Source: Flammeovirga sp. SJP92 (GTDB lineage: Bacteria; Bacteroidota; Bacteroidia; Cytophagales; Flammeovirgaceae). From it: a stretch of 64,000 nucleotides of DNA. Below the pieces are notes generated by a model. It was not told the origin of the DNA. It made no database searches and worked only from the letters and a program-made list of their open reading frames with translations. Made by a program: the position numbers and the translations under genes. Where the stretch lies: the NCBI RefSeq assembly GCF_001583495.1, contig NZ_LQAQ01000100.1, forward strand, positions 186,001 through 250,000. Reading direction: 5' to 3'. Within the stretch, counting starts at the first letter, position 1. Each line of letters starts with the position of its first letter. Shown piece by piece: positions 1 to 64,000 of this stretch.

Positions 1-1022
1 TTGTACCCCAATATTTTTAAGAATAAAAGAAATCCAATCATTAAAGCTACAATTCTCAATGATGATCTTAATACTGGAGTTAGATGAGCGTCAATATTCC
101 ATCTCTTTTTTCTAGTGCTTGGCGTCATTACTTTCAGCACCAATAAATCAGCCGTTCTAAAAACAAGAACAATGGCAGTGAATCCAAAAATAATTTTGCA
201 GAGTACTGTTAATCTAAATGCAATAATGCTATCCAGTAACAATAATGGAATAAGCATGAAAAACAGGAAGTCGAGTATTGCAATGGTGAGTGGACGTTTA
301 TATTTTAAAATCACAGTACTAATGAAATACTGGTTTCCTTCTCTGGAGAAGAACTTTTTGATTAAAAAGGCAAGCAGTCGAATAATGATAAAATAAACGC
401 AATACATCAAAACACAAATCACAGCCAGAGTGCCCCATTGCCAAACCTTTAGTCCTAATATATACTTGTTTCCTTTTTCTATTTTAGAGACAAATTTGAT
501 GATGTCTCGTGAATATGGAGGAAAGGTTTCCTTGAATATCTTATTGATTTTTAATGCAGAATAACTGGAATATCTCCATCTTTCACCCACTTTGATCAAA
601 TAGATCTCTGGTAATTTATCACTAATGATGAATCGCTTTTTTCCGGTATTCTTTTCCACATGATCCTTTTGCAGTGGAAGGTCTAATTGATTCACATAAA
701 TTCCTTTGCCGGCAAAAATCAATTTCAGTTCCTCTGCCAGTTCAACTCTTGTATCCAAATTGCCTACACTGGTGGGAATTACCCTTGCTGCCGTTTTGGG
801 GTGATAATTTTGTTCCTCTAAAAAATCAAGGTGCGTATGCAACGCATGATAAGGAGTACTTTGAGAATATTCTACAGAATCATAAATGTAGAATTTATAA
901 AAGTCATGATCATTGGGGTGACTTTCCAAAAGTATTTCTCCTCCTTCTTCTTCCTGAGCCTGCAGGTGTTGAGAAGGGTATATTAAAATTATTAATAATA
1001 AGGGGAATAATATTTTACTCAT
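1..1022 (-). CDS. MscS-like mechanosensitive channel, N-terminal part (cut by window edge)
   Basis: The reverse strand is open from an ATG at 1022-1020 to the window edge, giving about 340 residues. The product begins with a secretory signal (MSKILFPLLLIILIYPSQ, then QAQEEEGG). A soluble region of about 150 residues follows. Several hydrophobic segments come next, for example WQWGTLAVICVLMYCVYFI and IAILDFLFFMLIPLLLL, and the visible part ends at a further membrane segment. A periplasmic N-terminal domain ahead of a membrane block resembles large MscS-type channels of Bacteroidota. The diagnostic pore helix and beta domain lie outside the window, so the family call is an inference. It is transcribed away from the HAD gene at 1121. 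Confidence 0.6.
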   Translation of the reverse strand, partial: MSKILFPLLLIILIYPSQHLQAQEEEGGEILLESHPNDHDFYKFYIYDSVEYSQSTPYHALHTHLDFLEEQNYHPKTAARVIPTSVGNLDTRVELAEELKLIFAGKGIYVNQLDLPLQKDHVEKNTGKKRFIISDKLPEIYLIKVGERWRYSSYSALKINKIFKETFPPYSRDIIKFVSKIEKGNKYILGLKVWQWGTLAVICVLMYCVYFIIIRLLAFLIKKFFSREGNQYFISTVILKYKRPLTIAILDFLFFMLIPLLLLDSIIAFRLTVLCKIIFGFTAIVLVFRTADLLVLKVMTPSTRKKRWNIDAHLTPVLRSSLRIVALMIGFLLFLKILGY

Positions 1023-1120
1023 TTTTAAGAAACAGTAGTATATTGATTGGATTTTAAAACTGATATTGTTTTAATTCAAACGAAATTTCAAAAATTTAGT
1101 TTTTAGTGCAAAAGCAACCA

Positions 1121-1750
1121 ATGGAATACAAAGCAATTATTTTTGATTTGGGAGGTGTTATTCTCAACTTAAGATACGAAAATACTTTAGAAAAATTCGC
1201 TGAAATCTTAGATAAACCAGTAGAACCTTTTTATACCAAAAAACAACAGACTTCATTGTTTGATGATTATGAAAAGGGACATATAACTTCAGAAGAATTC
1301 AGATTAGGGATCAGAGAGTTATTAAATGAGCCAATTACAGATGAGCAAATTGATTTGGCTTGGAATGCCATGTTATTAGATTTGCCTGTTGAAAGAATAG
1401 AAATGTTGAAAGCATTAAAAGATAAATACAGAATTTTCCTGCTGTCCAATACCAATGCGATTCATATTGAGGCTTTCAATGAGATTGTTAATAATACTTT
1501 AGGGGAAGATTTTGGAGATTTTAAGCAACTTTTTGAACAAGCTTATTACTCTTATGAGATGGGAGATCGAAAACCTCACCCCAGCATTTTTGAAACTGTT
1601 GTTGCCAAAAATAATTTAGACAAAGCAACTACACTTTTTATTGATGATTCTATCCAGCATGTGGAAGGTGCAAAACAAGCAGGATTGCATGCACATCATC
1701 TTGAAGACTTAAATGTTATCGGATTTTTGAAGTCAGAAGGTATTTATTAA
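1121..1750 (+). CDS. HAD family (subfamily IA) phosphatase
   Basis: This is a cytoplasmic HAD hydrolase of 209 residues. Motif I is FDLGGV (nucleophile D9), in the variant where the second Asp is replaced by Gly, as in YihX/epoxide-hydrolase-N-like members. Motif II is LLSNTN, motif III is the Lys of GDRKPHPSIF, and motif IV is FIDDS. The helical cap lies between motifs I and II. Family members dephosphorylate small phosphorylated metabolites such as sugar phosphates; the substrate is not evident here. An in-frame GTG lies at 1106, but the ATG at 1121 starts directly with the conserved beta strand and is preferred. It is divergent from the MscS-like gene and 120 bp ahead of the DUF2723 gene. 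Confidence 0.85.
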   Translation: MEYKAIIFDLGGVILNLRYENTLEKFAEILDKPVEPFYTKKQQTSLFDDYEKGHITSEEFRLGIRELLNEPITDEQIDLAWNAMLLDLPVERIEMLKALKDKYRIFLLSNTNAIHIEAFNEIVNNTLGEDFGDFKQLFEQAYYSYEMGDRKPHPSIFETVVAKNNLDKATTLFIDDSIQHVEGAKQAGLHAHHLEDLNVIGFLKSEGIY

Positions 1751-1871
1751 TAATTAATGTTAAAAAATATAAAACTAGACCAATAATTGGTGAAATAAAG
1801 TGGGTTGCTAAATCTTTTCATTCAATAAGAAAGATTTTACCCTAATTTCGCCAATTGGAAAACATAACGAA

Positions 1872-4800
1872 ATGAACGAGTTTAAGAGAATCAACAATCT
1901 AGTGGGGTGGGCACTTTTTCTAATATCGCTCGCTGTCTACACTATTTCAATGGAGGAAACTGCCAGTTTTTGGGACTGTGGTGAATTCATTGCTGTATCA
2001 TACAAACTAATGGTTCCGCACCCTCCGGGAGCACCATTTTTCTTATTAATCAATAGACTTTTTTCTTTCCTAGCTTTTGGTGATGTGCTTAAAGTCGCTT
2101 GGTGGATCAATTTCCAGTCAGCGTTTATGAGTGCACTTACAATCTTGTTCCTGTATTGGACAATTGTAATGTTGGGTATGAAAATCATCAAGCCTTCTAA
2201 AGGAGAATACAGTTTAAAAGATAAAATCTTATTATTTGGTTCTGCTGCGGTAGGAGCATTAGCTTACACATTCTCAGATACTTTTTGGTTCTCGGCTGTA
2301 GAAGCGGAGGTTTATGCAATGTCTTCGGCAATTACAGCATTGGTATTCTGGGCAATTCTTAAATGGGAGTATATTGAAGATCATTCAGCATCTAACAGAT
2401 GGCTGATCATGATTGCATATATTATTGGTTTATCAATTGGTGTCCATCTGGAAAACTTACTTTGTTTACCAGCTTTAGCCATGATTTACTATTACAAGAA
2501 GTTTCCTGATAATATCACTTTAAAAGGAACAATCATAGCAATGGGGATTGGCGGAGCCATCATTCTAGGGGTAATTATCATTGTAATTCCAGGTCTTCCA
2601 TCTATTGCATTTGTATTCGATAAGATTTTTGTAAATACATTCGGAGCATCATTTGGTACGGGTGGTTTATTCTTCTCATTTGTTTTAGTAGCAAGTTTGG
2701 TTTACGGTATTTACTTCACACATCAAAAAGCGATGGTGACTGTAAACAACTTATTATTAGGTGTAGCATTTATCCTTGTAGGTTATATGAGTTACACTTT
2801 GGTATTAGTTCGTTCAAACCAGCATACACCAATCAATGAAAATGCACCTGATGATTTATTAGGTTATGTATCTTACTTGAAGCGTGAGCAGTATGGTGAC
2901 CGTCCGCTTTTATATGGACCAACTTATGATGCACAGCATGTAGATACAAAAGAAGACGGCGATAAGTACCGTGAAGCTACACGTAATGGCAAAGACTATT
3001 ACGAAGTATATGATCATAAAACAAAAGCGGAATATGCATCAAAAGATATGATGTTGTTCCCTCGTTTATATTCAAAAACAGGCCATCACCCTCAACTTTA
3101 TAGAGAGTGGGCAGGGATTGAAGCTGGTAAGAAACCAACATTCGGCAATAACCTTTATTACTTCTTCAGATATCAAATTGGCCACATGTACTTACGTTAT
3201 TTCATGTGGAACTTTGCAGGTAGAGAAAGTGATGAAAAAGATGCTGGATACTTAAAACCTTGGGATGATCTAGAGGAACTTCCTGAGTTGTTAGCGGAAA
3301 ATAAAGCAAGAACAAACTTCTACTTCTTGCCATTGATCTTAGGTCTTTTAGGTGTATTCTATCATTATAAGAAAGACGAGAAAAACTTCTGGGTAGTAAT
3401 GATTATGTTCCTTACACTAGGGGTTGCATTGGTTGTTTACTTGAACTCTCCTCCTGTTGAACCAAGAGAGCGTGATTACATTTATGCCGCCTCCTTCTAT
3501 GCCTTTGCCATCTGGATTGGATTCGGTGCATTGGCGTTAGCAGAATTCTTCTCGGAGAAAATGAGTACAAATGGCGCCATAGCGGGTATTGCCTTAAGTA
3601 TGGTGGTTCCTGTATTGATGGGAGCAAAAGGATGGGACGGACATAACCGTTCGAATAGATTCCACTCAGTAGATCAGGCAAGAAATACATTAGCAAGTTG
3701 TGCACCTAATGCTATCTTATTTACAGGTGGTGATAATGATACATTCCCATTGTGGTATGTTCAGAATGTAGAGGAATTCAGAACTGATGTTCGTGTTGCG
3801 GTATTGAGTTACTTCAGTACGGGTTGGTATTTGGATCAGATGAAGCAAAAGCAATATGAATCTGAGCCATTACCATTATCGATCAGCAGCCATAATTATA
3901 GAGAAGGTAAAAACGATTATATCCCATTAGTGGAAGACGAAAGAGCTCAAAATGGTGTTAATCTAAAAGCTTACCTTGCTTCTATTGAAGCGAACAATCC
4001 TGTAACTCAAGTTGGATTACAAGGTGGCCAAACAACTGCAAAATTACTTTCAAGAATCTTTATCTTGGATGTGGATAGTGCAGCTGTTGTGAAGAGTGGT
4101 ATTATTCCAAAAGGCATGGAAGGTAGAATCAAACCTAAAATGGCTTGGAGATTAAAAGGCGATAAGACATACATCTTCAAAAACGAATTGGCATTATTAG
4201 ATTTGATTGCAACAAACAATTGGGAACGTCCAATTTACTTCAACAATACTTCTGCCAATACGATCAATATGGACCTAAGAAGTTACTTATTCTTAGAAGG
4301 TATGACGTATAGATTACTTCCTATCCAAGCAAATACATTTGGTGAAGTAGGTGAAGTGAGCACTGAAGTGATGTTGGAAAATATCAAAAAGTTTGCATTC
4401 AGAGGTATGCAAGATGAAAGTGTTTATTATGATGATGAGTACAGAAAATTCGGTGCAAATACTCGTAATAATATTTATAGACTTTCTGAAAAATTATACG
4501 TAGATGGTTTAGCCAAAGAAGATGATGAGAAGTTGAAGCTTTCAAAAGAAAAGCTAGACTGGATTCTTTCAATGGTGCCAGATACTACAATTCCTTACAG
4601 TTTCTATGCTCCTAAATATATGGAGTTGTACTTTAAGCTTGGAGCGACAAAAGAAGGTAGAGAAATCTATGAAACTCTTCTTAGAAGAAGTCAGGAAAAT
4701 GTAAACTACTATGCGAAGACAGGTAGAGGTACAGAAAGCGTAGCTCGTAGAAGCTTGATTGTTTTACAGCAGATGGCTCAGATTTTTGAATCGAACTTGA

Positions 4801-5030
4801 AGCTTGTAAATGAGAGATTAGCTGAACGTGCTAGCAGTGAGGTAGATCCTTTATCAGGTGATATCATCAATGAAGTGCCTTCTTACTCAGAGCATATCAC
4901 TTCAGAATTGTTCTATAAGAATCTTTCAACAGAGCAATTGAAAGAATTACAGAAGACTTTCAAAGCTGACGCAATTCAAACAAGAGAGGCATTTGAAGCT
5001 TCTTATAGAAATATGATTGGAGATAGATAA
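1872..5030 (+). CDS. DUF2723 multi-pass membrane protein, predicted GT-C-type glycosyltransferase
   Basis: The product has 1052 residues. An N-terminal membrane half (roughly residues 10-320) carries the early conserved stretch WDCGEFI followed by HPPGAP, which marks DUF2723. More membrane helices lie around residues 480-590. A large soluble C-terminal part follows and begins near the conserved ILFTGGDNDTFPLW. An acidic pair in the first extracytoplasmic loop (the DCGE region) is typical of GT-C transferases that use lipid-linked sugar donors, as in protein O-mannosyltransferases. The length is normal for Bacteroidota members. It is probably monocistronic, with a clear terminator at 5080-5112. 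A role in protein or envelope glycosylation is inference from the fold. Confidence 0.85.
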   Translation: MNEFKRINNLVGWALFLISLAVYTISMEETASFWDCGEFIAVSYKLMVPHPPGAPFFLLINRLFSFLAFGDVLKVAWWINFQSAFMSALTILFLYWTIVMLGMKIIKPSKGEYSLKDKILLFGSAAVGALAYTFSDTFWFSAVEAEVYAMSSAITALVFWAILKWEYIEDHSASNRWLIMIAYIIGLSIGVHLENLLCLPALAMIYYYKKFPDNITLKGTIIAMGIGGAIILGVIIIVIPGLPSIAFVFDKIFVNTFGASFGTGGLFFSFVLVASLVYGIYFTHQKAMVTVNNLLLGVAFILVGYMSYTLVLVRSNQHTPINENAPDDLLGYVSYLKREQYGDRPLLYGPTYDAQHVDTKEDGDKYREATRNGKDYYEVYDHKTKAEYASKDMMLFPRLYSKTGHHPQLYREWAGIEAGKKPTFGNNLYYFFRYQIGHMYLRYFMWNFAGRESDEKDAGYLKPWDDLEELPELLAENKARTNFYFLPLILGLLGVFYHYKKDEKNFWVVMIMFLTLGVALVVYLNSPPVEPRERDYIYAASFYAFAIWIGFGALALAEFFSEKMSTNGAIAGIALSMVVPVLMGAKGWDGHNRSNRFHSVDQARNTLASCAPNAILFTGGDNDTFPLWYVQNVEEFRTDVRVAVLSYFSTGWYLDQMKQKQYESEPLPLSISSHNYREGKNDYIPLVEDERAQNGVNLKAYLASIEANNPVTQVGLQGGQTTAKLLSRIFILDVDSAAVVKSGIIPKGMEGRIKPKMAWRLKGDKTYIFKNELALLDLIATNNWERPIYFNNTSANTINMDLRSYLFLEGMTYRLLPIQANTFGEVGEVSTEVMLENIKKFAFRGMQDESVYYDDEYRKFGANTRNNIYRLSEKLYVDGLAKEDDEKLKLSKEKLDWILSMVPDTTIPYSFYAPKYMELYFKLGATKEGREIYETLLRRSQENVNYYAKTGRGTESVARRSLIVLQQMAQIFESNLKLVNERLAERASSEVDPLSGDIINEVPSYSEHITSELFYKNLSTEQLKELQKTFKADAIQTREAFEASYRNMIGDR

Positions 5031-5079
5031 GTTGCTTTAAAACTGAAGCAATTGATCCATTTTCATGGAGATAATCAAA

Positions 5080-5115
5080 AAATCCACATTTACTTTAGGT
5101 AGATGTGGATTTTTA
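5080..5115 (+). terminator. Rho-independent terminator after DUF2723 gene
   Basis: A 10-bp perfect stem (AAATCCACAT at 5080-5089 with ATGTGGATTT at 5103-5112) is followed by a T run. Confidence 0.8.
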
Positions 5116-5239
5116 TTTAACTGAATTTCAGATATTTTAAATAAATATTTAAAAATATTTAATAAAACTGTCACAAATCATTTACTCGAACTGTTTTAAG
5201 GTCAGAATTGAATAATTTATTGACTTCAATATCTTTCAC

Positions 5240-6034
5240 ATGTATATCATTATCGCATTTTTTATATTGCATTGGTACAGTTCGCTGTTCTTCCAAACTT
5301 TTTTCTTACATCGTTACGCCGCACATGCGATGTTTACGATGTCTAAAACAACTGAAAAAATATTCTTTGTTTTAACATATATCTTTCAAGGATCTAACTA
5401 TCTGAGTGCTTATGGGTACGGTATTATGCACCGTATGCACCATGCATTTGCAGATACAGAAGAAGATCCGCATTCACCAAAATACTCACCAACATTGTTT
5501 GCTATGATGTGGCAGACAAAAAATATCTATACTGATATTTGTAAGGGCAGAGTGGTTGTAGACCCTAAATTCACGAAAAATGTTCCTGAATGGCATTCAT
5601 TCGACAAGTTCGCTAGTAGCTGGGTAAGTAGAATTGGATGGGGGTTAGTATATATTGCAGTTTATGTTTACTGCTATACAACCTATGATTTATCACCATT
5701 TATCTTCTTGTTATTGCCAATTCACTTTTTAATGTCTCCAGTTCACGGAGCAATTATCAATTGGTTTGCACATATTTATGGTTATAGAAACTTTGAAGTA
5801 AATGATACTTCTACGAACTTCCTTCCTTTTGACTTCTTAATGATGGGAGAATCTTACCATAACAATCACCATGCAAGAGGTTCAAGAGCGAACTTTGGAG
5901 GAATTCGCTGGCATGAAATCGATCCTACTTATTTAATCATCGTTGTATTGGATAAAGTTGGAGTGATCAAATTGAAACAAACATCAGATAAAAAATCAGA
6001 TACTGTGGGCAAGAAAACGGCAGTAGCGGGGTAA
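5240..6034 (+). CDS. Membrane fatty-acid (acyl-CoA/acyl-lipid) desaturase
   Basis: This di-iron desaturase has 264 residues. All three histidine boxes are present: HRYAAH (24-29), HRMHH (64-68) and HNNHH (207-211). Hydrophobic segments flank them (about residues 1-20, 40-60, 133-172). The enzyme inserts a double bond, probably delta-9, into acyl chains at the membrane using electrons from a ferredoxin or cytochrome donor. The protein is shorter than eukaryotic stearoyl-CoA desaturases but normal for bacterial DesA-like enzymes. The gene stands alone between the terminators at 5080 and 6061. Substrate form (CoA, ACP or lipid) cannot be read from sequence. Confidence 0.9.
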   Translation: MYIIIAFFILHWYSSLFFQTFFLHRYAAHAMFTMSKTTEKIFFVLTYIFQGSNYLSAYGYGIMHRMHHAFADTEEDPHSPKYSPTLFAMMWQTKNIYTDICKGRVVVDPKFTKNVPEWHSFDKFASSWVSRIGWGLVYIAVYVYCYTTYDLSPFIFLLLPIHFLMSPVHGAIINWFAHIYGYRNFEVNDTSTNFLPFDFLMMGESYHNNHHARGSRANFGGIRWHEIDPTYLIIVVLDKVGVIKLKQTSDKKSDTVGKKTAVAG

Positions 6035-6060
6035 TAGAAATCTGAAATTCACATAAAAAG

Positions 6061-6097
6061 AAAGAGTCATATTCTAAACAGAATATGACTCTTTTTT
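6061..6097 (+). terminator. Terminator after desaturase gene
   Basis: A perfect 14-bp stem (AAAGAGTCATATTC, loop TAAACA, GAATATGACTCTTT) is followed by T residues. Confidence 0.9.
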
Positions 6098-6253
6098 ATT
6101 GGACCTCCCAGAATTCCCTAAGGAGGAGAAGTTAGAGCTTTTAAAGACTAAAAGAGTTTATACCTAATAAAATTGATATGAAAATTTACCTTTACGTAAT
6201 TATTATGCTTTACCTTTTGTTATAGGTTACCCTGCAAAAGTCCTTATTTTTTC

Positions 6254-6351
6254 TTTTGAAGGTTTACACGATTTGGTAAATTATATGCACAAAATCGTCA
6301 AATTGAAAAAAGACGCTAGGGAATAAGATTTTTTTTTTTGAAGATTTACAC
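6254..6351 (+). promoter_or_regulatory. Duplicated 16-bp motif upstream of the AraC-type gene
   Basis: TTTTGAAGGTTTACAC (6254-6269) and TTTTGAAGATTTACAC (6336-6351) form a near-perfect direct repeat 82 bp apart. They sit in the 371-bp gap before the AraC-type gene at 6406. Between them, reading the minus strand, is TTGACGATTTTG (6290-6302), which resembles the left arm of the class II operators found further downstream. These are candidate autoregulatory sites, but no function is shown. The rest of the gap is AT-rich and holds no gene. Confidence 0.4.
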
Positions 6352-6405
6352 CTTCCCCGTTTATCATTTTATAATAAATAGAGCCAGATTTAACTGTTTT
6401 TGAAA

Positions 6406-7374
6406 ATGAAGAAATACACAATCATATCTAATGAAGACGCCCCTCATGAGAGCTATGAGAGAATAGCAGAAGATTTTAATGGAACATGGGACGGAATAGA
6501 GTTGTCTGTAGATAGTGATGATATGAAACTGAAAATTACTTCCTTTGAATATATGGAAGGAATGTATGTGGCTCATTTACAATTACACAGTAATACACAG
6601 CTTATCTATTCTAATGTTCCGAATAAGGATAGAAATTTTGTGATTCTTAGAATTGGATACTCTGGTTCTTATTCAAAGAAAGATAAGTTTAGACGGTTCA
6701 ATCACGATGGTATATTTCTTTACAACGCCAATCAATTATTTAATATAGAATACCCTTTTCAGATCAGTTGTCAATGGATTACTATTCGTTTTCCATTAGA
6801 AGCATTTGACTTTTTTGACGAGGGAGAAAACTCTAAACTCAAGGAATTATTAAGTGTAAAAGGAGATTGGTTTCATTATTTTACGCTCACTCCTAAAATA
6901 GAGGGATACGTTAATGAATTGGTAAAAGCCAGTAGCAATAAGACCAAAAGGAAATTCTCCTACTTCTCTAGAGCCTTGGATATTTTGGGTGCATTAAAAG
7001 AGAAAATGGAAAAAGGAGAGATGACGAAGTCCAATATTAAAATACACCCTGAAGATTTTAGTAGTATGGTATTGCTAAAGGATAAAATACTATCTGACTT
7101 TACCGAACCTCCTAACCTTAATGACCTTAGCTTTGAGTTGGGAATGAGTATTTCCAAATTAAATAGAAATTTCAAAGCAGTTTATCAACTTCCTATTCTC
7201 CAATATTTCAATCAACATAGAACCGAAGAAACTTACCGACAAGTAAAGTACTCAGATAAAAGTCTCACCGAAATAGCAGACGATTTAGGATACAGTCACG
7301 TAGGTCATTTGAGTAGAACTTTCAAAAAACACTTTGGCTACGCTCCGTCCTCAATAAGAGGAACACTGCAATGA
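6406..7374 (+). CDS. AraC-family transcriptional activator (candidate regulator of the hydrolase cluster, class I sites)
   Basis: The product has 322 residues. The N-terminal ligand/dimer domain (1 to about 210) has no close match I can name. The C-terminal AraC DNA-binding domain runs from about 222 to 318: a first HTH around LSFELGMSISKLNRNF and a second around LTEIADDLGYSHVGHLSRTF, ending with the typical FGYAP. A TTG in frame at 6400 is possible, but the ATG at 6406 is preferred. The protein is clearly paralogous to the AraC protein at 30104-31093 over its whole length (both have SYE+hydrophobic..GTWDG near the N-terminus and HPED before the DNA-binding domain). The two genes bracket the cluster whose promoters carry tandem 21-bp repeats, so I infer it binds them. 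Confidence 0.85.
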   Translation: MKKYTIISNEDAPHESYERIAEDFNGTWDGIELSVDSDDMKLKITSFEYMEGMYVAHLQLHSNTQLIYSNVPNKDRNFVILRIGYSGSYSKKDKFRRFNHDGIFLYNANQLFNIEYPFQISCQWITIRFPLEAFDFFDEGENSKLKELLSVKGDWFHYFTLTPKIEGYVNELVKASSNKTKRKFSYFSRALDILGALKEKMEKGEMTKSNIKIHPEDFSSMVLLKDKILSDFTEPPNLNDLSFELGMSISKLNRNFKAVYQLPILQYFNQHRTEETYRQVKYSDKSLTEIADDLGYSHVGHLSRTFKKHFGYAPSSIRGTLQ

Positions 7375-7381
7375 GGTAAGA

Positions 7382-7450
7382 ATTAAGAGGTAAGAGGGAA
7401 GATACGAACCACCTCTTCCCTCTTAATTCTTCCCTCTTCCCTCTTCCCTC
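7382..7450. repeat. Imperfect inverted repeat rich in CCCTCTT after AraC gene
   Basis: AATTAAGAGG/AGAGGGAAGA on the left pairs with CCTCTTCCCTCTTAATT on the right. The unit CTTCCCT then continues as short tandem copies (TTCCCTCTTCCCTCTTCCCTC). It lies directly between the AraC stop and the first class I operator, and may act as a terminator although it lacks a clean T run. Confidence 0.5.
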
Positions 7451-7468
7451 AAAATAAGTTTGCCGATA

Positions 7469-7526
7469 TTTTGTATACGCTTGCTCTAATCTTGTAAATC
7501 TTTCAAAAAATAGTCCCTGATCTTTG
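7469..7526 (+). promoter_or_regulatory. Class I tandem-repeat operator/promoter (site A, porin 1)
   Basis: Half-site 1 is TTTTGTATAC at 7469, preceded by TGCCGATA. Half-site 2 is TCTTGTAAATC at 7490, 21 bp on. The octamer GATCTTTG at 7519-7526 starts 29 bp after half-site 2. The porin ATG is 92 bp downstream. Confidence 0.7.
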
Positions 7527-7618
7527 TAATGTGATCGGAGCGTAATAGAAATGAATATTTATTCATCTATTCGTTTTGACTCAAAAATTACTGTTTACAA
7601 ACTATTTCAATTTCTATA

Positions 7619-8926
7619 ATGAAGAAGATTACAAGTTTAATGAAGTGGAGGCGTCTGTCTCAATACTTTATCATTATCAATTGCTGTTTACTTTCTTTTC
7701 AAACCTTAGCTCAAGAAAAGAAAGAAGATCTAGTGGGCGTCAAAGGGGCAATTAACCCTCAGCAGATGAATGCTAGACAATTAGTAGGACAAGAATTAAT
7801 CGATGATGCTTTTCCTAATTCCATTCCCATTTTTGGTTCGAAGTCGAGAATCAAGTTTGGTGGTTATGTGAAGATGGATTACATCCAAGATTTCAATTAT
7901 ATCGGTTCTGCTTATGAATTCGAAAGTGCTACAATTCCAATTAAAGGTTCACCTGAATCTTACCTTAAAGGTCAGTCTACATTCCATGCTAAAGAAACAC
8001 GTTTCAACGTTGACTTTAGAACGGTGGTTAAAGGACTAAGGTCTGGTAAGGAAATGCCATTACAAATTTTTATTGAAATGGATTTCTTTGAAGACGATCC
8101 TTCATTATATCGTCAACCACGTTTACGTCATGCCTATGGTGTATTTGGAAATATCCTTGCGGGTCAAACATGGTCTATTAATGCCGATTTAAGTGCAATT
8201 CCAGGTATTATTGACTTTGCAGGAGGTGATGGAACGTATGGCGATCGTGTAATTCAAATCCGTTGGACCGATAAAATCACAAAGAACTTAAGTTATACGG
8301 TAGGTATGGAAGGACCAAAAAGTGGTATCGATAACCCTTATGAATTAGAAGGAGTTGCACGCACTACTATGCCTACGTTTGCTGGTAATGTGAGATGGGA
8401 AATGAATAAGTTTTCCCATATGCAGTTAGGTGCTGATGTATTTCAACATCATTGGCAAGGCGGTCAATATGGCCCAACGCAAAAAGCGTATGGTTACGGT
8501 ATTAACCTAACAGGACGATTTGTATTGGACAAAAAACATCGTAATTCATTGATGTTTGGTGCCTCTACAGGTAAGGGTGCTGGACATAGAATATTATTCT
8601 TAGAGTTTTCCCCAAGTGATGGTGTGATTTCTGACAATCAATTGGAATTACTCAATGCCCATCAAGCTTATATCGGTTATAATCATTACTGGACGAAGAG
8701 CTTAAATACAACCGTTGCTGCTTATTATGCTTCATTGAATACAGTGGATTACCAACTAGACGAAACCACTCAACAAGGAGGTACATTCCACGCCAACCTA
8801 GTTTGGATGCCTTATACCAATGTATCATTTGGTGTAGAATATATGCACGGTGTTCACGTCGTAAAAGATGGAAGATACGGTCAGGCGAATCGTCTTCAGT
8901 TTATGACAAGATTTAGAATTCCTTAA
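7619..8926 (+). CDS. DcaP-like outer-membrane porin 1
   Basis: The product has 435 residues. It starts with a long signal peptide (about residues 1-32, cleaved near LAQEKK). A beta-barrel with the typical DcaP pattern follows: GGYVKMDYIQDF near the start of the barrel, KETRFNVDFRT, a FIEMDFF strand, RLRHAYGVFGNILAGQTWS, and an aromatic last strand. Family members are trimeric outer-membrane channels; DcaP itself takes up dicarboxylates. It is paralogous to the porin at 23772. It is the first gene behind the AraC regulator and has site A in front, so it is the likely entry port for the cluster's substrate. The substrate is not known. Confidence 0.8.
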   Translation: MKKITSLMKWRRLSQYFIIINCCLLSFQTLAQEKKEDLVGVKGAINPQQMNARQLVGQELIDDAFPNSIPIFGSKSRIKFGGYVKMDYIQDFNYIGSAYEFESATIPIKGSPESYLKGQSTFHAKETRFNVDFRTVVKGLRSGKEMPLQIFIEMDFFEDDPSLYRQPRLRHAYGVFGNILAGQTWSINADLSAIPGIIDFAGGDGTYGDRVIQIRWTDKITKNLSYTVGMEGPKSGIDNPYELEGVARTTMPTFAGNVRWEMNKFSHMQLGADVFQHHWQGGQYGPTQKAYGYGINLTGRFVLDKKHRNSLMFGASTGKGAGHRILFLEFSPSDGVISDNQLELLNAHQAYIGYNHYWTKSLNTTVAAYYASLNTVDYQLDETTQQGGTFHANLVWMPYTNVSFGVEYMHGVHVVKDGRYGQANRLQFMTRFRIP

Positions 8927-9008
8927 ATAAAATAATTGATGCTAAAAACAAGTATTGCAAACTAATTTTCGAATGTTTATACCATTTAGGTTTCTGAGAT
9001 CTTTTAAG

Positions 9009-9270
9009 CACGAATGACGTTATCACTTCAAATTCTAACCAATGAAAAGATTACAATTTTAGTTTGGTAGTACTTCCTTCGGCCTTGAAGGGAAAAGCGT
9101 GAAGAATTTCATGAAATGAGCCGTTAGAAATGATTTTGTTGTTTGAGCTTTAGCGAGTTTAAAATCATTTAGGCGAGAGTAATGGAATTTAGCTTTTGAC
9201 TTCTAAGCCTTGACTTTTTTGCTTCGTTTTTGTGTTAAGACAAAAATGAAGAAGAAAGAAGTTTGAAAGA
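9009..9270 (+). repeat. Dispersed non-coding repeat, copy R1
   Basis: About 260 bp matches 32459-32720, with shared blocks such as TTAGTTTGGTAGTAC, GGCCTTGAAGGGAAAAGCGT, GAATGGAATTTAGC-like text and TTTGCTTCGTTTTT. It contains a conserved hairpin, AAATGATTTT...AAAATCATTT, around 9129-9172. No open frame of note. It occupies most of the 534-bp gap between porin 1 and the first serine hydrolase; the rest of the gap is site D. Confidence 0.75.
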
Positions 9271-9348
9271 ATAATATAAAAGACTTGTAGATAGTCATAA
9301 TAATTTAGTTTGTATTAAAACAAGAGGTATTGAAAACGATTTCCGATT

Positions 9349-9406
9349 TCTTATAACTACAATCTCAAATCTTGTAAATCATTCAATTTCAATACCCTGA
9401 TATTTG
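9349..9406 (+). promoter_or_regulatory. Class I operator/promoter (site D, serine hydrolase 1)
   Basis: TTCCGATT precedes half-site 1 TCTTATAACT (9349). Half-site 2 TCTTGTAAATC is at 9370 (+21). The octamer GATATTTG is at 9399-9406 (+29). ATG follows 54 bp later. Confidence 0.7.
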
Positions 9407-9460
9407 TATCATCAACAAAACGAAAAATACATTTTAAATAAAAAATCAATCTAAAAGAAA

Positions 9461-10867
9461 ATGAAAAATCAAACAAAACGTTTCTCAACAGCTAAAAAAC
9501 AAATCATTAAATTTTCATCCATCTTATTGCCAATCAGCATGATGTTCAATACAAATTGTACTACTTCAAACGCTCAAGAAGAACATGAAGTAACAGTTCC
9601 AAAATCGGAAAAATATATTAGTAAAATTACAGAAGTTACTACTCCAATCTCTAAAGTGAAAGACGGTTTTCCATTAGATTTTATCAGAGAAACACATAGA
9701 AACTTCAGTACTCCCAATTGGCAGGCGGCAGGTGATCAATCAGTGTATATCAATATGAATATCCCAGAGTTTATCAATGTAGATATTGCAATGCCTACAC
9801 ATGAAGAACGTCATTTGGAGCGTAAAATTGATGCTGATTTAGGAAATACAAAATTCACTTTAGAAGACGGGTCTGAAACTCCTACTTTAAATGAATATCT
9901 AAATGATGATTACAATAGAGTACAAGGGATCATCATGGCACATAAAGGAAAAGTAATTTTTGAAGCTTATCCTGGTATGAAACCAACAGATTATCATGTA
10001 TGGATGTCCGCTTCGAAAACAACAGTAGGTACATTGGCGATCTTGCTGGAAAGTGAAGGGAAATTGGATCTTGAAAAACCAATTACTTATTACGCAAAAG
10101 AATTAGCCGGAACAGCTTGGGATAAAGTATCCGTGAAGAATGCTTTGAACATGGCTTCTGGTTTGGACTTAGAAGAAACAACAGCGGCGTTCTCTGATCC
10201 TAATAGCTGGATTGAACAGTATTTTGCTTCTTTATTCGATATTGAAGGAACAGGTGACGGTTGGATTGAGGTGATGCGTAGAGTAAAACCAATTGAAGGT
10301 GAAGAGCCAGGTGATCGTTTCCGTTATTCAACGGCCATTACACAAGCTTTAGTATTGGCAATAGAAAGTGCGACAGGTCAAGCTTACAAAGATGTATTCA
10401 ATGAAAAAATTTGGTCTCAAGTAGGTGTTCATAATCAGTTTATGGTGGGCTTAGCCTCCGATTACCATGCCGTGGGTGGTGGATTAGTCAACACTACTAT
10501 TGAAGATGCATTGAAATATGCTATGATGTATACACCTAGTTGGAATGTGGTATCTGATAAAAGAGTAGTTACGCCTGAGATCTTAGAAAGAATCAGAACT
10601 TTAGGCGATCCAAAAGCTTACCAAGGAAGTGAAGAGGAAGGATATAGCTTAGAATGGACTGGTGATATTGGCGAAAGAAACTCTGCACAGTGGGATCAAG
10701 TTTGGGCTGATGGAGCGATGTTCAAGCACGGTAACATGCACCAAGGTATTTATGTTGATGCTGATAGAGATTTCTGTGCGTTTGTATTTTCAAACACACC
10801 TAATGAAAGATCAGATAAAGCTCCAGGTTTTATGCGTGCAGTTGCGAAAAAAGTAGCTGATCAATAA
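9461..10867 (+). CDS. Exported serine hydrolase 1 (EstB / class C beta-lactamase-like)
   Basis: The product has 468 residues. An N-terminal basic and hydrophobic export signal runs to about residue 39 (NAQEEHE); a Cys at 33 might make it a lipoprotein, but the lipobox is poor. The PF00144-type domain shows the SxxK motif at S183-K186 (WMSASK) and the catalytic Tyr at Y289 (FRYST). Upstream is the typical HKGKVIFEAYPGM strand pair. Such enzymes act through a Ser acyl-enzyme on esters, amides or lactams (EstB, 6-aminohexanoate-dimer hydrolase, DD-peptidases). It is one of four paralogs in this cluster. Site D lies directly upstream, and a terminator of the shared GCTCATCA family follows. Confidence 0.85.
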   Translation: MKNQTKRFSTAKKQIIKFSSILLPISMMFNTNCTTSNAQEEHEVTVPKSEKYISKITEVTTPISKVKDGFPLDFIRETHRNFSTPNWQAAGDQSVYINMNIPEFINVDIAMPTHEERHLERKIDADLGNTKFTLEDGSETPTLNEYLNDDYNRVQGIIMAHKGKVIFEAYPGMKPTDYHVWMSASKTTVGTLAILLESEGKLDLEKPITYYAKELAGTAWDKVSVKNALNMASGLDLEETTAAFSDPNSWIEQYFASLFDIEGTGDGWIEVMRRVKPIEGEEPGDRFRYSTAITQALVLAIESATGQAYKDVFNEKIWSQVGVHNQFMVGLASDYHAVGGGLVNTTIEDALKYAMMYTPSWNVVSDKRVVTPEILERIRTLGDPKAYQGSEEEGYSLEWTGDIGERNSAQWDQVWADGAMFKHGNMHQGIYVDADRDFCAFVFSNTPNERSDKAPGFMRAVAKKVADQ

Positions 10868-10900
10868 GAAAATATAGATTTATTAAATAGGATAGTAATT

Positions 10901-10946
10901 AGCTCATCAGGAGAGGTCTACGGACTGATTCTGATGGGCTTTTTGT
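10901..10946 (+). terminator. Terminator of the shared GCTCATCA family
   Basis: AGCTCATCAG (10901-10910) pairs with CTGATGGGCT (10931-10940) using one G-T pair and is followed by a T run. An inner GTCTACGGAC loop stem is shared with the copies at 12817 and 14361. Confidence 0.85.
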
Positions 10947-10985
10947 TTATAAAAATTTTTGATGTAAAGGCGAAATTTAACGAAA

Positions 10986-11044
10986 TCGTGCAAGTAGAAT
11001 AAATATTTTGTACAAATAGTATGAAAATTAATTGAAGATCTTTG
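10986..11044 (+). promoter_or_regulatory. Degenerate class I operator/promoter (site E, amidohydrolase 1)
   Basis: TCGTGCAAGTAG at 10986 and TTGTACAAATAG at 11008 are repeated with 22 rather than 21 bp. The octamer GATCTTTG at 11037-11044 starts 29 bp after the second half. A 173-nt leader follows; nothing else is seen in this 350-bp gap apart from the terminator at 10901. Confidence 0.5.
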
Positions 11045-11217
11045 AGGCATAGAATGATACAAGCAGACTATCAATTATCACACAACTTAGGTGGGTTGAG
11101 TTAAAATGAAATCTCAATACAGCTACTGTCTTGAGACTAGGTTTACAACCTTTAAAAACTAAAACCAATTTAATGTAAACCAAAAGAGAATTTTAATAAC
11201 CAACAATTTAATTTATC

Positions 11218-12795
11218 ATGAAAAAGAATACACTAAAATCCATTGCTTTTGTGGCTTTATTTCTACTGTTTATAGGTTGTGATGATGCCGGAAATACGAA
11301 ACAAAAAACTACAGGTTTTGATGTCGTAATCTTGAACGGTAGAGTAATGGATCCAGAAACAGATTTTGACGAAATAAGAAATGTCGGCATTAAAGATGGT
11401 CAGATTGAAATCATTACTTTAGAGAATATCTCAGGAAAAGATACGATTGATGCCACTGGGCATGTGGTTGCTCCTGGTTTTATCGATATACATTCTCATA
11501 TTTCAGATGTTCCATTTGGACAAAAAATAAGTTTAAGAGATGGAGTGACTACGCCACTTGATATGGAGGCAGGTGCCTATCCTGTAGACAGTTGGTATGG
11601 AAAATTGGAAGGGAAGTCTCAGACCAATTATGGTGCAACCGTATCTGCTGCAGGAATTAGAGAGCAAATGGCTAATCCTCACTATGATACTAAAACGAGC
11701 TCTGTTTTATTAGATGCATTTGATCCACATAGTTGTAGTCACTTAGATATGCACTTTACCTCTTGGCGTCCAAATGATGCTGAAATCGATACCATGGAGC
11801 AAATGATGGAAGAGGGTTTAAGCCAAGGAGCAATAGGTATCGGCGCCGTGACAGGTTATATGACAAAAGGGACGACTAGCCGTGAAACGATGATGTGGCA
11901 AAGATTAATGGGTAAACATAATCTAGCAACTGTTTTACACGGAAGGTTTTCAAGTCAGAATCCACCAGCAACAGGTATTTTGGGAACTCAGGAAATGTTA
12001 GCTAGCCAAGCGGCTTACGGTGGTGGCCTTTACGTTTGCCATATTCATCAACAAGCTTTAAATCTAACACCCTATATTTTAGATTTAGTAGAAACTTGTA
12101 GAGAAAAAGGTCAAGATGCAGTCGCTGCAATTTATCCTTATTGGCAGGGGTCAACCATAGCAGGTGCAGATTATTTAAAGCCTGAAAACTATCAGGAAAA
12201 TATGGGACGTCATTTTGATGATATCATCGAAGTGGCAACAATGAAACATCTTACAAAAGAACGTTATGAAGAATTGATGAAAACCAATCCAGGAACCTCG
12301 GTGATCTTTGGAGGTGTAGAAGAACAAGTAATGTTGAAGGCTTTAGCGGATCCAAGAACAATGGTTGAATCGGATGCTGTGCCATTGACAATTACGGCTA
12401 CAGGAAACCTAGCGTTGGATTGGGATACACCTTATGAAAACTTACAAGGACATCCACGTGGAGCCGGTACGCATGCGAAGGTGTTAAGATTAGTAAGAGA
12501 GCAAAATCTAATGCCTTTGATGTTGGCGATCTCAAAAATGAGTTATATGCAAGCTCAGTTTTTAGAAGACAATGGATTGGATGTAATGGCAACAAAAGGT
12601 AGAATTCAAGAAGGTATGGATGCTGATATTACTATTTTCCATCCTGATCAAGTGAAAGATAATGCAACCTTCGAACAAGGAGGTTTACCGTCAACAGGTA
12701 TTCCTTATGTTCTTGTAAATGGAACCATTATCGTTAAAGATTCTAAGGTTCAAAAAGGAGTTTACCCAGGAAAACCGATTAAGAGTGTCTATTAA
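11218..12795 (+). CDS. Amidohydrolase lipoprotein, D-aminoacylase-like
   Basis: The product has 525 residues. A lipoprotein signal ends in FIGC with Cys21, followed by DDAGN; acidic residues right after the Cys are also seen in surface-exported Bacteroidota lipoproteins, so outer-face location is possible. The composite beta domain and TIM barrel follow: ATGHVVAPGFIDIHSH with metal ligands H92 and H94, GVTT, and C-terminal GMDADITIF. The barrel resembles N-acyl-D-amino-acid deacylases (COG3653). It would hydrolyse an amide bond with one or two bound divalent metals. It is the only amidohydrolase of the three with a lipobox. Terminator at 12817. Confidence 0.8.
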   Translation: MKKNTLKSIAFVALFLLFIGCDDAGNTKQKTTGFDVVILNGRVMDPETDFDEIRNVGIKDGQIEIITLENISGKDTIDATGHVVAPGFIDIHSHISDVPFGQKISLRDGVTTPLDMEAGAYPVDSWYGKLEGKSQTNYGATVSAAGIREQMANPHYDTKTSSVLLDAFDPHSCSHLDMHFTSWRPNDAEIDTMEQMMEEGLSQGAIGIGAVTGYMTKGTTSRETMMWQRLMGKHNLATVLHGRFSSQNPPATGILGTQEMLASQAAYGGGLYVCHIHQQALNLTPYILDLVETCREKGQDAVAAIYPYWQGSTIAGADYLKPENYQENMGRHFDDIIEVATMKHLTKERYEELMKTNPGTSVIFGGVEEQVMLKALADPRTMVESDAVPLTITATGNLALDWDTPYENLQGHPRGAGTHAKVLRLVREQNLMPLMLAISKMSYMQAQFLEDNGLDVMATKGRIQEGMDADITIFHPDQVKDNATFEQGGLPSTGIPYVLVNGTIIVKDSKVQKGVYPGKPIKSVY

Positions 12796-12816
12796 TTTAT
12801 AGAAATTAAATAGTTA

Positions 12817-12862
12817 AAAGCTCATCAGAAGAAGTCTGCGGACTGATTTTGATGGGCTTTTC
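12817..12862 (+). terminator. Terminator of the shared GCTCATCA family
   Basis: AAAAGCTCATCA (12817-12828) pairs with TGATGGGCTTTT (12850-12861). The inner stem is GTCTGCGGAC. It belongs to a duplicated terminator-operator cassette. Confidence 0.85.
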
Positions 12863-12893
12863 TTGTTATATCAAATAATCCAATCTGCCGACA

Positions 12894-12951
12894 TCTTGTA
12901 TACGCTTGCTTTTTTCTTGTAAATGATTCCACCCTCAAAGAAGGATATTTG
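12894..12951 (+). promoter_or_regulatory. Class I operator/promoter (site B, serine hydrolase 2)
   Basis: TGCCGACA precedes half-site 1 TCTTGTATAC (12894). Half-site 2 TCTTGTAAATG is at 12915 (+21). The octamer GATATTTG is at 12944-12951 (+29). ATG follows 34 bp later. Confidence 0.75.
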
Positions 12952-12985
12952 TATATCATTAATAATCAATCAAATTACTAAGAAA

Positions 12986-14278
12986 ATGAAAAGCTTAAAT
13001 CAACAATCTCAAGAAAACAATATCATTGAAGCAAATGCTGAGAATTTAAAAAGCAATATCCCTTTGAATAAAACACAAGAGGTGAGCCAATTCTTTAATC
13101 AGCCAGAGAATAAAGTAAAGATGCAGTTTCCTAACGAAATGTCATCTTATGCATGGATAGAGCAATCAAAATATTATCCGACAGCACAAGTACCAAGAAG
13201 TGGTCAAGTAAGTGAATTGCCTTACAATGTAAATGCAAATATTGGAGAGATTCAGTATAAGAATAAAGACGACAATATGGTGAGTGTCAACCAACACTTT
13301 GATACGAAACCTATTGATGCAATGGTAGTCGTAAAGAATGGTGAAATTGTTTATGAGCGTTATAAAACAATGAAGCCAGATGAAAAGCATCTTTGGTATT
13401 CAGTGTCTAAAGTAACAGGAGCATTGATGTTGGCTTTTCTTGAATATGAACAAAAAGTAGATGTCAATAATTATGTTTCTTTCTACTTACCAGAATTGAA
13501 AGATTCCGTTTGGGATACTGTAAAAGTAGAAGAAGCATTGGATATGGCTACTGGCTTAAATGGCACTGAGCACGATGAGGAAATTCAGAATTCAAGAACT
13601 GATCCTGATCAAATTTGGTACCGTTGGGCGGCAACTTCAGCAGTGGGTATTTTGCCAGATGTAAAAGGTAGAAATGAAACTTGGGTGGATGTTTTAAGAT
13701 CTATGGAAAGAAAAACTCCAGGTCATCAGAAGTTTGAATATAACTCTATCAATACTTTCGTAATCAACCGTATTGCTGAGAGAGTAGCAGACAAACCATT
13801 GAACGAAATGTTTGCAGATCGTATCTGGAGTAAAGCTGGAATGGAGCATGATGCCTTTTATATGATGAGTCCTTCAGGAAATACTTTAGGTTTTTTAGGG
13901 GTAAATTCAAGCCTTAGAGATCTAGCAAGATGGGGAATGGTATTTACACCAAGTTGCGAAAAAATTGCAGGAGAAGCACTTGTCCCACAAGAAATCATGG
14001 ATAAGTTTTATGATAACAGATTTGTAGAAATGTATGATAAAGGGTGGATTGGTAAACAAAACACAGTTTCTTTCTATGATGAAGCAGGCAAAATCTACAA
14101 TAGATATCAATGGGATGCTATTATGTCTGATGGAGATTTGTATAAAAAAGGAGTAGGAGGACAAGGTGTCTACATATCACCAGAAAATGATACAGTAGTA
14201 GCATGGTTCTGTACTAGTGATGGAGAAAACCAAGAAGAAGCAATGGCAAGAGCAATTGTCAAAGCGATTAATGCATAA
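12986..14278 (+). CDS. Serine hydrolase 2, predicted cytoplasmic
   Basis: The product has 430 residues. An in-frame ATG at 12923 falls inside the promoter (it would include the octamer), so the start at 12986 is chosen. The SxxK motif is S139-K142 (WYSVSK) and the Tyr motif is Y252 (EYNSI). Unlike its three paralogs it lacks any signal peptide: the first 40 residues are polar and Asn/Gln-rich. This suggests a cytoplasmic step after an exported one, or loss of the signal. It belongs to the same EstB/class C-like family. It is flanked by the cassette terminators at 12817 and 14361 and carries its own operator, site B. Confidence 0.85.
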   Translation: MKSLNQQSQENNIIEANAENLKSNIPLNKTQEVSQFFNQPENKVKMQFPNEMSSYAWIEQSKYYPTAQVPRSGQVSELPYNVNANIGEIQYKNKDDNMVSVNQHFDTKPIDAMVVVKNGEIVYERYKTMKPDEKHLWYSVSKVTGALMLAFLEYEQKVDVNNYVSFYLPELKDSVWDTVKVEEALDMATGLNGTEHDEEIQNSRTDPDQIWYRWAATSAVGILPDVKGRNETWVDVLRSMERKTPGHQKFEYNSINTFVINRIAERVADKPLNEMFADRIWSKAGMEHDAFYMMSPSGNTLGFLGVNSSLRDLARWGMVFTPSCEKIAGEALVPQEIMDKFYDNRFVEMYDKGWIGKQNTVSFYDEAGKIYNRYQWDAIMSDGDLYKKGVGGQGVYISPENDTVVAWFCTSDGENQEEAMARAIVKAINA

Positions 14279-14360
14279 CAATGAGCAATAATGTAAGGGT
14301 CCTGATTTATATCTCTTTTGGTGATGAAGGAGGTAGATGGAAGGTATTGAATTGATTGAT

Positions 14361-14407
14361 AAGCTCATCAGAAGAGGTCTGCGGACTGATTTTGATGGGC
14401 TTTTTTG
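14361..14407 (+). terminator. Terminator of the shared GCTCATCA family
   Basis: AAGCTCATCA (14361-14370) pairs with TGATGGGC (14393-14400) and is followed by six T. Nearly identical to the one at 12817. Confidence 0.9.
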
Positions 14408-14435
14408 GTATAATTCTAAATTCAATCTGCCGAAA

Positions 14436-14493
14436 TTTTGTATACGCTTGCTCAGATCTTGTATATCATTCCTTCTAAAAACCATGACCTTTG
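14436..14493 (+). promoter_or_regulatory. Class I operator/promoter (site C, amidohydrolase 2 operon)
   Basis: TGCCGAAA precedes half-site 1 TTTTGTATAC (14436). Half-site 2 TCTTGTATATC is at 14457 (+21). The octamer GACCTTTG is at 14486-14493 (+29). Confidence 0.75.
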
Positions 14494-14566
14494 TTTCATA
14501 AGCTATTAAGCAAAGAGGTACACTAACACTTCTTTGAATTATCATACTATTAAATATTCAATCAAA

Positions 14567-16222
14567 ATGAAAAATCTAAAAAAAGTTACTGTTTTCACTG
14601 CTAAAAAAATTCGTACTATGGATCAAGGAAACCCAGAAGCGGAAGCAATAGCAGTGCTTGATGGAAAAATATTATCAATAGGTACATTAGAATTTATGAA
14701 GCCTTGGCTTGACAGGTATGATGTTACTTATGACGATACATTAAAAGATAAAATTATTCTTCCTGGTTTAATCGAACCACATTCTCACTGTTGGATGTCA
14801 GCAGGTTTTCTAGGTTTAGATTATATAGGCCCACTTCCTTGGCCAGGTTTGAATGGTATCAATCCACCTCACCCTCATTATGAAGATGTGATTGAATATT
14901 TAAAAGAAATTGATGCGAAGAAGGAAGACCCGAACGAACCAATCATTGCTTGGGGTTTTGATCCCGCCAATCAAGGAGGAAGTTTAGACCGTAAAGTTTT
15001 GGATGCTATATCTTCTACTCGTCCCATTTTTGTGATTGGCTTTGCTCCTCACTTTGCTTATTTAAATTCCCCTGCCATTGAGATGGCAAATATTCCAGAA
15101 GGCTTACAATCTCCTCATATTTTGAGAGAAGAAAACGGTGAATTGAAAGGTGTTTTCTTGGAATCTGATGGAGCTAAATTAGCCATCGCACCAATTATAG
15201 ATGTTATCTCAGAATTGGGAGGAGAAAAAGGTTTGAAGTTTATGAGTGGAATTGGTCACCGTGCAGGTATCACCACTATTGCCGATTTGATGTTTGGTGT
15301 TTTGAATTATGATGAAGAATTAAAAGATCATGTCAATGCAACTAACGATCCTGAATTTCCAATTCGTATGTCATTAACTCCACATGCGATGTCGATGACA
15401 TTAGCTCACGGAGATAAAGCACCAGAATTTGTAAAAGGGTTGAAGCAATATGAAACGGATAAGTTATTTTTCACAGGAGTAAAATTCTTGAGCGATGGTT
15501 CTTTCCCGTTGATGGGATCTCAAGTCAACTTCCCAGGTTATTTAGATGGAGGAAATGGTGTAGATGGAGATGCTTCTTTCAAAGAAATGCTTCCTTATTG
15601 GAAAGCTGGTTTTCAAATTCACTGTCATGCAAACGGCGATTTGGCTTTAGATAATTCTTTAGATATGCTAGCCAAATTACAGGAAGTTCATCCTCGTTTT
15701 GATCATAGATTTACCATAGAACATTATGCGATTAGTAATCCAATGCAAGCAAGAAGATTGAAAGCATTAGGAGGCTTGGCCAGTGTCAATAACTACTTCT
15801 CGCATTTTAGATCATTATTGCATTCTGAACATGCATACGGTCCTGATAGAGCACAGAGAGAAGCACGTTTGGGATCATTAGAAAGAGAAGGAGTTATCTT
15901 CGCTTTGCATTCAGATTACCCACAAGTAGTAGTACCAATGCATCCACTAACAGCAGTGTATGCTGCAGTCACAAGAATTGCTGAAGATGGAAAAACAGTG
16001 GTAGCAGAACACGAAAGAATTGGTGTAGAAAGAGCATTACGTGCGGTGACGATTGATGCTGCTTACATCTTAGGATTGGAGGATAAAATTGGTAGCCTTG
16101 AACAAGGAAAAATGGCAGACTTTACCGTATTGGATCAAGATCCGATGGAAGTTGAGCCAGAAGAAATCAAGGATATTCCAATCTGGGGAACGGTATTAGG
16201 TGGTAAAATCAATAAATGCTAG
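14567..16222 (+). CDS. Amidohydrolase family 3 protein (YtcJ/NfdA-like)
   Basis: The product has 551 residues and no signal peptide. An upstream in-frame TTG at 14534 is possible, but the ATG at 14567 fits the position where neighbouring genes start. The family-3 pattern is complete: LPGLIEPHSH with ligands H72 and H74, WGFDPANQGG, KFLSDGS, FQIHCHANGD, and C-terminal GSLEQGKMADFTVLD. Relatives include N-substituted formamide deformylase; they cleave C-N bonds with bound zinc. It is followed 4 bp later by the CobW-like GTPase, so it is the first gene of an operon with a metallochaperone and probably the MerC-like gene. Confidence 0.85.
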   Translation: MKNLKKVTVFTAKKIRTMDQGNPEAEAIAVLDGKILSIGTLEFMKPWLDRYDVTYDDTLKDKIILPGLIEPHSHCWMSAGFLGLDYIGPLPWPGLNGINPPHPHYEDVIEYLKEIDAKKEDPNEPIIAWGFDPANQGGSLDRKVLDAISSTRPIFVIGFAPHFAYLNSPAIEMANIPEGLQSPHILREENGELKGVFLESDGAKLAIAPIIDVISELGGEKGLKFMSGIGHRAGITTIADLMFGVLNYDEELKDHVNATNDPEFPIRMSLTPHAMSMTLAHGDKAPEFVKGLKQYETDKLFFTGVKFLSDGSFPLMGSQVNFPGYLDGGNGVDGDASFKEMLPYWKAGFQIHCHANGDLALDNSLDMLAKLQEVHPRFDHRFTIEHYAISNPMQARRLKALGGLASVNNYFSHFRSLLHSEHAYGPDRAQREARLGSLEREGVIFALHSDYPQVVVPMHPLTAVYAAVTRIAEDGKTVVAEHERIGVERALRAVTIDAAYILGLEDKIGSLEQGKMADFTVLDQDPMEVEPEEIKDIPIWGTVLGGKINKC

Positions 16223-16226
16223 TAAG

Positions 16227-17279
16227 ATGAATTCGATTAGAAAGACAATGACGAATCCATTGGATCAAGCTTTGGATGCAAGACAAACAATGTCGGGGTT
16301 AATATTTGCCGCTATGGCATTGAGAAATAAAAATACAGCACCTGTAAAAACAATTCCTCTTACCATTTTAGGAGGTTTTCTTGGAGCAGGAAAAACAACA
16401 ATGCTCAATCACATCCTTCAAAATCCAGTAGGTAGAAAGATTACCGTTTTGGTTAATGACTTCGGAAAAATCAATATTGATGCTACAATGGTAGAATCGC
16501 AAACAGATGATATGATTAGCCTGACCAACGGTTGTGCATGTTGTGCGGTATCAAGCGATTTAACGAAAACATTAATCGACATTTCTGAAAAAGAAGAACA
16601 ACCTGATGCCATTATTCTTGAATGTAGTGGTGTAGCAGAACCGGGTTCTATAGCACAAATCGTTTTGTCAAATAAAGCAATTCGATTGGATGGGATCATT
16701 ACTTTGGTAGATGCGGAGACGTTTTTTGAACGTTTGGAAGATGAATCAAGCCAACAATTATTCATCAATCAACTGACTTCTGCAGATATCATTTCCATTG
16801 GTAAAACAGATTTAGTTTCTGAAGAAGAAAAACAAAAAATCAACCAATGGATCGCAAAACATCAACCCAATAAAGCTGTTTTGGAAACAGTGGAAGGTGA
16901 TGTGCCTACTGATGTGATATTGGGCGTTGAGGCGGATCATAATTTGGAAGATGAAAAAACAAAATCCATCAAAAAAACGAATCACAAGCACACATTTGAG
17001 AGCGTTAGTTTTTCATTTGATCAACCCTTTAAGGAAGAAAAGATCAATGCATTTATAAAGAATTTACCCGCTCATATCATCAGAGCAAAAGGAATTTTGC
17101 AGATAGACAGTGATTTGAATAAAAAAATGATCTATCAAAGAGTAAGCAAACGCTGGTCATTGAAAAGTGATGAACAATGGGGTAGTGAAACGCCTATTTC
17201 CCAATTGGTATTTATTGCCAACAAAGGAACATTAGATAAAGAGCAATTAGAAAAGAGCTTGAGAGAAGCAATAGTTTGA
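16227..17279 (+). CDS. CobW/COG0523-family GTPase, candidate metallochaperone
   Basis: The product has 350 residues. Walker A is GGFLGAGKT (49-57), the metal-binding CxCC motif is C103, C105, C106 (NGCACC), and the switch region ECSGVAEP follows. A C-terminal CobW domain carries the short His patch NHKH. COG0523 GTPases deliver metals, mostly zinc, to client enzymes. The first 40 residues before the G domain are an extension not usual for the family. The gene starts 4 bp after the amidohydrolase stop (ATG at 16227), which makes that metal-dependent enzyme the likely client. This is an inference from linkage. Terminator at 17300. Confidence 0.85.
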   Translation: MNSIRKTMTNPLDQALDARQTMSGLIFAAMALRNKNTAPVKTIPLTILGGFLGAGKTTMLNHILQNPVGRKITVLVNDFGKINIDATMVESQTDDMISLTNGCACCAVSSDLTKTLIDISEKEEQPDAIILECSGVAEPGSIAQIVLSNKAIRLDGIITLVDAETFFERLEDESSQQLFINQLTSADIISIGKTDLVSEEEKQKINQWIAKHQPNKAVLETVEGDVPTDVILGVEADHNLEDEKTKSIKKTNHKHTFESVSFSFDQPFKEEKINAFIKNLPAHIIRAKGILQIDSDLNKKMIYQRVSKRWSLKSDEQWGSETPISQLVFIANKGTLDKEQLEKSLREAIV

Positions 17280-17299
17280 TAATAGTAGTAATGAAAATG

Positions 17300-17342
17300 C
17301 TCATTAGATAGAGAGTCACCATTTCATCTGATGGGCTTTTCT
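17300..17342 (+). terminator. Terminator after CobW gene, diverged GCTCATCA family
   Basis: GCTCATTAGAT (17300-17310) pairs with ATCTGATGGGC (17327-17337) and is followed by TTTT. It ends in the same GATGGGCTTTT as the copies at 10901, 12817 and 14361. Confidence 0.8.
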
Positions 17343-17380
17343 TTTCTCACACTTTCCATCTCATTTAATCTATTTAAAAT

Positions 17381-17794
17381 ATGAATACCCTAAAAAAAGA
17401 ATTTTACAGATACACTGACCAAATAGGCATTACAGGCTCATTTATATGTTTAATCCATTGTATTATCACTTCGGGCTTGATGATAGGTAGTACAGTGATG
17501 TCAAATGCATCCCATCATCATGAACACGCGCATCATCATACTTTAGATGTATGGGGAATGATCGATTTGTCAATGGTAGTGGTCAGTGGCATTGCTGTTT
17601 ATTTTTCCACATTAAAATCTACTGATGAAGAATTTCAAAATAAGCTGATGTGGGCAACATATATTGTTTATAGTTTTTGTATGCTTTCAAAATATATGGG
17701 TTTTGAACCTGTTGGCTTGACTTACCTTTCTTACCTCATGTCTTTCTCTCTAATAGGGATGCATACAGTGAATCTGAAAAGGTGTGCTCATTAA
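17381..17794 (+). CDS. MerC-like small membrane protein 1
   Basis: The product has 137 residues with about four membrane segments. The MerC hallmark is present near the N-terminus: DQIGITGSFICLIHC, where the Cys and HC are in the position of the MerC metal site. A His cluster (HHHEHAHHH) lies in the first loop. MerC proteins move Hg(II) inward; distant relatives in Bacteroidota have unknown metals. It is clearly paralogous to the gene at 25660. No operator of its own is seen, so it is probably expressed with the amidohydrolase-CobW genes through the terminator at 17300, or from an unrecognised promoter. A role in metal supply to the amidohydrolases is conjecture. Confidence 0.75.
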   Translation: MNTLKKEFYRYTDQIGITGSFICLIHCIITSGLMIGSTVMSNASHHHEHAHHHTLDVWGMIDLSMVVVSGIAVYFSTLKSTDEEFQNKLMWATYIVYSFCMLSKYMGFEPVGLTYLSYLMSFSLIGMHTVNLKRCAH

Positions 17795-17830
17795 TATTGG
17801 TGTATGTCCCTTTGGTTCATTTTGCCCAAA

Positions 17831-17888
17831 TCATACAACCGCATGGAGATTTCTTGTAAATAGTTCGCTGATAAACAAAGCATCTTTG
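17831..17888 (+). promoter_or_regulatory. Class I operator/promoter (site F, TRIC-like gene)
   Basis: Half-site 1 TCATACAACC is at 17831, half-site 2 TCTTGTAAATAG at 17852 (+21), and the octamer CATCTTTG at 17881-17888 (+29). ATG follows 33 bp later. Confidence 0.7.
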
Positions 17889-17921
17889 TATATCAATCAA
17901 TCTCATCAAGAAAATAAAACT

Positions 17922-18572
17922 ATGAACAATTTAGATATTTACTATACACTTGGTATGCTTGGAACTGTTGCATTTGCAGTGACGGCAGTATTGGCAGTTA
18001 TTCCAAAACAAATTGATTTATTCGGTGCTATCGTAATGGGTATTGTCACTGCCGTTGGTGGAGGAACCATTAGAGATATGATTTTGGGAGCGCCTGTCTT
18101 TTGGGCATCAGACCTTAATTATATATGGGTGGCAATTGCCTCAAGTATTGTTGCTTTTTATGGTAATCAATTTATGTCTAGAAAAAATATATATGCCCTA
18201 ATGCTTTATTTGGATGGCATCGGTATTGCCATGTTTGTGATTCAAGGAGCAGACAAAGCGTTGGCTTTGGACTTTGCATTGCCGGTAGGACCAGTCTTAT
18301 TAGGTTTGATTACTGCGATTGGAGGAGGTATTACCAGAGATGTATTAGCGGGGAATACGACGCTTTTATTGAAGAAAGAACTTTACGCACTGCCTTTGAC
18401 CTTTGGAGTAATCCTTTACTTAATATTGATTCAGGTGTTTCCTGAGAAAGTAAAATTACTGGGAACATTGTGTGCAACACTTACTTTCTTTATTCGTGCA
18501 GCTGCTATTCATTGGAAATTACATGTTCCAAAGTGGATGCTGACGCAAAAAAGGGGTATTTTCTCTAATTGA
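17922..18572 (+). CDS. TRIC/YicG-family membrane protein (UPF0126)
   Basis: The product has 216 residues and about seven membrane helices. It contains two copies of the family signature: GIVTAVGGGTIRDMILG and LITAIGGGITRDVLAG, each a glycine-rich kinked helix ending in RD. Such proteins form trimeric cation channels (prokaryotic TRIC); some members have been annotated as glycine transporters. The open frame extends upstream to 17784, but that would run through the operator, and the ATG at 17922 starts directly with the first hydrophobic segment. Its operator, site F, puts it in the same regulon as the hydrolases. Confidence 0.85.
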   Translation: MNNLDIYYTLGMLGTVAFAVTAVLAVIPKQIDLFGAIVMGIVTAVGGGTIRDMILGAPVFWASDLNYIWVAIASSIVAFYGNQFMSRKNIYALMLYLDGIGIAMFVIQGADKALALDFALPVGPVLLGLITAIGGGITRDVLAGNTTLLLKKELYALPLTFGVILYLILIQVFPEKVKLLGTLCATLTFFIRAAAIHWKLHVPKWMLTQKRGIFSN

Positions 18573-18577
18573 TCAAA

Positions 18578-18635
18578 ATGTGTCAATAGCTTATGCTTTC
18601 GTGTAAATAGTTTGATGTAAAACATGTGACATTTG
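18578..18635 (+). promoter_or_regulatory. Class I operator/promoter (site G, serine hydrolase 3)
   Basis: Half-site 1 ATGTGTCAATAG is at 18578, half-site 2 TCGTGTAAATAG at 18599 (+21), and the octamer GACATTTG at 18628-18635 (+29). Confidence 0.65.
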
Positions 18636-18694
18636 TAACATAATCAGTGAGCCACACAGCTCGCAACTAATAAATCAAAATACTATTTATCAAA

Positions 18695-20017
18695 ATGAAA
18701 AAGCTATTATTATCATCATTGTTAGCAGGTGCTACTTTATTACAAGTAAATGCCCAAGATGTAAAAGATCAAAACGCAGAAAACAAAATGACGCCCATTA
18801 AAGAGGTAGTCAGCGGTTTTCCAAAAGATTATGCAGAGCATGCTATTTCGACCTCATTTAATACTTGGCTCCAAGGTGGAGACGAATCGCTTTACTTCCA
18901 GATGAAGACTTCGGAGTTTTTACCGACTTCCATTGTCCCAAGGCGTATTCCAACTATGGAACTGGAAGAAAATATAAGACCTGAAGTTGGAGCTATTGAA
19001 GCTGAAACCATTAATTCTGGAAAGATGTCATTGGATGAGTTCTTAGCAGATCCAGAGTTTAGAGCGCAAGGTTATTTGGTTATCCATAAAGGAAAAGTCG
19101 TTTATGAATCTTACCCAGGAATGCGACCTTCAGATTCTCATGCTTGGATGTCTTGTGCAAAACCAACTGCCGGTTTATTGGTGGAGTTATTAATCAATGA
19201 AGGGAAAATAGATGATAGCCTTCCAATCTCACATTATGTAGAAGAATTTAAAGGAACCGCTTGGGAACATGTTACAATCCATCAGATTTTGCACATGGAC
19301 TCAGGGCTTGATATAGATGAAACGGCTGAAACACGTGCTAATCCTGACGCATTTGCTCATCGTTACTATTTATCGGAATTCAATCAACCTTATAAAGGTA
19401 AAAAAGAGAAATTTATTGATGTAATGGCAAGTGCTCAGCCTGGCGAAGGTTCTGGGAAGAAATTTGTCTATACTTCGGCACATACTGAGGCATTGGTATT
19501 CTTAGTGGAGGCTGTAACAGGTGAGCGTTGGAGCCAAGTGTTTGATGAAAAAGTTTGGTCAAAAATGGGTGTAGAAGGTCCATTGCAAGTACAAACTACA
19601 GTTGATGGTGTAGCATTAGCTCACGGTGTAATTGGTAGTAGAATGCGTGATATGGCGAGATTCGGTATGCTTTATACACCAAGCTGGGATAAAATTGCAG
19701 AGGAACAAGTAGTGACTGAAGAAACGTTGGATCGTATTCATAGCGATATGAGAACACATGAGTTCTTAATGGCAGGTGAAGACGGACCCGTATTCGCGGA
19801 TTGGTTAGAAGCAGGTCACCCAACTTTTGCTGGTAACTCACGTCAGTGGGATGTATTATGGCCTGACGGTGATATGTGGAAAGGGGGAATGCAAACACAA
19901 GGATTGTACGTTTCTCCATCAAAAGATCTTGTGATTGTATATATGTCAACAGCCGTTCAAGACCACTCTTTACACCGTTTTGTGCGTAAAGTAGCCAACT
20001 CTGGTTTATTTGAATAA
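18695..20017 (+). CDS. Exported serine hydrolase 3
   Basis: The product has 440 residues with a clean signal peptide (residues 1-20, ending VNA-QD). SxxK is S153-K156 (WMSCAK) and the Tyr motif is Y259 (VYTSAH). The same HKGKVVYESYPGM strand as in hydrolase 1 precedes the active site. The signal peptide is almost identical to that of the next gene (MKKLLLS.LLAG), marking a tandem duplication, although the mature parts have diverged considerably. Predicted location is the periplasm. Own operator (site G) and terminator (20043). Confidence 0.85.
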   Translation: MKKLLLSSLLAGATLLQVNAQDVKDQNAENKMTPIKEVVSGFPKDYAEHAISTSFNTWLQGGDESLYFQMKTSEFLPTSIVPRRIPTMELEENIRPEVGAIEAETINSGKMSLDEFLADPEFRAQGYLVIHKGKVVYESYPGMRPSDSHAWMSCAKPTAGLLVELLINEGKIDDSLPISHYVEEFKGTAWEHVTIHQILHMDSGLDIDETAETRANPDAFAHRYYLSEFNQPYKGKKEKFIDVMASAQPGEGSGKKFVYTSAHTEALVFLVEAVTGERWSQVFDEKVWSKMGVEGPLQVQTTVDGVALAHGVIGSRMRDMARFGMLYTPSWDKIAEEQVVTEETLDRIHSDMRTHEFLMAGEDGPVFADWLEAGHPTFAGNSRQWDVLWPDGDMWKGGMQTQGLYVSPSKDLVIVYMSTAVQDHSLHRFVRKVANSGLFE

Positions 20018-20042
20018 TCAAGAAACGATTAATTATAAGTTT

Positions 20043-20075
20043 AACGTCTTGCCTTTCGGGGTGAGGCGTTTTTGT
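20043..20075 (+). terminator. Terminator after serine hydrolase 3
   Basis: AACGTCTTGCC (20043-20053) pairs with GGTGAGGCGTT around 20060-20070 using G-T pairs, followed by a T run. It continues into a copy of TAGTTTTAACTATGG (20092-20106), also found in the element at 23515. Confidence 0.65.
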
Positions 20076-20136
20076 GTTTCGGGCAACATGGCTAGTTTTA
20101 ACTATGGAGTCCAAACATAAATTCATTTTGACCGAA

Positions 20137-20194
20137 TCTTGTAAATAGTAGAAAAGATCTTGTAAATAATTCAAGTGGCAACAAGTGATATTTG
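20137..20194 (+). promoter_or_regulatory. Class I operator/promoter (site H, serine hydrolase 4); best-matched half-sites
   Basis: Both half-sites are TCTTGTAAATA (20137 and 20158, exactly 21 bp apart). The octamer GATATTTG is at 20187-20194 (+29). This copy shows the direct-repeat nature most clearly. Confidence 0.8.
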
Positions 20195-20254
20195 TATCAT
20201 GATCATTGAGTAATCGCTCATTGAAAATCAATCTAATTACTATTTCAAAGGATA

Positions 20255-21583
20255 ATGAAAAAATTACTATTATCAACATTGTTAGCAGGATCAGTTATGT
20301 CACAAGTAAATGCACAAGGAACAAATGTTCACGAAACTGAAGGAGATTACAGAACTCCGATTAAAGAATTTGCAAATGGTTTCACACAAGAGCAAGTTCA
20401 AAAATTTAGAGACAATTATAATTTACCTCATTTATTAAAAGGTGGAGATGATGCCGTTTGGTGGGGATTAAGAACTTCAGAATTGTTCAATACGGCATTA
20501 CTTGAGCCCAATCACAAAATGGAACTGGTTAAAAATATTAATCCAGCGGTAGGAGAGGTCAAAGCTCACACCAAGCATTTTGGAGAGATCTCATTAAACG
20601 ATTTTATGGTGCATCCACATAGTTATGCACAAGGTTTCTTAGTGGTTCATAAAGGTGAAATCGTCTTTGAAAACTATCAAGGAATGACAGAAAGCGATCA
20701 TCACGTTTGGATGTCAGCAGCGAAGATTATTCCTGGTCTTGCCGTAGACTTATTGATTTCAGATGGAAAAATAGATCAAGAAAAAACAATAGGGCATTAC
20801 GTCCATGATTTTAAACATACAGGTTATGGCAATGTCAAAGTGAAAGATGTGATGGACATGACGCCAGGTCTTAACTCAGAGGAAAATGATGAGACGCGTT
20901 CTGATCCAAACTCTATTGCAACAAGATTGTTTCTTGCTGAATTAGATTTGCCTTACAACGGTAAAAATGAAAAAGTAAGAGATGTATTAAAAGAAGCAAA
21001 ACAAACGCACCCTGCTGGAGAGAAATTAGAATATGGTTCTTCGCATACGCAGATGCTAGTTTTATTGGTTGAGGCAGTTTCAGGAAAACCATTTGCAGAA
21101 TTTGTAGACCAAAGAATTTATTCAAAAATGGGAGCAGAATCGACCCTAAACATACACCTTTCGCCAAATGGTGTAGCAATAGGTCACGGTATTGTATCCA
21201 GTAGACTTCGTGATATGGCAAGAGTGGGCATGTTGTATACACCAAGTTGGAATAAAACGGCTATAGAGCAAGTGGTTTCTCCTGAAATCATCAGTCGTAT
21301 TCAGAATGGTACAAGGTCAAGAGAGTTTTACAGAAAAGGCTTTGATGGTCCTGTATTCATTGACAGGTTAGGTGATGATAACGTGATTTCAAATGCAAGA
21401 CAGTGGGATGGCGTTTGGGAAGATGGTGATTTTTGGAAATCAGGTCTCCAAAGTCAAGGGATCTATGTTTCTCCTAAAAAAGATTTAGTGATTGTATTCT
21501 TCTCTACTAATGTGCCAGATGATTCTATACATAGATACGCACGTCAGATTGCCAATTCTGGTTTGTTTGAAGAGGTAGAATAA
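20255..21583 (+). CDS. Exported serine hydrolase 4
   Basis: The product has 442 residues with a signal peptide (1-20, VNA-QG). SxxK is S154-K157 (WMSAAK) and the Tyr motif is Y260 (EYGSSH). It is closest to serine hydrolase 3 at 18695 in length and layout, including the N-terminal PIKE..NGF segment and the C-terminal RQWD..W.DGD.WK.G.Q.QG.YVSP pattern. The substrate is unknown; the enzyme family covers esters, amides and lactams. Two similar exported copies next to each other suggest either dosage or split substrate range. A long hairpin follows at 21652. Confidence 0.85.
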   Translation: MKKLLLSTLLAGSVMSQVNAQGTNVHETEGDYRTPIKEFANGFTQEQVQKFRDNYNLPHLLKGGDDAVWWGLRTSELFNTALLEPNHKMELVKNINPAVGEVKAHTKHFGEISLNDFMVHPHSYAQGFLVVHKGEIVFENYQGMTESDHHVWMSAAKIIPGLAVDLLISDGKIDQEKTIGHYVHDFKHTGYGNVKVKDVMDMTPGLNSEENDETRSDPNSIATRLFLAELDLPYNGKNEKVRDVLKEAKQTHPAGEKLEYGSSHTQMLVLLVEAVSGKPFAEFVDQRIYSKMGAESTLNIHLSPNGVAIGHGIVSSRLRDMARVGMLYTPSWNKTAIEQVVSPEIISRIQNGTRSREFYRKGFDGPVFIDRLGDDNVISNARQWDGVWEDGDFWKSGLQSQGIYVSPKKDLVIVFFSTNVPDDSIHRYARQIANSGLFEEVE

Positions 21584-21651
21584 GTACTAGGACAGAAGAT
21601 TGTGGTGATATGAATATTTCATTTTGATGAAAATTAAAATGGGTACTCATT

Positions 21652-21695
21652 AGAGGTTTTTATCTTGGTATTCGTACCAAGGTAGAGCCTCTTTT
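21652..21695 (+). terminator. Terminator-like hairpin between serine hydrolase 4 and amidohydrolase 3
   Basis: AGAGG...CCTCT closes around an inner stem CTTGGTA-ttcg-TACCAAG and is followed by TTTT. No operator of the cluster type is found between here and the next ATG. Confidence 0.65.
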
Positions 21696-21793
21696 AAAAC
21701 AACTTTCTTTGAAGGGTTTAATCTATCAGTATCAGCCAACAGTTGAAGAGAAGCAATTAACATTCTCATTTTTAAAGACTCAATTATATTCTC

Positions 21794-23110
21794 ATGAAGA
21801 AATTAATATTAATCACATTGTTATATTGTGTTGCCAATCATTATGTCTTCTCCCAAGAAGAGCAGACCGTATTAATTGAAAATGCAAATATTTTTGACGG
21901 TACAGCAGACACTCTTGCTATGGATATGTCGGTGTTAGTCAAAGGAAATAAAATTGAAAAAATCGCAAAAAAAATAAAAGCTCCCAAAGGTGCACAAGTT
22001 ATAGATGCGAATGGAAGAACGCTCAGCCCAGGTTTTATTGGCACACATGAGCACTTGATGTTTCAAATGTCAGCAGGTGAATTGTTGACCTCAGACACAA
22101 GATACTTCGCTTATGTAGCCACCTCTACCGCAAAAAAATACTTGTATAGTGGTTGGACTTCCGTAAGAGATGCCGCTGGAAATACCTTTTCACTTAAAAC
22201 AGCAATAGATAAAGGAATTGTAGAAGGTCCTCGTATTTATGCTTCAGGAGCCATGATTTCACAATCGGCAGGGCATGCAGACCATTGTCTTGGATCAAAT
22301 CACTCTTCGATTATCAGTGAAGATCATGATATTTTAGTTGAGTATGGTGATATGGCTGTCGTAAATGGTGTGCCTAAAGTATTGGAAGCGGTAAGGGAAC
22401 AACTTCGTTTTGGTGCCAATCAGATTAAAATCGCTGTTGGTGGAGGTACAGGTTCGTATGCAGATCCGTTAGATGTTGTGGAGTTTACACCTGAAGAAAT
22501 TAAAGCAGCTGTTCAAGCAGCAGGTGACTACAATACGTATGTGATGGCACATGTCTATAATAATGATGGGATTAGAAGAGCCATTGAATGTGGCGTAAAA
22601 AGTATTGAGCATGCCAATTTGGTAGATGAAGCAACATTGCAATTGATGAAAGATAATGATGTATGGTTATCTGCTCAAGTAGGTGTTTACACATTCATTC
22701 CTCATGGTTACACAGAGGATCAAGCCAACAAGCACAGACAAGCTTATGCAGGTATCGACAACATGTTTAAAGCGGCAAAGAAGATAGGTTTTGATAAAAT
22801 TGGATTTGGTACAGACATTATCACTGACCCTTCAAGAATAGATGCTTTGAATGATGAGTTTATCTTCAGACAAGATTGGTTTACCAACGCTGAAATTCTT
22901 CAACAAGCCACTTCTAAATCAGGTGAGCTCTTAGGAATGTCTCACCGTTTCAGTCCTGGTAAAATAGGAGTAATTGAAGAAGGTGCAGTAGCAGATATTT
23001 TATTGATTGATGGTAACCCATTGGAAGACTTGAAAATCCTCCAAGACCCTGAAAACAACCTTCATTTGATCATGAAAGATGGAAAGATCTTTAAGAACTT
23101 AGTGAAATAA
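21794..23110 (+). CDS. Exported metal-dependent amidohydrolase (imidazolonepropionase/prolidase-like)
   Basis: The product has 438 residues with a signal peptide (1-20, VFS-QEE). Metal ligands H85 and H87 (GTHEHL) follow LSPGFIG. Next come GWTSVRDAAG and the GGGTGS stretch; MAHVYN, IEHANL and GFGTDI continue the barrel, with the expected later His and Asp ligands. The C-terminus GAVADILLIDGNPLEDL is typical of the Met_dep_hydrolase_A group (Xaa-Pro dipeptidase- and ochratoxinase-like enzymes). It would cleave an amide or related bond in the periplasm. It lacks its own cluster operator, so it may be read from site H past the hairpin at 21652. Confidence 0.85.
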   Translation: MKKLILITLLYCVANHYVFSQEEQTVLIENANIFDGTADTLAMDMSVLVKGNKIEKIAKKIKAPKGAQVIDANGRTLSPGFIGTHEHLMFQMSAGELLTSDTRYFAYVATSTAKKYLYSGWTSVRDAAGNTFSLKTAIDKGIVEGPRIYASGAMISQSAGHADHCLGSNHSSIISEDHDILVEYGDMAVVNGVPKVLEAVREQLRFGANQIKIAVGGGTGSYADPLDVVEFTPEEIKAAVQAAGDYNTYVMAHVYNNDGIRRAIECGVKSIEHANLVDEATLQLMKDNDVWLSAQVGVYTFIPHGYTEDQANKHRQAYAGIDNMFKAAKKIGFDKIGFGTDIITDPSRIDALNDEFIFRQDWFTNAEILQQATSKSGELLGMSHRFSPGKIGVIEEGAVADILLIDGNPLEDLKILQDPENNLHLIMKDGKIFKNLVK

Positions 23111-23143
23111 ACGACCATAATTAGGACTAAAACCAACTGTATT

Positions 23144-23178
23144 AAGGTATTATCTTGTAATGAGGTAATACCTTTTTT
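23144..23178 (+). terminator. Terminator after amidohydrolase 3
   Basis: AAGGTATTA (23144-23152) pairs with TAATACCTT (23166-23174), followed by a T run. Confidence 0.8.
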
Positions 23179-23202
23179 GATATAGAATAAGTGTTGCCGA
23201 TT

Positions 23203-23260
23203 TTATACAACTACTTGCCGATATCTTATAACTCAAACCTTTTTCAATTGGTTAATTTTG
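23203..23260 (+). promoter_or_regulatory. Class I operator/promoter (site P1), no gene directly behind
   Basis: TTATACAACT (23203) and TCTTATAACT (23224, +21) are each preceded by TTGCCGAT. The octamer TAATTTTG at 23253-23260 (+29) is a perfect TAnnTTTG. The next coding start is the porin at 23772, with a second site between. Confidence 0.7.
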
Positions 23261-23395
23261 AAGTACCAAAAGAGTAGAGAGCATTCATATTCTTTTGAAT
23301 TAAGTTAAGTTGAAGAAAGCCCAAAAATAAAACTATTACTCTTTTTAGCAACCAGGTGAATTCATTACTAAACTATAGTATTTGAATTGACCTTT

Positions 23396-23453
23396 TTGTG
23401 TCATTCATAAATAAGACCGTGTAAATCATTGGGTAGCAATCTTTCTAGTTTTG
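23396..23453 (+). promoter_or_regulatory. Class I operator/promoter (site P2, porin 2)
   Basis: TTGTGTCATT (23396) and CCGTGTAAATC (23417, +21). The octamer TAGTTTTG at 23446-23453 (+29) is a perfect TAnnTTTG. The leader to the porin is 318 nt, much longer than for the other genes, because of the element at 23515-23700. Confidence 0.7.
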
Positions 23454-23514
23454 CAATATGATATTAAAAAGGAACAACATATTGTACACCATGATTGAAG
23501 TCATGGGCTAGTGA

Positions 23515-23700
23515 TTCCAACAACACTAAAGTGCTGTCTTCGTTTCCAACCTTTAAGACTTTAGTCTTGATTAGGTTGCCCTATCACCTGCCCATAGTTT
23601 TAACTATGGTGCACGAAACACAAGGAATGAAGAAAATGGATCGTATTGTGTTTTTTATGGTGGTCAGGCGAACGTTGCAATGCAACATCCCTACAACTGT
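23515..23700. repeat. REP-like palindromic element inside the porin 2 leader
   Basis: Three short palindromes follow each other: AAGACTTTAGTCTT, CCATAGTTTTAACTATGG and GTTGCAATGCAAC (in ACGTTGCAATGCAACATCCC near 23672-23691). The last recurs in opposite orientation at 28686-28718, and the second recurs at 20092-20106. Such strings of palindromes are typical of REP elements moved by RAYT/IS200-like transposases. No transposase gene is present in the window. Confidence 0.6.
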
Positions 23701-23771
23701 ATTCATCATAAATGATATTCCTCTTTAATATTCCAACAACTTGATTACAAAATTATTTTGAATGCTGTTTT

Positions 23772-24983
23772 ATGAAAACTATACAACTATTCATCCTTGC
23801 GTTAGTATTGATGGCAGGGGATTTATTTGCACAAGGTTTTATTTCTGACCAAATCACCAAAAATAAAGACGGAATAGCCCTTGAAGATTCTACATTTATT
23901 GGGTCTTGGCCCATGTTTGGAAAAGGAAATGTAAGAATGAAAATCGGGGGTTATATGAAAAACGATTTTGTCTACGATGTCAATGGAACAAGAGATAAAA
24001 CACAGTTTTTAATGTCCACCATTCCTGTACAAGGAGAAGCGGATTATGGAAGTACGGGTTATGTAAGTTTTTTCTCCAAAGAAACAAGAATTAATCTGGA
24101 CGTCAGGAGTAAAGTCAATAATACGCCTGTACAGATGTTTTTCGAAGGCGATTTCTTTTCTTCAGTAGGAAATCAGTTTAGAATTAGACATGCTTATATC
24201 AAAGTAGGAGGATTTACATTTGGACAAACATGGACCAACCTTACTTTCTTAGAAACACTTCCCTTTATTATAGATTTTGCCGCTGGTGATGCTCTGTTTG
24301 GAGGTAGATCTAATCAGATAAGATATGAGACTAATATCAACAAAAATTGGCTTTTCGGTGCAAGTATTGAATACCTTGAAAACATGGGTATAGAAAATCC
24401 AAATACTTTAAATGGTGTGGCTCAAGCCCAACTTCCATTAGTCTCCATGAAATTTATTTATAGTAAGAACAATACAAAACTATTTTTCGGTGCAAGTGCC
24501 GCTCAACTGCATTGGACGGGAGGTCCTGAAGGTAAAAATGCTTCCACACCACAATTGGATGTGATTTTTGGAGGTAGAAGACAGATTGATAAAAAGAATT
24601 CAGTGTCTTTCAATGTAAATTATGGTGTGGGTTCAGGTGAAAATATCTTAGCGTTTATAGGCAGTAATGCCAATGCAGTACTCACACAAGATGGCGAATT
24701 GGTGGCCATGAAATCTTTTTCAGCCTTGGTGGGCTACACGCATCACTGGAATGAAAAATGGTCTTCCAACTTTTCCTATGCTTACGGTTGGCTGATGGAT
24801 ATTCCAAATTCAAGAGATCCATTTGCCTTGAAAGCGGGAGGTATTTCTCATGTCAATTTAGTTTGGCAACCATTAAAATATTTCTCAACAGGTATAGAAT
24901 ATATGAGAGGAGCACAGAGAACGGCCAATAGTAGTTTTGGTGTAGCCAATAGAGTACAGTTTATGACCAAGTTTGATTTCTAA
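23772..24983 (+). CDS. DcaP-like outer-membrane porin 2
   Basis: The product has 403 residues with a signal peptide (1-20, LFA-QGF). The barrel follows the same order as porin 1: GGYMKNDFVYDV, KETRINLDVRS, MFFEGDFFS, FRIRHAYIKVGGFTFGQTWTN, and final strand ANRVQFMTKFDF ending in Phe. It is a trimeric DcaP-type channel in the outer membrane. Porin 1 and porin 2 diverge most in loop regions, which fits different substrates or phage avoidance; that is a guess. Two tandem operators (P1, P2) precede it. The last 11 codons recur as a relic at 31812-31847. Confidence 0.8.
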   Translation: MKTIQLFILALVLMAGDLFAQGFISDQITKNKDGIALEDSTFIGSWPMFGKGNVRMKIGGYMKNDFVYDVNGTRDKTQFLMSTIPVQGEADYGSTGYVSFFSKETRINLDVRSKVNNTPVQMFFEGDFFSSVGNQFRIRHAYIKVGGFTFGQTWTNLTFLETLPFIIDFAAGDALFGGRSNQIRYETNINKNWLFGASIEYLENMGIENPNTLNGVAQAQLPLVSMKFIYSKNNTKLFFGASAAQLHWTGGPEGKNASTPQLDVIFGGRRQIDKKNSVSFNVNYGVGSGENILAFIGSNANAVLTQDGELVAMKSFSALVGYTHHWNEKWSSNFSYAYGWLMDIPNSRDPFALKAGGISHVNLVWQPLKYFSTGIEYMRGAQRTANSSFGVANRVQFMTKFDF

Positions 24984-25356
24984 TTATATAATTGATCAAA
25001 ATATAAAAGAACTATAAAAATAAATCTAAAGTATTGTGTTAAACTATTACTAAGTCATGTAATTACAATCACTACTACTATGTTCAAAGTATAGGTATAA
25101 AAGATAATGTATAAGAGGATGTTCGGAATATATATTTTAGCAGTGAAAATTTCCAATTTCAGATTGTGGGAAAATTAATTTTAGAGAAAATAGTGGTCCT
25201 ATAATTGATGAAATTAATAAACTTACGTTTTGAAAGGGGGATTTTTTACTAAAAGAGATGTTTCAAACATGCTCTTACCTCTTCTATCAAATTTATGATG
25301 ACTTAGAAGAGTTGGCTTACTAATACTTAAGGAAATAAAGAGTATTAAAAATCCCT
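24984..25356. other. AT-rich gap without recognisable gene
   Basis: Between porin 2 and the strong hairpin at 25357 I see no frame with coding character and no known RNA. The terminator at the end, far from the porin stop, leaves room for a long 3' UTR or a small RNA. Confidence 0.4.
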
Positions 25357-25422
25357 AAACTCCCTTATCAAAAACTCAGGAGATAATATCCCTCTTGATT
25401 TTTGATAAGGGAGTTTTTTATA
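25357..25422 (+). terminator. Strong terminator, 18-bp perfect stem
   Basis: AAACTCCCTTATCAAAAA (25357-25374) pairs perfectly with TTTTTGATAAGGGAGTTT (25399-25416), followed by more T. The loop has its own small stem (AGGAGAT/ATCCCT). Confidence 0.9.
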
Positions 25423-25485
25423 TTCTCGCGATTCAAAATATAGTTTCCAATTACTCATCAATCAAAAACTACCAAATTGCCATTT

Positions 25486-25543
25486 TCTTTCAAGTACCTG
25501 ACGATTCTTTTCAATCCTTTCTTTTTGAAAATCAAGACCTTTG
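25486..25543 (+). promoter_or_regulatory. Class II operator/promoter (site J, MerC-like gene 2)
   Basis: Half-site 1 TCTTTCAAGT is at 25486, half-site 2 CTTTTCAATC at 25507 (+21), and the octamer GACCTTTG at 25536-25543 (+29). Confidence 0.6.
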
Positions 25544-25659
25544 TATTGTTCACTGATTGAAACACCAACAATTATAAATACTCTACTATTTAAGAGCACC
25601 ATTTAATTGGTTGGATAATCAAAACAGAAATCATCTTTCATCTTAAGAAATTGACAATT

Positions 25660-26079
25660 ATGTACGCTTTAAAAAGAGAATTCATTAAGTATACAGATCA
25701 AATCGGAATTACAGGATCATTTATTTGTTTGGTTCACTGCATTATTACTTCAGGAGTAATGATCGGTAGTTCATTCTTATCACATTCAGCACATCATCAT
25801 CACGATCACATTCATCATGTACACCATTTAGATATGTGGGGAATGATGGATATATCTATGATCGTTATTAGTGGTATAGCAGTTTACTTTTCTACTTTAA
25901 AATGCAGTGCAGAATCACTTCAAAATAAATTGATGTGGGCAAGTTATATCGTTTATACTATTTGTATGTTATCAAAATATGCAGGTTTTGAACCTATTTG
26001 GTTAAGCGGTCTATCTTATGCAATGTCATTTACATTGATTGGTCTACATTTTAGAAACATCAAAAACTGTAATCACTAG
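25660..26079 (+). CDS. MerC-like small membrane protein 2
   Basis: The product has 139 residues; it is a paralog of the gene at 17381 with the same DQIGITGSFICLVHC signature. The His-rich loop is longer (HHHHDHIHHVHH). It has about four membrane helices and a Cys/His end (NIKNCNH). An in-frame TTG three codons upstream (25651) is less likely than the ATG at 25660. Loop histidines suggest binding of a divalent metal; mercury is possible by family but nothing else of a mer operon is present. Unlike copy 1 it has its own operator, site J. Confidence 0.75.
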   Translation: MYALKREFIKYTDQIGITGSFICLVHCIITSGVMIGSSFLSHSAHHHHDHIHHVHHLDMWGMMDISMIVISGIAVYFSTLKCSAESLQNKLMWASYIVYTICMLSKYAGFEPIWLSGLSYAMSFTLIGLHFRNIKNCNH

Positions 26080-26108
26080 GATATTCGTCAATAAATTAGA
26101 TGAAAAAA

Positions 26109-27291
26109 CAAGTTGAAGTTTTCTTACAACATCCTGCGTTTTTCATTCAAGAGATTCCTTTTTTAAACCCTGATATTTGTAATGTAAACAATGAAGGAAA
26201 GATCGAAAAGGATTTAAAATCAAATCTTTATATAAAAACAAATTCAAAAATTTATCATTCGTCTGCAAAGACACAAAAATTAAAATTATGTCAGAAAGAA
26301 ATTACAAACCCGTACCAGTTTTCTCAATTAATCATGCTTCAATGCGCGTATCAAATCCAAAAATTATGGTGGAATGGTTACAAGGTATTTTTGGTTTCCC
26401 AATCGTTGCACGTCAAGGTGATAGCGTTGTATTTCGTATAGGTGATGGACCTCAATATTTTTCAATTTTAGGAGAACCAACAGATAAGCCAGGATATACA
26501 CACTTTGGATTTTCGGTAGAAGATTTTGATCCAAACGACTTTATCCAACGCTTAAAATCATTAGGTTATGAGCAGTCAAATTATCCAGATGCAGGTAAAT
26601 TTACATTAAGAAATAGAGGTACAGATAAAGGTGGTGCTGTAGAAGGTACACCCGAATTATTTATCGGTGATCCAGATGGCTTAATTGTTCAAATTCAAGA
26701 TGCAAAATATGCCGGCGGTGGCGGACTTTTGGGTGATGTAACTTATGCAATTCCAGAGGAAGCACCAACAAAAGGATTGGTAGATACGATTGAGTTAAAT
26801 CACTGTACACTTGGGGTTTCTAACGGAGCAGAGTCTTTAAAATTCTATCAAAGCATTTTTGATCTTCCAGTAGATACTTATCAAGGTCCAACACCTGTTT
26901 TGAGAGTGGGTACAGGCAATGCTTCATTGGTATTGTATGAATTAAGCGGTCCAGAAGCAAAAGGCGTTAAACCTCGTATTGACCATACTTGTTTTGCTGT
27001 GAAAGATTTTGATGTGAACCGCATTGAGAAAGATCTTGGAGAGTTTGGAATGAATGTTTTAGGTCAGGCTTGGAGAGCAACAGGTCCATTGCAAACGTAC
27101 TACACACAGCGTATGCCTGATCGAGGTGGTGATGCTAGTGGAGATACCAAAGAGTTGTATTTAACGGATTTTGATAATAATGTGATTCAACTACAAGACA
27201 TCCGTTACGCTGGTGGTTGTGGTGCATTAGGTGACGTTCGTGGAACTGGCGTAGACAAACCATTTGAGCCATGTGGTTGTGGTATGCACTA
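26109..27291 (+). repeat. Duplicated segment, copy 1 (operator + leader + VOC gene)
   Basis: This segment of about 1.2 kb is repeated in the same orientation at about 28839-30022. The match covers site K/M, the untranslated leader (differing at scattered bases) and the complete VOC gene. Confidence 0.9.
26122..26179 (+). promoter_or_regulatory. Class II operator/promoter (site K, VOC gene 1)
   Basis: Half-site 1 TCTTACAACA is at 26122, half-site 2 TCATTCAAGAG at 26143 (+21), and the octamer GATATTTG at 26172-26179 (+29). Confidence 0.75.
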
Positions 27292-27292
27292 G
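26288..27292 (+). CDS. Two-domain VOC (glyoxalase/extradiol-dioxygenase fold) metalloenzyme 1
   Basis: The product has 334 residues and no signal peptide. There are two homologous VOC domains. Each shows the metal triad His-His-Glu: H16, H72, E123 in the first and H172, H233, E289 in the second. Each ends with a related tail (QIQDAKYAGGGGLLGDV and QLQDIRYAGGCGALGDV), so the protein arose by internal duplication. The C-terminus is FEPCGCGMH, a possible extra metal site. VOC enzymes include extradiol dioxygenases, HPPD-like oxygenases, lyases and resistance proteins; the reaction here is open. Two intact triads are unusual, since two-domain dioxygenases normally keep one. A near-identical copy is at 29018. 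Confidence 0.8.
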   Translation: MSERNYKPVPVFSINHASMRVSNPKIMVEWLQGIFGFPIVARQGDSVVFRIGDGPQYFSILGEPTDKPGYTHFGFSVEDFDPNDFIQRLKSLGYEQSNYPDAGKFTLRNRGTDKGGAVEGTPELFIGDPDGLIVQIQDAKYAGGGGLLGDVTYAIPEEAPTKGLVDTIELNHCTLGVSNGAESLKFYQSIFDLPVDTYQGPTPVLRVGTGNASLVLYELSGPEAKGVKPRIDHTCFAVKDFDVNRIEKDLGEFGMNVLGQAWRATGPLQTYYTQRMPDRGGDASGDTKELYLTDFDNNVIQLQDIRYAGGCGALGDVRGTGVDKPFEPCGCGMH

Positions 27293-27322
27293 GAGATAAA
27301 TAGTATTAAGTTAAAAAAATAG

Positions 27323-27365
27323 ACCCTTTCTGTAGTTATTCAACAACTATGGGAAGGGTTTTGTA
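27323..27365 (+). terminator. Terminator after VOC gene 1
   Basis: ACCCTTTC (27323-27330) pairs with GGAAGGGT (27352-27359), followed by TTT. The loop carries a further TAGTT/AACTA stem. Confidence 0.75.
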
Positions 27366-27432
27366 TTTTATTTAAAAACAAGAAAATCAATCAGTTAATA
27401 GTGTTTTTTACTTTAAATCACTTTTGACGATT

Positions 27433-27490
27433 TCTCACAACTACTTACATTTTTCTTTCAAGAGATTCCTTTTTTCAACCCTGATATTTG
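27433..27490 (+). promoter_or_regulatory. Class II operator/promoter (site L, SMP-30-like gene)
   Basis: TTGACGATT precedes half-site 1 TCTCACAACT (27433). Half-site 2 TCTTTCAAGAG is at 27454 (+21) and the octamer GATATTTG at 27483-27490 (+29). Confidence 0.75.
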
Positions 27491-27567
27491 TAATGTAATC
27501 AAAAGGGAAATCAACTTCTTTTTGAAACATCATTTTGAAAAAAAATAAACTTTAAAAAAACAGAATT

Positions 27568-28626
27568 ATGAAAACAGTAGAACAATTCATGTCGAACGCC
27601 AAATTTAATATCGGTCTTTATAACGTAGAAGATATCATTCAAATACCAGGTACTAACTGGATCGTTGGTGGAGGCATTACTTGTTATGGTCCTAATTTTT
27701 GGGATAAAGTAATTACAACAGGTTTTTGGCATTTATTTGACGCTGAAAAAGAAACAGGATTTAGAGTAGATTCTTCAACTATTGAAATAGCACCTGAAGG
27801 AGATCGTTTCCCATTGGCTACACCTCCGGTATGGAATGCATTTAGTCCTCACGGATTTGATTTCTATAACCAAACCGAAACTACTATTGAAGTGTATGTG
27901 GCAAGTCATAAAAGTGCTACAGGTGAAAGTAGAGAAGCTGTTGAGGTGTTTAGAATTGACTATTCTAAAGAAATTCCAACTTTCACATGGATTGGAGGTA
28001 TTGAAGTAGCAGAAGATTTCTGGCCAGATGCAGTAGCCTTATTACCGGATGGTGGTGTAGTTGCAACATCGACAGGAAATCCATTAATGCCACAAGAAGA
28101 GTCCATCAAATTAGCGCTTTCAGGTGCACCGATTGGAAATACAAGAGTGTGGTATAAATCAACAGGTTGGCAAGAATTAGAGGGATCGGAAGGCATCTCC
28201 ACACCAAACGGAATTGTCATATCAAAAGATGGGCAACAAATATATGTGGCAGCATCAACAGGTTTTTCAGTTGTAAAAATAGACCGAAGTGTATCGCCTG
28301 TCAAAGTAACATCGATGGACTTAGGAGGTATTCCTGATAACCTTCGTTGGTCAGAAGATGGAAAATCAATTTTGGCAGGTATTCATGTCGTAGAGAATCC
28401 AATGGATTTTGCCAAAGAACAGGAAGTGGCTGCAGAATACGGAGGTAACCAAATGACAGCCTTTAAAGTAACACGTATCAATCCTGAAACACTTGAGTTG
28501 ACTGAGGTTATGCCTCCAGCCGTATATGGTGTTTTAGGAGCAGGAACAAGTGCAATAGAAGTAGGAAATCGTATATGGGTAGGAAGTACAAAATCCGACC
28601 GTGTAGGGATTTTCGATTTGAAATAA
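27568..28626 (+). CDS. SMP-30/lactonase-like beta-propeller protein
   Basis: The product has 352 residues and no signal peptide. Propeller-like repeats are visible: SPHGFDFYN, WPDAVALLPDGGVVATS, TPNGIVISKDGQQIYVAAS, IPDNLRWSEDGKSILAG, and a closing NRIWVGSTKSDRVGIFDL strand. The pattern TPNGIVIS followed later by PDNLRW matches the Asn/Asp metal ligands of SMP-30, gluconolactonase and paraoxonase-type propellers, which open lactones with a bound divalent cation. It lies between the two VOC copies with its own operator (site L), so a ring-opening or lactone step linked to the VOC reaction is plausible but unproven. Confidence 0.7.
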   Translation: MKTVEQFMSNAKFNIGLYNVEDIIQIPGTNWIVGGGITCYGPNFWDKVITTGFWHLFDAEKETGFRVDSSTIEIAPEGDRFPLATPPVWNAFSPHGFDFYNQTETTIEVYVASHKSATGESREAVEVFRIDYSKEIPTFTWIGGIEVAEDFWPDAVALLPDGGVVATSTGNPLMPQEESIKLALSGAPIGNTRVWYKSTGWQELEGSEGISTPNGIVISKDGQQIYVAASTGFSVVKIDRSVSPVKVTSMDLGGIPDNLRWSEDGKSILAGIHVVENPMDFAKEQEVAAEYGGNQMTAFKVTRINPETLELTEVMPPAVYGVLGAGTSAIEVGNRIWVGSTKSDRVGIFDLK

Positions 28627-28649
28627 TTAGATAGCAATTTTCATTTTTT

Positions 28650-28684
28650 AGAGGCTGTATCAATATGATATAGTCTCTTTTTTT
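28650..28684 (+). terminator. Terminator after SMP-30-like gene
   Basis: AGAGGCTGTATCA (28650-28662) pairs with TGATATAGTCTCT (28666-28678) with G-T pairs, followed by a long T run. Confidence 0.8.
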
Positions 28685-28685
28685 T

Positions 28686-28718
28686 GTAGGGATGTTGCAT
28701 TGCAACGTCCGCCGAACC
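28686..28718. repeat. REP-like palindrome, second copy
   Basis: GTAGGGATGTTGCATTGCAACG is the reverse complement of the end of the element at 23515-23700 (core GTTGCAATGCAAC). Confidence 0.6.
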
Positions 28719-28852
28719 ACTTTACAAACCATTCCCATAACATAAGCATTTGTCCATATAAATTAGAATAAGTTGGCTAAAAAAATGATCTATGATATAG
28801 TGTAATGTATTGATATTCAAATAATTGAATTGATTAAACCAACTTGAAGTTT

Positions 28853-28910
28853 TCTTACAACATCCTGCTTTTTTCATTCAAGAGATTCCTTTTTTAAACC
28901 CTGATATTTG
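28853..28910 (+). promoter_or_regulatory. Class II operator/promoter (site M, VOC gene 2)
   Basis: Half-site 1 TCTTACAACA is at 28853, half-site 2 TCATTCAAGAG at 28874 (+21), and the octamer GATATTTG at 28903-28910 (+29). Duplicate of site K. Confidence 0.75.
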
Positions 28911-29017
28911 TAATGTAAACAATGAGGGAAAGGCCGAAAAGGTTTTAAACTCAAAGCTTTACAAATAACAAGTTCAAAAATTTATCATTCGTCTGCAAAG
29001 ACACAAAAATTAAAATT

Positions 29018-30022
29018 ATGTCAGAAAAAAATTACAAACCCGTACCAGTTTTCTCAATTAATCATGCTTCAATGCGCGTTTCAAATCCTAAAAGAATGGT
29101 GGAGTGGTTACAAGGTATTTTTGGTTTCCCTATCGTAGCACGTCAAGGCGATAGCGTTGTATTCCGTGTAGGTGATGGACCTCAATATTTTTCAATTTTA
29201 GGCGAGCCAACAGATAAGCCAGGTTATACACACTTTGGATTTTCGGTAGAAGATTTTGATCCAAACGACTTTATCCAACGCTTAAAATCATTAGGTTATG
29301 AGCAGTCAAATTATCCAGATGCAGGTAAATTTACATTAAGAAATAGAGGTACAGATAAAGGAGGTGCTGTAGAAGGTACACCCGAATTATTTATCGGTGA
29401 TCCTGATGGAATTATTCTTCAAATTCAAGATGCAAAATATGCAGGTGGTAGCGGACTTTTAGGTGATGTAACTTATGCAATTCCAGAGGAAGCACCAACA
29501 AAAGGTTTAGTTGATACTATCGAATTGAATCACTGTACACTTGGTGTATCTAATGGAGCAGAGTCTTTAAAATTCTATCAAAGCATTTTTGATCTACCAG
29601 TAGATACTTACCAAGGTCCAACACCTGTTTTGAGAGTGGGTACAGGCAATGCTTCATTGGTATTGTACGAATTAAGCGGACCGGAAGCAAAAGGCGTTAA
29701 ACCTCGTATTGATCATACTTGTTTTGCTGTAAAAGATTTCGATGTAAACCGTATTGAGAAAGATCTTGGAGAGTTTGGAATGAATGTTTTAGGTCAGGCA
29801 TGGAGAGCGACAGGTCCATTGCAAACGTACTACACACAGCGTATGCCTGATCGTGGTGGCGATGCAAATGGTGACACAAAAGAATTGTACTTAACGGATT
29901 TCGATAATAATGTGATTCAGCTACAAGACATTCGTTATGCTGGTGGTTGTGGTGCATTAGGTGACGTTCGTGGAACTGGCGTCGATAAACCATTTGAACC
30001 TTGTGGTTGTGGTATGCACTAG
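29018..30022 (+). CDS. Two-domain VOC metalloenzyme 2 (recent duplicate)
   Basis: The product has 334 residues and differs from the copy at 26288 by only about eight residues, for example SEKN for SERN at the start, RMVEW for IMVEW, IILQIQ for LIVQIQ and GGSG for GGGG. All six His/Glu ligands and the CGCGMH tail are kept, so both copies should be active. DNA changes are mostly silent, consistent with a fairly recent duplication under selection or gene conversion. It ends at a terminator shared with the convergent AraC gene. Confidence 0.8.
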   Translation: MSEKNYKPVPVFSINHASMRVSNPKRMVEWLQGIFGFPIVARQGDSVVFRVGDGPQYFSILGEPTDKPGYTHFGFSVEDFDPNDFIQRLKSLGYEQSNYPDAGKFTLRNRGTDKGGAVEGTPELFIGDPDGIILQIQDAKYAGGSGLLGDVTYAIPEEAPTKGLVDTIELNHCTLGVSNGAESLKFYQSIFDLPVDTYQGPTPVLRVGTGNASLVLYELSGPEAKGVKPRIDHTCFAVKDFDVNRIEKDLGEFGMNVLGQAWRATGPLQTYYTQRMPDRGGDANGDTKELYLTDFDNNVIQLQDIRYAGGCGALGDVRGTGVDKPFEPCGCGMH

Positions 30023-30043
30023 GATATAAGTAATTCAAATTAT

Positions 30044-30082
30044 AAAACCCTCTTGATAATCATTTTCATTCAAGAGGGTTTT
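30044..30082. terminator. Bidirectional terminator between VOC gene 2 and AraC gene
   Basis: AAAACCCTCTTGA (30044-30056) pairs perfectly with TCAAGAGGGTTTT (30070-30082). Confidence 0.9.
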
Positions 30083-30103
30083 CTTTATGTAAAGTAGTGG
30101 TTA

Positions 30104-31093
30104 TTATAACTTTCCTTTATCCTTCTTTTCCTTCAATTCAGAGGGAGCATAGCCATAGTATTTTTTAAATACATTACTCATATGGGCATTATCACTGAAA
30201 TTCAAATCCATTGAAACCTCCGTCAAACTTTTATCCGTATAAATAATTTGTCGGTAGACTTCTTCTATCTTTTGTTGCTTATAAAATTGAAGAATAGGTT
30301 GATCAAAAATTGATTTGAAAATTCGATTCAACTTCGAAATACTCATACCAAACTCATCACTTAAATCTGATAAGTTAGGTTGTTCAGAAAAATTAGAAAG
30401 ATACTCATCCTTTAGTTGCATCATTGCTTTGAGGTCTTCAGGGTGAATGTTCTTTTTGACATTCGTACCCTCATGTTCCAATTTTTCTTGGATAATACCC
30501 ACAATATCTAATGCCTTACTGAAAAAGTAAATATCTCTTCTTTTGTCTTTATCGACGTTCGCGATAATGGTACGTACAAAGTTTTCGATTTCTACATCAA
30601 GCGGGAGGTAATGGAACCAAGGAGTGTTATTTTGAAAAAGAGCCTTGATTTTAGAGTTTGCATTTTCTCGTGTGAATTGATTGAAAAAGTCTACAGAAAA
30701 CCGGATAGTAACGTATTCATATTTTGCTCCATAAGGAAGCTCGATCTCAAATTGTTGAGAAGAGTTGTAGATAAATACGCCCAGATTATGAAATTTTTTG
30801 GTGTCCCCTTTACTGAAGAAAGATCCTGTAAAACCGATACGTATACTGATATAAGTTTTATCTTCATCAGGTTCATATTTTACGGTAATTGGTCTTTTAG
30901 AATTGAGTTCAAAAATACCTACATACATTTCTTCTAAGAAACAGAAAGAATGTCCTTTATAAGTACACCAACCTGTGTCGATATTAAGTTCCTCACCATC
31001 CCAAGTACCTTTTAAATCCTTGGCAAATTTCTCATAGCTTCCGTGAACTGTATGTTCACTTGTCTCAAACGTATACTTATCTTCCATTTCCAA
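30104..31093 (-). CDS. AraC-family transcriptional activator (candidate regulator, class II sites)
   Basis: The product has 329 residues and is paralogous to the AraC protein at 6406. The N-terminal domain is diverged but shares SYEKFAKDLKGTWDGEEL near the start. The C-terminal DNA-binding domain spans about 225-320: LSDEFGMSISKLNRIF for the first HTH, LTEVSMDLNFSDNAHMSNVF for the second, then YGYAPSE. The recognition helices differ from the first paralog in several positions, which fits two related but distinct target sets. It is transcribed leftward, divergent from the gene at 31299, with site N between them. Its position among class II sites makes it the likely activator of these; this is an inference. 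Confidence 0.85.
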   Translation of the reverse strand: MEMEDKYTFETSEHTVHGSYEKFAKDLKGTWDGEELNIDTGWCTYKGHSFCFLEEMYVGIFELNSKRPITVKYEPDEDKTYISIRIGFTGSFFSKGDTKKFHNLGVFIYNSSQQFEIELPYGAKYEYVTIRFSVDFFNQFTRENANSKIKALFQNNTPWFHYLPLDVEIENFVRTIIANVDKDKRRDIYFFSKALDIVGIIQEKLEHEGTNVKKNIHPEDLKAMMQLKDEYLSNFSEQPNLSDLSDEFGMSISKLNRIFKSIFDQPILQFYKQQKIEEVYRQIIYTDKSLTEVSMDLNFSDNAHMSNVFKKYYGYAPSELKEKKDKGKL

Positions 31094-31166
31094 AAATTTG
31101 TCCTTATTAAAGATACCAAAGAAAATGTATCCGTATGCATTTTTCTAGAAAATAAAGTTGACGATT

Positions 31167-31224
31167 TCACACAACTCTATAATTTTTTTCATCAAGAGAT
31201 TCCTTTCTGTAAATCAGATCTTTG
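31167..31224 (+). promoter_or_regulatory. Class II operator/promoter (site N, membrane protein gene)
   Basis: TTGACGATT precedes half-site 1 TCACACAACT (31167). Half-site 2 TTCATCAAGAG is at 31188 (+21) and the octamer GATCTTTG at 31217-31224 (+29). It lies between the divergent AraC gene and the gene at 31299, so it could also serve autoregulation. Confidence 0.7.
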
Positions 31225-31298
31225 TAGTGTATTCAAGAAATGAAAAGTACTTTTTGATACATCATTATTGAAATAACAAACAGAGAAATAAATTTATT

Positions 31299-31808
31299 AT
31301 GAAACTCAATATTCAAGGTGTCAATCGAAAATTTCATAGAATTAATGGAAAGCTTTATGAACTATTTGAAATTTTGGATGAACAGGGGAAAATACTTAGA
31401 ACCATTGATATTCCACTTAAAGTTGAATTCAGGATTAATGACCTTTTGGAAATTATTGTAGGTGCAAGTATTCTGGCGGTACCCACTGCATTCACGGAAG
31501 AAGTTTGGACTATGGGAGATGAATTACCGTGGCTAAATACATTCCTTTTAAGTGTAATATCCATCGTATTTATAGCCGGCTTTGTTTATTATTCCTCTTA
31601 CAAAATGCGACTTAAGCTATTCAAAAAAGAATTTGTAATTAGAATACTTTCTACCTTTATTTTATCTGTGATGATTGTAGGAATATTACTTACTGTAGTC
31701 AATAAATGTCCTTGGTTTTTAGATTTTAATTTAGCCTTAAAACGTACTTTAATTGGTGCTTTTCCGGCATCTCTGAGTGCAACTTTGACAGATCAGTTTG
31801 GGGAATAA
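31299..31808 (+). CDS. Small membrane protein, DUF2391/TIGR02587-like
   Basis: The product has 169 residues. A polar N-terminal stretch of about 48 residues precedes four probable membrane segments (around 50-68, 80-100, 110-132, 145-162), with TAFTEEVW after the first. The size and the phrase ILAVPTAFTEEVW remind me of DUF2391 integral membrane proteins, but the match is from memory and not strong. Site N puts it in the regulon. Its stop codon is immediately followed by a porin-gene relic. Confidence 0.5.
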   Translation: MKLNIQGVNRKFHRINGKLYELFEILDEQGKILRTIDIPLKVEFRINDLLEIIVGASILAVPTAFTEEVWTMGDELPWLNTFLLSVISIVFIAGFVYYSSYKMRLKLFKKEFVIRILSTFILSVMIVGILLTVVNKCPWFLDFNLALKRTLIGAFPASLSATLTDQFGE

Positions 31809-31847
31809 ATGTCAAGAGTGCAGTTTATGACCAAATTTGATTTTTAG
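31809..31847 (+). pseudogene. 3' relic of a DcaP-like porin gene
   Basis: Directly after the stop at 31806-31808 the frame reads M-SRVQFMTKFDF-stop. SRVQFMTKFDF matches the end of porin 2 (NRVQFMTKFDF-stop, just before 24984) at 10 of 11 residues, and the DNA agrees closely. This looks like the surviving tail of a third porin gene replaced by the class II module or the membrane-protein gene. Confidence 0.65.
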
Positions 31848-31869
31848 TAGCAATTGGTTTTAGACCAGA

Positions 31870-31927
31870 ATATACAAATGCTTGACATTTTTATGTAAAT
31901 GATTCATGAATGAAACCATGATCTTTG
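31870..31927 (+). promoter_or_regulatory. Class I-like operator/promoter (site O, small secreted protein)
   Basis: Half-site 1 ATATACAAAT is at 31870, half-site 2 TTATGTAAATG at 31891 (+21), and the octamer GATCTTTG at 31920-31927 (+29). By sequence it belongs with the left-hand sites although it lies beyond the second AraC gene. Confidence 0.65.
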
Positions 31928-31983
31928 TAACATGCTCATTGCATATCACAGTAATAAATTTTCAATCTAATTATCTCATAAAA

Positions 31984-32385
31984 ATGAAAAAGCTATTCTT
32001 CTCATTGCTAGTTTCTGTCAATATTTTCAATATCAATGCACAAGATATTCTTCCTTCAAAAGAAAAGACTTTAGTCAAGGAAATTTCTTTAGAAACAAGT
32101 CATCATCATATATCTAAATTGGTAAGAGATATTTGTTTTTCTAATTCAATTAATGGATTCGGCCATAATGATTGGAGAAGTATGGAATCAATAGATTTAC
32201 TGAAAAAAGATTTAATTGGGTTAGATCAATCAACAGTTTCTGATCAGAAGGAGAAAAAGGAGATAAAACTTCTCAATGAATTACAATTGGGTCAGTCATT
32301 AGATCAAATTCATTTAAACATTAGAGATTATTTTGGTTCTGAAGCGAGTGTGCTTCATCTTGAAACTAATCGATTTATAAAATAA
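31984..32385 (+). CDS. Small secreted protein of unknown function
   Basis: The product has 133 residues. The signal peptide (1-20, NINA-QDI) resembles those of serine hydrolases 3 and 4 (MKKL-F..LL). The mature part is charged, mostly helical-looking, with SHHHISKLVRDICFSNS and a single Cys. I recognise no family. The frame is open from 31906, but the operator (site O) and signal peptide fix the start at 31984. Regulation by site O suggests a role with the cluster; it could be a periplasmic binding or accessory factor. Confidence 0.65.
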   Translation: MKKLFFSLLVSVNIFNINAQDILPSKEKTLVKEISLETSHHHISKLVRDICFSNSINGFGHNDWRSMESIDLLKKDLIGLDQSTVSDQKEKKEIKLLNELQLGQSLDQIHLNIRDYFGSEASVLHLETNRFIK

Positions 32386-32458
32386 AAAACACAGTGTAAA
32401 GTAAGTTTTTAGCTATTTGTAGTTTTAGAAATCAGGAGATTTCTGATGATTTGTAGGA

Positions 32459-32720
32459 CACGAATGATGCTATCGCTTAACATTCGCACCAGTCAGCTTT
32501 CTAACATTTTAGTTTGGTAGTACGATTCCCGGCCTTGAAGGGAAAAGCGTTAAGAATTTCATGTATTGAGCCGTTAAAAATGATTTTCTTGTTTGAGCAA
32601 AGCGAGTTTAAAATCATTTAGGCGAGAGGAATGGAATTTAGCTTTTGACTTCTAAGCCTAGATTTTTTGCTTCGTTTTTCATCAATGGAAAAATGAAGAA
32701 GAAGGAAGCTTGAAGGAGAA
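32459..32720 (+). repeat. Dispersed non-coding repeat, copy R2
   Basis: It matches R1 (9009-9270) over its whole length, including the AAATGATTTT/AAAATCATTT hairpin and the TTTTTTGCTTCGTTTTT block. It closes the right end of the hydrolase cluster as R1 lies near the left end. The rest of this 470-bp gap holds no gene that I can see. Confidence 0.75.
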
Positions 32721-32799
32721 TCTTAGAAATCTTTTAGAAGGGTCGATTGAAAGTAGATGAAAACTTAGTTTACAGTGAAATGAGTTTTTGATAATAAAA

Positions 32800-32834
32800 A
32801 AAGAGGTTGATACCAGTGCGGTATCAACCTCTTT
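32800..32834 (-). terminator. Terminator after ferredoxin gene
   Basis: A perfect 15-bp stem (AAAGAGGTTGATACC / GGTATCAACCTCTTT, 5-nt loop) with a T run on the minus strand. Confidence 0.9.
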
Positions 32835-32854
32835 ACATTTCGTCAAATCCTTCA

Positions 32855-33088
32855 TTAAAACTCTTTGACTTTTATGATTTTTACAGGACAAGCCTCAGCT
32901 GCCTTGATGTTTTCATCTAATTCAATAGGACTCACCTTAGTAGTATAAAAGCCTTTTTTGTTGACTCCACCCACCAAAGTAGCTTTCCCATCTCTTTTTG
33001 ACATCACCCATCTGTCAGGAGCAAACTCCACACAGTAGTTACAGCCAATGCATTTATTTCGTTGATGCGTAATTGTAATTTTACTCAT
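32855..33088 (-). CDS. 4Fe-4S ferredoxin
   Basis: The product has 77 residues. One cluster motif is visible: CIGCNYC with a fourth Cys in EACPVKII near the C-terminus. Only one 4Fe-4S cluster is coded, the second motif having been lost. The protein donates single electrons in the cytoplasm. It lies 16 bp behind the U32 gene on the same strand, so it is probably its electron or Fe-S partner. Terminator follows at 32800. Confidence 0.85.
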   Translation of the reverse strand: MSKITITHQRNKCIGCNYCVEFAPDRWVMSKRDGKATLVGGVNKKGFYTTKVSPIELDENIKAAEACPVKIIKVKEF

Positions 33089-33104
33089 AATCGTTTTTGA
33101 CGAA

Positions 33105-34385
33105 TTAAGCTTCTACAGTTTCTGCATCCACTAATTTATACAATTTGTCTGAAGGACGGATTTGCGTATCCAATTTGATACTGAATGTATCGCCTTTTAC
33201 CGCCATCTCTTTCTTTCCTTCGTCGTTGACGTGAAGTTCTTCCACTACAGTTTCTACCACACCAGTAGTAGGGCCAGTAATTAATAAACGATCACCTACT
33301 TTTACTTTTTGAGTCTCCAATTGGAATTCCGCCACTTGAATATTTTTGAAATAACGACGACCGTTACCCAAGAATACTTTTCTAGTTTTGGCTTTAGAAC
33401 CGTGCTGATCTGTCCATTTACCCATTTCTTGACCAAGGTAGTAACCACCCCAGAATCCACGGTTGTAAACTTCAGTCATACGCTCTTTCCACTGCTCACC
33501 TTTCTCTTTTGTGTAAGTACCTTCGAAGTAGCTGTCAATAGCTTCTCTGTAGCATTGAGCAACAGTCTTCACGTATTCAGGACCTTTACCACGACCTTCA
33601 ATTTTCAATACTTTCACACCAGTATCCAATAATTGATCTAGGAAGTCGATAGTACATAAATCTTCCGGCGACATGATGTACTCATTGTCGATTTCTAATT
33701 CGTGACCGTCTTCGATGTCAATTACCTTATACTTTCTACGGCAGTTCTGCACACAAGCACCTCTGTTTGCAGATGAGTTTTGCGTATGCAATGATAAGTA
33801 ACACTTACCAGAAACTGCCATACACAATGCACCGTGAGCAAATACTTCCACTTCTACCAATTCACCTGAAGGACCCGTGATGTTCTCGTTTTTGATCGTA
33901 TCACAGATGGTCTTCATTTGAACCATAGAAAGTTCTCTTGAAAGTACCATTACGTCTGCAAATGTAGAGTAGAAGCGTACTGTCTCCGCATTTGTAATGT
34001 TTACTTGCGTTGAGATATGTACTTCAACACCGATTCTGAATGCATAAGCAATAACAGCTTGATCAGAAGCGATGATGGCAGTAATACCAGACTCCTTTAC
34101 ACGATCCACAACTCTACGCATAATTGATAAATCATGCTCATAGATAATTGTGTTAAGTGTTAAATAAGATCTTACGCCATTCTCATTACAGATGCGAGCC
34201 ACTTCCTCAAGATCATCAAGAGTGAAGTTCATAGAGGCACGAGCTCTCATATTGAGCTGTTCTACCCCAAAATATATAGAGTCGGCTCCACCTTGGATGG
34301 CAGCCATCATTGAGTCAAATCCGCCTGCAGGCGCCATTAATTCTACTGGACGTTTTGTTGCAGGTTTTTTAAATTTATGCTCCAC
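33105..34385 (-). CDS. U32-family protein, TrhP/YegQ-like (tRNA U34 hydroxylation)
   Basis: The product has 426 residues. U32 features are ELMAPAGGFDSMMAAIQGGADSIYFG at the N-terminus, STQVNITNAE, and the family's Cys set: HGALCMAVSGKCYLS and GACVQNCRRKY, four Cys suited to hold an Fe-S cluster. The C-terminal beta-barrel extension (about 345-420) matches the longer YegQ/TrhP type. In E. coli TrhP helps make 5-hydroxyuridine at the tRNA wobble base using prephenate. Although named peptidases, these are not proven proteases here. The downstream ferredoxin supports a redox role. Divergent from the HMA-AraC gene. Confidence 0.85.
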   Translation of the reverse strand: MEHKFKKPATKRPVELMAPAGGFDSMMAAIQGGADSIYFGVEQLNMRARASMNFTLDDLEEVARICNENGVRSYLTLNTIIYEHDLSIMRRVVDRVKESGITAIIASDQAVIAYAFRIGVEVHISTQVNITNAETVRFYSTFADVMVLSRELSMVQMKTICDTIKNENITGPSGELVEVEVFAHGALCMAVSGKCYLSLHTQNSSANRGACVQNCRRKYKVIDIEDGHELEIDNEYIMSPEDLCTIDFLDQLLDTGVKVLKIEGRGKGPEYVKTVAQCYREAIDSYFEGTYTKEKGEQWKERMTEVYNRGFWGGYYLGQEMGKWTDQHGSKAKTRKVFLGNGRRYFKNIQVAEFQLETQKVKVGDRLLITGPTTGVVETVVEELHVNDEGKKEMAVKGDTFSIKLDTQIRPSDKLYKLVDAETVEA

Positions 34386-34530
34386 TTTATGTTTATTTTA
34401 AAATTCGGTTTGCAAAAATACGACGAAAATCATCGTTAATCAATTTTTTTCGTAAAATAGCTTACCTTTAACCTATGATAATCAACGTAATAGTATGTAA
34501 AACTATTCGTAAATCAATAATTATTCACAA

Positions 34531-35112
34531 ATGAAGGACCTATTGACCCTAAGAATTAAAAACATGGTTTGCCCAAGATGTGTGCAAGCTGTTTGGAATA
34601 TTTTGGATAAAAATGATGTTATGGTTGACCGTGTTGAGTTAGGCGTCGCTTATTTACAACTTCCTTTACAACCAGAACAAAGGGATAATGTTACAAAAGA
34701 TTTAGAAAATCTTGGATTTGAAATTCTTGATGACAGACAGTCTATTTTAGTAGAGAAAATAAAAAATTTAATTCATGATAAGTTTCAAAACCTTTCACAA
34801 CAACAGTGGAATAGGACTTTTTCATCTGAGTTAGAAGAAACGTTGAAGAGAGACTATTCAACAATTAGTCATTTATTTTCTTCTACCGAAGGAGTGACAA
34901 TTGAAAAATACCTCAATCAGCAGAAAATTGAAAAAGTAAAGGAATTTCTGATTTATGATGAATTAAGTGTAAAGGAAATAGCTGATTTACTTGGGTTTAA
35001 CAGTACACAGTATCTATCAAGTAAATTCAAACAAGCTACGGGGATGACGCCAAATTCTTTTAAAAAAATGAACCCAATACACCTGAGAAATTGTTTAAGT
35101 AAAAAGGTGTAA
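34531..35112 (+). CDS. HMA domain-AraC fusion regulator (metal-sensing candidate)
   Basis: The product has 193 residues. The N-terminal heavy-metal-associated-like domain (1-70) carries the CxxC pair C14 and C17 (MVCPRCVQAV). The C-terminal AraC DNA-binding domain (about 95-185) shows VTIEKYLNQQKIEKVKEFL and VKEIADLLGFNSTQYLSSKF, ending MTPNSFKK. Putting a copper-chaperone fold directly on an AraC domain suggests the CxxC senses Cu(I) or a similar ion. The heavy-metal RND operon lies 2-9 kb downstream on the other strand, which supports this. Short for an AraC protein. Confidence 0.8.
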   Translation: MKDLLTLRIKNMVCPRCVQAVWNILDKNDVMVDRVELGVAYLQLPLQPEQRDNVTKDLENLGFEILDDRQSILVEKIKNLIHDKFQNLSQQQWNRTFSSELEETLKRDYSTISHLFSSTEGVTIEKYLNQQKIEKVKEFLIYDELSVKEIADLLGFNSTQYLSSKFKQATGMTPNSFKKMNPIHLRNCLSKKV

Positions 35113-35222
35113 ACATTTGTTAATTATCAAAATGTGATGTACCTTAAGAATTGTACTGAATCATTAATAACTAATACCTAACTAATAACATTGCTTTTAA
35201 AGGTTAGTTTTTTTCTATTCCC

Positions 35223-37148
35223 ATGACAAAGAAGGATCAATTTTATCATAACCTATTACGTATACAACGCTCATTGTCTGATGATAACATTAAAGACTGT
35301 ATGGAGTCACTCTTATATTTCGCTCAAGAATATTTAGAGTCAACTTACAGCGTACTTTGTAAAGTGGGGGCTTACGGAGATGTATACCATTGTGTATCAA
35401 GGTATGATAAAGGAAAAAAAGTAACCTTGCCTTCTTTGGAAAAAACAATCACAAAAGTACTTAACGATAAAGAAATCGTTGTTGATCAAATTGAATCCCA
35501 TGATGTTATTTGTCTTCCCATTAAAAACTTTAATAAAAACAAAGTTTTGGGAGTGCTGTCTTTTGTACAGCCAAGGGATTCCGAATACGATTATTTTGCA
35601 ATGGAACAGGTGGCTTTAGTTGGTGAAGGTTTATTGGATGCTTTGACGAAGAGGAGCAGTACCAAAGTAGAGGTGCCGGTTAATAATTCCTTCAACTTAT
35701 CTTTCAAACCCTTTTTTACTGATTCTTATAATCTTTGTTGTATTACAGATTCAGACACTGGAAACTACTTGTTTATGAATCAGTCTTGGGAAAGAACATT
35801 AGGTTATTCAATTGAAGAACTGAAAGCCTATAATTTTTCCAATTGGGTACACCCTGATGATATAGATGAGACTATAAAGGTGTTTCAAGATGTATGTGAT
35901 GGAAAAGTGATCAGGTCGTTTATTAATCGATACAGAACAAAATGGGGAGATTATAAATATTTGGAGTGGGATGCTACTTTGGATGAAGATAGAAGGGTGA
36001 TTTATGCTTTGGCAAGGGATATTACGAGTCAACATGAAAATCACGAAAAGCTATTTTTCCAATCTACCATTCTTAAGGCGGTACAAGATAGTGTACTAGT
36101 AATAGATCTTTCTGGTAAAATCTCTTATATCAACGATGCCGTTATCTCTTTAACAGGATATCCAAAGAACTATTTGCTAGGAAGACCCTTGGATGTGATT
36201 CTGAAAGGAGTAGATAAGAGTAAGTCCATCAGTGTGGATGTCAATGATTTCTTGAAAGACCAGAATAATATTGAGTTTCAGATAGAAAGAAGAGACGGAG
36301 AATATATTTGGATTGAAGTCAGAACGAGTATTTTAGAAGATGTATACGGGGATCCAATTGGTTTCTTAGGTATTATCAAAGATATCACTCATCGTAAGGA
36401 GTATGAGGAAACTTTGATGAAGAGAAATGAAGAGCTGAGTAAAGCCAATAAAGAACTAGATAATTTTGTGTACAGAGTATCTCACGATTTAAGAGCTCCA
36501 ATCACCTCAGCGTTAGGCTTAATTGAATTGAGTATGGAAGCTACTTTGGAGGAAGTATACGAATACCTGAAATTACAGCAAAGGTCTTTAATGAAGCTGG
36601 ATGATTTTATTCGTGATATTTTGAATTACTCTAGAAACAATAGAATGGAATTGAAGCCTACTAGGGTGGATATTCAGGACTTGATTGAGGTGACTTTAGA
36701 GCAATATAAGTTTATCAGTAATTATAAACTGGTAAAAATCACGAAAGAAATTAATGTGGAAAACCACCTCTATTGTGATGAATCTAGATTAGCTGTTATT
36801 CTGAATAATTTAATTTCTAATGCCTATAAATTTACAACATTGGTGCCCAATCCTGAAATAAAGGTGGAGGTTAATGTAACACCCAATGATTTGATTTTGG
36901 TGATTGAAGATAATGGCATTGGAATTAAAAATGATCATATCACCAAGATCTTTGATATGTTCTACAGAGCTACGGATGTGAATAATGGTTCTGGTTTAGG
37001 ATTGTATATTGTAAAAGAGGCTGTCAAACGTTTGGGAGGTGAAATTGCAGTAGAATCCATCCTTAATGAAGGAACAAAATTCAAAATTACCATTCCGAAC
37101 TTGTGGAGTATTTTTCCTAAAGAAATAAGAGAAAAAGCTACAAACTAA
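35223..37148 (+). CDS. PAS-domain sensor histidine kinase
   Basis: The product has 641 residues with no membrane segment, so it is cytoplasmic. The order is an N-terminal GAF-like region (about 1-145), PAS 1 (about 165-275, including the HPDD motif at 210), PAS 2 with PAC (about 280-395), HisKA with the phospho-acceptor H421 (RVSHDLRAPIT), then the HATPase domain: NNLISNAYKFT (N box), EDNGIGI (G1), and GSGLGLYIVKEAV (G2). No receiver domain or adjacent response regulator gene is present, so it is an orphan kinase. The signal is unknown. Confidence 0.9.
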   Translation: MTKKDQFYHNLLRIQRSLSDDNIKDCMESLLYFAQEYLESTYSVLCKVGAYGDVYHCVSRYDKGKKVTLPSLEKTITKVLNDKEIVVDQIESHDVICLPIKNFNKNKVLGVLSFVQPRDSEYDYFAMEQVALVGEGLLDALTKRSSTKVEVPVNNSFNLSFKPFFTDSYNLCCITDSDTGNYLFMNQSWERTLGYSIEELKAYNFSNWVHPDDIDETIKVFQDVCDGKVIRSFINRYRTKWGDYKYLEWDATLDEDRRVIYALARDITSQHENHEKLFFQSTILKAVQDSVLVIDLSGKISYINDAVISLTGYPKNYLLGRPLDVILKGVDKSKSISVDVNDFLKDQNNIEFQIERRDGEYIWIEVRTSILEDVYGDPIGFLGIIKDITHRKEYEETLMKRNEELSKANKELDNFVYRVSHDLRAPITSALGLIELSMEATLEEVYEYLKLQQRSLMKLDDFIRDILNYSRNNRMELKPTRVDIQDLIEVTLEQYKFISNYKLVKITKEINVENHLYCDESRLAVILNNLISNAYKFTTLVPNPEIKVEVNVTPNDLILVIEDNGIGIKNDHITKIFDMFYRATDVNNGSGLGLYIVKEAVKRLGGEIAVESILNEGTKFKITIPNLWSIFPKEIREKATN

Positions 37149-37299
37149 CTCAAAGGAGAAGTCTGTAGCTTAAGTAATAGCTTTAAAGTGTTTAAAGGCT
37201 ACACCATCATAACTAATTTAATAAAATGAAGTAAATTAATACTAGGGTACGACAAGCTACTGAACGTACCTCTAGAATTAATTTTTTTATGTTTAAATA

Positions 37300-40200
37300 C
37301 TATGCCTTTTTGCGACTATAGAAAATACTAAAGAATACTGGGAATACGATTAGCGTTAAGACTGTGGCAGTAAGAATACCCCAAACAATCACGACCGCTA
37401 AAGGCTTTTGAGATTCCGAACCAATTCCCGTTGACATCGAAGCCGGTAATAAACCTACAAAGTCAGTCACTGCGGTCATTAATACCGGACGAATTCTCGA
37501 TTTTACGCCATTGTGAACGGCATCGTCCAATCCCATTCCTTCTTGTAGATTACTCTTGAACTTGGAGACGAGTAGTACACCATTTTGCACACAAATACCA
37601 AACAAGGCAATAAAACCTACACCGGCTGAGATACCGAAGTTCATTGTAAAGAACGTCAAACCAAGAATACCTCCAATCAAGGCGAATGGTACGTTCATCA
37701 TCACGATACTTGCGTCTTTCACATTATTGAACGTCGTCAATAACACCAAGAAGATCATGACCATCACGACTGGAACAACTTGCATCAAACGGTTTTGAGC
37801 ACGTTCCATGTTTTCAAATTCACCATCCCATGAGAAGTGCATTCCTTTACTGATGTTCAAAGTACCTTCTACTTTTTCTTGAGCTTCAGCTACTGCACTA
37901 CCTAAGTCTCTGCCTCTTACGGAGAAGGTAATGGCAACAAATCTTTCACCACCACTTCTGTATACAAAGGCAGGGCCTGTTTGCGTAGTGATATCTGCAA
38001 TCTCACCCAATTGTACCATTCCACCGTCTAATGTCGGTACTTTGATGTGACCGATCATATCAGAGTCTTGTCTGAATTCCTCTTGGTAACGAACACGGAT
38101 ATCAAACCTTCTCTCGTCTTCATACAATTGAGTAGCGGCTTTACCACCAATCGCCATTTCGATTACGGATTGAGCATCAGCAGTAGCGACTCCATAAAGG
38201 GCCATTTTTTCCTGATTCAGATCGATGCGTAATTCAGGTTGACCAATTAATTTGATGACGTTAAGGTCAGTGATACCGTCAACGCCTTCCATGATGTTTT
38301 TAGCCTCATTGGCAAGATCTTCCAGTTGGAATAGATCATTACCATAGATTTTCAAGGCTAAAGCACCTTTCACACCGGTTACGGCTTCTTCCACGTTGTC
38401 CATAATTGGCTGTGAGAAGTTGAAAGAAACACCTTGGTAATCGTTTAATTTATCTTCGAGTTCAGTGATGATTTCTTGTTTGGATAGTCCTCGTTCCCAT
38501 TCATCTTGAGGGTAAAGGTCTACGTGGAATTCGATATTGAAGAATCCCGTTGGGTCGGTACCATCATTCGGTCTACCCGTTTGAGATAATACACCTCTTA
38601 CTTCAGGAGTTTCACGAATCGTTTTTCTAAGCTTTTGCGTCATATCATACGACTCACTCAGGCTGGAACTGATTGGCATAAAGGCTCTGATATAAATAGC
38701 ACCTTCATTTAGCTGAGGTAAGAATTCTGTACCCAATCTTGATCCAAAGAATAAACCTACTGACAATACAGCACCGGATAATAGCACTGTTAATCTTTTA
38801 CGCTTATATGCCCAAGAGAATGCACCGTAGAACATTTTCTGCATGAAACGAGTGAAGAAATTCTCTTTCTCTCTTACATTTTTCTTTAAAAGAACACTTA
38901 CCAAAACAGGTACCAATGTCAGTGACATAATCAAGGCACCTAGTAATGCAAATCCAAAAGTATAAGCTAATGGGGAGAACATTTTTCCTTCCACTTTCTG
39001 GAACGCGAAAATTGGTACTAAAGCAAGGATTGTAATTAACTGAGACGAGAATAAATTGGCTCCCAATTTAGAACCTGCAGACTTGATCAAACCTAATTTT
39101 GAGAGTTTGTTGAATTTCTCCATTCCAAGCTCTCTCGCTCGTTTATCAAGAACCACAAATAGTCCTTCCACCATTACAACGGCACCATCGATGATAATAC
39201 CAAAGTCAATGGCTCCTAATGAAAGAAGGTTGGCAGACATGCCTTTCATCCTCATACAGACTAATGCAAACAGGAGTGAAAGCGGTATAATGATGGAGAC
39301 AATAAAGGTTGTTCTCCAATCGGCCATAAAGAGTAATACAAAAATGACTACGAAGAAAATACCTTCAGCCAAGTTTTTCATTACCGTGTCGGTAGTGTAT
39401 TCGATTAGCTCGGCTCTATCATAGAAAGGTTCGATTTGTGTTCCCTCAGGAAGTACTCTTTCATTCAGATCTTGAATTTTCACTTGAAGTCTTTCGATTA
39501 CCTCACTTGGGTTTTCACCACGACGCATTACTACAATACCTTGCACCAAATCAGGGTCATCATTCAAACCAACAATACCCAATTTAGGAGCAAATGTTTC
39601 TTGTACTTTCGCTACATTTTTGACCAAAACAGTTGTATTACCATTTCGCTCAATGATCACATTTTCGATTTCCTCTTTATTATTCAAAAGGCCAATCCCT
39701 CTGACAACATAGGCTTGATTTCTTTTCTCAATTACATCACCGCCCACATTAACATTACTTCTTTCTAACGCTTCATAAAGCTCCAATGCAGTAATATCAT
39801 ATTGTGACATCAAATGCGGGTCAGCACTTACTTCAAAGATTTTTACTTCACCACCAAAACTTACTACATCAGCAATACCTGGTACGGCTCTCAACTGTCT
39901 TTCAATCGTCCAGTCTTGAAGCGTTTTTAACTCTCTTACGGATTGATGATCTGATTTTAATGTATATCTAAAAATCTCACCGGTAGGGCCAGAAGAAGGT
40001 TCCATTTCTGAATCAACACCATCAGGAAGGTCCACGTTCATGATTCTGTTTGCCACCAATTGACGGGCTTTGAATTCATCCACATCATCACCAAAAGCGA
40101 TAGTGACTACGGACAAACCAAACAATGAAATCGAACGGACTTCTGTTTTACCAGGGGTTGAATTAACCTCTACCTCAATTGGCAGGGTCACAAACTTCTC

Positions 40201-40392
40201 CAATTCTTCTGCACTCTTACCAGGCCATTGTGAGATAATTCTTACTCTAGGATTAGTAACGTCAGGAAATGCCTCGATAGGCGTATTTTGATAGCTAATC
40301 ACTCCGGAAACGATTAGAATCAGTGTCATAAAGAACACAAAGAATCGGTTTCTCAGAGAGAAGCTAATGATATTTTGAACAAAGTTTTTCAT
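37300..40392 (-). CDS. Heavy-metal efflux RND pump (CzcA/CusA family)
   Basis: The product has 1030 residues with RND layout: 12 membrane helices and two large periplasmic loops. The fourth helix carries the HME motif D396, D402, E409 (DFGIIIDGAVVMVE). This D-D-E set is as in CzcA-type pumps for divalent cations, while CusA-type Cu/Ag pumps lack the first Asp. It is the last gene of a leftward operon with the adaptor and TolC-type genes. Length is typical. The exact ion cannot be fixed by motif alone. Confidence 0.9.
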   Translation of the reverse strand: MKNFVQNIISFSLRNRFFVFFMTLILIVSGVISYQNTPIEAFPDVTNPRVRIISQWPGKSAEELEKFVTLPIEVEVNSTPGKTEVRSISLFGLSVVTIAFGDDVDEFKARQLVANRIMNVDLPDGVDSEMEPSSGPTGEIFRYTLKSDHQSVRELKTLQDWTIERQLRAVPGIADVVSFGGEVKIFEVSADPHLMSQYDITALELYEALERSNVNVGGDVIEKRNQAYVVRGIGLLNNKEEIENVIIERNGNTTVLVKNVAKVQETFAPKLGIVGLNDDPDLVQGIVVMRRGENPSEVIERLQVKIQDLNERVLPEGTQIEPFYDRAELIEYTTDTVMKNLAEGIFFVVIFVLLFMADWRTTFIVSIIIPLSLLFALVCMRMKGMSANLLSLGAIDFGIIIDGAVVMVEGLFVVLDKRARELGMEKFNKLSKLGLIKSAGSKLGANLFSSQLITILALVPIFAFQKVEGKMFSPLAYTFGFALLGALIMSLTLVPVLVSVLLKKNVREKENFFTRFMQKMFYGAFSWAYKRKRLTVLLSGAVLSVGLFFGSRLGTEFLPQLNEGAIYIRAFMPISSSLSESYDMTQKLRKTIRETPEVRGVLSQTGRPNDGTDPTGFFNIEFHVDLYPQDEWERGLSKQEIITELEDKLNDYQGVSFNFSQPIMDNVEEAVTGVKGALALKIYGNDLFQLEDLANEAKNIMEGVDGITDLNVIKLIGQPELRIDLNQEKMALYGVATADAQSVIEMAIGGKAATQLYEDERRFDIRVRYQEEFRQDSDMIGHIKVPTLDGGMVQLGEIADITTQTGPAFVYRSGGERFVAITFSVRGRDLGSAVAEAQEKVEGTLNISKGMHFSWDGEFENMERAQNRLMQVVPVVMVMIFLVLLTTFNNVKDASIVMMNVPFALIGGILGLTFFTMNFGISAGVGFIALFGICVQNGVLLVSKFKSNLQEGMGLDDAVHNGVKSRIRPVLMTAVTDFVGLLPASMSTGIGSESQKPLAVVIVWGILTATVLTLIVFPVFFSIFYSRKKA

Positions 40393-40422
40393 TTCTTCTA
40401 CAGTTTTTTAGCTGGTGACGGA

Positions 40423-41544
40423 TTAGTTTTTAGCAAGTTGTTGTTCCATTAACTCATTGAATAGCAATAAAGCCTTCTCTGATACAACACGATCATTACT
40501 TTTTAAATCCCCCGAAATGAAAACTTTACCTTCATTGTTCCCTTTTACTTGTACAGGAACTACTTTAAATTCCTGACCAACTTTCTTAACAACATAGTCT
40601 TTGTTGTTGTGGAATACGATAGCATTGTCTGGCACTTCCAATACTTCTTCATCGAAGTTTTGGTAAACTACTACGTTCATTGCCATGTTAGGAAGTAATT
40701 TTTTATCCTCATTGCTCATTGCCACTCTAGCACTTAAAACCTTCGTCTCAGGATCAATCATTTTACTCATTTTCTCGATCTTCCCTGTGAAAGTTTCGTT
40801 AGGGTACGCCATTGCTTTCGCTTCTACTTTAGCACCTAATTGTACTTTGCTTAAGTCCGATTCAAATACATTGATTTTCACCCAAACATCACTCAAGTTG
40901 ACAATTGTAAACATTGACTCTTCAAAATCATCACGCAATAACATATTAGCAGTAATGTTTTTCTCGATGACTGTTCCGCTCATTGGAGCTCTTACAATGT
41001 GAGTGGCATTGCTTGACTCACCCATCAACTTCAATGTTTGATTTACTTTTTCTAACTGAGCTTTTGCTGCTTCCAACTCACTTTTCGCTTGTTGTAATTC
41101 CAAAGCAGAACTTAAACCGGCATCAAATAATGAATTCGCTACTTCAAATTCTTTTTCCTCACGGTCAACATTGGCTTTTGCTTCAATCCATTCTTGCTTT
41201 ACTTCCGCCATATCAGCAGAGTAAATTTTAGCTAAAACTTGTCCTTTTTTGACTTCATCACCGATAGATACCAACACGTTAGTCACCCTACCAGAAACGA
41301 TAGCAGGAATACGGATTTGTTTGTTAGGTAATGCCTCAACAGTACCTGTCAATCTGATTTTATTGGAAAGTGTAGAAGATGTAACTGCTTCAGTAGCTAC
41401 AATTTTTTTCATACTTGAGCTTAGCTCAGTAGTAGTTTCTTTTTTGTTTTCAGTTTTAGCTGTTGATGTAGAGCATGAATGAAAAGAAAGACTGATTGTT
41501 CCAGCGAATACTAGACCTGCAACTAATTTATATAAAGATTTCAT
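40423..41544 (-). CDS. RND periplasmic adaptor lipoprotein (CusB/CzcB type)
   Basis: The product has 373 residues. The lipoprotein signal ends at LSFHSC-STS (Cys29). A lipoyl-like half-motif (IRIPAIVSGRVTNVLVSIGDEVKKGQVL), a coiled-coil hairpin (about 115-185), the second lipoyl half (IVRAPMSGTVIEKNI), and beta-barrel and membrane-proximal domains follow. It bridges the inner-membrane pump to the outer-membrane channel. It sits 30 bp upstream of the pump gene in transcription order. Confidence 0.9.
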   Translation of the reverse strand: MKSLYKLVAGLVFAGTISLSFHSCSTSTAKTENKKETTTELSSSMKKIVATEAVTSSTLSNKIRLTGTVEALPNKQIRIPAIVSGRVTNVLVSIGDEVKKGQVLAKIYSADMAEVKQEWIEAKANVDREEKEFEVANSLFDAGLSSALELQQAKSELEAAKAQLEKVNQTLKLMGESSNATHIVRAPMSGTVIEKNITANMLLRDDFEESMFTIVNLSDVWVKINVFESDLSKVQLGAKVEAKAMAYPNETFTGKIEKMSKMIDPETKVLSARVAMSNEDKKLLPNMAMNVVVYQNFDEEVLEVPDNAIVFHNNKDYVVKKVGQEFKVVPVQVKGNNEGKVFISGDLKSNDRVVSEKALLLFNELMEQQLAKN

Positions 41545-41562
41545 GTGATTTCGAATTAAGAA

Positions 41563-42876
41563 TTATTGAATAGGATAGATGTCTTTGCCAACCGTGTAGT
41601 TGACATTTTCTTGTGCTTGGAATAGGGACATTTCAGTGTCGTACCATTGTCCAAGGTTATCGCGGTAGCTTTCAAAGAAGTCAATGAATTCCAAAAGGCT
41701 CAACTGCTTGTGTTGGTAACTTTTGGTTACAGCACCCATTACTTCTTCCATTTCCGCAGACAATTCAGGATCTAACTGCTCATAAAGCGATCTTACTTGA
41801 TTCAACTTTTGAGCGGCAGTGTAAACATCAATCTGAAGGTTTTTCTCTGCTTCATTTAAGCGAACTTGTTGTTGCTCCTGTTGAATTTTAGCCGCTTGAA
41901 TTCCCCCTTTGTTTCTATCCCAAACTGGTAAATCAAAAGCAATTTGGATAGCCCAATAATCTGCTTGGTGAGCACCTCTACGGTCATACATTGTTCCTAA
42001 ATGTAAATCCGGTACCGCCTCAGCTTTGGCTAACGCAAGACTCTCCGCTGATTGTTTCATACGAATATTTTCGATTTTGAAATCGAATCTATGATCTTGT
42101 GCTAGTGTGGCCCAAAGCGTCGGATCGGGTAAAGATTCACTTGGCTTGAATTCAGGAATTGTGATAGAAAGACTCACATTGGCCTGCACGTTTAAGAGCA
42201 TTTTAATGTTCGCTTCAATATCAGCAGCCTCTTGAACCAAGTCTAGCCAACCTTTTCTGGCATCCAACAGAAGTGCTTTCAAACGCACCACTTCTGATTT
42301 AGATACATTTCCCTTTTGTGATTGTTCTTTATAAACAGCGACTAACTTTTCAACGGGCTCAATCGCTACTAAATAGCTACTCGCTTTCTCCTGTGCATAG
42401 TGCAATTCTACTAATTCAGAGCGAAGTTCAGTACGAAGTTCTCTCAATGTATTGTAGAATTCATACTCTGAGATTTCAGCTTCAATCTTGGCTACGTTGG
42501 TTCTCTTTTTTCTTTTACCCGCAGTCTCGATCATCTGTGAGATTTCGAATACTCTTTGAGCTTCTCTATCTGTTCTGAACCAGATATTATCCTCATTGTC
42601 ATACATAGCGATCTCTATTCCAACCTCAGGGTTAGGCCATGCTTTTGCTTGAATGATTTCTGCTTTTGATATTTCTATATTTTGCTTTTCAGCGATTAGA
42701 GTTAAGTTGTTTTGAAGGAAGATTTCCTCCGCTTGTGGTATTGTTAACTGCATTTTTAAGGCTTCTTCTACCTCATTTTGAGCAGAGGCAGTAAGGCTTA
42801 AAATGCATAACATTAAACCAATAAAATACTTGTACATAGTATTATACCTAAATAATAATAATGAATAAGGTATCAT
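41563..42876 (-). CDS. TolC-family outer-membrane efflux protein (CusC/CzcC type)
   Basis: The product has 437 residues as drawn. A more likely start is the Met 15 codons in (MYKYFIGLMLCILSL, about 42834), where the signal peptide begins and ends at SA-QNE. Two repeats of long helices with Ala/Glu/Gln-rich heptads form the periplasmic tunnel; EIIQAKAWPNPEVGIEIAMY is a typical early strand. Outer-membrane exit of the metal pump. The stop is 18 bp before the adaptor start. Confidence 0.85.
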   Translation of the reverse strand: MIPYSLLLFRYNTMYKYFIGLMLCILSLTASAQNEVEEALKMQLTIPQAEEIFLQNNLTLIAEKQNIEISKAEIIQAKAWPNPEVGIEIAMYDNEDNIWFRTDREAQRVFEISQMIETAGKRKKRTNVAKIEAEISEYEFYNTLRELRTELRSELVELHYAQEKASSYLVAIEPVEKLVAVYKEQSQKGNVSKSEVVRLKALLLDARKGWLDLVQEAADIEANIKMLLNVQANVSLSITIPEFKPSESLPDPTLWATLAQDHRFDFKIENIRMKQSAESLALAKAEAVPDLHLGTMYDRRGAHQADYWAIQIAFDLPVWDRNKGGIQAAKIQQEQQQVRLNEAEKNLQIDVYTAAQKLNQVRSLYEQLDPELSAEMEEVMGAVTKSYQHKQLSLLEFIDFFESYRDNLGQWYDTEMSLFQAQENVNYTVGKDIYPIQ

Positions 42877-43037
42877 GACTTACCAACAGAACAGATCTGT
42901 AGAAAGTTGATAAACATAAAATATTGAATAGGGAATGTCTTCTGAAAAGACATGAAAAAACCGTAAGTAGAGGCGTGTAAAGAAAGAAGCTATAAATTGA
43001 TTATAAGCTACTTAAAAGCCATTACGGTAAAATAATA

Positions 43038-43427
43038 CTATGCCATTTTAGGCGGGGGAGTATCTGTAGGGTAGGAAGGAGAAGTATAAAATAATGGACG
43101 AGCGATTGGGAGTTTTTCGTCCGTTGGCAGTTCATCAATATCAACTTGGGACGCTGGAGTTATGATGCTTGGGTTACTAAGGAACCAAGTAATATTGATT
43201 TGACCTACAATTACCTGTCCTTCATCTTCACCAGAAGGGTTATCAGGCAATGCTGCATCTTCTCCAAAAAGATGCATGGATACCAATTCGAAAATACTTT
43301 CAATCTCATTGGACATGTGTTTTGGCAATAGCCTGTCGTTTACATTCACACTTACGTTGAGTAAGTGAAATGCCATTAACAGCACTAAGCTTTTGATGAT
43401 GCCACTATGTGAAAAATATCCTCTCAT
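43038..43427 (-). CDS. Small exported protein at the head of the metal-efflux operon
   Basis: The product has 129 residues. One N-terminal hydrophobic segment (SLVLLMAFHLLNVSVNV) is probably a signal or anchor. An acidic middle and a C-terminus ending in PTDTPPPKMA follow. Small proteins ending with a proline-rich tail are common upstream of CzcCBA-like operons in Bacteroidota, but I know no function. It has no Cys and only few His, so metal binding is doubtful. It lies 160 bp before the TolC gene on the same strand. Confidence 0.55.
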   Translation of the reverse strand: MRGYFSHSGIIKSLVLLMAFHLLNVSVNVNDRLLPKHMSNEIESIFELVSMHLFGEDAALPDNPSGEDEGQVIVGQINITWFLSNPSIITPASQVDIDELPTDEKLPIARPLFYTSPSYPTDTPPPKMA

Positions 43428-43549
43428 TAATTTTTTAACTACACAATAATAGTTCTCCTTTTCAACAATACGTAAGAATTTAAGAGACCATTAAGAATAT
43501 TAACAGCTGTTATAGAAATGTGATAAAATTCGTAGCATCTATGAGGTAA

Positions 43550-43630
43550 GAATGCTACTATTACTTAACATTTATGTCAGTAGGCTTTCTCCTCAATTTG
43601 TTTGGTAGTTCTCTCCTCGGCCTTCAAGAC
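43550..43630 (+). repeat. Dispersed non-coding repeat, partial copy R3
   Basis: About 80 bp resembles the first part of R2: AATG-TGCTAT-like text, ACTTAACATT, GTCAG..GCTTTCT, GTTTGGTAGT, and CTCGGCCTTCAAG. The hairpin part is missing. Confidence 0.55.
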
Positions 43631-43635
43631 TTAAC

Positions 43636-44487
43636 TTATTTATTGATGATTAAAGCGACAGTCAAGTCCACTCTATCCAATCCCTCAGAAGTGCCTTCAG
43701 GTAGCTCAATAGTTTGTATTGTACCATTTTCTTCTATCTGAATTGTGGTTAAAGAACCCAATACTAAATCTACTTGAATACCAACACCTAATATATCGCT
43801 AATATCAAAATCATAACCCGCAGCAAGATTTAAACCTAATGTTTCTCCACTAATTGTAACGGGATGATAACCGGTAAGCTTGAAGCGATTCAAATAGTTC
43901 AAGTAACCAAAGCCAGCGCCAAAGATAAATGCATTATTGTTTTTATCACTGGCAATACGAGCCATAAAGCTAGGTCCTATATAATTCATTTTCACCACAT
44001 CGTTGAGGGATGTATTACCCGTTAACTGTACTTCATGAGAAGCATGTGCGAAGGAATATTTCAACCCTACTCCAAAAAAATCATTGAAAAAGAAAGAAGC
44101 ATTGGCCCCTAATGTATAACCTAATTTGAGGGCATCAAAGTGAGATTTTAGCTGTGGTCCTAAACTATTATCTACAGGTGAAAGCCTGTAGGACATACCG
44201 CCGTTTATGCTAAAACGGAATTTAGGCAAGGGCTTTTTTGTTGGACTTGAGGTTGTAATTGTGTGAGGATTATAAAAACCATACTCATAATAAGTCACAC
44301 GATTCAAAGGCAGCAAAGAAGATTTCAATTCTTTTTTGTGCTCTAAGTTAAAGTAAATATGATCGTTATAGATTTCATCAATTTTACAACTGATGGAATC
44401 ATTTCCTACAGTAACAATAAGGTCTTGGGCAAAACTGAAAGTGACATAAGTAAAGCAGATAAAAGTAAAAAAAATCTTTTTCATCAT
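43636..44487 (-). CDS. Outer-membrane beta-barrel protein
   Basis: The product has 283 residues from the ATG at 44487 (or 44484); the frame is open further upstream to 44547, but the signal peptide MMKKIFFTFICFTYVTFSFA starts here. After a short N-terminal domain (ISCKIDEIYNDHIYF) come alternating strands with small loops (FRFSINGGMSYRL, YTLGANASFFF, GVGLKYSF, FIFGAGFGYLNY, GLNLAAGYDF, LTVALIINK). It fits an OmpA/PF13568-like barrel of 8-10 strands. Function unknown. Confidence 0.7.
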   Translation of the reverse strand: MMKKIFFTFICFTYVTFSFAQDLIVTVGNDSISCKIDEIYNDHIYFNLEHKKELKSSLLPLNRVTYYEYGFYNPHTITTSSPTKKPLPKFRFSINGGMSYRLSPVDNSLGPQLKSHFDALKLGYTLGANASFFFNDFFGVGLKYSFAHASHEVQLTGNTSLNDVVKMNYIGPSFMARIASDKNNNAFIFGAGFGYLNYLNRFKLTGYHPVTISGETLGLNLAAGYDFDISDILGVGIQVDLVLGSLTTIQIEENGTIQTIELPEGTSEGLDRVDLTVALIINK

Positions 44488-44568
44488 TCGTTGATTAGTG
44501 AAGTGCTTTGAGTAAATTTCTACAAATATAGGATATTCATGTAACATGCTGAAAAAAAGCGATTTAAA

Positions 44569-45645
44569 TTAAAGTAGGATCTCGAATATGCCATCACCTA
44601 TTTCACTGATACCAATGAAAAGACCCACGTTAAAAGTCAAAGCTTTTTTCCTTGAAAATAAAATTGTCAGCGGTAAACCTAATACTTGAAGTATACTATA
44701 CCCCACAGCTATAAATACGCTTCCTCCAATAAATAGAAAAGTGAAATCATTGAAAAATGACAAACCGATGGAACCGAAAATGAGAAAAGATGCTCCTAGT
44801 AATATATAGACTTTGTATTTATTGATATCAATGATAAAACAAAGTAAAAAGGCTACAACAGCGGAAATGGAAAGCATTAGAAATGCAAAGTGCCCTCCTG
44901 AGATAGTAGACAATATGTCTGTTTGAGGAATGAATTCTGAGAGAAGTGCTTTACAAAGACCTAATAAAAATGCAGTAGTGATAATGACAGTATAATTATT
45001 TTTAGAGGTGGGAGAGGATACATTTTCTTCTTGTGCTAATACATCTTTTGTCATTACTTTTTTGAAGATAAAACCTGTTGAAGAGATTAATATTGCTCCA
45101 ACAATGAAAGTTAGCGTATCTCCAAAAAAGTTGATTAATGCCACTATAATGGGTTCTAAGCTACTGACAATATTCATCACTAAAGTCATTACTCCCATTA
45201 CGAGGGGTAATTTATTAATAGGGGCAAACAACTCAATATAGGAAGCGGCAGGACTAATGAAAATGTTCATAGTGATCAGCCATAGTATTATCATCACAGG
45301 TAAAAAAGAGGAAATGGAAGAGGATGGGCCTAATCCTATTATTGTAGCTACAACCATAAAAATCATAGAAGTGAAACTGATACCAATCATATAAACAATG
45401 AAGCGGTTATTCTTCTTTGCAATCAAACGGTCGGCAATTAATCCAGACAGAATGGGGACAAAAACTACAATGATGGCTTTTGCATAAGTCAAGACACCAC
45501 CCAATGATTCTAAATTGAATTTATGCAGTAAGTGTGGTTGGTATTCTTGGTAGGCAATCCAACTGATCAGAATGCCGATATTGAGACAGATCAGACTGAT
45601 TACCTCATTCCATTTAATAGCGTTTTTTTGAACAGAATTAGCCAT
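44569..45645 (-). CDS. MFS-like transporter
   Basis: The product has 358 residues with 11-12 predicted hydrophobic helices. Between helices 2 and 3 it reads GLIADRLIAKKNNRF, matching the MFS loop signature G..aDr...r. The central loop is short (MTKDVLAQEENVSSPTSKNN). It is shorter than the usual 400-residue MFS. It ends abruptly after SEIGDGIFEILL, which suggests a short last helix or some truncation. The substrate is not evident. Confidence 0.7.
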   Translation of the reverse strand: MANSVQKNAIKWNEVISLICLNIGILISWIAYQEYQPHLLHKFNLESLGGVLTYAKAIIVVFVPILSGLIADRLIAKKNNRFIVYMIGISFTSMIFMVVATIIGLGPSSSISSFLPVMIILWLITMNIFISPAASYIELFAPINKLPLVMGVMTLVMNIVSSLEPIIVALINFFGDTLTFIVGAILISSTGFIFKKVMTKDVLAQEENVSSPTSKNNYTVIITTAFLLGLCKALLSEFIPQTDILSTISGGHFAFLMLSISAVVAFLLCFIIDINKYKVYILLGASFLIFGSIGLSFFNDFTFLFIGGSVFIAVGYSILQVLGLPLTILFSRKKALTFNVGLFIGISEIGDGIFEILL

Positions 45646-45687
45646 GAAAATATTCTAGTTAGTGATTAAAAAACGGATACATAAATA

Positions 45688-45722
45688 ATACCCTACTTAA
45701 AAATAAAAATTAAGTAGGGTAT
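45688..45722 (-). terminator. Terminator after methyltransferase gene
   Basis: ATACCCTACTTAA (45688-45700) pairs perfectly with TTAAGTAGGGTAT (45710-45722). Confidence 0.8.
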
Positions 45723-45738
45723 ATGGAGATGTATTTTC

Positions 45739-46536
45739 TTATTTTTTGAACTTTAATTCAATCATATAAGGAATATCCACTTCAAGCTTTCTGAAAGTAT
45801 ATTCTCCTTCTTCTTTTTCAACCATATCATCAAAACAGTCATACGTTTGATAATTATGCTCTTGGAAAGTTTTCAATTGATAACCTTTAGAAAGGAAAGG
45901 AGCCATCATTTCCTGTAAGGAATGAATCCAGAAATATTCCGGCATGTTAAGAGGTGTATCTCCTGCATAACTTGTTTCTACCATTTCTTCATACACTTCT
46001 TTGTTGAAGTAATTGTATTCCGGTTTGAAGGTATCCCAGTTTAGAGTATAAATATAAGGGTGCATTTCCACCATATAAAACTCACCGCCTTCTACGAGGT
46101 AATCATCAATGATATTTCCCCATTCTTTTAAGTCAGGCAACCAGCATACGGCGCCGTAAGAGACAAATACCATATCAAACTTTTCTTCTGTAGAAAGGTG
46201 ATCTCTGATATCATAGAGGTTAGAACAGACAAAAGAGGCATTGAGACCCAATTCATCTCTTATCTCATTGGCCTTATCAATAGCAGTGTCAGAAATATCC
46301 AGCCCCACTGTCTCAGCTCCTAATCGAGCTAATGATAGCGTATCCAATCCAAAGTGGCATTGAAGGTGAAGAATTCTTTTCCCTTTAATATCACCCAAAC
46401 CGGCAAGTTCCACTTTTTTCAAAGAAGTTTCACCTTTCATGAAACCTTCTACATCGTACATTTTAGAAGCCACATGCCCTTCCACTCGGGCATTCCATTG
46501 TTTCTTATTGGCTTCAAATTCTTTTTTAAATTCCAT
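45739..46536 (-). CDS. Class I SAM-dependent methyltransferase
   Basis: The product has 265 residues. Motif I is ILHLQCHFGLDTLSLARLG, with acidic residue LDIS after strand 2. The post-motif FDMVFVSYGAVCWLPD and a HPY segment follow. It looks like a Rossmann methyltransferase acting on a small or RNA substrate. It does not carry the E-x-x-E-x-x-H pattern of Hen1 RNA 3'-end methylases. It starts 4 bp after the stop of the HD-kinase gene and is therefore the third gene of that operon. What it methylates is unknown. Confidence 0.8.
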   Translation of the reverse strand: MEFKKEFEANKKQWNARVEGHVASKMYDVEGFMKGETSLKKVELAGLGDIKGKRILHLQCHFGLDTLSLARLGAETVGLDISDTAIDKANEIRDELGLNASFVCSNLYDIRDHLSTEEKFDMVFVSYGAVCWLPDLKEWGNIIDDYLVEGGEFYMVEMHPYIYTLNWDTFKPEYNYFNKEVYEEMVETSYAGDTPLNMPEYFWIHSLQEMMAPFLSKGYQLKTFQEHNYQTYDCFDDMVEKEEGEYTFRKLEVDIPYMIELKFKK

Positions 46537-46540
46537 TTGT

Positions 46541-47695
46541 TTATTGTGTTATGTATTCTATTTCGTGTGCCTCATGGTGTTGAGGTATATCTATTTTTTT
46601 ACTGAGCTTTAAAATCGCCTTTTCAGGTACTACCCATTTTCTCTGATTATTCTGCTGAAGAATTTCTTTCAGTGGTTTTTCAAGATAAATGATTCTCACC
46701 TTTGCTTTATAATCAAGAAACAGGCTGATCCATTTCTGTCTTAAATCAGAAGTAAGGTTGGTAGCGTTGAAGACAAAAGATTCCTTTTTTCTTAACAAGA
46801 CTTTGACTTCTTCTTTGGCCAATTGAATGACTTTACCATTGTGTTTGGAATTCGTAGGGTCAAATTGATGTTCTCTGCGAATGTTATCCAAAGAAACCAT
46901 AGGGTAATCTTCAAAGTGATGTTGGATAAAAGTATCTTTCCCCACTCCAGGCAAACCAGCAAGGAGAATCACTTCAAACTTTAGATCTTCAAAGGGATGA
47001 TAGAAAGGGGCAATTTCCGGTTTATTGAGATAAAGGAACCTTCCATAATTTGAAGCAAAAGCATAAGGCTTATCCCAGCAGTGTTGCTCTTTGCACAATT
47101 CCTCAAAAAGCGAAATCTTATAAAGGATCTCTTCTTTGTCTTCACAAATTCTACCCAAAACGTCAGACCTCGCCAGCATACTCAACCATTTGTTATTGGT
47201 CATCAAACTCGACTTGATCACTTCTTTTGTCGGGTCTTCTCTGTCAATTGCCCAAAGTGGTAAACCATGCAGTCGTACTAGGTTTGAAATATGTTCTCTG
47301 ATCTCAAAAGGTGTATTGTACTGTTCGAATAGGAGGGATCTTACAGTTTGAGCTCCTTTTTTAGCGTGATTAGGTGAAACAATTCTCTCTTGCCCGTCTA
47401 TGATTTCAGTAGTCGTTGTTGACCTTTTTTCAATATCATGAAAGAGAGCAGATAGAAAAAGAATGTATTGAGCATTATGATCCAAAACCTTAAAGTCATC
47501 CATTTTTAAAAGTGCTTCCACCACCATTTTGGTATGTGTCAATACATCGCCTTCTTGATGCCAAATCGAATCTTGTGGAGTATTTTTTAATTCTGAAAGC
47601 CATTCAAATTCTCTTTCTACACTTTCCCAATCCATTGGTGTTTTAATCTGAACAGCCGGAATTGTCCACTCTTTATTTATAGTATTCATATGCAT
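46541..47695 (-). CDS. HD domain-polynucleotide kinase fusion (HD-Pnk-like)
   Basis: The product has 384 residues. The N-terminal HD phosphohydrolase domain (about 45-160) shows LTHTKM, ALFHDIEK and SPNHAKKG. The C-terminal P-loop kinase (about 235-380) shows LLAGLPGVGKDTF as Walker A, DNIRRE, FNATNLTSDLRQKW, and a lid with NQRKW. This order matches HD-Pnk of Runella slithyformis, an enzyme that removes 2',3'-cyclic or 3' phosphates and phosphorylates 5' ends. The start overlaps the ligase gene by 23 bp (a second Met lies at 47689), so translation is likely coupled. Predicted role: healing of broken RNA ends. Confidence 0.85.
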   Translation of the reverse strand: MHMNTINKEWTIPAVQIKTPMDWESVEREFEWLSELKNTPQDSIWHQEGDVLTHTKMVVEALLKMDDFKVLDHNAQYILFLSALFHDIEKRSTTTTEIIDGQERIVSPNHAKKGAQTVRSLLFEQYNTPFEIREHISNLVRLHGLPLWAIDREDPTKEVIKSSLMTNNKWLSMLARSDVLGRICEDKEEILYKISLFEELCKEQHCWDKPYAFASNYGRFLYLNKPEIAPFYHPFEDLKFEVILLAGLPGVGKDTFIQHHFEDYPMVSLDNIRREHQFDPTNSKHNGKVIQLAKEEVKVLLRKKESFVFNATNLTSDLRQKWISLFLDYKAKVRIIYLEKPLKEILQQNNQRKWVVPEKAILKLSKKIDIPQHHEAHEIEYITQ

Positions 47696-48467
47696 GCCAT
47701 TGATAAGTTTGATAATCTTGAAGTGTTGCCGGTTGCCAGTTTTTCACCCAGTGTTGATCCGTTTTAACATGATTTTCTCGAACCAATTTGAAGAGGTCAC
47801 TGAATTCATTATTGGCAACATCTAATAAACCAGAATTAGCAGGGAAGGAATCCGCATTTCTAATGACAAAACCTTCACAACAAGGTTGAAGTGAGTGAAC
47901 GTCATAACCGCCCAATTGTCCTGCGGTATCCACATAGTTTTCCCATGAACAACCCAATTGATCAGTGATCCATGCTTGTAGTGCCTCCTCATCATTTTTA
48001 TAAGTTGACGTAAAAGCAGGTAAAGGTTTGTTGATTTCAATCTCAGGAACTGTAGGGAAGTCTAATACTTCCGCATAGAATTTCACTTCATCCCATGAAA
48101 GCCATTGGTCCTTTTCTCTTATACCAAATACATAAAAGAAAGAAGACAGTTTTTTATAGCCTATGGAATGAACACCGTACATATTTTCCCCAAAGACTTC
48201 TAAACCTTTGAGCTGATTTTTGATCAGTTGCCATCTTTCGATTAATGGTTTATCCCAAGGCAATTGAGAAGGTGTGGCATGCGAACGTGCAAATACGCCT
48301 AATTCACTGAGACAGTTATTTTGCCCATCTAGTTTTTCGGTCAGTACAAGTTGACGCAATGAAGCAAACGCTTGTACGTAACCTTTCGGCATAAAGCGAT
48401 CGTCGGAGGTCGTGCCCTTGCTACTATGAGCATGCAGACTCCTATTATACTTTTTAGAAAAAGCCAT
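47673..48467 (-). CDS. ATP-dependent RNA ligase
   Basis: The product has 264 residues from the ATG at 48467; upstream open frame to 48551 has no conserved content. All nucleotidyl-transferase motifs are visible: I with catalytic Lys45 (EKLDGQN), III (LEVFGENMYG), IIIa (FFYVFGI), IV (CEGFVIRN) and V (LFKLVREN). It would adenylate itself and seal 5'-phosphate to 3'-hydroxyl ends. It is the first gene of a three-gene operon with HD-Pnk and a methyltransferase. No C-terminal Rnl2 domain longer than about 40 residues is present. Confidence 0.85.
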   Translation of the reverse strand: MAFSKKYNRSLHAHSSKGTTSDDRFMPKGYVQAFASLRQLVLTEKLDGQNNCLSELGVFARSHATPSQLPWDKPLIERWQLIKNQLKGLEVFGENMYGVHSIGYKKLSSFFYVFGIREKDQWLSWDEVKFYAEVLDFPTVPEIEINKPLPAFTSTYKNDEEALQAWITDQLGCSWENYVDTAGQLGGYDVHSLQPCCEGFVIRNADSFPANSGLLDVANNEFSDLFKLVRENHVKTDQHWVKNWQPATLQDYQTYQWHAYEYYK

Positions 48468-48695
48468 GATTTTAATCTGTAGTAATTGTATTTCTTGTTT
48501 TGGCAAACAAGGTTTTCTCTGATTTTGTGAGTCAATTTTATTACATAGCAAAAAGCCCTTCTTCTGAGGAAGAAAGCTGAAATTGACGGAAGGTATCGAG
48601 AAAACAACTACATGGCTCTTATCGTGAGATATGTTTTAAGGTGAATATATTTCGATTATGGAATACAATCTTACTAAAAAAATGAGAAATACAAA

Positions 48696-48734
48696 AATCC
48701 CTTCACCATTTAATGACTTAATGATGAAGGGATT
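48696..48734 (-). terminator. Terminator after hydroxyacid dehydrogenase gene
   Basis: AATCCCTTCA (48696-48705) pairs with TGAAGGGATT (48725-48734), with a T run on the minus strand. Confidence 0.8.
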
Positions 48735-48758
48735 GTGGTAGAACTGCCGTTGTTGAAT

Positions 48759-49694
48759 TTACTTATTCAATAAATTCACAATTTTTCGTCCTAATACAGT
48801 ACTGATCTTTTCATACGATTCAAAAGACCATCCGCCTACGTGAGGGGTGAAAAGTACTCTGCTGTCTTGACTTAATTTTTGGAAGATACGATCTTGCTCT
48901 GCTGTCAATGTATTTAATTTTTCATTTTCTAAAACATCTAAACCAGCGGCAAGGATTTTACCATTATCCAATCCCCATTCAATCGTTGAGAACGGAATCA
49001 CTTCACCTCTTGCAAGGTTGATTAGATAAATGGGCTTTTTGAATCCACCTAAATAATCTTGAGAGACCAAGTGCTTATTTTCTTTATTCAATGGAATGTG
49101 AAAACTCAGTACATCGGCCTCGTTTTGGATCTGCTCCAAAGTAGCTTCCTGAGCGTATTCATCACCATAGTTCTCTTTTCCATTATCATAAGCCAATACT
49201 TTACAACCAAAACCAATCAAACGTTTAGCGAAAGCTTGTCCCATGTGACCGTAGCCAATAATACCCACTGTTCTTGTGGATAACTCGTGACCGCGGTTTT
49301 CTTCTCTTTGCCACAATTTCTGACGAACTTCATTGTTACCAACATGAAGGTAATTCATCAAACAAAGCAACATGGCAGTAGTATGTTCACCTACAGCGTC
49401 CATGTTTCCTTCAGGGGCATTAAGTAAAGTGATTTGACGTCTTTTTAAATACTCTTCATCGATTTCATCCACGCCAGCTCCTGCACGGGCAATAAAACGA
49501 AGTTTGGGTGCTAAATCTAAAAGATCCAATCCAACTTTCATTTTACTTCTAAGCACAAGACCATTATAATCTTTAATTTTATCAGGCACTTCTGCGGGTG
49601 TAATGTCAGGAGTGTAAGTATATTCAATATTAGCGGAATCAAAGATTGAAAAAATTGATTCGTGGAGTTTATCTATGATTAAAACTTTTGTCAT
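48759..49694 (-). CDS. D-2-hydroxyacid dehydrogenase, SerA-like
   Basis: The product has 311 residues. The NAD-binding motif is GIIGYGHMGQAFAKRL; the catalytic Arg is in LINLARGEVI, the Glu in GLDVLENEKL and the His in FTPHVGGWS. The N-terminal substrate domain contains the LRSKMKVG loop and ARAGAGVDEID. It lacks the C-terminal ACT domain of long SerA enzymes, so it would be either a short 3-phosphoglycerate dehydrogenase or another hydroxyacid dehydrogenase. Single gene, divergent from the GH31 gene. Confidence 0.85.
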   Translation of the reverse strand: MTKVLIIDKLHESIFSIFDSANIEYTYTPDITPAEVPDKIKDYNGLVLRSKMKVGLDLLDLAPKLRFIARAGAGVDEIDEEYLKRRQITLLNAPEGNMDAVGEHTTAMLLCLMNYLHVGNNEVRQKLWQREENRGHELSTRTVGIIGYGHMGQAFAKRLIGFGCKVLAYDNGKENYGDEYAQEATLEQIQNEADVLSFHIPLNKENKHLVSQDYLGGFKKPIYLINLARGEVIPFSTIEWGLDNGKILAAGLDVLENEKLNTLTAEQDRIFQKLSQDSRVLFTPHVGGWSFESYEKISTVLGRKIVNLLNK

Positions 49695-49809
49695 AAGACA
49701 TTTATTAAACGTATATTATGTTAGAATATGATAATCCCTATTATTATGTAAATATCTCCTTTTACTTTTGTAATTATCTATTTTCACACTATCAAATTTA
49801 GGAGCAATA

Positions 49810-52248
49810 ATGAAAAGCCCATTAAAAATCATCAATCAAATCACCTTAGTTTTCATTTTGTCCTTGTGGTCAATCACCGTTTTTGGACAAAGAAACTATA
49901 TTTCGCATCAAATCGACGGACAAAATTTAGAAATCAATACTAATGATGGGCAGATCATTGTCAGGCCTTTTGATAAGCAAATAGTAGAGACACAGTTTTA
50001 CCCCAAAGGGGTTGAAACATTACCATTATCAGAGGCTGTAATTATGGCCCCCAATAAACTAATGGTGAAAGCTAAAGATGAAGGTGCGTTTGTGTCTTTT
50101 TCTGTAGAAGGAGGAATGACGGTGAAAGTGAATAAGAAGCCACTTCAAATCAGCTATTATCACAATGGAGAAAAACTATTAGAAGAAAGCAGAGGTTATT
50201 TTGATGCAGATACTTTAAAAGGTTTCAAATTCAAAATACAAGAAGGAGAAGCATTATATGGAGCAGGAGAGAGAGCTTTACCTTTGGATAGAAGAGGCCA
50301 TCGATTGCCCCTTTACAATAAAGCGGCTTATGGCAATGAAGAGTTTGCTCCTCAAATGAATTATGGAATGCCATTGATGATTTCATCAAAAAATTATGCT
50401 CTTCTTTATGACAATGCCCCTATTGGTTTTATTGATGTTGGAAAAACAAAGAAGGATGAACTTTCTTTTGAGACCATCGGTGGACGATCAAGCTATGTTG
50501 TAGTAGCAGGAAGTGACTTTAAAGACCTTATGAATGAGTTTACCAATTTAACAGGTAAACAACCTTTACCTCCACTTTGGATGTTTGGCAATTTTGCTTC
50601 TCGTTTCGGATACCATTCACAAGAGGAAGTTGAAACTACTGTAGCAGAATTCAGAGAGAAGGAAGTGCCCCTGGATGCCATTATCCTAGATTTATATTGG
50701 TTCGGAAAAGAAATTAAAGGAACAATGGGTAACCTTGATTGGTACAGAGAAGCTTTCCCTCAGCCAGAGCAAATGATGCAAAAGCTGAAAGAGGAGAATG
50801 TCAATACAATCCTAATCACAGAGCCTTTCATTGTCACTTCTTCTTCTAAATGGGAAGAGGCTGTAGAAAAAGAGGTATTAGGTACGGACCAATTTGGAAA
50901 ACCTTATGTTTATGAATTTTTCTTTGGGGAAACAGGTTTGGTAGATGTTTTTAAACCTGAAGCCCAAGATTGGTTCTGGAATATCTACAAAGGATTAATA
51001 GAGCAAGGTGTTAGTGGATGGTGGGGAGACTTGGGAGAACCTGAGGTTCATCCATCAGAATTACAGCATGTCAATGGTTCAGCAGATGAAGTACACAACG
51101 TTTATGGACATCAATGGGCAAAAATTATTCATGATGGCTACCGAAAGGATTTTCCAGAAGTAAGATCTTTCGTATTGATGCGATCAGGATATGTAGGGTC
51201 ACAACGATACGGTTTAGTACCTTGGTCAGGTGATGTGAGTCGTTCATTTGGAGGACTTGTACCTCAGTCACAAATTGCCATGACAATGGGGATGAGCGGT
51301 ATTCCGTATATGCACTCTGATTTAGGAGGTTTTGTGAATTGGGGAAGAACGAAGGAGGAAGTAACAGAGCTTTATGTGAGATGGTTGCAGTACGGTGTGT
51401 TCCAACCTGTATACCGACCACATGCTCAAGAAATGATTCCATCAGAAGTGATTCATTACAAGGGAGAAACTTTTGATATTGTGAAAAGGTACATTGAATA
51501 CAGGTACAAAATGTTGCCTTACAATTATACTTTAGCCTTTGAAAACTCTACGACAGGTATGCCACTGTTAAGACCATTGTTTGTAGAAGAATCCAACAAT
51601 GCATCTTTACAAAACTTATCAGATACTTATATGTGGGGTGACGCCTATTTGGTCGCACCTATTACGGAAAAAGGCGGTCGAGAAAGAAAACTTTATTTGC
51701 CAAAAGGACATACTTGGTATCACTTATGGACCAATGAAAAGTATGAAGGAGGAAATTGGGTAACAGTGGATGCTCCATTAAAAGACCTTCCTGTTTTTGT
51801 CAAAGGTGGAAGTATTATTCCATTGGCAACGAAAAACCTTCAATCCACAAATGAATACACTTCTGAGGAATTGACATTCCAAATATGGAAAGATAAAGAA
51901 ATGAAAGAGAATAAACGAGTAATGTTTGCTGATGATGGAAAGTCAAGATCTTCTATTGATAATCAACAATACCAGTTACTTTCTGTAGCAACAAAACTTT
52001 CGAAAAAAGGAATGGAAGTGACCTTATCTCAAACAGGAGATTACAAAGGAGCACCTTCTATGAGAAAAATAACACTCGAAATACACAATATGTCAGGAAT
52101 TCCTAGTGGTGTTGGAATAGGAAAGAAAAACAAGCCATCTGACAAATGTGACATGGGGTATGATAAGAAAAATAACGTACTGTATGTTTCATTTGAATGG
52201 AGTGGAGAAGAGAAAACCATTTATATAATGGACACAAAAAAGAAATAA
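49810..52248 (+). CDS. Exported glycoside hydrolase family 31 (alpha-glucosidase/alpha-xylosidase-like)
   Basis: The product has 812 residues with a signal peptide (1-26, VFG-QRN). An N-terminal beta-sandwich domain (to about 250) contains LYGAGERALPLDRRG. The (beta/alpha)8 barrel carries the nucleophile D407 (GWWGDLGEPEV) and acid/base D475 (PWSGDVSRSF). C-terminal beta domains follow. The nucleophile context GDLGEP is typical of alpha-glucosidase-like subgroups in Bacteroidota. It removes alpha-linked terminal glucose or xylose, probably in the periplasm. No sus genes are next to it. Confidence 0.9.
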   Translation: MKSPLKIINQITLVFILSLWSITVFGQRNYISHQIDGQNLEINTNDGQIIVRPFDKQIVETQFYPKGVETLPLSEAVIMAPNKLMVKAKDEGAFVSFSVEGGMTVKVNKKPLQISYYHNGEKLLEESRGYFDADTLKGFKFKIQEGEALYGAGERALPLDRRGHRLPLYNKAAYGNEEFAPQMNYGMPLMISSKNYALLYDNAPIGFIDVGKTKKDELSFETIGGRSSYVVVAGSDFKDLMNEFTNLTGKQPLPPLWMFGNFASRFGYHSQEEVETTVAEFREKEVPLDAIILDLYWFGKEIKGTMGNLDWYREAFPQPEQMMQKLKEENVNTILITEPFIVTSSSKWEEAVEKEVLGTDQFGKPYVYEFFFGETGLVDVFKPEAQDWFWNIYKGLIEQGVSGWWGDLGEPEVHPSELQHVNGSADEVHNVYGHQWAKIIHDGYRKDFPEVRSFVLMRSGYVGSQRYGLVPWSGDVSRSFGGLVPQSQIAMTMGMSGIPYMHSDLGGFVNWGRTKEEVTELYVRWLQYGVFQPVYRPHAQEMIPSEVIHYKGETFDIVKRYIEYRYKMLPYNYTLAFENSTTGMPLLRPLFVEESNNASLQNLSDTYMWGDAYLVAPITEKGGRERKLYLPKGHTWYHLWTNEKYEGGNWVTVDAPLKDLPVFVKGGSIIPLATKNLQSTNEYTSEELTFQIWKDKEMKENKRVMFADDGKSRSSIDNQQYQLLSVATKLSKKGMEVTLSQTGDYKGAPSMRKITLEIHNMSGIPSGVGIGKKNKPSDKCDMGYDKKNNVLYVSFEWSGEEKTIYIMDTKKK

Positions 52249-52409
52249 ATGCGACATGTTGTCATTTATAAGTGAAGAAGTAACTTAAATTAAGGTCGAT
52301 ATTTTTTCTTTATCATCTTTTAACCAAATAAAAGTATTTATCCCCATCATTTTTCTCCTAAAAAGAGTTTAAGTAAGTACGACTTATAGAACTACTTAAA
52401 AAGGAACTG

Positions 52410-52670
52410 ATGGGGATCTTATTTACATATCTGCTCATAATTAATATCGTTAGCGTTGTGATCGTTATTTTAGATTATCGATTACTAATACCAAGGGTAC
52501 CAAGCGTTATTTTGCACGCATTGGAATTTTCAGGAGGAGTAATTGCAATGTTGCCAACATTATTTTTTCTAAGATATAGAATCACGAAAGAAAGTTATTA
52601 TTTAGTGACACTTTGGTCCTTAACAGTTTGGTTTTTTATCAGTTATATAAAATTTCAAATATTGGGATAG
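52410..52670 (+). CDS. Small membrane protein, DUF1294-like
   Basis: The product has 86 residues with three hydrophobic segments. The order is an N-terminal helix, ILDYRLLIPRVPSVILHALEFSGG, then FLRYRITKESYY and a last helix. This resembles DUF1294 proteins (a basic RVP segment, then GG, then RY/RHK), but it is diverged. Function unknown. Confidence 0.55.
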   Translation: MGILFTYLLIINIVSVVIVILDYRLLIPRVPSVILHALEFSGGVIAMLPTLFFLRYRITKESYYLVTLWSLTVWFFISYIKFQILG

Positions 52671-52749
52671 AAACTTAAAATTTTAAACTTGAGTTTTCCA
52701 TTAATCGCTTATATTTGAGCTTCTAATTTTTATGAAATAACCCTATCTC

Positions 52750-53823
52750 ATGATTAAGAAGCTTTTTTTTATTTTAGGAGGATTTTTATTTTTATCCTCT
52801 AGTCTTGTAGCTCAAAATAGTATTAGGTTTGAAAAGGACAGTGTGTTTTTGGGGAAGTTATCCAACTATCCAGACACTGTGACTTATTCATTTCCATTTG
52901 AGGTACTTTCAAATGCCATAAGTATTGATACAGTAACAGCAGACTGTTCATGTCTTTTAGCTTCTTATCCTACCAAAGAATTAGAAAAAGGACAAAAAAG
53001 TACAGTAGATGTACAGTTCGTGCCTTATAAGCCAGGCCCTTTTAATAAATCATTTACTGTAAAACTCAATGACAGTGGCCAAGAATTCAAAGTGAAATTG
53101 GCAGGGTTTATTCGTCCATCTTCTTTATCCAAAGATAAATTATATCCTTATGGAAAAGAGGGAATAAAATGGGCACATAAAAAAGTGAGTTTTGGTTTAT
53201 TGACAGCTCAAGGTTTAGCCTCTAAGAAAGTTTATTTCTACAATGAAACAAACGATACTCTTCGTTTTGAAAAACCTCCAGTAACGCCTTCTTATTTGGG
53301 TGTACTCATTGACAGCAGTGAGTTTGAAATAATGCCTCAATCAGAGGGATCGTTTACATTATTCATCAAACCAGAAGAAAGGGAGGAATACGGTTATGCT
53401 CAGGATACTTTTGCACTTGATCTTGTCAACCAAAAACAAGAAGTATTGTCGTCTAATTGTATTGTTTCAGCTTCTATCTATTTCCCAGAATCTGAAGGGG
53501 ATGGTCCTAAACCAAAAATGGGGCTATCAAGTACTTATATGAATCTTGGAAATGTAAAGAATGATGGAAAAAAAATAGTGACATTGTCAGTGATGAACAC
53601 TGGCGAGGTTCCATTGAAAATATTAAAGGTGGAGACCAACCACGGATTGGAATTACTAAGTATTGAAGATGAAGAAGTACAGACTTTTGAAACAGTCAAC
53701 ATCAATATTCGATATTTAGAGACACCGCGTACAGGGAAAGAGACAAGATCATTTACCCTTTTTACCAATGATCCAATTGATCCGGTTACGATCATTACCG
53801 TTAAGGCCAATGTGGTAAAATGA
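52750..53823 (+). CDS. DUF1573-containing exported protein
   Basis: The product has 357 residues with a signal peptide (1-21, LVA-QNS). The N-terminal DUF1573 domain reads ADCSCLLASYPTKELEKGQKSTVDVQF, an Ig-like fold with the conserved Cys pair. A second similar Ig-like domain at the C-terminus (about 257-355) reads NLGNVKNDGKKIVTLSVMNTGEVPLKILKV. Function in Bacteroidota is unknown; such domains often sit on surface proteins. Terminator at 53849. Confidence 0.8.
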   Translation: MIKKLFFILGGFLFLSSSLVAQNSIRFEKDSVFLGKLSNYPDTVTYSFPFEVLSNAISIDTVTADCSCLLASYPTKELEKGQKSTVDVQFVPYKPGPFNKSFTVKLNDSGQEFKVKLAGFIRPSSLSKDKLYPYGKEGIKWAHKKVSFGLLTAQGLASKKVYFYNETNDTLRFEKPPVTPSYLGVLIDSSEFEIMPQSEGSFTLFIKPEEREEYGYAQDTFALDLVNQKQEVLSSNCIVSASIYFPESEGDGPKPKMGLSSTYMNLGNVKNDGKKIVTLSVMNTGEVPLKILKVETNHGLELLSIEDEEVQTFETVNINIRYLETPRTGKETRSFTLFTNDPIDPVTIITVKANVVK

Positions 53824-53848
53824 TAAGATATAGAAATTATCATCTTTG

Positions 53849-53876
53849 AAAGCAACTCTATGAAGGGTTGCTTTTT
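53849..53876 (+). terminator. Terminator after DUF1573 gene
   Basis: AAAGCAAC (53849-53856) pairs with GTTGCTTT (53867-53874), followed by T. Confidence 0.75.
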
Positions 53877-54005
53877 TAGTGCCATTTTTTGTGGTACCAT
53901 TCATTGATACATTGGTACTGGTAGGGTTTTATCAAACGGAACGCTTTTCATCATTAAGTTTATCATTTTTAAGGACTTGAAATGAAATAGAAGTAAACTA
54001 CTTAA

Positions 54006-55163
54006 ATGATGAAAATTACCACTATTGTATTAGTGTCCTTATTAACTATGCTCTTCAATAACCTATTGGCTGAACAATACAAACCGAATGGTGAGATCAC
54101 CATTAATACGATTGGAGAATGGCAAAATTCTGGAAACTGGATAAGAATGGCAGGAGGCAGTGGCTCTCCAAGTAATAATGATGAAATAGTACTATCCTCC
54201 AATGCTCGCTTAAACTTAGACGTCGATCTGAAAAGTAATAATATCAGCCTCTACCTCACTTTTGAAAGTGATGGTTTCTTACAAGTGAAATCAAATGGAG
54301 CACTGCTGGTGTTGGGAGGTTTGACGATGAGTCAAAATAATGTTGAAATGAAGGTATTTGGGGACTTAGAAGTCAATGGTAATTTTCAGTTGGACAATGG
54401 AAACTTATTTATAAAAGACGGAGGTAATCTATTGATTAATGGCGATTTTCTTCGCTCAGATATAGGAAGTGGACAGCTCGAAATTGGAGGAGACGCCACT
54501 TCTTTTACAGTAGAGGGAGATTTTGATGATCAACATAACGCACCCAATATCTATGCTAATCCTTATATTAATATAAAAGGGAGTTGTTCCACTAAGTCTG
54601 GGAGTTTTTGCGACGATTATCTTCCCGTAACTCTTATATCATTTATTGTATCCTATCACGATGAGAATGCAGTAATTAAATGGAGTACAGCCTCAGAACA
54701 AAATAATAAATCATTTGAGGTTTATCGGTCCATTGATCTTGTACATTGGGAACTGATAGGTACTTTGAAAGGGCAAGGTAATAGTTTAGTTACACATCAT
54801 TACCAGTGGATTGATACAACTTTCAACGAAACAGGTAGGAATTACTATCAACTTCATCAAATTGATTTTGATGGGAGAAGAGAAGTCTTTGAAACATTAG
54901 TGTTGGATGTTCAGCATCAATCATCTCTACCAGAAGTGATGATCAGCAACAATGCTATACGTTCAGGAGAAAATGTTCAAATAATGTATCGCAATGAGAA
55001 ATTCAATAGTAAGTATATTGTAATAGTACATTCTGACGGAAAGACGATGGATTGTACTGATATACCTAGAGGCTTAATCCCTAACCAATTATTTGCAGAA
55101 GGAATGAATATACTATGGGTTTCCAATGGTAGAGATAAATATTCATTTAAAATATTGAAATAA
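54006..55163 (+). CDS. Secreted protein with T9SS-like C-terminal region
   Basis: The product has 385 residues with a signal peptide (1 to about 20, LLAEQY). The first part (25-190) is a run of short beta repeats (LYLTFESDGFLQVKSNGALLVLGG, FGDLEVNGNFQL, DGGNLLINGDF), suggesting a right-handed beta-solenoid. The middle LPVTLISFIVSYHDENAVIKWSTASEQNNKSFEVYRS is the stock sequence that precedes sorting domains in many Bacteroidota secreted proteins. A C-terminal domain of about 75 residues ends KYSFKILK, as in type IX secretion signals. Export through T9SS is an inference. Function unknown. Confidence 0.7.
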   Translation: MMKITTIVLVSLLTMLFNNLLAEQYKPNGEITINTIGEWQNSGNWIRMAGGSGSPSNNDEIVLSSNARLNLDVDLKSNNISLYLTFESDGFLQVKSNGALLVLGGLTMSQNNVEMKVFGDLEVNGNFQLDNGNLFIKDGGNLLINGDFLRSDIGSGQLEIGGDATSFTVEGDFDDQHNAPNIYANPYINIKGSCSTKSGSFCDDYLPVTLISFIVSYHDENAVIKWSTASEQNNKSFEVYRSIDLVHWELIGTLKGQGNSLVTHHYQWIDTTFNETGRNYYQLHQIDFDGRREVFETLVLDVQHQSSLPEVMISNNAIRSGENVQIMYRNEKFNSKYIVIVHSDGKTMDCTDIPRGLIPNQLFAEGMNILWVSNGRDKYSFKILK

Positions 55164-55164
55164 A

Positions 55165-55198
55165 AAAAAGAGTGAATCCCGAAAGATTCACTCTTTTT
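55165..55198. terminator. Bidirectional terminator between secreted protein gene and rplL
   Basis: A perfect 14-bp stem AAAAAGAGTGAATC / GATTCACTCTTTTT with a 6-nt loop. Confidence 0.95.
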
Positions 55199-55232
55199 AT
55201 CTATAATCGATAACTTTAGTTATAAACTAAAA

Positions 55233-55610
55233 TTATTTTAATTCGATTTCAGCACCTTCAGCAGTTAAAGCATCTTTCAACGCTTCAGCTTCTTCTTTAG
55301 AGATACCTTCTTTGATTGGAGCAGGAGCAGAATCAGCTAATTCTTTAGCTTCTTTAAGACCTAAACCAGCAGCTGACTTAAGAGCCTTAACTACTTTCAA
55401 TTTAGCAGCACCAGCTGACTTCAAGATCACGTCGAATTCAGTTTTCTCTTCAGCAGCTTCAGCACCTGCAGCAGCACCTGCAACCATTACTGGAGCAGCA
55501 GCAGCAGCTGGCTCGATACCGTGCTCTTCTTTCAAGATCTCAGCAAGCTCTTGTACATCTTTAACTGTTAAGTTAACTAACTCTTCTGCGAATTTTTTCA
55601 AATCTGCCAT
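55233..55610 (-). CDS. rplL: 50S ribosomal protein L7/L12
   Basis: The product has 125 residues. An N-terminal dimer helix ([22 protein letters not shown]), an Ala-rich hinge (about 38-55) and the conserved C-terminal domain ([35 protein letters not shown]) are all visible. It forms the ribosomal stalk that recruits translation factors. It is last in the leftward rplK-rplA-rplJ-rplL group, with 112 bp between it and rplJ. Confidence 0.98.
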
Positions 55611-55722
55611 TTTTGTATAAAATTAAAACGTGTTTTTTAAATCAAATTAAATAATATGTTTTCTGCAATCAGCCGTAGTATTTACGCTGTCATTGCAAGA
55701 GGTTTTGTTAGGAAGGAGTATA

Positions 55723-56268
55723 TTACTCTCCTTTCTCCTCTAAAGTCTTCAATAGACCAGATAATGTCTGACCTGAAGATTGTAAAGCGCTAACAACATT
55801 CTTAGCAGGTGATTGAAGTAATCCAACGATATCTCCAATAAGTTCTGCTTTCGATTTTACAGCTGTTAAAGCTTCTAAGTGTTGCTCACCAACGTATAAA
55901 CCACCGTCGATTGAAGCTGCCTTCAATGCTGGGATTTTACGATCTTTTGGCATATCCTTTTGATAGTCCTTAAGAACTTTCGCAGGAGCCGCACCAGATT
56001 CTGCTGAGAACATGATACCTGACATACCTTTAAGAGCATTATCTTTAAGCTCAGAGTAATCAGTATCTGATTCTAATTTGTCAAGAGCTTTCGCAATTAG
56101 CGTGTTCTTGACTACTTGATATTCGATACCCGATGCAAAGCAAGCCTTACGGAACTTGTTTACTTCATCAACAGTCATAGTAGCACTGTTTACGATGTAG
56201 AAGTAATCACAAGCTGCCAATTTTTGGCTTAACTCCTCAACGAGTTGTACCTTTTGATCTTTTGTCAT
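55723..56268 (-). CDS. rplJ: 50S ribosomal protein L10
   Basis: The product has 181 residues. The N-terminal rRNA-binding domain contains VEELSQKLAACDYFYIVN and VVKNTLIAKAL; a C-terminal helix holds the L12 dimers. The gene starts 2 bp after the rplA stop, so there is no room for a separate L10 leader here. Confidence 0.97.
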   Translation of the reverse strand: MTKDQKVQLVEELSQKLAACDYFYIVNSATMTVDEVNKFRKACFASGIEYQVVKNTLIAKALDKLESDTDYSELKDNALKGMSGIMFSAESGAAPAKVLKDYQKDMPKDRKIPALKAASIDGGLYVGEQHLEALTAVKSKAELIGDIVGLLQSPAKNVVSALQSSGQTLSGLLKTLEEKGE

Positions 56269-56270
56269 AA

Positions 56271-56963
56271 TTAGCTATCGATTGATCCCTTATCAACTTT
56301 GACACCAGGGCCCATAGTTGTAGAGATCGTTACGCTCTTAAAATATGTACCTTTTGCTGAAGAAGGCTTTAACTTTGATAAAGTTGAGATTAACTCTGCA
56401 GCATTCTCTTTCAATTGCTCAGCGCTGAAAGACGCTTTACCTACTGAAGTGTGAATGATACCAGTTTTGTCAACTTTAAAGTCGATTTTACCAGCCTTAA
56501 CTTCTTTTACAGCTTTACCTACTTCTAATGTCACTGTACCCGCTTTAGGGTTTGGCATTAGACCACGAGGACCTAAAACTCTACCTAAACGACCTACTTT
56601 AGCCATTACAGTTGGCATAGTGATGATTACGTCGATATCAGTCCATCCACCTTCGATTTTCTTGATGAATTCGTCTAAACCAGCGTAGTCAGCACCTGCT
56701 GCTTTTGCTTCTTCTTCTTTGTCTGGAGTAACTAGAGCAAGAACTCTTACTTCTTTACCTACACCGTGAGGAAGAGTTACCACGCCACGAACCATTTGAT
56801 CCGCTTTACGTGGGTCAACACCTAAACGCACGTCTAAGTCTACAGAAGCGTCGAACTTCTCGAAAGAGATTTCTTTCACAAGCTCAGTAGCTTTCTCCAG
56901 CGTGTATTCTTGAGTTCTATCGTATTTTGATAGAGCCTCTTTCATTTTCTTTGATACTGCCAT
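56271..56963 (-). CDS. rplA: 50S ribosomal protein L1
   Basis: The product has 230 residues and is complete. Family motifs include [20 protein letters not shown] and [18 protein letters not shown]. It binds 23S rRNA at the L1 stalk. It follows rplK by 27 bp. Confidence 0.98.
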
Positions 56964-56990
56964 GATTAAAAACTATTTTACTTGTAGAAA

Positions 56991-57434
56991 TTAAGCCTCC
57001 CAAGGAGCTGTTCCCTCTACTGTTACACCCATGCTACGAGCTGTACCCGCAACCATTTTCATACCTGATTCAACTGTAGAACAGTTTAAGTCTGGTAATT
57101 TTGTCTCTGCAATCGTTCTTAATTGATCCCAAGTAACTGACGCTACTTTCTTACGGTTAGGCTCTGATGAACCTTTTTTAATTTTTGCCGCATCCATGAT
57201 CAAATTAGCCGCTGGAGGAGTTTTAATTACGAAATCAAAAGACTTGTCTTTGAAAATTGTAATTAATACAGGCAATAATTGCCCTCCTTTGTCTTGAGTA
57301 CGAGCGTTGAACTGTTTACAGAAATCCATAATGTTCAAACCCTTCGAACCTAACGCAGGACCTACTGGCGGCGACGGATTGGCTGCTCCACCTTTAATTT
57401 GAAGCTTCAGGAAACCTTCGATTTCTTTTGCCAT
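56991..57434 (-). CDS. rplK: 50S ribosomal protein L11
   Basis: The product has 147 residues. [25 protein letters not shown] is the conserved N-terminal part, and the C-terminus has GTARSMGV. It is the thiostrepton-region binding protein. Its start is 1 bp after the nusG stop. Confidence 0.98.
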
Positions 57435-57435
57435 G

Positions 57436-58008
57436 TTATTCTTCTTTTTCTACTTGTTTATAATCGAGTTCCACTGGTGCATTTCTGCCAAAAATCTTCA
57501 CCATGACATTGAGTTTTTTCTTCTCTTCGAAGACTTCCTCTACGCTTCCGGAGAATCCAGAGAATGGACCATCCATAACGCGTACTGTTTCGCCGACAGA
57601 GTAAGACGTATCATGTTTAACTTCGCCTTCGTCCGACTCATCGACTTTGCCAAGGATCTGATTGATTTCAGATTCTCTCATAGGTTTTGGAAGCACTGAC
57701 GGATCTTTTGAATCCGCATTCAGAAAACCTATAACACCCGGAACGCTATTAATCGTGTGTTGAACCTCACCATTGGATAAATCAGCTTGTACGATAACAT
57801 ACCCTGGTAATAAGTTTTTCTCGACAGCAATTTTCTTAACCTTACCGTCTCTCTGCTTTCTTGCCTGATAAACTTTCTCAGTTGGTACTAATACTTCCGT
57901 GATAAAGTTCTGAAGATTTTGATTCTCTAATTCTTTCAGTAGATAATCTTTCACTTTCTTCTCTTGGCCACTTACAGCTCTAACTACATACCATTTAAGC
58001 TCACCCAT
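57436..58008 (-). CDS. nusG: Transcription antitermination factor NusG
   Basis: The product has 190 residues. The NGN domain starts [15 protein letters not shown], with LLPGYVIVQ, and the KOW domain near the end reads [16 protein letters not shown]. It links RNA polymerase to the ribosome or Rho. Confidence 0.97.
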
Positions 58009-58068
58009 CGTTATTTAGTTTTATCTGTTGAGGTTTCTTAACTAAAAATACAATTTCCACGCTTCTTA

Positions 58069-58260
58069 TTAGAATGCGTTATAGAAAAGTGTTAATAATT
58101 CGTTGAATCCGAAATCAACACCTCCGATTACTAAAGCGAACACCAATGATGCCACTAAAACTAATACAGAGCTATCTTGAGCTTCTTTGAATGACAACCA
58201 AGTTACGTTGTCTGTCATCTCAGTGTATGACTCTTTAAAAAATTGCATTAATTTATTCAT
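58069..58260 (-). CDS. secE: Preprotein translocase subunit SecE
   Basis: The product has 63 residues with a single membrane helix (DSSVLVLVASLVFALVIGGVDF) after the amphipathic FFKESYTEMTDNVTWLSF. It is the short bacterial form. It lies between tRNA-Trp and nusG, the usual order. Confidence 0.95.
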   Translation of the reverse strand: MNKLMQFFKESYTEMTDNVTWLSFKEAQDSSVLVLVASLVFALVIGGVDFGFNELLTLFYNAF

Positions 58261-58373
58261 AATTCTTTCGAATTTTATCCATAAAAAAAGTTGCCTTGTT
58301 TATAACAACTTTTGCTTATGTAAATGTTTAAAATCAGTTGAACGGCTAAATATAACAGTTCTTTTTGAATTTG

Positions 58374-58446
58374 CACGGGTGGTAGGATTCGAACCCACGA
58401 CCTGCGGTTTTGGAGACCGTAACTCTACCAACTGAGCTACACCCGT
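58374..58446 (-). tRNA. tRNA-Trp (CCA)
   Basis: The minus strand reads ACGGGTGTAGCTCAGTTGG, with anticodon loop CTCCAAA (anticodon CCA). The acceptor stem ACGGGTG/CACCCGT is fully paired. The 3' CCA is not encoded. First in the secE-nusG-rpl group. Confidence 0.95.
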
Positions 58447-58662
58447 TTATCCGTTAATTTTCAGTACTTTACAGAAGTACCTTGAATTTCCGAGATGCAA
58501 AGGTAGATATCTGAATAGAAATAACAAATTTGTAAGGGAAATTTTTTCTTAATTCATATTAATATACAGCTACTTAGGACTAATTCTGTATATTGCACCC
58601 CATAAACCGAGGCAAAAATGGCTAGTTTGACCTCTTTTTACCCCGTTTTTAATTAAAATGAC

Positions 58663-59271
58663 ATGATCAAATTTTTTTTCTATCTAAGTGTATTTTTTTT
58701 CTCATCACCACTTCTATTAGCACAGGATATAAGCAGTTTGTCGGATCAGTTGAAATTGATAGATGGAATACTTGCAATAAAAGCACATGCTACCTCTGGT
58801 GAAGATTCATTTTTTCAGATGTCTGAAAAGGTAACCAAGAAGACCGTATTTTGGGAGGTGTTTAGAGAGAAGGGAGAACTAAGACGTAATTATGCATTAA
58901 GCAATCTTCCAAATGGCATTTATCATTTCCAATTTGCTTTGGATGGAAAAGCTATTTCAGGTGAGATTTTCAATAAGTCAGAAGGTCCAACTTTAAAAGT
59001 GTATCATAGTACAGAATACAAAAGACCTTACTTCAATGTAAAAGTTGAAAAAGATACTTTACAGATCGATGGTTTTTTTGCACAAGATAAAGAGGTGCAA
59101 ATCTCCATTAAGAACGAGGATGAGTTCGAAGATCTCTATAATGCGAGCATAGAATTGAAAAATGGGAAGTTGAAAACGCAATATATCTTGGATACTTTCG
59201 GAAAAGGAAATTATGTAATCAGAGCAAAATTGAAGGATAGAACCTTTGTTCGAAATTTTATTTTAAAATAA
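58663..59271 (+). CDS. Exported protein of unknown function
   Basis: The product has 202 residues with a signal peptide (1-21, LLA-QDI). The rest is probably two beta-sandwich domains (KTVFWEVFREKGELRR..YHFQFAL and YFNVKVEKDTLQIDGFF..YVIRAKLKDRTFVRNFILK). The last stretch looks like the end of a cell-surface sorting domain, but it is too short to be sure. No neighbour suggests a role. Confidence 0.6.
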   Translation: MIKFFFYLSVFFFSSPLLLAQDISSLSDQLKLIDGILAIKAHATSGEDSFFQMSEKVTKKTVFWEVFREKGELRRNYALSNLPNGIYHFQFALDGKAISGEIFNKSEGPTLKVYHSTEYKRPYFNVKVEKDTLQIDGFFAQDKEVQISIKNEDEFEDLYNASIELKNGKLKTQYILDTFGKGNYVIRAKLKDRTFVRNFILK

Positions 59272-59338
59272 TTCAACTTTTAAAATATTGTCTGTCAAAT
59301 AGTTTACAATTGTTTATCGAAAAAGTTCATTTTTTATT

Positions 59339-59368
59339 TTGCAGATAAAAAAACTTCCTCTACTTTTG
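59339..59368 (+). promoter_or_regulatory. Consensus Bacteroidota promoter for the tRNA-Tyr pair
   Basis: TTG at 59339-59341, a 19-nt spacer, then TACTTTTG at 59361-59368, a perfect TAnnTTTG. It provides a standard against which the cluster promoters can be compared: those lack a TTG at this spacing. Confidence 0.8.
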
Positions 59369-59441
59369 CATCGCAATCGGGACAAACGGTCACGACAAAA
59401 AGATAAAACATAGTGTAAGAATTAAGTAATTGAGGGCATCT

Positions 59442-59522
59442 GGGAAGGTTCCAGAGCGGTCAAATGGGACGGACTGTAAATCCGTTGCTTCGGCTTCGCA
59501 GGTTCGAATCCTGCCCCTCCCA
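59442..59522 (+). tRNA. tRNA-Tyr (GTA), copy 1
   Basis: Long variable arm type; anticodon loop CTGTAAA (GTA). T arm GCAGG-TTCGAAT-CCTGC. The acceptor 5' strand GGGAAGG meets CCCTCCC, leaving an A-C mismatch at pair 5-68. Confidence 0.95.
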
Positions 59523-59541
59523 CTATCAGAATTACTTAATT

Positions 59542-59622
59542 GGGAAGGTTCCAGAGCGGTCAAATGGGACGGACTGTAAATCCGTTGCTTCGGCTTCGCA
59601 GGTTCGAATCCTGCCCCTCCCA
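59542..59622 (+). tRNA. tRNA-Tyr (GTA), copy 2
   Basis: Identical to copy 1, starting 100 bp later and including the A-C mismatch in the acceptor stem. Confidence 0.95.
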
Positions 59623-59639
59623 CACTTTTATTTTATCTT

Positions 59640-59712
59640 GCGGATGTAGCTCAGTTGGTAGAGCGACAGCCTTCCAAGCTGTAGGTCGCGGGTTCGAGCC
59701 TCGTCATCCGCT
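59640..59712 (+). tRNA. tRNA-Gly (TCC), copy 1
   Basis: GCGGATG/CATCCGC acceptor stem and anticodon loop CTTCCAA (TCC). It follows tRNA-Tyr copy 2 by 17 bp, so it is read from the Tyr promoter. A terminator (AAAGGTCAA/TTGACCTTT) follows at 59715-59741. Confidence 0.95.
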
Positions 59713-59906
59713 CAAAGGTCAATCAGAAATGGTTGACCTTTTTGCGTTTTAAAGCCTTTGTATCTTTTTGGGGCTGCCTTATTCTATAGGTGTTGATTTC
59801 ATTTATACTGAATGTATATTGTTTTTTAATCCTAGAAGTACAGTCAGTTAAAGATTCCACCAAAGGAAATATTGGTTTTTATTGGGAATTTCCAATTTCA
59901 GGTGAT

Positions 59907-59914
59907 TATATTTG
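59907..59914 (+). promoter_or_regulatory. Promoter -7 element of tRNA-Gly copy 2
   Basis: TATATTTG, a perfect TAnnTTTG, lies 20 bp before the tRNA. A TTG lies 22 bp upstream (59882-59884). The same element is repeated at 60201-60208 for copy 3. Confidence 0.7.
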
Positions 59915-59933
59915 TGTCACCAAAATAATTAAT

Positions 59934-60006
59934 GCGGATGTAGCTCAGTTGGTAGAGCGACAGCCTTCCAAGCTGTAGGTCGCGGGTTCGAGCCTCGTCA
60001 TCCGCT
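59934..60006 (+). tRNA. tRNA-Gly (TCC), copy 2
   Basis: Identical to copy 1. Own promoter at 59907 and own terminator at about 60009-60035. Confidence 0.95.
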
Positions 60007-60227
60007 CAAAGGTCAATCAGAAATGGTTGACCTTTTTGCGTTTTAAAGCCTTTGTATCTTTTTGGGGCTGCCTTATTCTATAGGTGTTGATTTCATTTAT
60101 ACTGAATGTATATTGTTTTTTAATCCTAGAAGTACAGTCAGTTAAAGATTCCACCAAAGGAAATATTGGTTTTTATTGGGAATTTCCAATTTCAGGTGAT
60201 TATATTTGTGTCACCAAAATAATTAAT

Positions 60228-60300
60228 GCGGATGTAGCTCAGTTGGTAGAGCGACAGCCTTCCAAGCTGTAGGTCGCGGGTTCGAGCCTCGTCATCCGCT
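60228..60300 (+). tRNA. tRNA-Gly (TCC), copy 3
   Basis: Identical to copies 1 and 2. Promoter TATATTTG at 60201-60208; terminator AAAGGTCAA/TTGACCTTT at about 60303-60329. Confidence 0.95.
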
Positions 60301-60345
60301 CAAAGGTCAATCAGAAATGGTTGACCTTTTTGCATTTTATAGACT

Positions 60346-61206
60346 TTAATCACTTATAGCTATTATCTTTTTCCTGTATTGAGCAGGGGTCATGCCAATG
60401 ACTTGTTTAAACTGACGATGGAAGTACGACATGTTTTCATACCCACAATCCATCGCGATCTGTGTCACAGGTTGAATACTATCTTGCAATTCCTGACATA
60501 TTATATGTATCCTAAACTCATTTAAGTATTGAGTGAATGTTTTATTGAATCTTTTTTTGAAAAACTTACAAAAGGAGGACTTCGTCATACAGCACAGTTC
60601 AGCAACTTCTATGACTTGTATAGGTGTTTGATAATGGTCTTCTATATGATGGATAATTTTATCTACTCGGCTGTCTATTTTTTGAGAAATAAAGGTTTCA
60701 ATAGGTTCGGATAAGATTTGATAGTCTTTCAGTTCTGTAAGTTGATGCAGTATTTGTAAAAACAGTATCATTCTGGGCATTTCTGAAGACTTATGTAAAG
60801 CCAAAAGCATCTGTCCAATATTTTCCGTCATCATAGACTTTCTAAATACTATACCCGCCTTGGCTTTTTCCAGCATTTTTCCCACTTTCATAAATTCTTT
60901 AATGCCTGTGATCTTAGCATTGAATTGTTCTGCCTTCCATTGTACATACACAGAGGAGGCTCCTTGATTATAATTTCCCGCATTTTTCCATGCATGAGGC
61001 AATGAGGAGCCAATTAATACCAAATCACCTGCTTGAAACTGCTGAATGCTGTTGCCTATATATCGAATCCCATTACTTTTTAATACATAAGTCAATTCAA
61101 GCTCTTCATGATAATGCCATGGTGAATTAAACCGGACATCATCATAGATAAATGTATGGATAGAATGATCAAGTTGCTTAGGAATAACTTCTAGTTTTGC
61201 TCTCAT
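60346..61206 (-). CDS. AraC-family regulator with cupin sensor domain (sugar locus)
   Basis: The product has 286 residues. The N-terminal cupin (WHYHEELELTYVLKSNGIRYIGN, GDLVLIGSSLPHAW) is as in AraC/RhaS-type sugar sensors. The C-terminal AraC domain has VAELCCMTKSSFCKFFKKRF and IAMDCGYENMSYFHRQFKQVIGMTPAQYRK. It is divergent from the PfkB gene across 174 bp, so it likely controls the kinase and isomerase genes. It is not closely related to the AraC pair at 6406 and 30104. Confidence 0.85.
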   Translation of the reverse strand: MRAKLEVIPKQLDHSIHTFIYDDVRFNSPWHYHEELELTYVLKSNGIRYIGNSIQQFQAGDLVLIGSSLPHAWKNAGNYNQGASSVYVQWKAEQFNAKITGIKEFMKVGKMLEKAKAGIVFRKSMMTENIGQMLLALHKSSEMPRMILFLQILHQLTELKDYQILSEPIETFISQKIDSRVDKIIHHIEDHYQTPIQVIEVAELCCMTKSSFCKFFKKRFNKTFTQYLNEFRIHIICQELQDSIQPVTQIAMDCGYENMSYFHRQFKQVIGMTPAQYRKKIIAISD

Positions 61207-61380
61207 TTTACGCTATGTTGTTAGTTGTTCTTCTGTTTTAGTAGTTATTGGACAATATAGTACATAAAACGTAAAATATTGAATTTATTAAACGTAATAA
61301 TCACACCATAATTTTGTATTAGTAATCAGTCATAAAGTAAAGCGGTTTTCTCTGGTTACTTTAAACTAAAGCAAGAAAGT

Positions 61381-62286
61381 ATGGAAGTGATATGTAGTGG
61401 ACTTAATGTAGTCGATTTATTAGTTGCCGTACCAAATGAGGTTCCTTACGGCGAAAAAACAGAGTGTGAGAAGATCATTGTGCAAGGCGGTGCTCCTGCA
61501 GGAAATGCGGCAAGCGGTATAGCGGCATTGGGTCATAACATCTGTTTTTTAGGATATTTTGGTGAGAATACGCTGAGTGATATAGCAAGAGCAGAGCTGA
61601 AAAGGCATGGTGTTGTGGACACGCTGTTTGTATCAAAGGAAAATGCAACTCCTGCAATAGCTATTGTTCAGGTGGACGATAAAGGAGAGCGAACAGTCCT
61701 TTATTCAATGGACAATTACTCTTCATTCAGCCCGGCAGATTTTAAAGAAGAATGGCTTAGTGATACAAAGCTGATTCTTGTAGATGGATATGATACCGAA
61801 ATCAATCTTCACCTATTAAAGCTTGCTAAGAAAAAAGGAATTACAACGGTATTGGACATGGAAGCAGGTGAAGAAGCTACAATGAAAGAAATGTTAGCAC
61901 TAGCAACTCATTCGATCTTACCTCTTACATGTGCTCAAAAACTAGCTAATACAGAGAAAATTGAAGACTGTGTAAAGACACTTTCCAAGTTAACCAAAGG
62001 ACAAATAGTCGTGACGGATGGAGCAAACGGTTCTTACGCTTTAGAAGAGGAAATTATTGTGCATCAACCTGCTTATAAGGTAGAGGTTGTAGATACAACA
62101 GGTTGTGGGGATGCTTTTCATGCAGCATATGCTTCTGCAGTACTGCAAGGGCTGCCATTAAGAGAAAGAATGAATTATGGTAGTTTCTTCGCTTCTCAAG
62201 TAGCAAAAGTATTTGGAGGGCGAACTTCATTTCCTTCAAGACAAGACATGGAAGAAAATCTTCCTTCAATCGAAACCACAGTATAG
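61381..62286 (+). CDS. PfkB-family carbohydrate kinase
   Basis: The product has 301 residues. The first PfkB signature is GGAPAGNAASGIAALG, the second DTTGCGDAFHAAYA with the catalytic Asp. It phosphorylates a sugar or nucleoside with ATP. It is adjacent to the isomerase-like gene and AraC regulator, so a sugar is likely. The substrate is unknown. Confidence 0.85.
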   Translation: MEVICSGLNVVDLLVAVPNEVPYGEKTECEKIIVQGGAPAGNAASGIAALGHNICFLGYFGENTLSDIARAELKRHGVVDTLFVSKENATPAIAIVQVDDKGERTVLYSMDNYSSFSPADFKEEWLSDTKLILVDGYDTEINLHLLKLAKKKGITTVLDMEAGEEATMKEMLALATHSILPLTCAQKLANTEKIEDCVKTLSKLTKGQIVVTDGANGSYALEEEIIVHQPAYKVEVVDTTGCGDAFHAAYASAVLQGLPLRERMNYGSFFASQVAKVFGGRTSFPSRQDMEENLPSIETTV

Positions 62287-62340
62287 TGTAGACACATGTC
62301 TTAGTACTTAAATAATAACACATTTAATCAAAAGAAATCA

Positions 62341-63849
62341 ATGGAAACAGTAGCATCAAACCCAGTAGAACAAGGTGTAGTAAGTCATCTATTTGAAAAA
62401 CTAATCCAACCCGCAAAACCACAGTATGTAGCCAAAGTAGGATTGGTGGGCATCGGGCTAGAAGAACATTTTGACTGGGCTTCTATCAAAAAGAATTATA
62501 AAGTAGCACAAACAAACCTTCAAAAAGCTTTACCTGAGGACTTCTTTCAACTTTCAAGCTCAAAAGGACCTCTGCAAACAAAAGAGGAAATGCTGGATTG
62601 GTTGCAGTCTGTTGAAAAAGAAGGCATAGATGCATTGGTGATTTATCAAGGTTCTTATATCGCAGGTGATTTGGCGGCAACATTGGCAAGATGGCTGAAA
62701 CAACATGCTATACCTGTATTAAGTTGGTCACATGATGAAGCAACAGGCGGAAGGTTAGTCAATAACCGTTTGTGTGGTCAGAACTTCCTGTTGAATATTT
62801 TAAGCTCAAGCAATGTGAAATATTCTTGGCTTTTTGAACATCCTGAGTCAGATCGTTTATCAGAAAGAGTAATGCCATTTGCGAAAGCGGCTTATGCTAA
62901 AGCATCGATGAATCAGAGAATGATAGGTATGATCGGTGGGTTTAGAGTGCCAGGTTTCTATGATTGTGAATTGAATGAAATTGCATTGTTGGAACGCTAC
63001 GGTTTGATTGTAGATAGAGTTGATTTTGAAACGATTTGGAAGCACGGTCAGAAGTTCAAGGAAGAGGATATTGATGAAATTAGAGAAGCACTTCTTTTCC
63101 ACCCGCTTTGTAAGTTTAATAATGTGACGCCTGAGCAAATCAATAAATCGATCCGTTTGTCATTAGCGGTAGCAGATTTTAGCCGTCAGCAAAATTATAT
63201 AGGAATAGGTCTGAAAAACTGGCCGGAATTATTTGATCATTATGGAATCGCTGGAGATGGAGCAGGAGCGTTGATTCAAGATATCGGAATTCCAGTAGCA
63301 GATGAATCAGATATGGGCGCTTTATTGACAATGGTTGTGATGAATCAAGTGACACTGATGGAAGGCATACCAACATTAGTAGATCTATCATTGATTGATA
63401 ATGGAAATGACAGAATAGGTTTCTGGCATTGTGGAGGAGCACCTACAAAATTAATCAACGAGGAGACTGGCTTTGAAGTGAGAAATCACAGTATCCTTGA
63501 AAATTATAGTATCGAAAGCAGTATGGGAATGTTATTGGAGTTCTTACAGAAAACAGGTCCAGTAACCATCGCAAAATACCAATATCCTGACGGAGCAAGA
63601 GTATTCAACTTCGAAGGGGAAATTCTTTCTTCAGAAATGGCCTTCAGAGGTAGTTATGCAGAAGTGAAGCCTGAAGTTTATGAAGCGAAGGATGTATTGT
63701 CAGCTGTATTGAATAATGGTTGTGATCATCACTGGATCATTGGCCGAGGACATTTCCTAAAAGAATTAGAAACATTAAATCACTGGCTTGATGTAAGTCA
63801 GATTGATATTCCTAAAAATCTTGACCACTTGTACGGTCATAGTCTGTAG
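62341..63849 (+). CDS. L-fucose/L-arabinose isomerase-like protein
   Basis: The product has 502 residues and is cytoplasmic. The FucI/AraA-like pattern is seen: ALVIYQGSYIAGDLAATLARWL, PVLSWSHDEATGGRLVNNRLCGQNFLLNIL, GIPVADESDMGALLTMVV with a Glu suited to hold Mn, and FWHCGGAP. Members interconvert aldoses and ketoses, but this is a distant branch (DUF-like fucose isomerases) with unknown sugar. It lies 54 bp behind the kinase, probably in one operon. Confidence 0.7.
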   Translation: METVASNPVEQGVVSHLFEKLIQPAKPQYVAKVGLVGIGLEEHFDWASIKKNYKVAQTNLQKALPEDFFQLSSSKGPLQTKEEMLDWLQSVEKEGIDALVIYQGSYIAGDLAATLARWLKQHAIPVLSWSHDEATGGRLVNNRLCGQNFLLNILSSSNVKYSWLFEHPESDRLSERVMPFAKAAYAKASMNQRMIGMIGGFRVPGFYDCELNEIALLERYGLIVDRVDFETIWKHGQKFKEEDIDEIREALLFHPLCKFNNVTPEQINKSIRLSLAVADFSRQQNYIGIGLKNWPELFDHYGIAGDGAGALIQDIGIPVADESDMGALLTMVVMNQVTLMEGIPTLVDLSLIDNGNDRIGFWHCGGAPTKLINEETGFEVRNHSILENYSIESSMGMLLEFLQKTGPVTIAKYQYPDGARVFNFEGEILSSEMAFRGSYAEVKPEVYEAKDVLSAVLNNGCDHHWIIGRGHFLKELETLNHWLDVSQIDIPKNLDHLYGHSL

Positions 63850-63916
63850 AACACTTCATTTCATCTATCAAATGGTCATGCTTAAATAAAGCATGGCCAC
63901 TTATCATCTTATAATT

Positions 63917-64000
63917 ATGGAAAAGAAATTTTCAGAACAATTTTCATCATTGCACGAGCTTTTTAAAGCCTATAGAAAATCAGAAAGATGTTTAGCCGCT
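63917..64000 (+). CDS. Start of a further gene, cut by the window edge
   Basis: ATG at 63917 opens 28 codons to the edge: polar and amphipathic, with HELFKAYRKSER. There is too little to name a family. It lies 67 bp behind the isomerase-like gene and so is likely a third member of the sugar operon. Confidence 0.5.
   Translation, partial: MEKKFSEQFSSLHELFKAYRKSERCLAA

What the first reader, a model, noticed from the sequence alone, without database searches (positions are those of the whole stretch)
7469..31927. A regulon-like set of sixteen tandem-repeat promoters with fixed 21-bp and 29-bp geometry
Fifteen sites show two half-sites exactly 21 bp apart and a -7 octamer starting exactly 29 bp after the second half-site: half-site 1 starts at 7469, 9349, 12894, 14436, 17831, 18578, 20137, 23203, 23396, 25486, 26122, 27433, 28853, 31167 and 31870. 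A sixteenth (10986) fits with 22 bp. The left-hand consensus is TTGCCGATATCTTATAACT followed by TCTTGTAAATCATT. 21 bp is two helical turns and is the I1-I2 repeat spacing of AraC. The second half-site covers the -33 region, and most octamers have G or C at the first position and no TTG at the usual 19 bp, as expected for activator-dependent promoters. Nearly every gene or operon in the cluster has one. I know of no described regulon with this combination.
Basis: partly seen in the sequence, partly recalled or inferred. Interest (0 to 1): 0.92.

Follow-up and report, generated by a model that had tools for sequence, protein, structure and literature searches.

The report
Tandem AraC-activator promoters in Flammeovirga
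A marine bacterium appears to switch on neighbouring gene clusters through a family of AraC-type activators, each reading its own version of one rigid two-repeat promoter layout; the layout is of a known kind, but this family of switches was not found in the open papers searched.

Summary
The 15 sites listed with exact 21/29-bp geometry are real: top 15 hits of a whole-window matrix scan, with nothing comparable in Markov sequence. The sixteenth (10986) is not a site; another lies at 6292, minus strand. Genome-wide, sites cluster beside paralogues of the two window AraC proteins (16 of 24 sites outside the window within 5 kb, 0.87 expected). Strong sites and this AraC family occur in the same 10 of 58 genomes, own included. 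With spacing left free, 159 of 161 matches keep exactly 21 and 29 bp. The two half-sites covary between regulator groups. The window holds two regulons, not one: AraC-1 (7469-23396, 31870) and AraC-2 (25486-31167), the latter on a 6.8-kb insert shared with another genus. Best explanation: one-component AraC activators bind the tandem repeat and activate from over the -33 region. Tandem 21-bp AraC-domain motifs are already described for Bacteroides hybrid two-component systems, so the kind is known. Less expected is a GAnnTTTGTAnnnTnATC core, rare in the control promoters. Against: 23 of 59 family regulators fetched have no assigned site. Nothing was tested at the bench.

The parts
6400..7374 (+). 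AraC-1, cupin-like N-domain plus AraC DNA-binding domain
   Evidence: Pfam HTH_18 2.8e-19; AlphaFold model, mean pLDDT 84.2; Foldseek hits to AraC-type regulators
30104..31093 (-). AraC-2, 44% identical to AraC-1
   Evidence: HTH_18 1.4e-17; alignment
6235..6301 (-).
   Evidence: score 29.6, E 2.9e-6, class; comparable site in 4 other genomes
7460..7526 (+). tandem site + octamer (half-site 7469), DcaP porin; AraC-1 class
9340..9406 (+). tandem site + octamer (9349), beta-lactamase-fold hydrolase; AraC-1 class
12885..12951 (+). tandem site + octamer (12894), beta-lactamase-fold hydrolase; AraC-1 class
14427..14493 (+). tandem site + octamer (14436), amidohydrolase, then CobW and MerC genes; best with the C100b sister class, AraC-1 second by 2.3
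17822..17888 (+). tandem site + octamer (17831), Gly_transporter-family membrane protein; AraC-1 class
18569..18635 (+). tandem site + octamer (18578), beta-lactamase-fold hydrolase; AraC-1 class
20128..20194 (+). tandem site + octamer (20137), beta-lactamase-fold hydrolase, then amidohydrolase; AraC-1 class
23194..23260 (+). tandem site + octamer (23203), 512 bp before the second DcaP porin; AraC-1 class by a small margin (3.5 over the C19 class)
23387..23453 (+). tandem site + octamer (23396), second site before the same porin; weakest of the 15; AraC-1 class
25477..25543 (+). tandem site + octamer (25486), MerC-family protein; AraC-2 class
26113..26179 (+). tandem site + octamer (26122), glyoxalase/dioxygenase-fold protein; AraC-2 class
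27424..27490 (+). tandem site + octamer (27433), SMP-30-like protein (below the Pfam cut-off); AraC-2 class
28844..28910 (+). tandem site + octamer (28853), second glyoxalase/dioxygenase-fold protein; AraC-2 class
31158..31224 (+). tandem site + octamer (31167), between the divergent AraC-2 and DUF2391 genes; AraC-2 class
31861..31927 (+). tandem site + octamer (31870), protein of 159 aa or less without a Pfam match; AraC-1 class; outside the AraC-2 insert
24985..31814 (.). inserted AraC-2 module (regulator, targets, five AraC-2-class sites); the porin 3' end occurs on both sides (29 of 34 bases alike)
   Evidence: absent from L128 and L137, 90.7% DNA identity to a genome of another genus; edges

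Best explanation
These are class-II-type activator-dependent promoters. A one-component AraC-family protein (cupin-like domain plus two helix-turn-helix motifs) binds two tandem copies of a bipartite site, A-box TTG[AC]CGA and B-box TCTTgYAA, 21 bp apart on one face of the helix. The second B-box takes the place of the missing -33 element, so the bound protein can contact sigma/RNA polymerase at a weak -7 element (GAnnTTTG) exactly 29 bp downstream. Each paralogue with sites controls mainly its own neighbourhood and often, probably, its own divergent promoter; in the window AraC-1 and AraC-2 each control a set. Shown by sequence: reality, geometry, co-occurrence, co-localisation, half-site covariation, two classes. 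Inferred: binding by these proteins, activation, an unknown small-molecule inducer, which HTH reads which box.
For: Outside the window 16 of 24 sites lie within 5 kb of one of 28 AraC-1-like genes, 0.87 expected; 8 of 12 clusters (from the lists). The same 10 of 58 genomes, own included, have strong sites (best E at most 9.5e-10) and family proteins at E 1e-40. Of 296 genomes drawn over the phylum, own included, only the own one has a match at E 1e-6. 159 of 161 gapped matches are exactly 21/29, Markov control 0. B-box 1 and B-box 2 covary over 11 regulator groups (p 5e-5, the lowest the test can give), A-boxes too (p 1.5e-4). In four own-genome loci outside the window (L068, L069, L070, L072) 12 of 12 sites score best with the class made from their orthologous loci in other genomes (descent contributes). 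121 of 147 octamers lie within 150 bp of a same-strand ATG frame, 7.8% of random positions do; 5 of 155 lie inside a frame of over 150 aa. 20 of 37 regulators with a site in 7 kb have a divergent one (score 24 or more) within 200 bp of their own open frame.
Against: No binding or expression data. Of 59 family DNA-binding domains fetched, 23 have no assigned site (score 33, 6 kb), and 15 of 24 clades have none, so the sites go with part of the family only. 65 of 155 sites at score 33 were not assigned to a regulator. 4 of 12 clusters outside the window have no AraC-1-like gene within 5 kb. Helix-to-box correlation is weak: of 8 Mantel tests only HTH1/A-box 1 reaches p 0.022, uncorrected; HTH2/B-box 2 p 0.09. 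Boxes within one group are not uniform. 23203 and 23396 are weak or far from their gene.
Confidence: 0.83

Rival explanations
1. The sites are read by a special sigma factor or another shared factor; the AraC genes are only neighbours.
For: The octamer and the downstream TTTGTAnnnTnATC element stay alike while B-boxes differ; the same core occurs under other upstream sequences in the genome; a group of three sites recurs in five loci with no AraC-domain gene in the 18-20 kb read (L071, L100, L109, L132, L142); 23 of 59 family regulators have no assigned site.
Against: The upstream half has the AraC bipartite tandem layout and differs by regulator group, both half-sites changing together; proximity to AraC genes; same genomes.
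Confidence: 0.09
2. One regulator controls all window sites; the second AraC is unrelated or redundant.
For: The two proteins are 44% identical with nearly the same HTH1 helix; 23203 scores 40.7 with AraC-1 and 28.4 with AraC-2.
Against: Five sites prefer AraC-2 by 17-34 bits over the next class. AraC-2 loci of three other genomes (L091, L117, L097), apart from AraC-1, carry the same TTCAA/ATCAA-type boxes by eye; the L128 and L137 stretches lack the module but keep AraC-1-type sites.
Confidence: 0.1
3. The likeness is by descent: copied promoter cassettes, without selection on binding.
For: 26122 and 28853 and their genes are duplicates; AraC-2-class sites are alike in the spacer too (0.68).
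Against: AraC-1-class flanks and spacer are at background identity while boxes are conserved; geometry kept across paralogues and two genera.
Confidence: 0.03

Closest known systems
Hybrid two-component (HTCS) regulons of Bacteroides thetaiotaomicron (Ravcheev et al. 2013, PMC3878776; abstract and passages seen)
   Same: AraC-type DNA-binding domain, Bacteroidota, direct repeats with an average distance of 21 bp, paralogues regulating adjacent genes, similar domains with similar motifs
   Different: Those are sensor-kinase hybrids at polysaccharide loci; here soluble one-component proteins, a fixed distance to the octamer and an extended core. The passages seen give no distance to the -7 element
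XylS/Pm of Pseudomonas putida (PMC5481539, passages seen)
   Same: Two 15-bp direct repeats, each a box A and a box B, bound by the two HTH motifs; overlap with the polymerase site is seen there only as a reference title; the 21-bp period is recalled
   Different: Other box sequences and sigma factors; one promoter system
AraC of E. coli at araI1-I2 (recalled, not looked up)
   Same: 21-bp tandem half-sites, class II activation, divergent regulator gene
   Different: No looping site was looked for here; inducer unknown

Membership tests
AraC/XylS transcription factors | C-terminal domain with two HTH motifs (HTH_18) | tested here: met
   Pfam; PDB profile hits SoxS, MarA, AraC; model
AraC/XylS transcription factors | N-terminal ligand or dimerisation domain | tested here: inconclusive
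   Cupin-like fold in the model; no Pfam match to the N-domain of AraC-1; ligand and dimerisation untested
AraC/XylS class II activated promoter | Tandem bipartite sites about 21 bp apart, the proximal one over the -35/-33 region | tested here: met
AraC/XylS class II activated promoter | Regulator binds the site and activates transcription | not testable with these tools
   Needs footprint and expression data
Bacteroidota sigma-ABfr promoter | TAnnTTTG at -7 | tested here: not met
   First base T in 17, G in 125, C in 9, A in 1 of 152 sites; the A at position 2 in 152. Consensus from PMC7366714 (passages seen)
Bacteroidota sigma-ABfr promoter | TTG/TTTG at -33 | tested here: not met
   TTG 18-21 bp upstream of the octamer in 2 of 152
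Hybrid two-component system | Sensor kinase and receiver domains fused to the AraC domain | tested here: not met
   324- and 329-aa proteins with HTH domains only, apart from a PAS_3 hit below its cut-off in AraC-2

The most novel reading that the evidence does not exclude
Flammeovirga has an activator-dependent core promoter type, GAnnTTTGTAnnnTnATC, in which contacts downstream of the octamer make up for the missing -33 element, and which different activators plug into at fixed distances. AraC modules (regulator, targets and matching sites) move between genera as self-contained units because only this core and the 21/29 geometry must be kept.
Probability: 0.3. Interest if true: 0.65.

Novelty: new variant of a known kind. 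Interest (0 to 1): 0.55.

Why it matters
About 150 natural sites in one register, 90 of them assigned to eleven groups of related AraC proteins, form a ready data set for asking how AraC proteins choose DNA. The sites predict regulons for a genus where two open-paper searches showed no regulon work (listings only), and point to a promoter core in Bacteroidota that differs from the standard consensus. The AraC-2 module looks like a regulator that travels with its own target promoters.

Tried and rejected
10986 as a site: rejected on score. Downstream element as a third, inverted AraC half-site: the minus strand reads TTGAT..TTACAA but 2 bp shorter than the unit, and by eye it does not follow B-box class; not favoured, not excluded. 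A clear HTH-to-box code: not significant after correction. A pattern search for the second operator family gave 7 matches against 4 in the reversed control and says nothing. Rfam at gathering scores: none of its families in 5900-36000. NCBIfam for ten cluster proteins: one hit above its cut-off (amidohydrolase 11218, NF006560), the rest below, so no substrate. In one search several regulator helices were misaligned; only its site lists are used, the helices come. In one search the next-gene distances of 12894 (1616) and 31870 (2604) are wrong because an earlier in-frame ATG overlaps the site; I read the starts as about 12986 and 31985 from the sequence.

Full report
Observation. The 15 coordinates given as exact are exact. 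A matrix built from them and run over both strands of the window ranks them 1 to 15; the only other hit at 8 or above is 6292 on the minus strand at 29.6; ten Markov sequences of equal length give none at 8 or above. Leave-one-out scores are 10.7 to 65.9, lowest for 23396.

Whole genome. A sequence-only profile of the 15 sites (R1) gives 40 matches at E up to 0.004 in the 8.49-Mb genome: the 15, 6292, and 24 outside the window (150 of 12,529 first-look candidates were scored). AraC-1 has 57 matches in the genome, 28 with E up to 1e-15. Of the 24 outside sites 16 lie within 5 kb of one of these 28; 0.87 are expected; 8 of 12 clusters. The four clusters without one are on C89 (3 sites), C15, C93 and C61; in the stretches read (L071, L075, L076, L082) the only AraC-domain gene is one 11 kb from the site in L076.

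Relatives. At E up to 1e-40 the AraC family occurs in 10 of 58 genomes, own included: nine of genus g1 and G012 of genus g5. Site matches at E up to 0.001 occur in 18 of 58; in the 10 with the protein the best E is 9.5e-10 or lower, in the other 8 there is one match each, best 4.5e-5. Among 296 genomes drawn over the phylum only the own has a match at 1e-6. Named records put the family in Flammeovirga: AraC-1 is 98% identical to a protein of F. aprica ATCC 23126 (ten loci found there, all Flammeovirga).

Geometry. In the window and 80 fetched stretches (chosen because they hold R1 matches or family AraC genes) there are 155 sites at score 33 or more, 152 of them distinct; orthologous sites of several genomes count apart. 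With both spacings free by 8 bases either way, 161 matches reach the threshold; 159 are 21/29, one 21/30, one 21/33; Markov versions of the same sequences give none. The matrix came from fixed-spacing sites, which sets the content of each block but not the distance between blocks.

Regulator and site. 90 of the 155 sites lie within 6 kb of a family regulator in the same stretch and were assigned to the nearest; 36 of 59 family DNA-binding domains fetched got one or more; 9 of 24 clades at 80% identity have sites. So part of the family goes with these sites and part does not. At 86% identity the regulators with sites form 11 groups. Box 1 and box 2 of a group resemble each other beyond chance for B (p 5e-5) and A (p 1.5e-4), as expected if one protein reads both. 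HTH1 helices (mean distance 0.23) vary less than HTH2 helices (0.49); A-box 1 varies least among boxes (0.095; A-box 2 0.113, B-boxes 0.125 and 0.133). Helix-to-box correlation is not significant after correction (8 tests, lowest p 0.022). Commonest B-boxes by eye: AraC-1 TCTTGTAAA; AraC-2 TCATTCAAG; C19 group TCGTACAAA; C63 group TTCTCTAAA; C44 group TCTTAAAAA. Groups also hold deviating boxes: the C19 group has TCTTGTAAA, the C63 group TTATGTAAA.

Two regulons in the window. Classes built from other genomes assign 10 of 16 window sites to AraC-1, five (25486-31167) to AraC-2, and 14436 to a sister class by 2.3 bits with AraC-1 second; several AraC-1 margins over that sister class are small (4-10 bits). 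The AraC-2 stretch matches G012 at 90.7% DNA identity over 6,372 aligned positions; the longest blocks of congeners G002 and G008 are at 85.0 and 84.7%. In F. aprica (L128) and OC4 (L137) it is absent: the porin end is followed directly by what lies at 31815, and in the window the last 34 bases of the porin recur there, 29 of 34 alike. The glyoxalase-fold protein occurs in 4 of 7 genomes searched, 99% identical in G012 and 95% in G002 and G008, while the U32 peptidase at 33105 is 75% in G012 against 99-100% in G002, G004 and G008. AraC-2 itself is 93.6% to G012 and 95.7% and 94.5% to G002 and G008, so not every gene favours G012, and only one reference gene was used. Transfer between genera is the likely reading.

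Promoter core. The first octamer base is G in 125 of 152, the second A in 152 of 152. TTTGTA...T.ATC is present in 68 of 152 sites and in 1 of 155 TAnnTTTG sequences upstream of frames in the same stretches; 64 of the 68 have the G. The control set was picked by sequence, not by mapped starts, and only 21 of its 155 have a TTG at -33, so it surely holds non-promoters and the contrast is rough. In the own genome GANNTTTGTANNNTNATCA has 21 matches against 1 in the reversed control. Eleven are AraC-type tandem sites; four (L164, L166, L177, L178) share, by eye, a TATAAATACT...AGTATTTATAC operator or a degraded form; L158 has CTGCAAT twice, 21 bp apart; the other five show nothing obvious. So the core may be read by RNA polymerase or a shared factor. 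The transcription start is not mapped.

Protein. The model of AraC-1 (22-sequence alignment, mean pLDDT 84.2) has a beta-rich N-domain and an AraC domain. Foldseek's best chains are full-length AraC-type regulators (ToxT, CsvR, Rns, CuxR) with poor whole-chain superposition (rmsd about 17); separate AraC domains (MarA, AdpA; TM 0.73 and 0.80 by target) and cupins also match. Targets are DcaP-type porins, beta-lactamase-fold hydrolases, amidohydrolases, MerC, CobW and glyoxalase-fold proteins: perhaps catabolism or detoxification of an unknown compound, not settled.

Known or new. XylS (PMC5481539) and the HTCS motifs of B. thetaiotaomicron (PMC3878776) have the tandem layout. Passages of PMC12125979 and PMC11253607 were also seen; the first describes a XylR-like AraC-domain regulator with direct repeats in another bacterium. 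Ten paper searches, judged from listings, showed no paper on such a regulon in Flammeovirga; the library holds open-licence papers only.

Noticed in passing
window 6050-6232, minus strand; L128, L137, L110, L095: The site at 6292 points away from AraC-1 into a stretch of about 180 nt without a good frame, ending at a strong hairpin (z -2.8). The stretch is similar in L128, L137 and L110; in L095 a reading frame follows instead. Possible regulated small RNA or relic of a lost gene.
   Followed up: partly
L164, L166, L177, L178 (own genome C34, C61, C103, C116): The same promoter core under an inverted-repeat operator TATAAATACT...AGTATTTATAC; the frames behind two of them look MACPF-like (L166) and aegerolysin-like (L178) by eye, not by a family search.
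   Followed up: partly
L158 1444-1520: CTGCAAT twice, 21 bp apart, before the same core; perhaps another AraC-type regulon.
   Followed up: no
own genome C63:199651-200601; G004:C72: The regulator match of the C63 class holds a stop in the own genome and in G004, though its site is kept; real or an assembly error.
   Followed up: no
window 9009-9291 and 32459-32738: A repeated intergenic element, pieces 76-96% identical, near both ends of the cluster.
   Followed up: no
window 10885-10943, 12803-12861, 14346-14404: Three similar (78-83% to the first) terminator-like stretches after neighbouring genes.
   Followed up: no
L071, L100, L109, L132, L142: A conserved group of three sites in five genomes with no AraC-domain gene in the 18-20 kb read; the L071 copies score nearest to the AraC-1 class.
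   Followed up: partly
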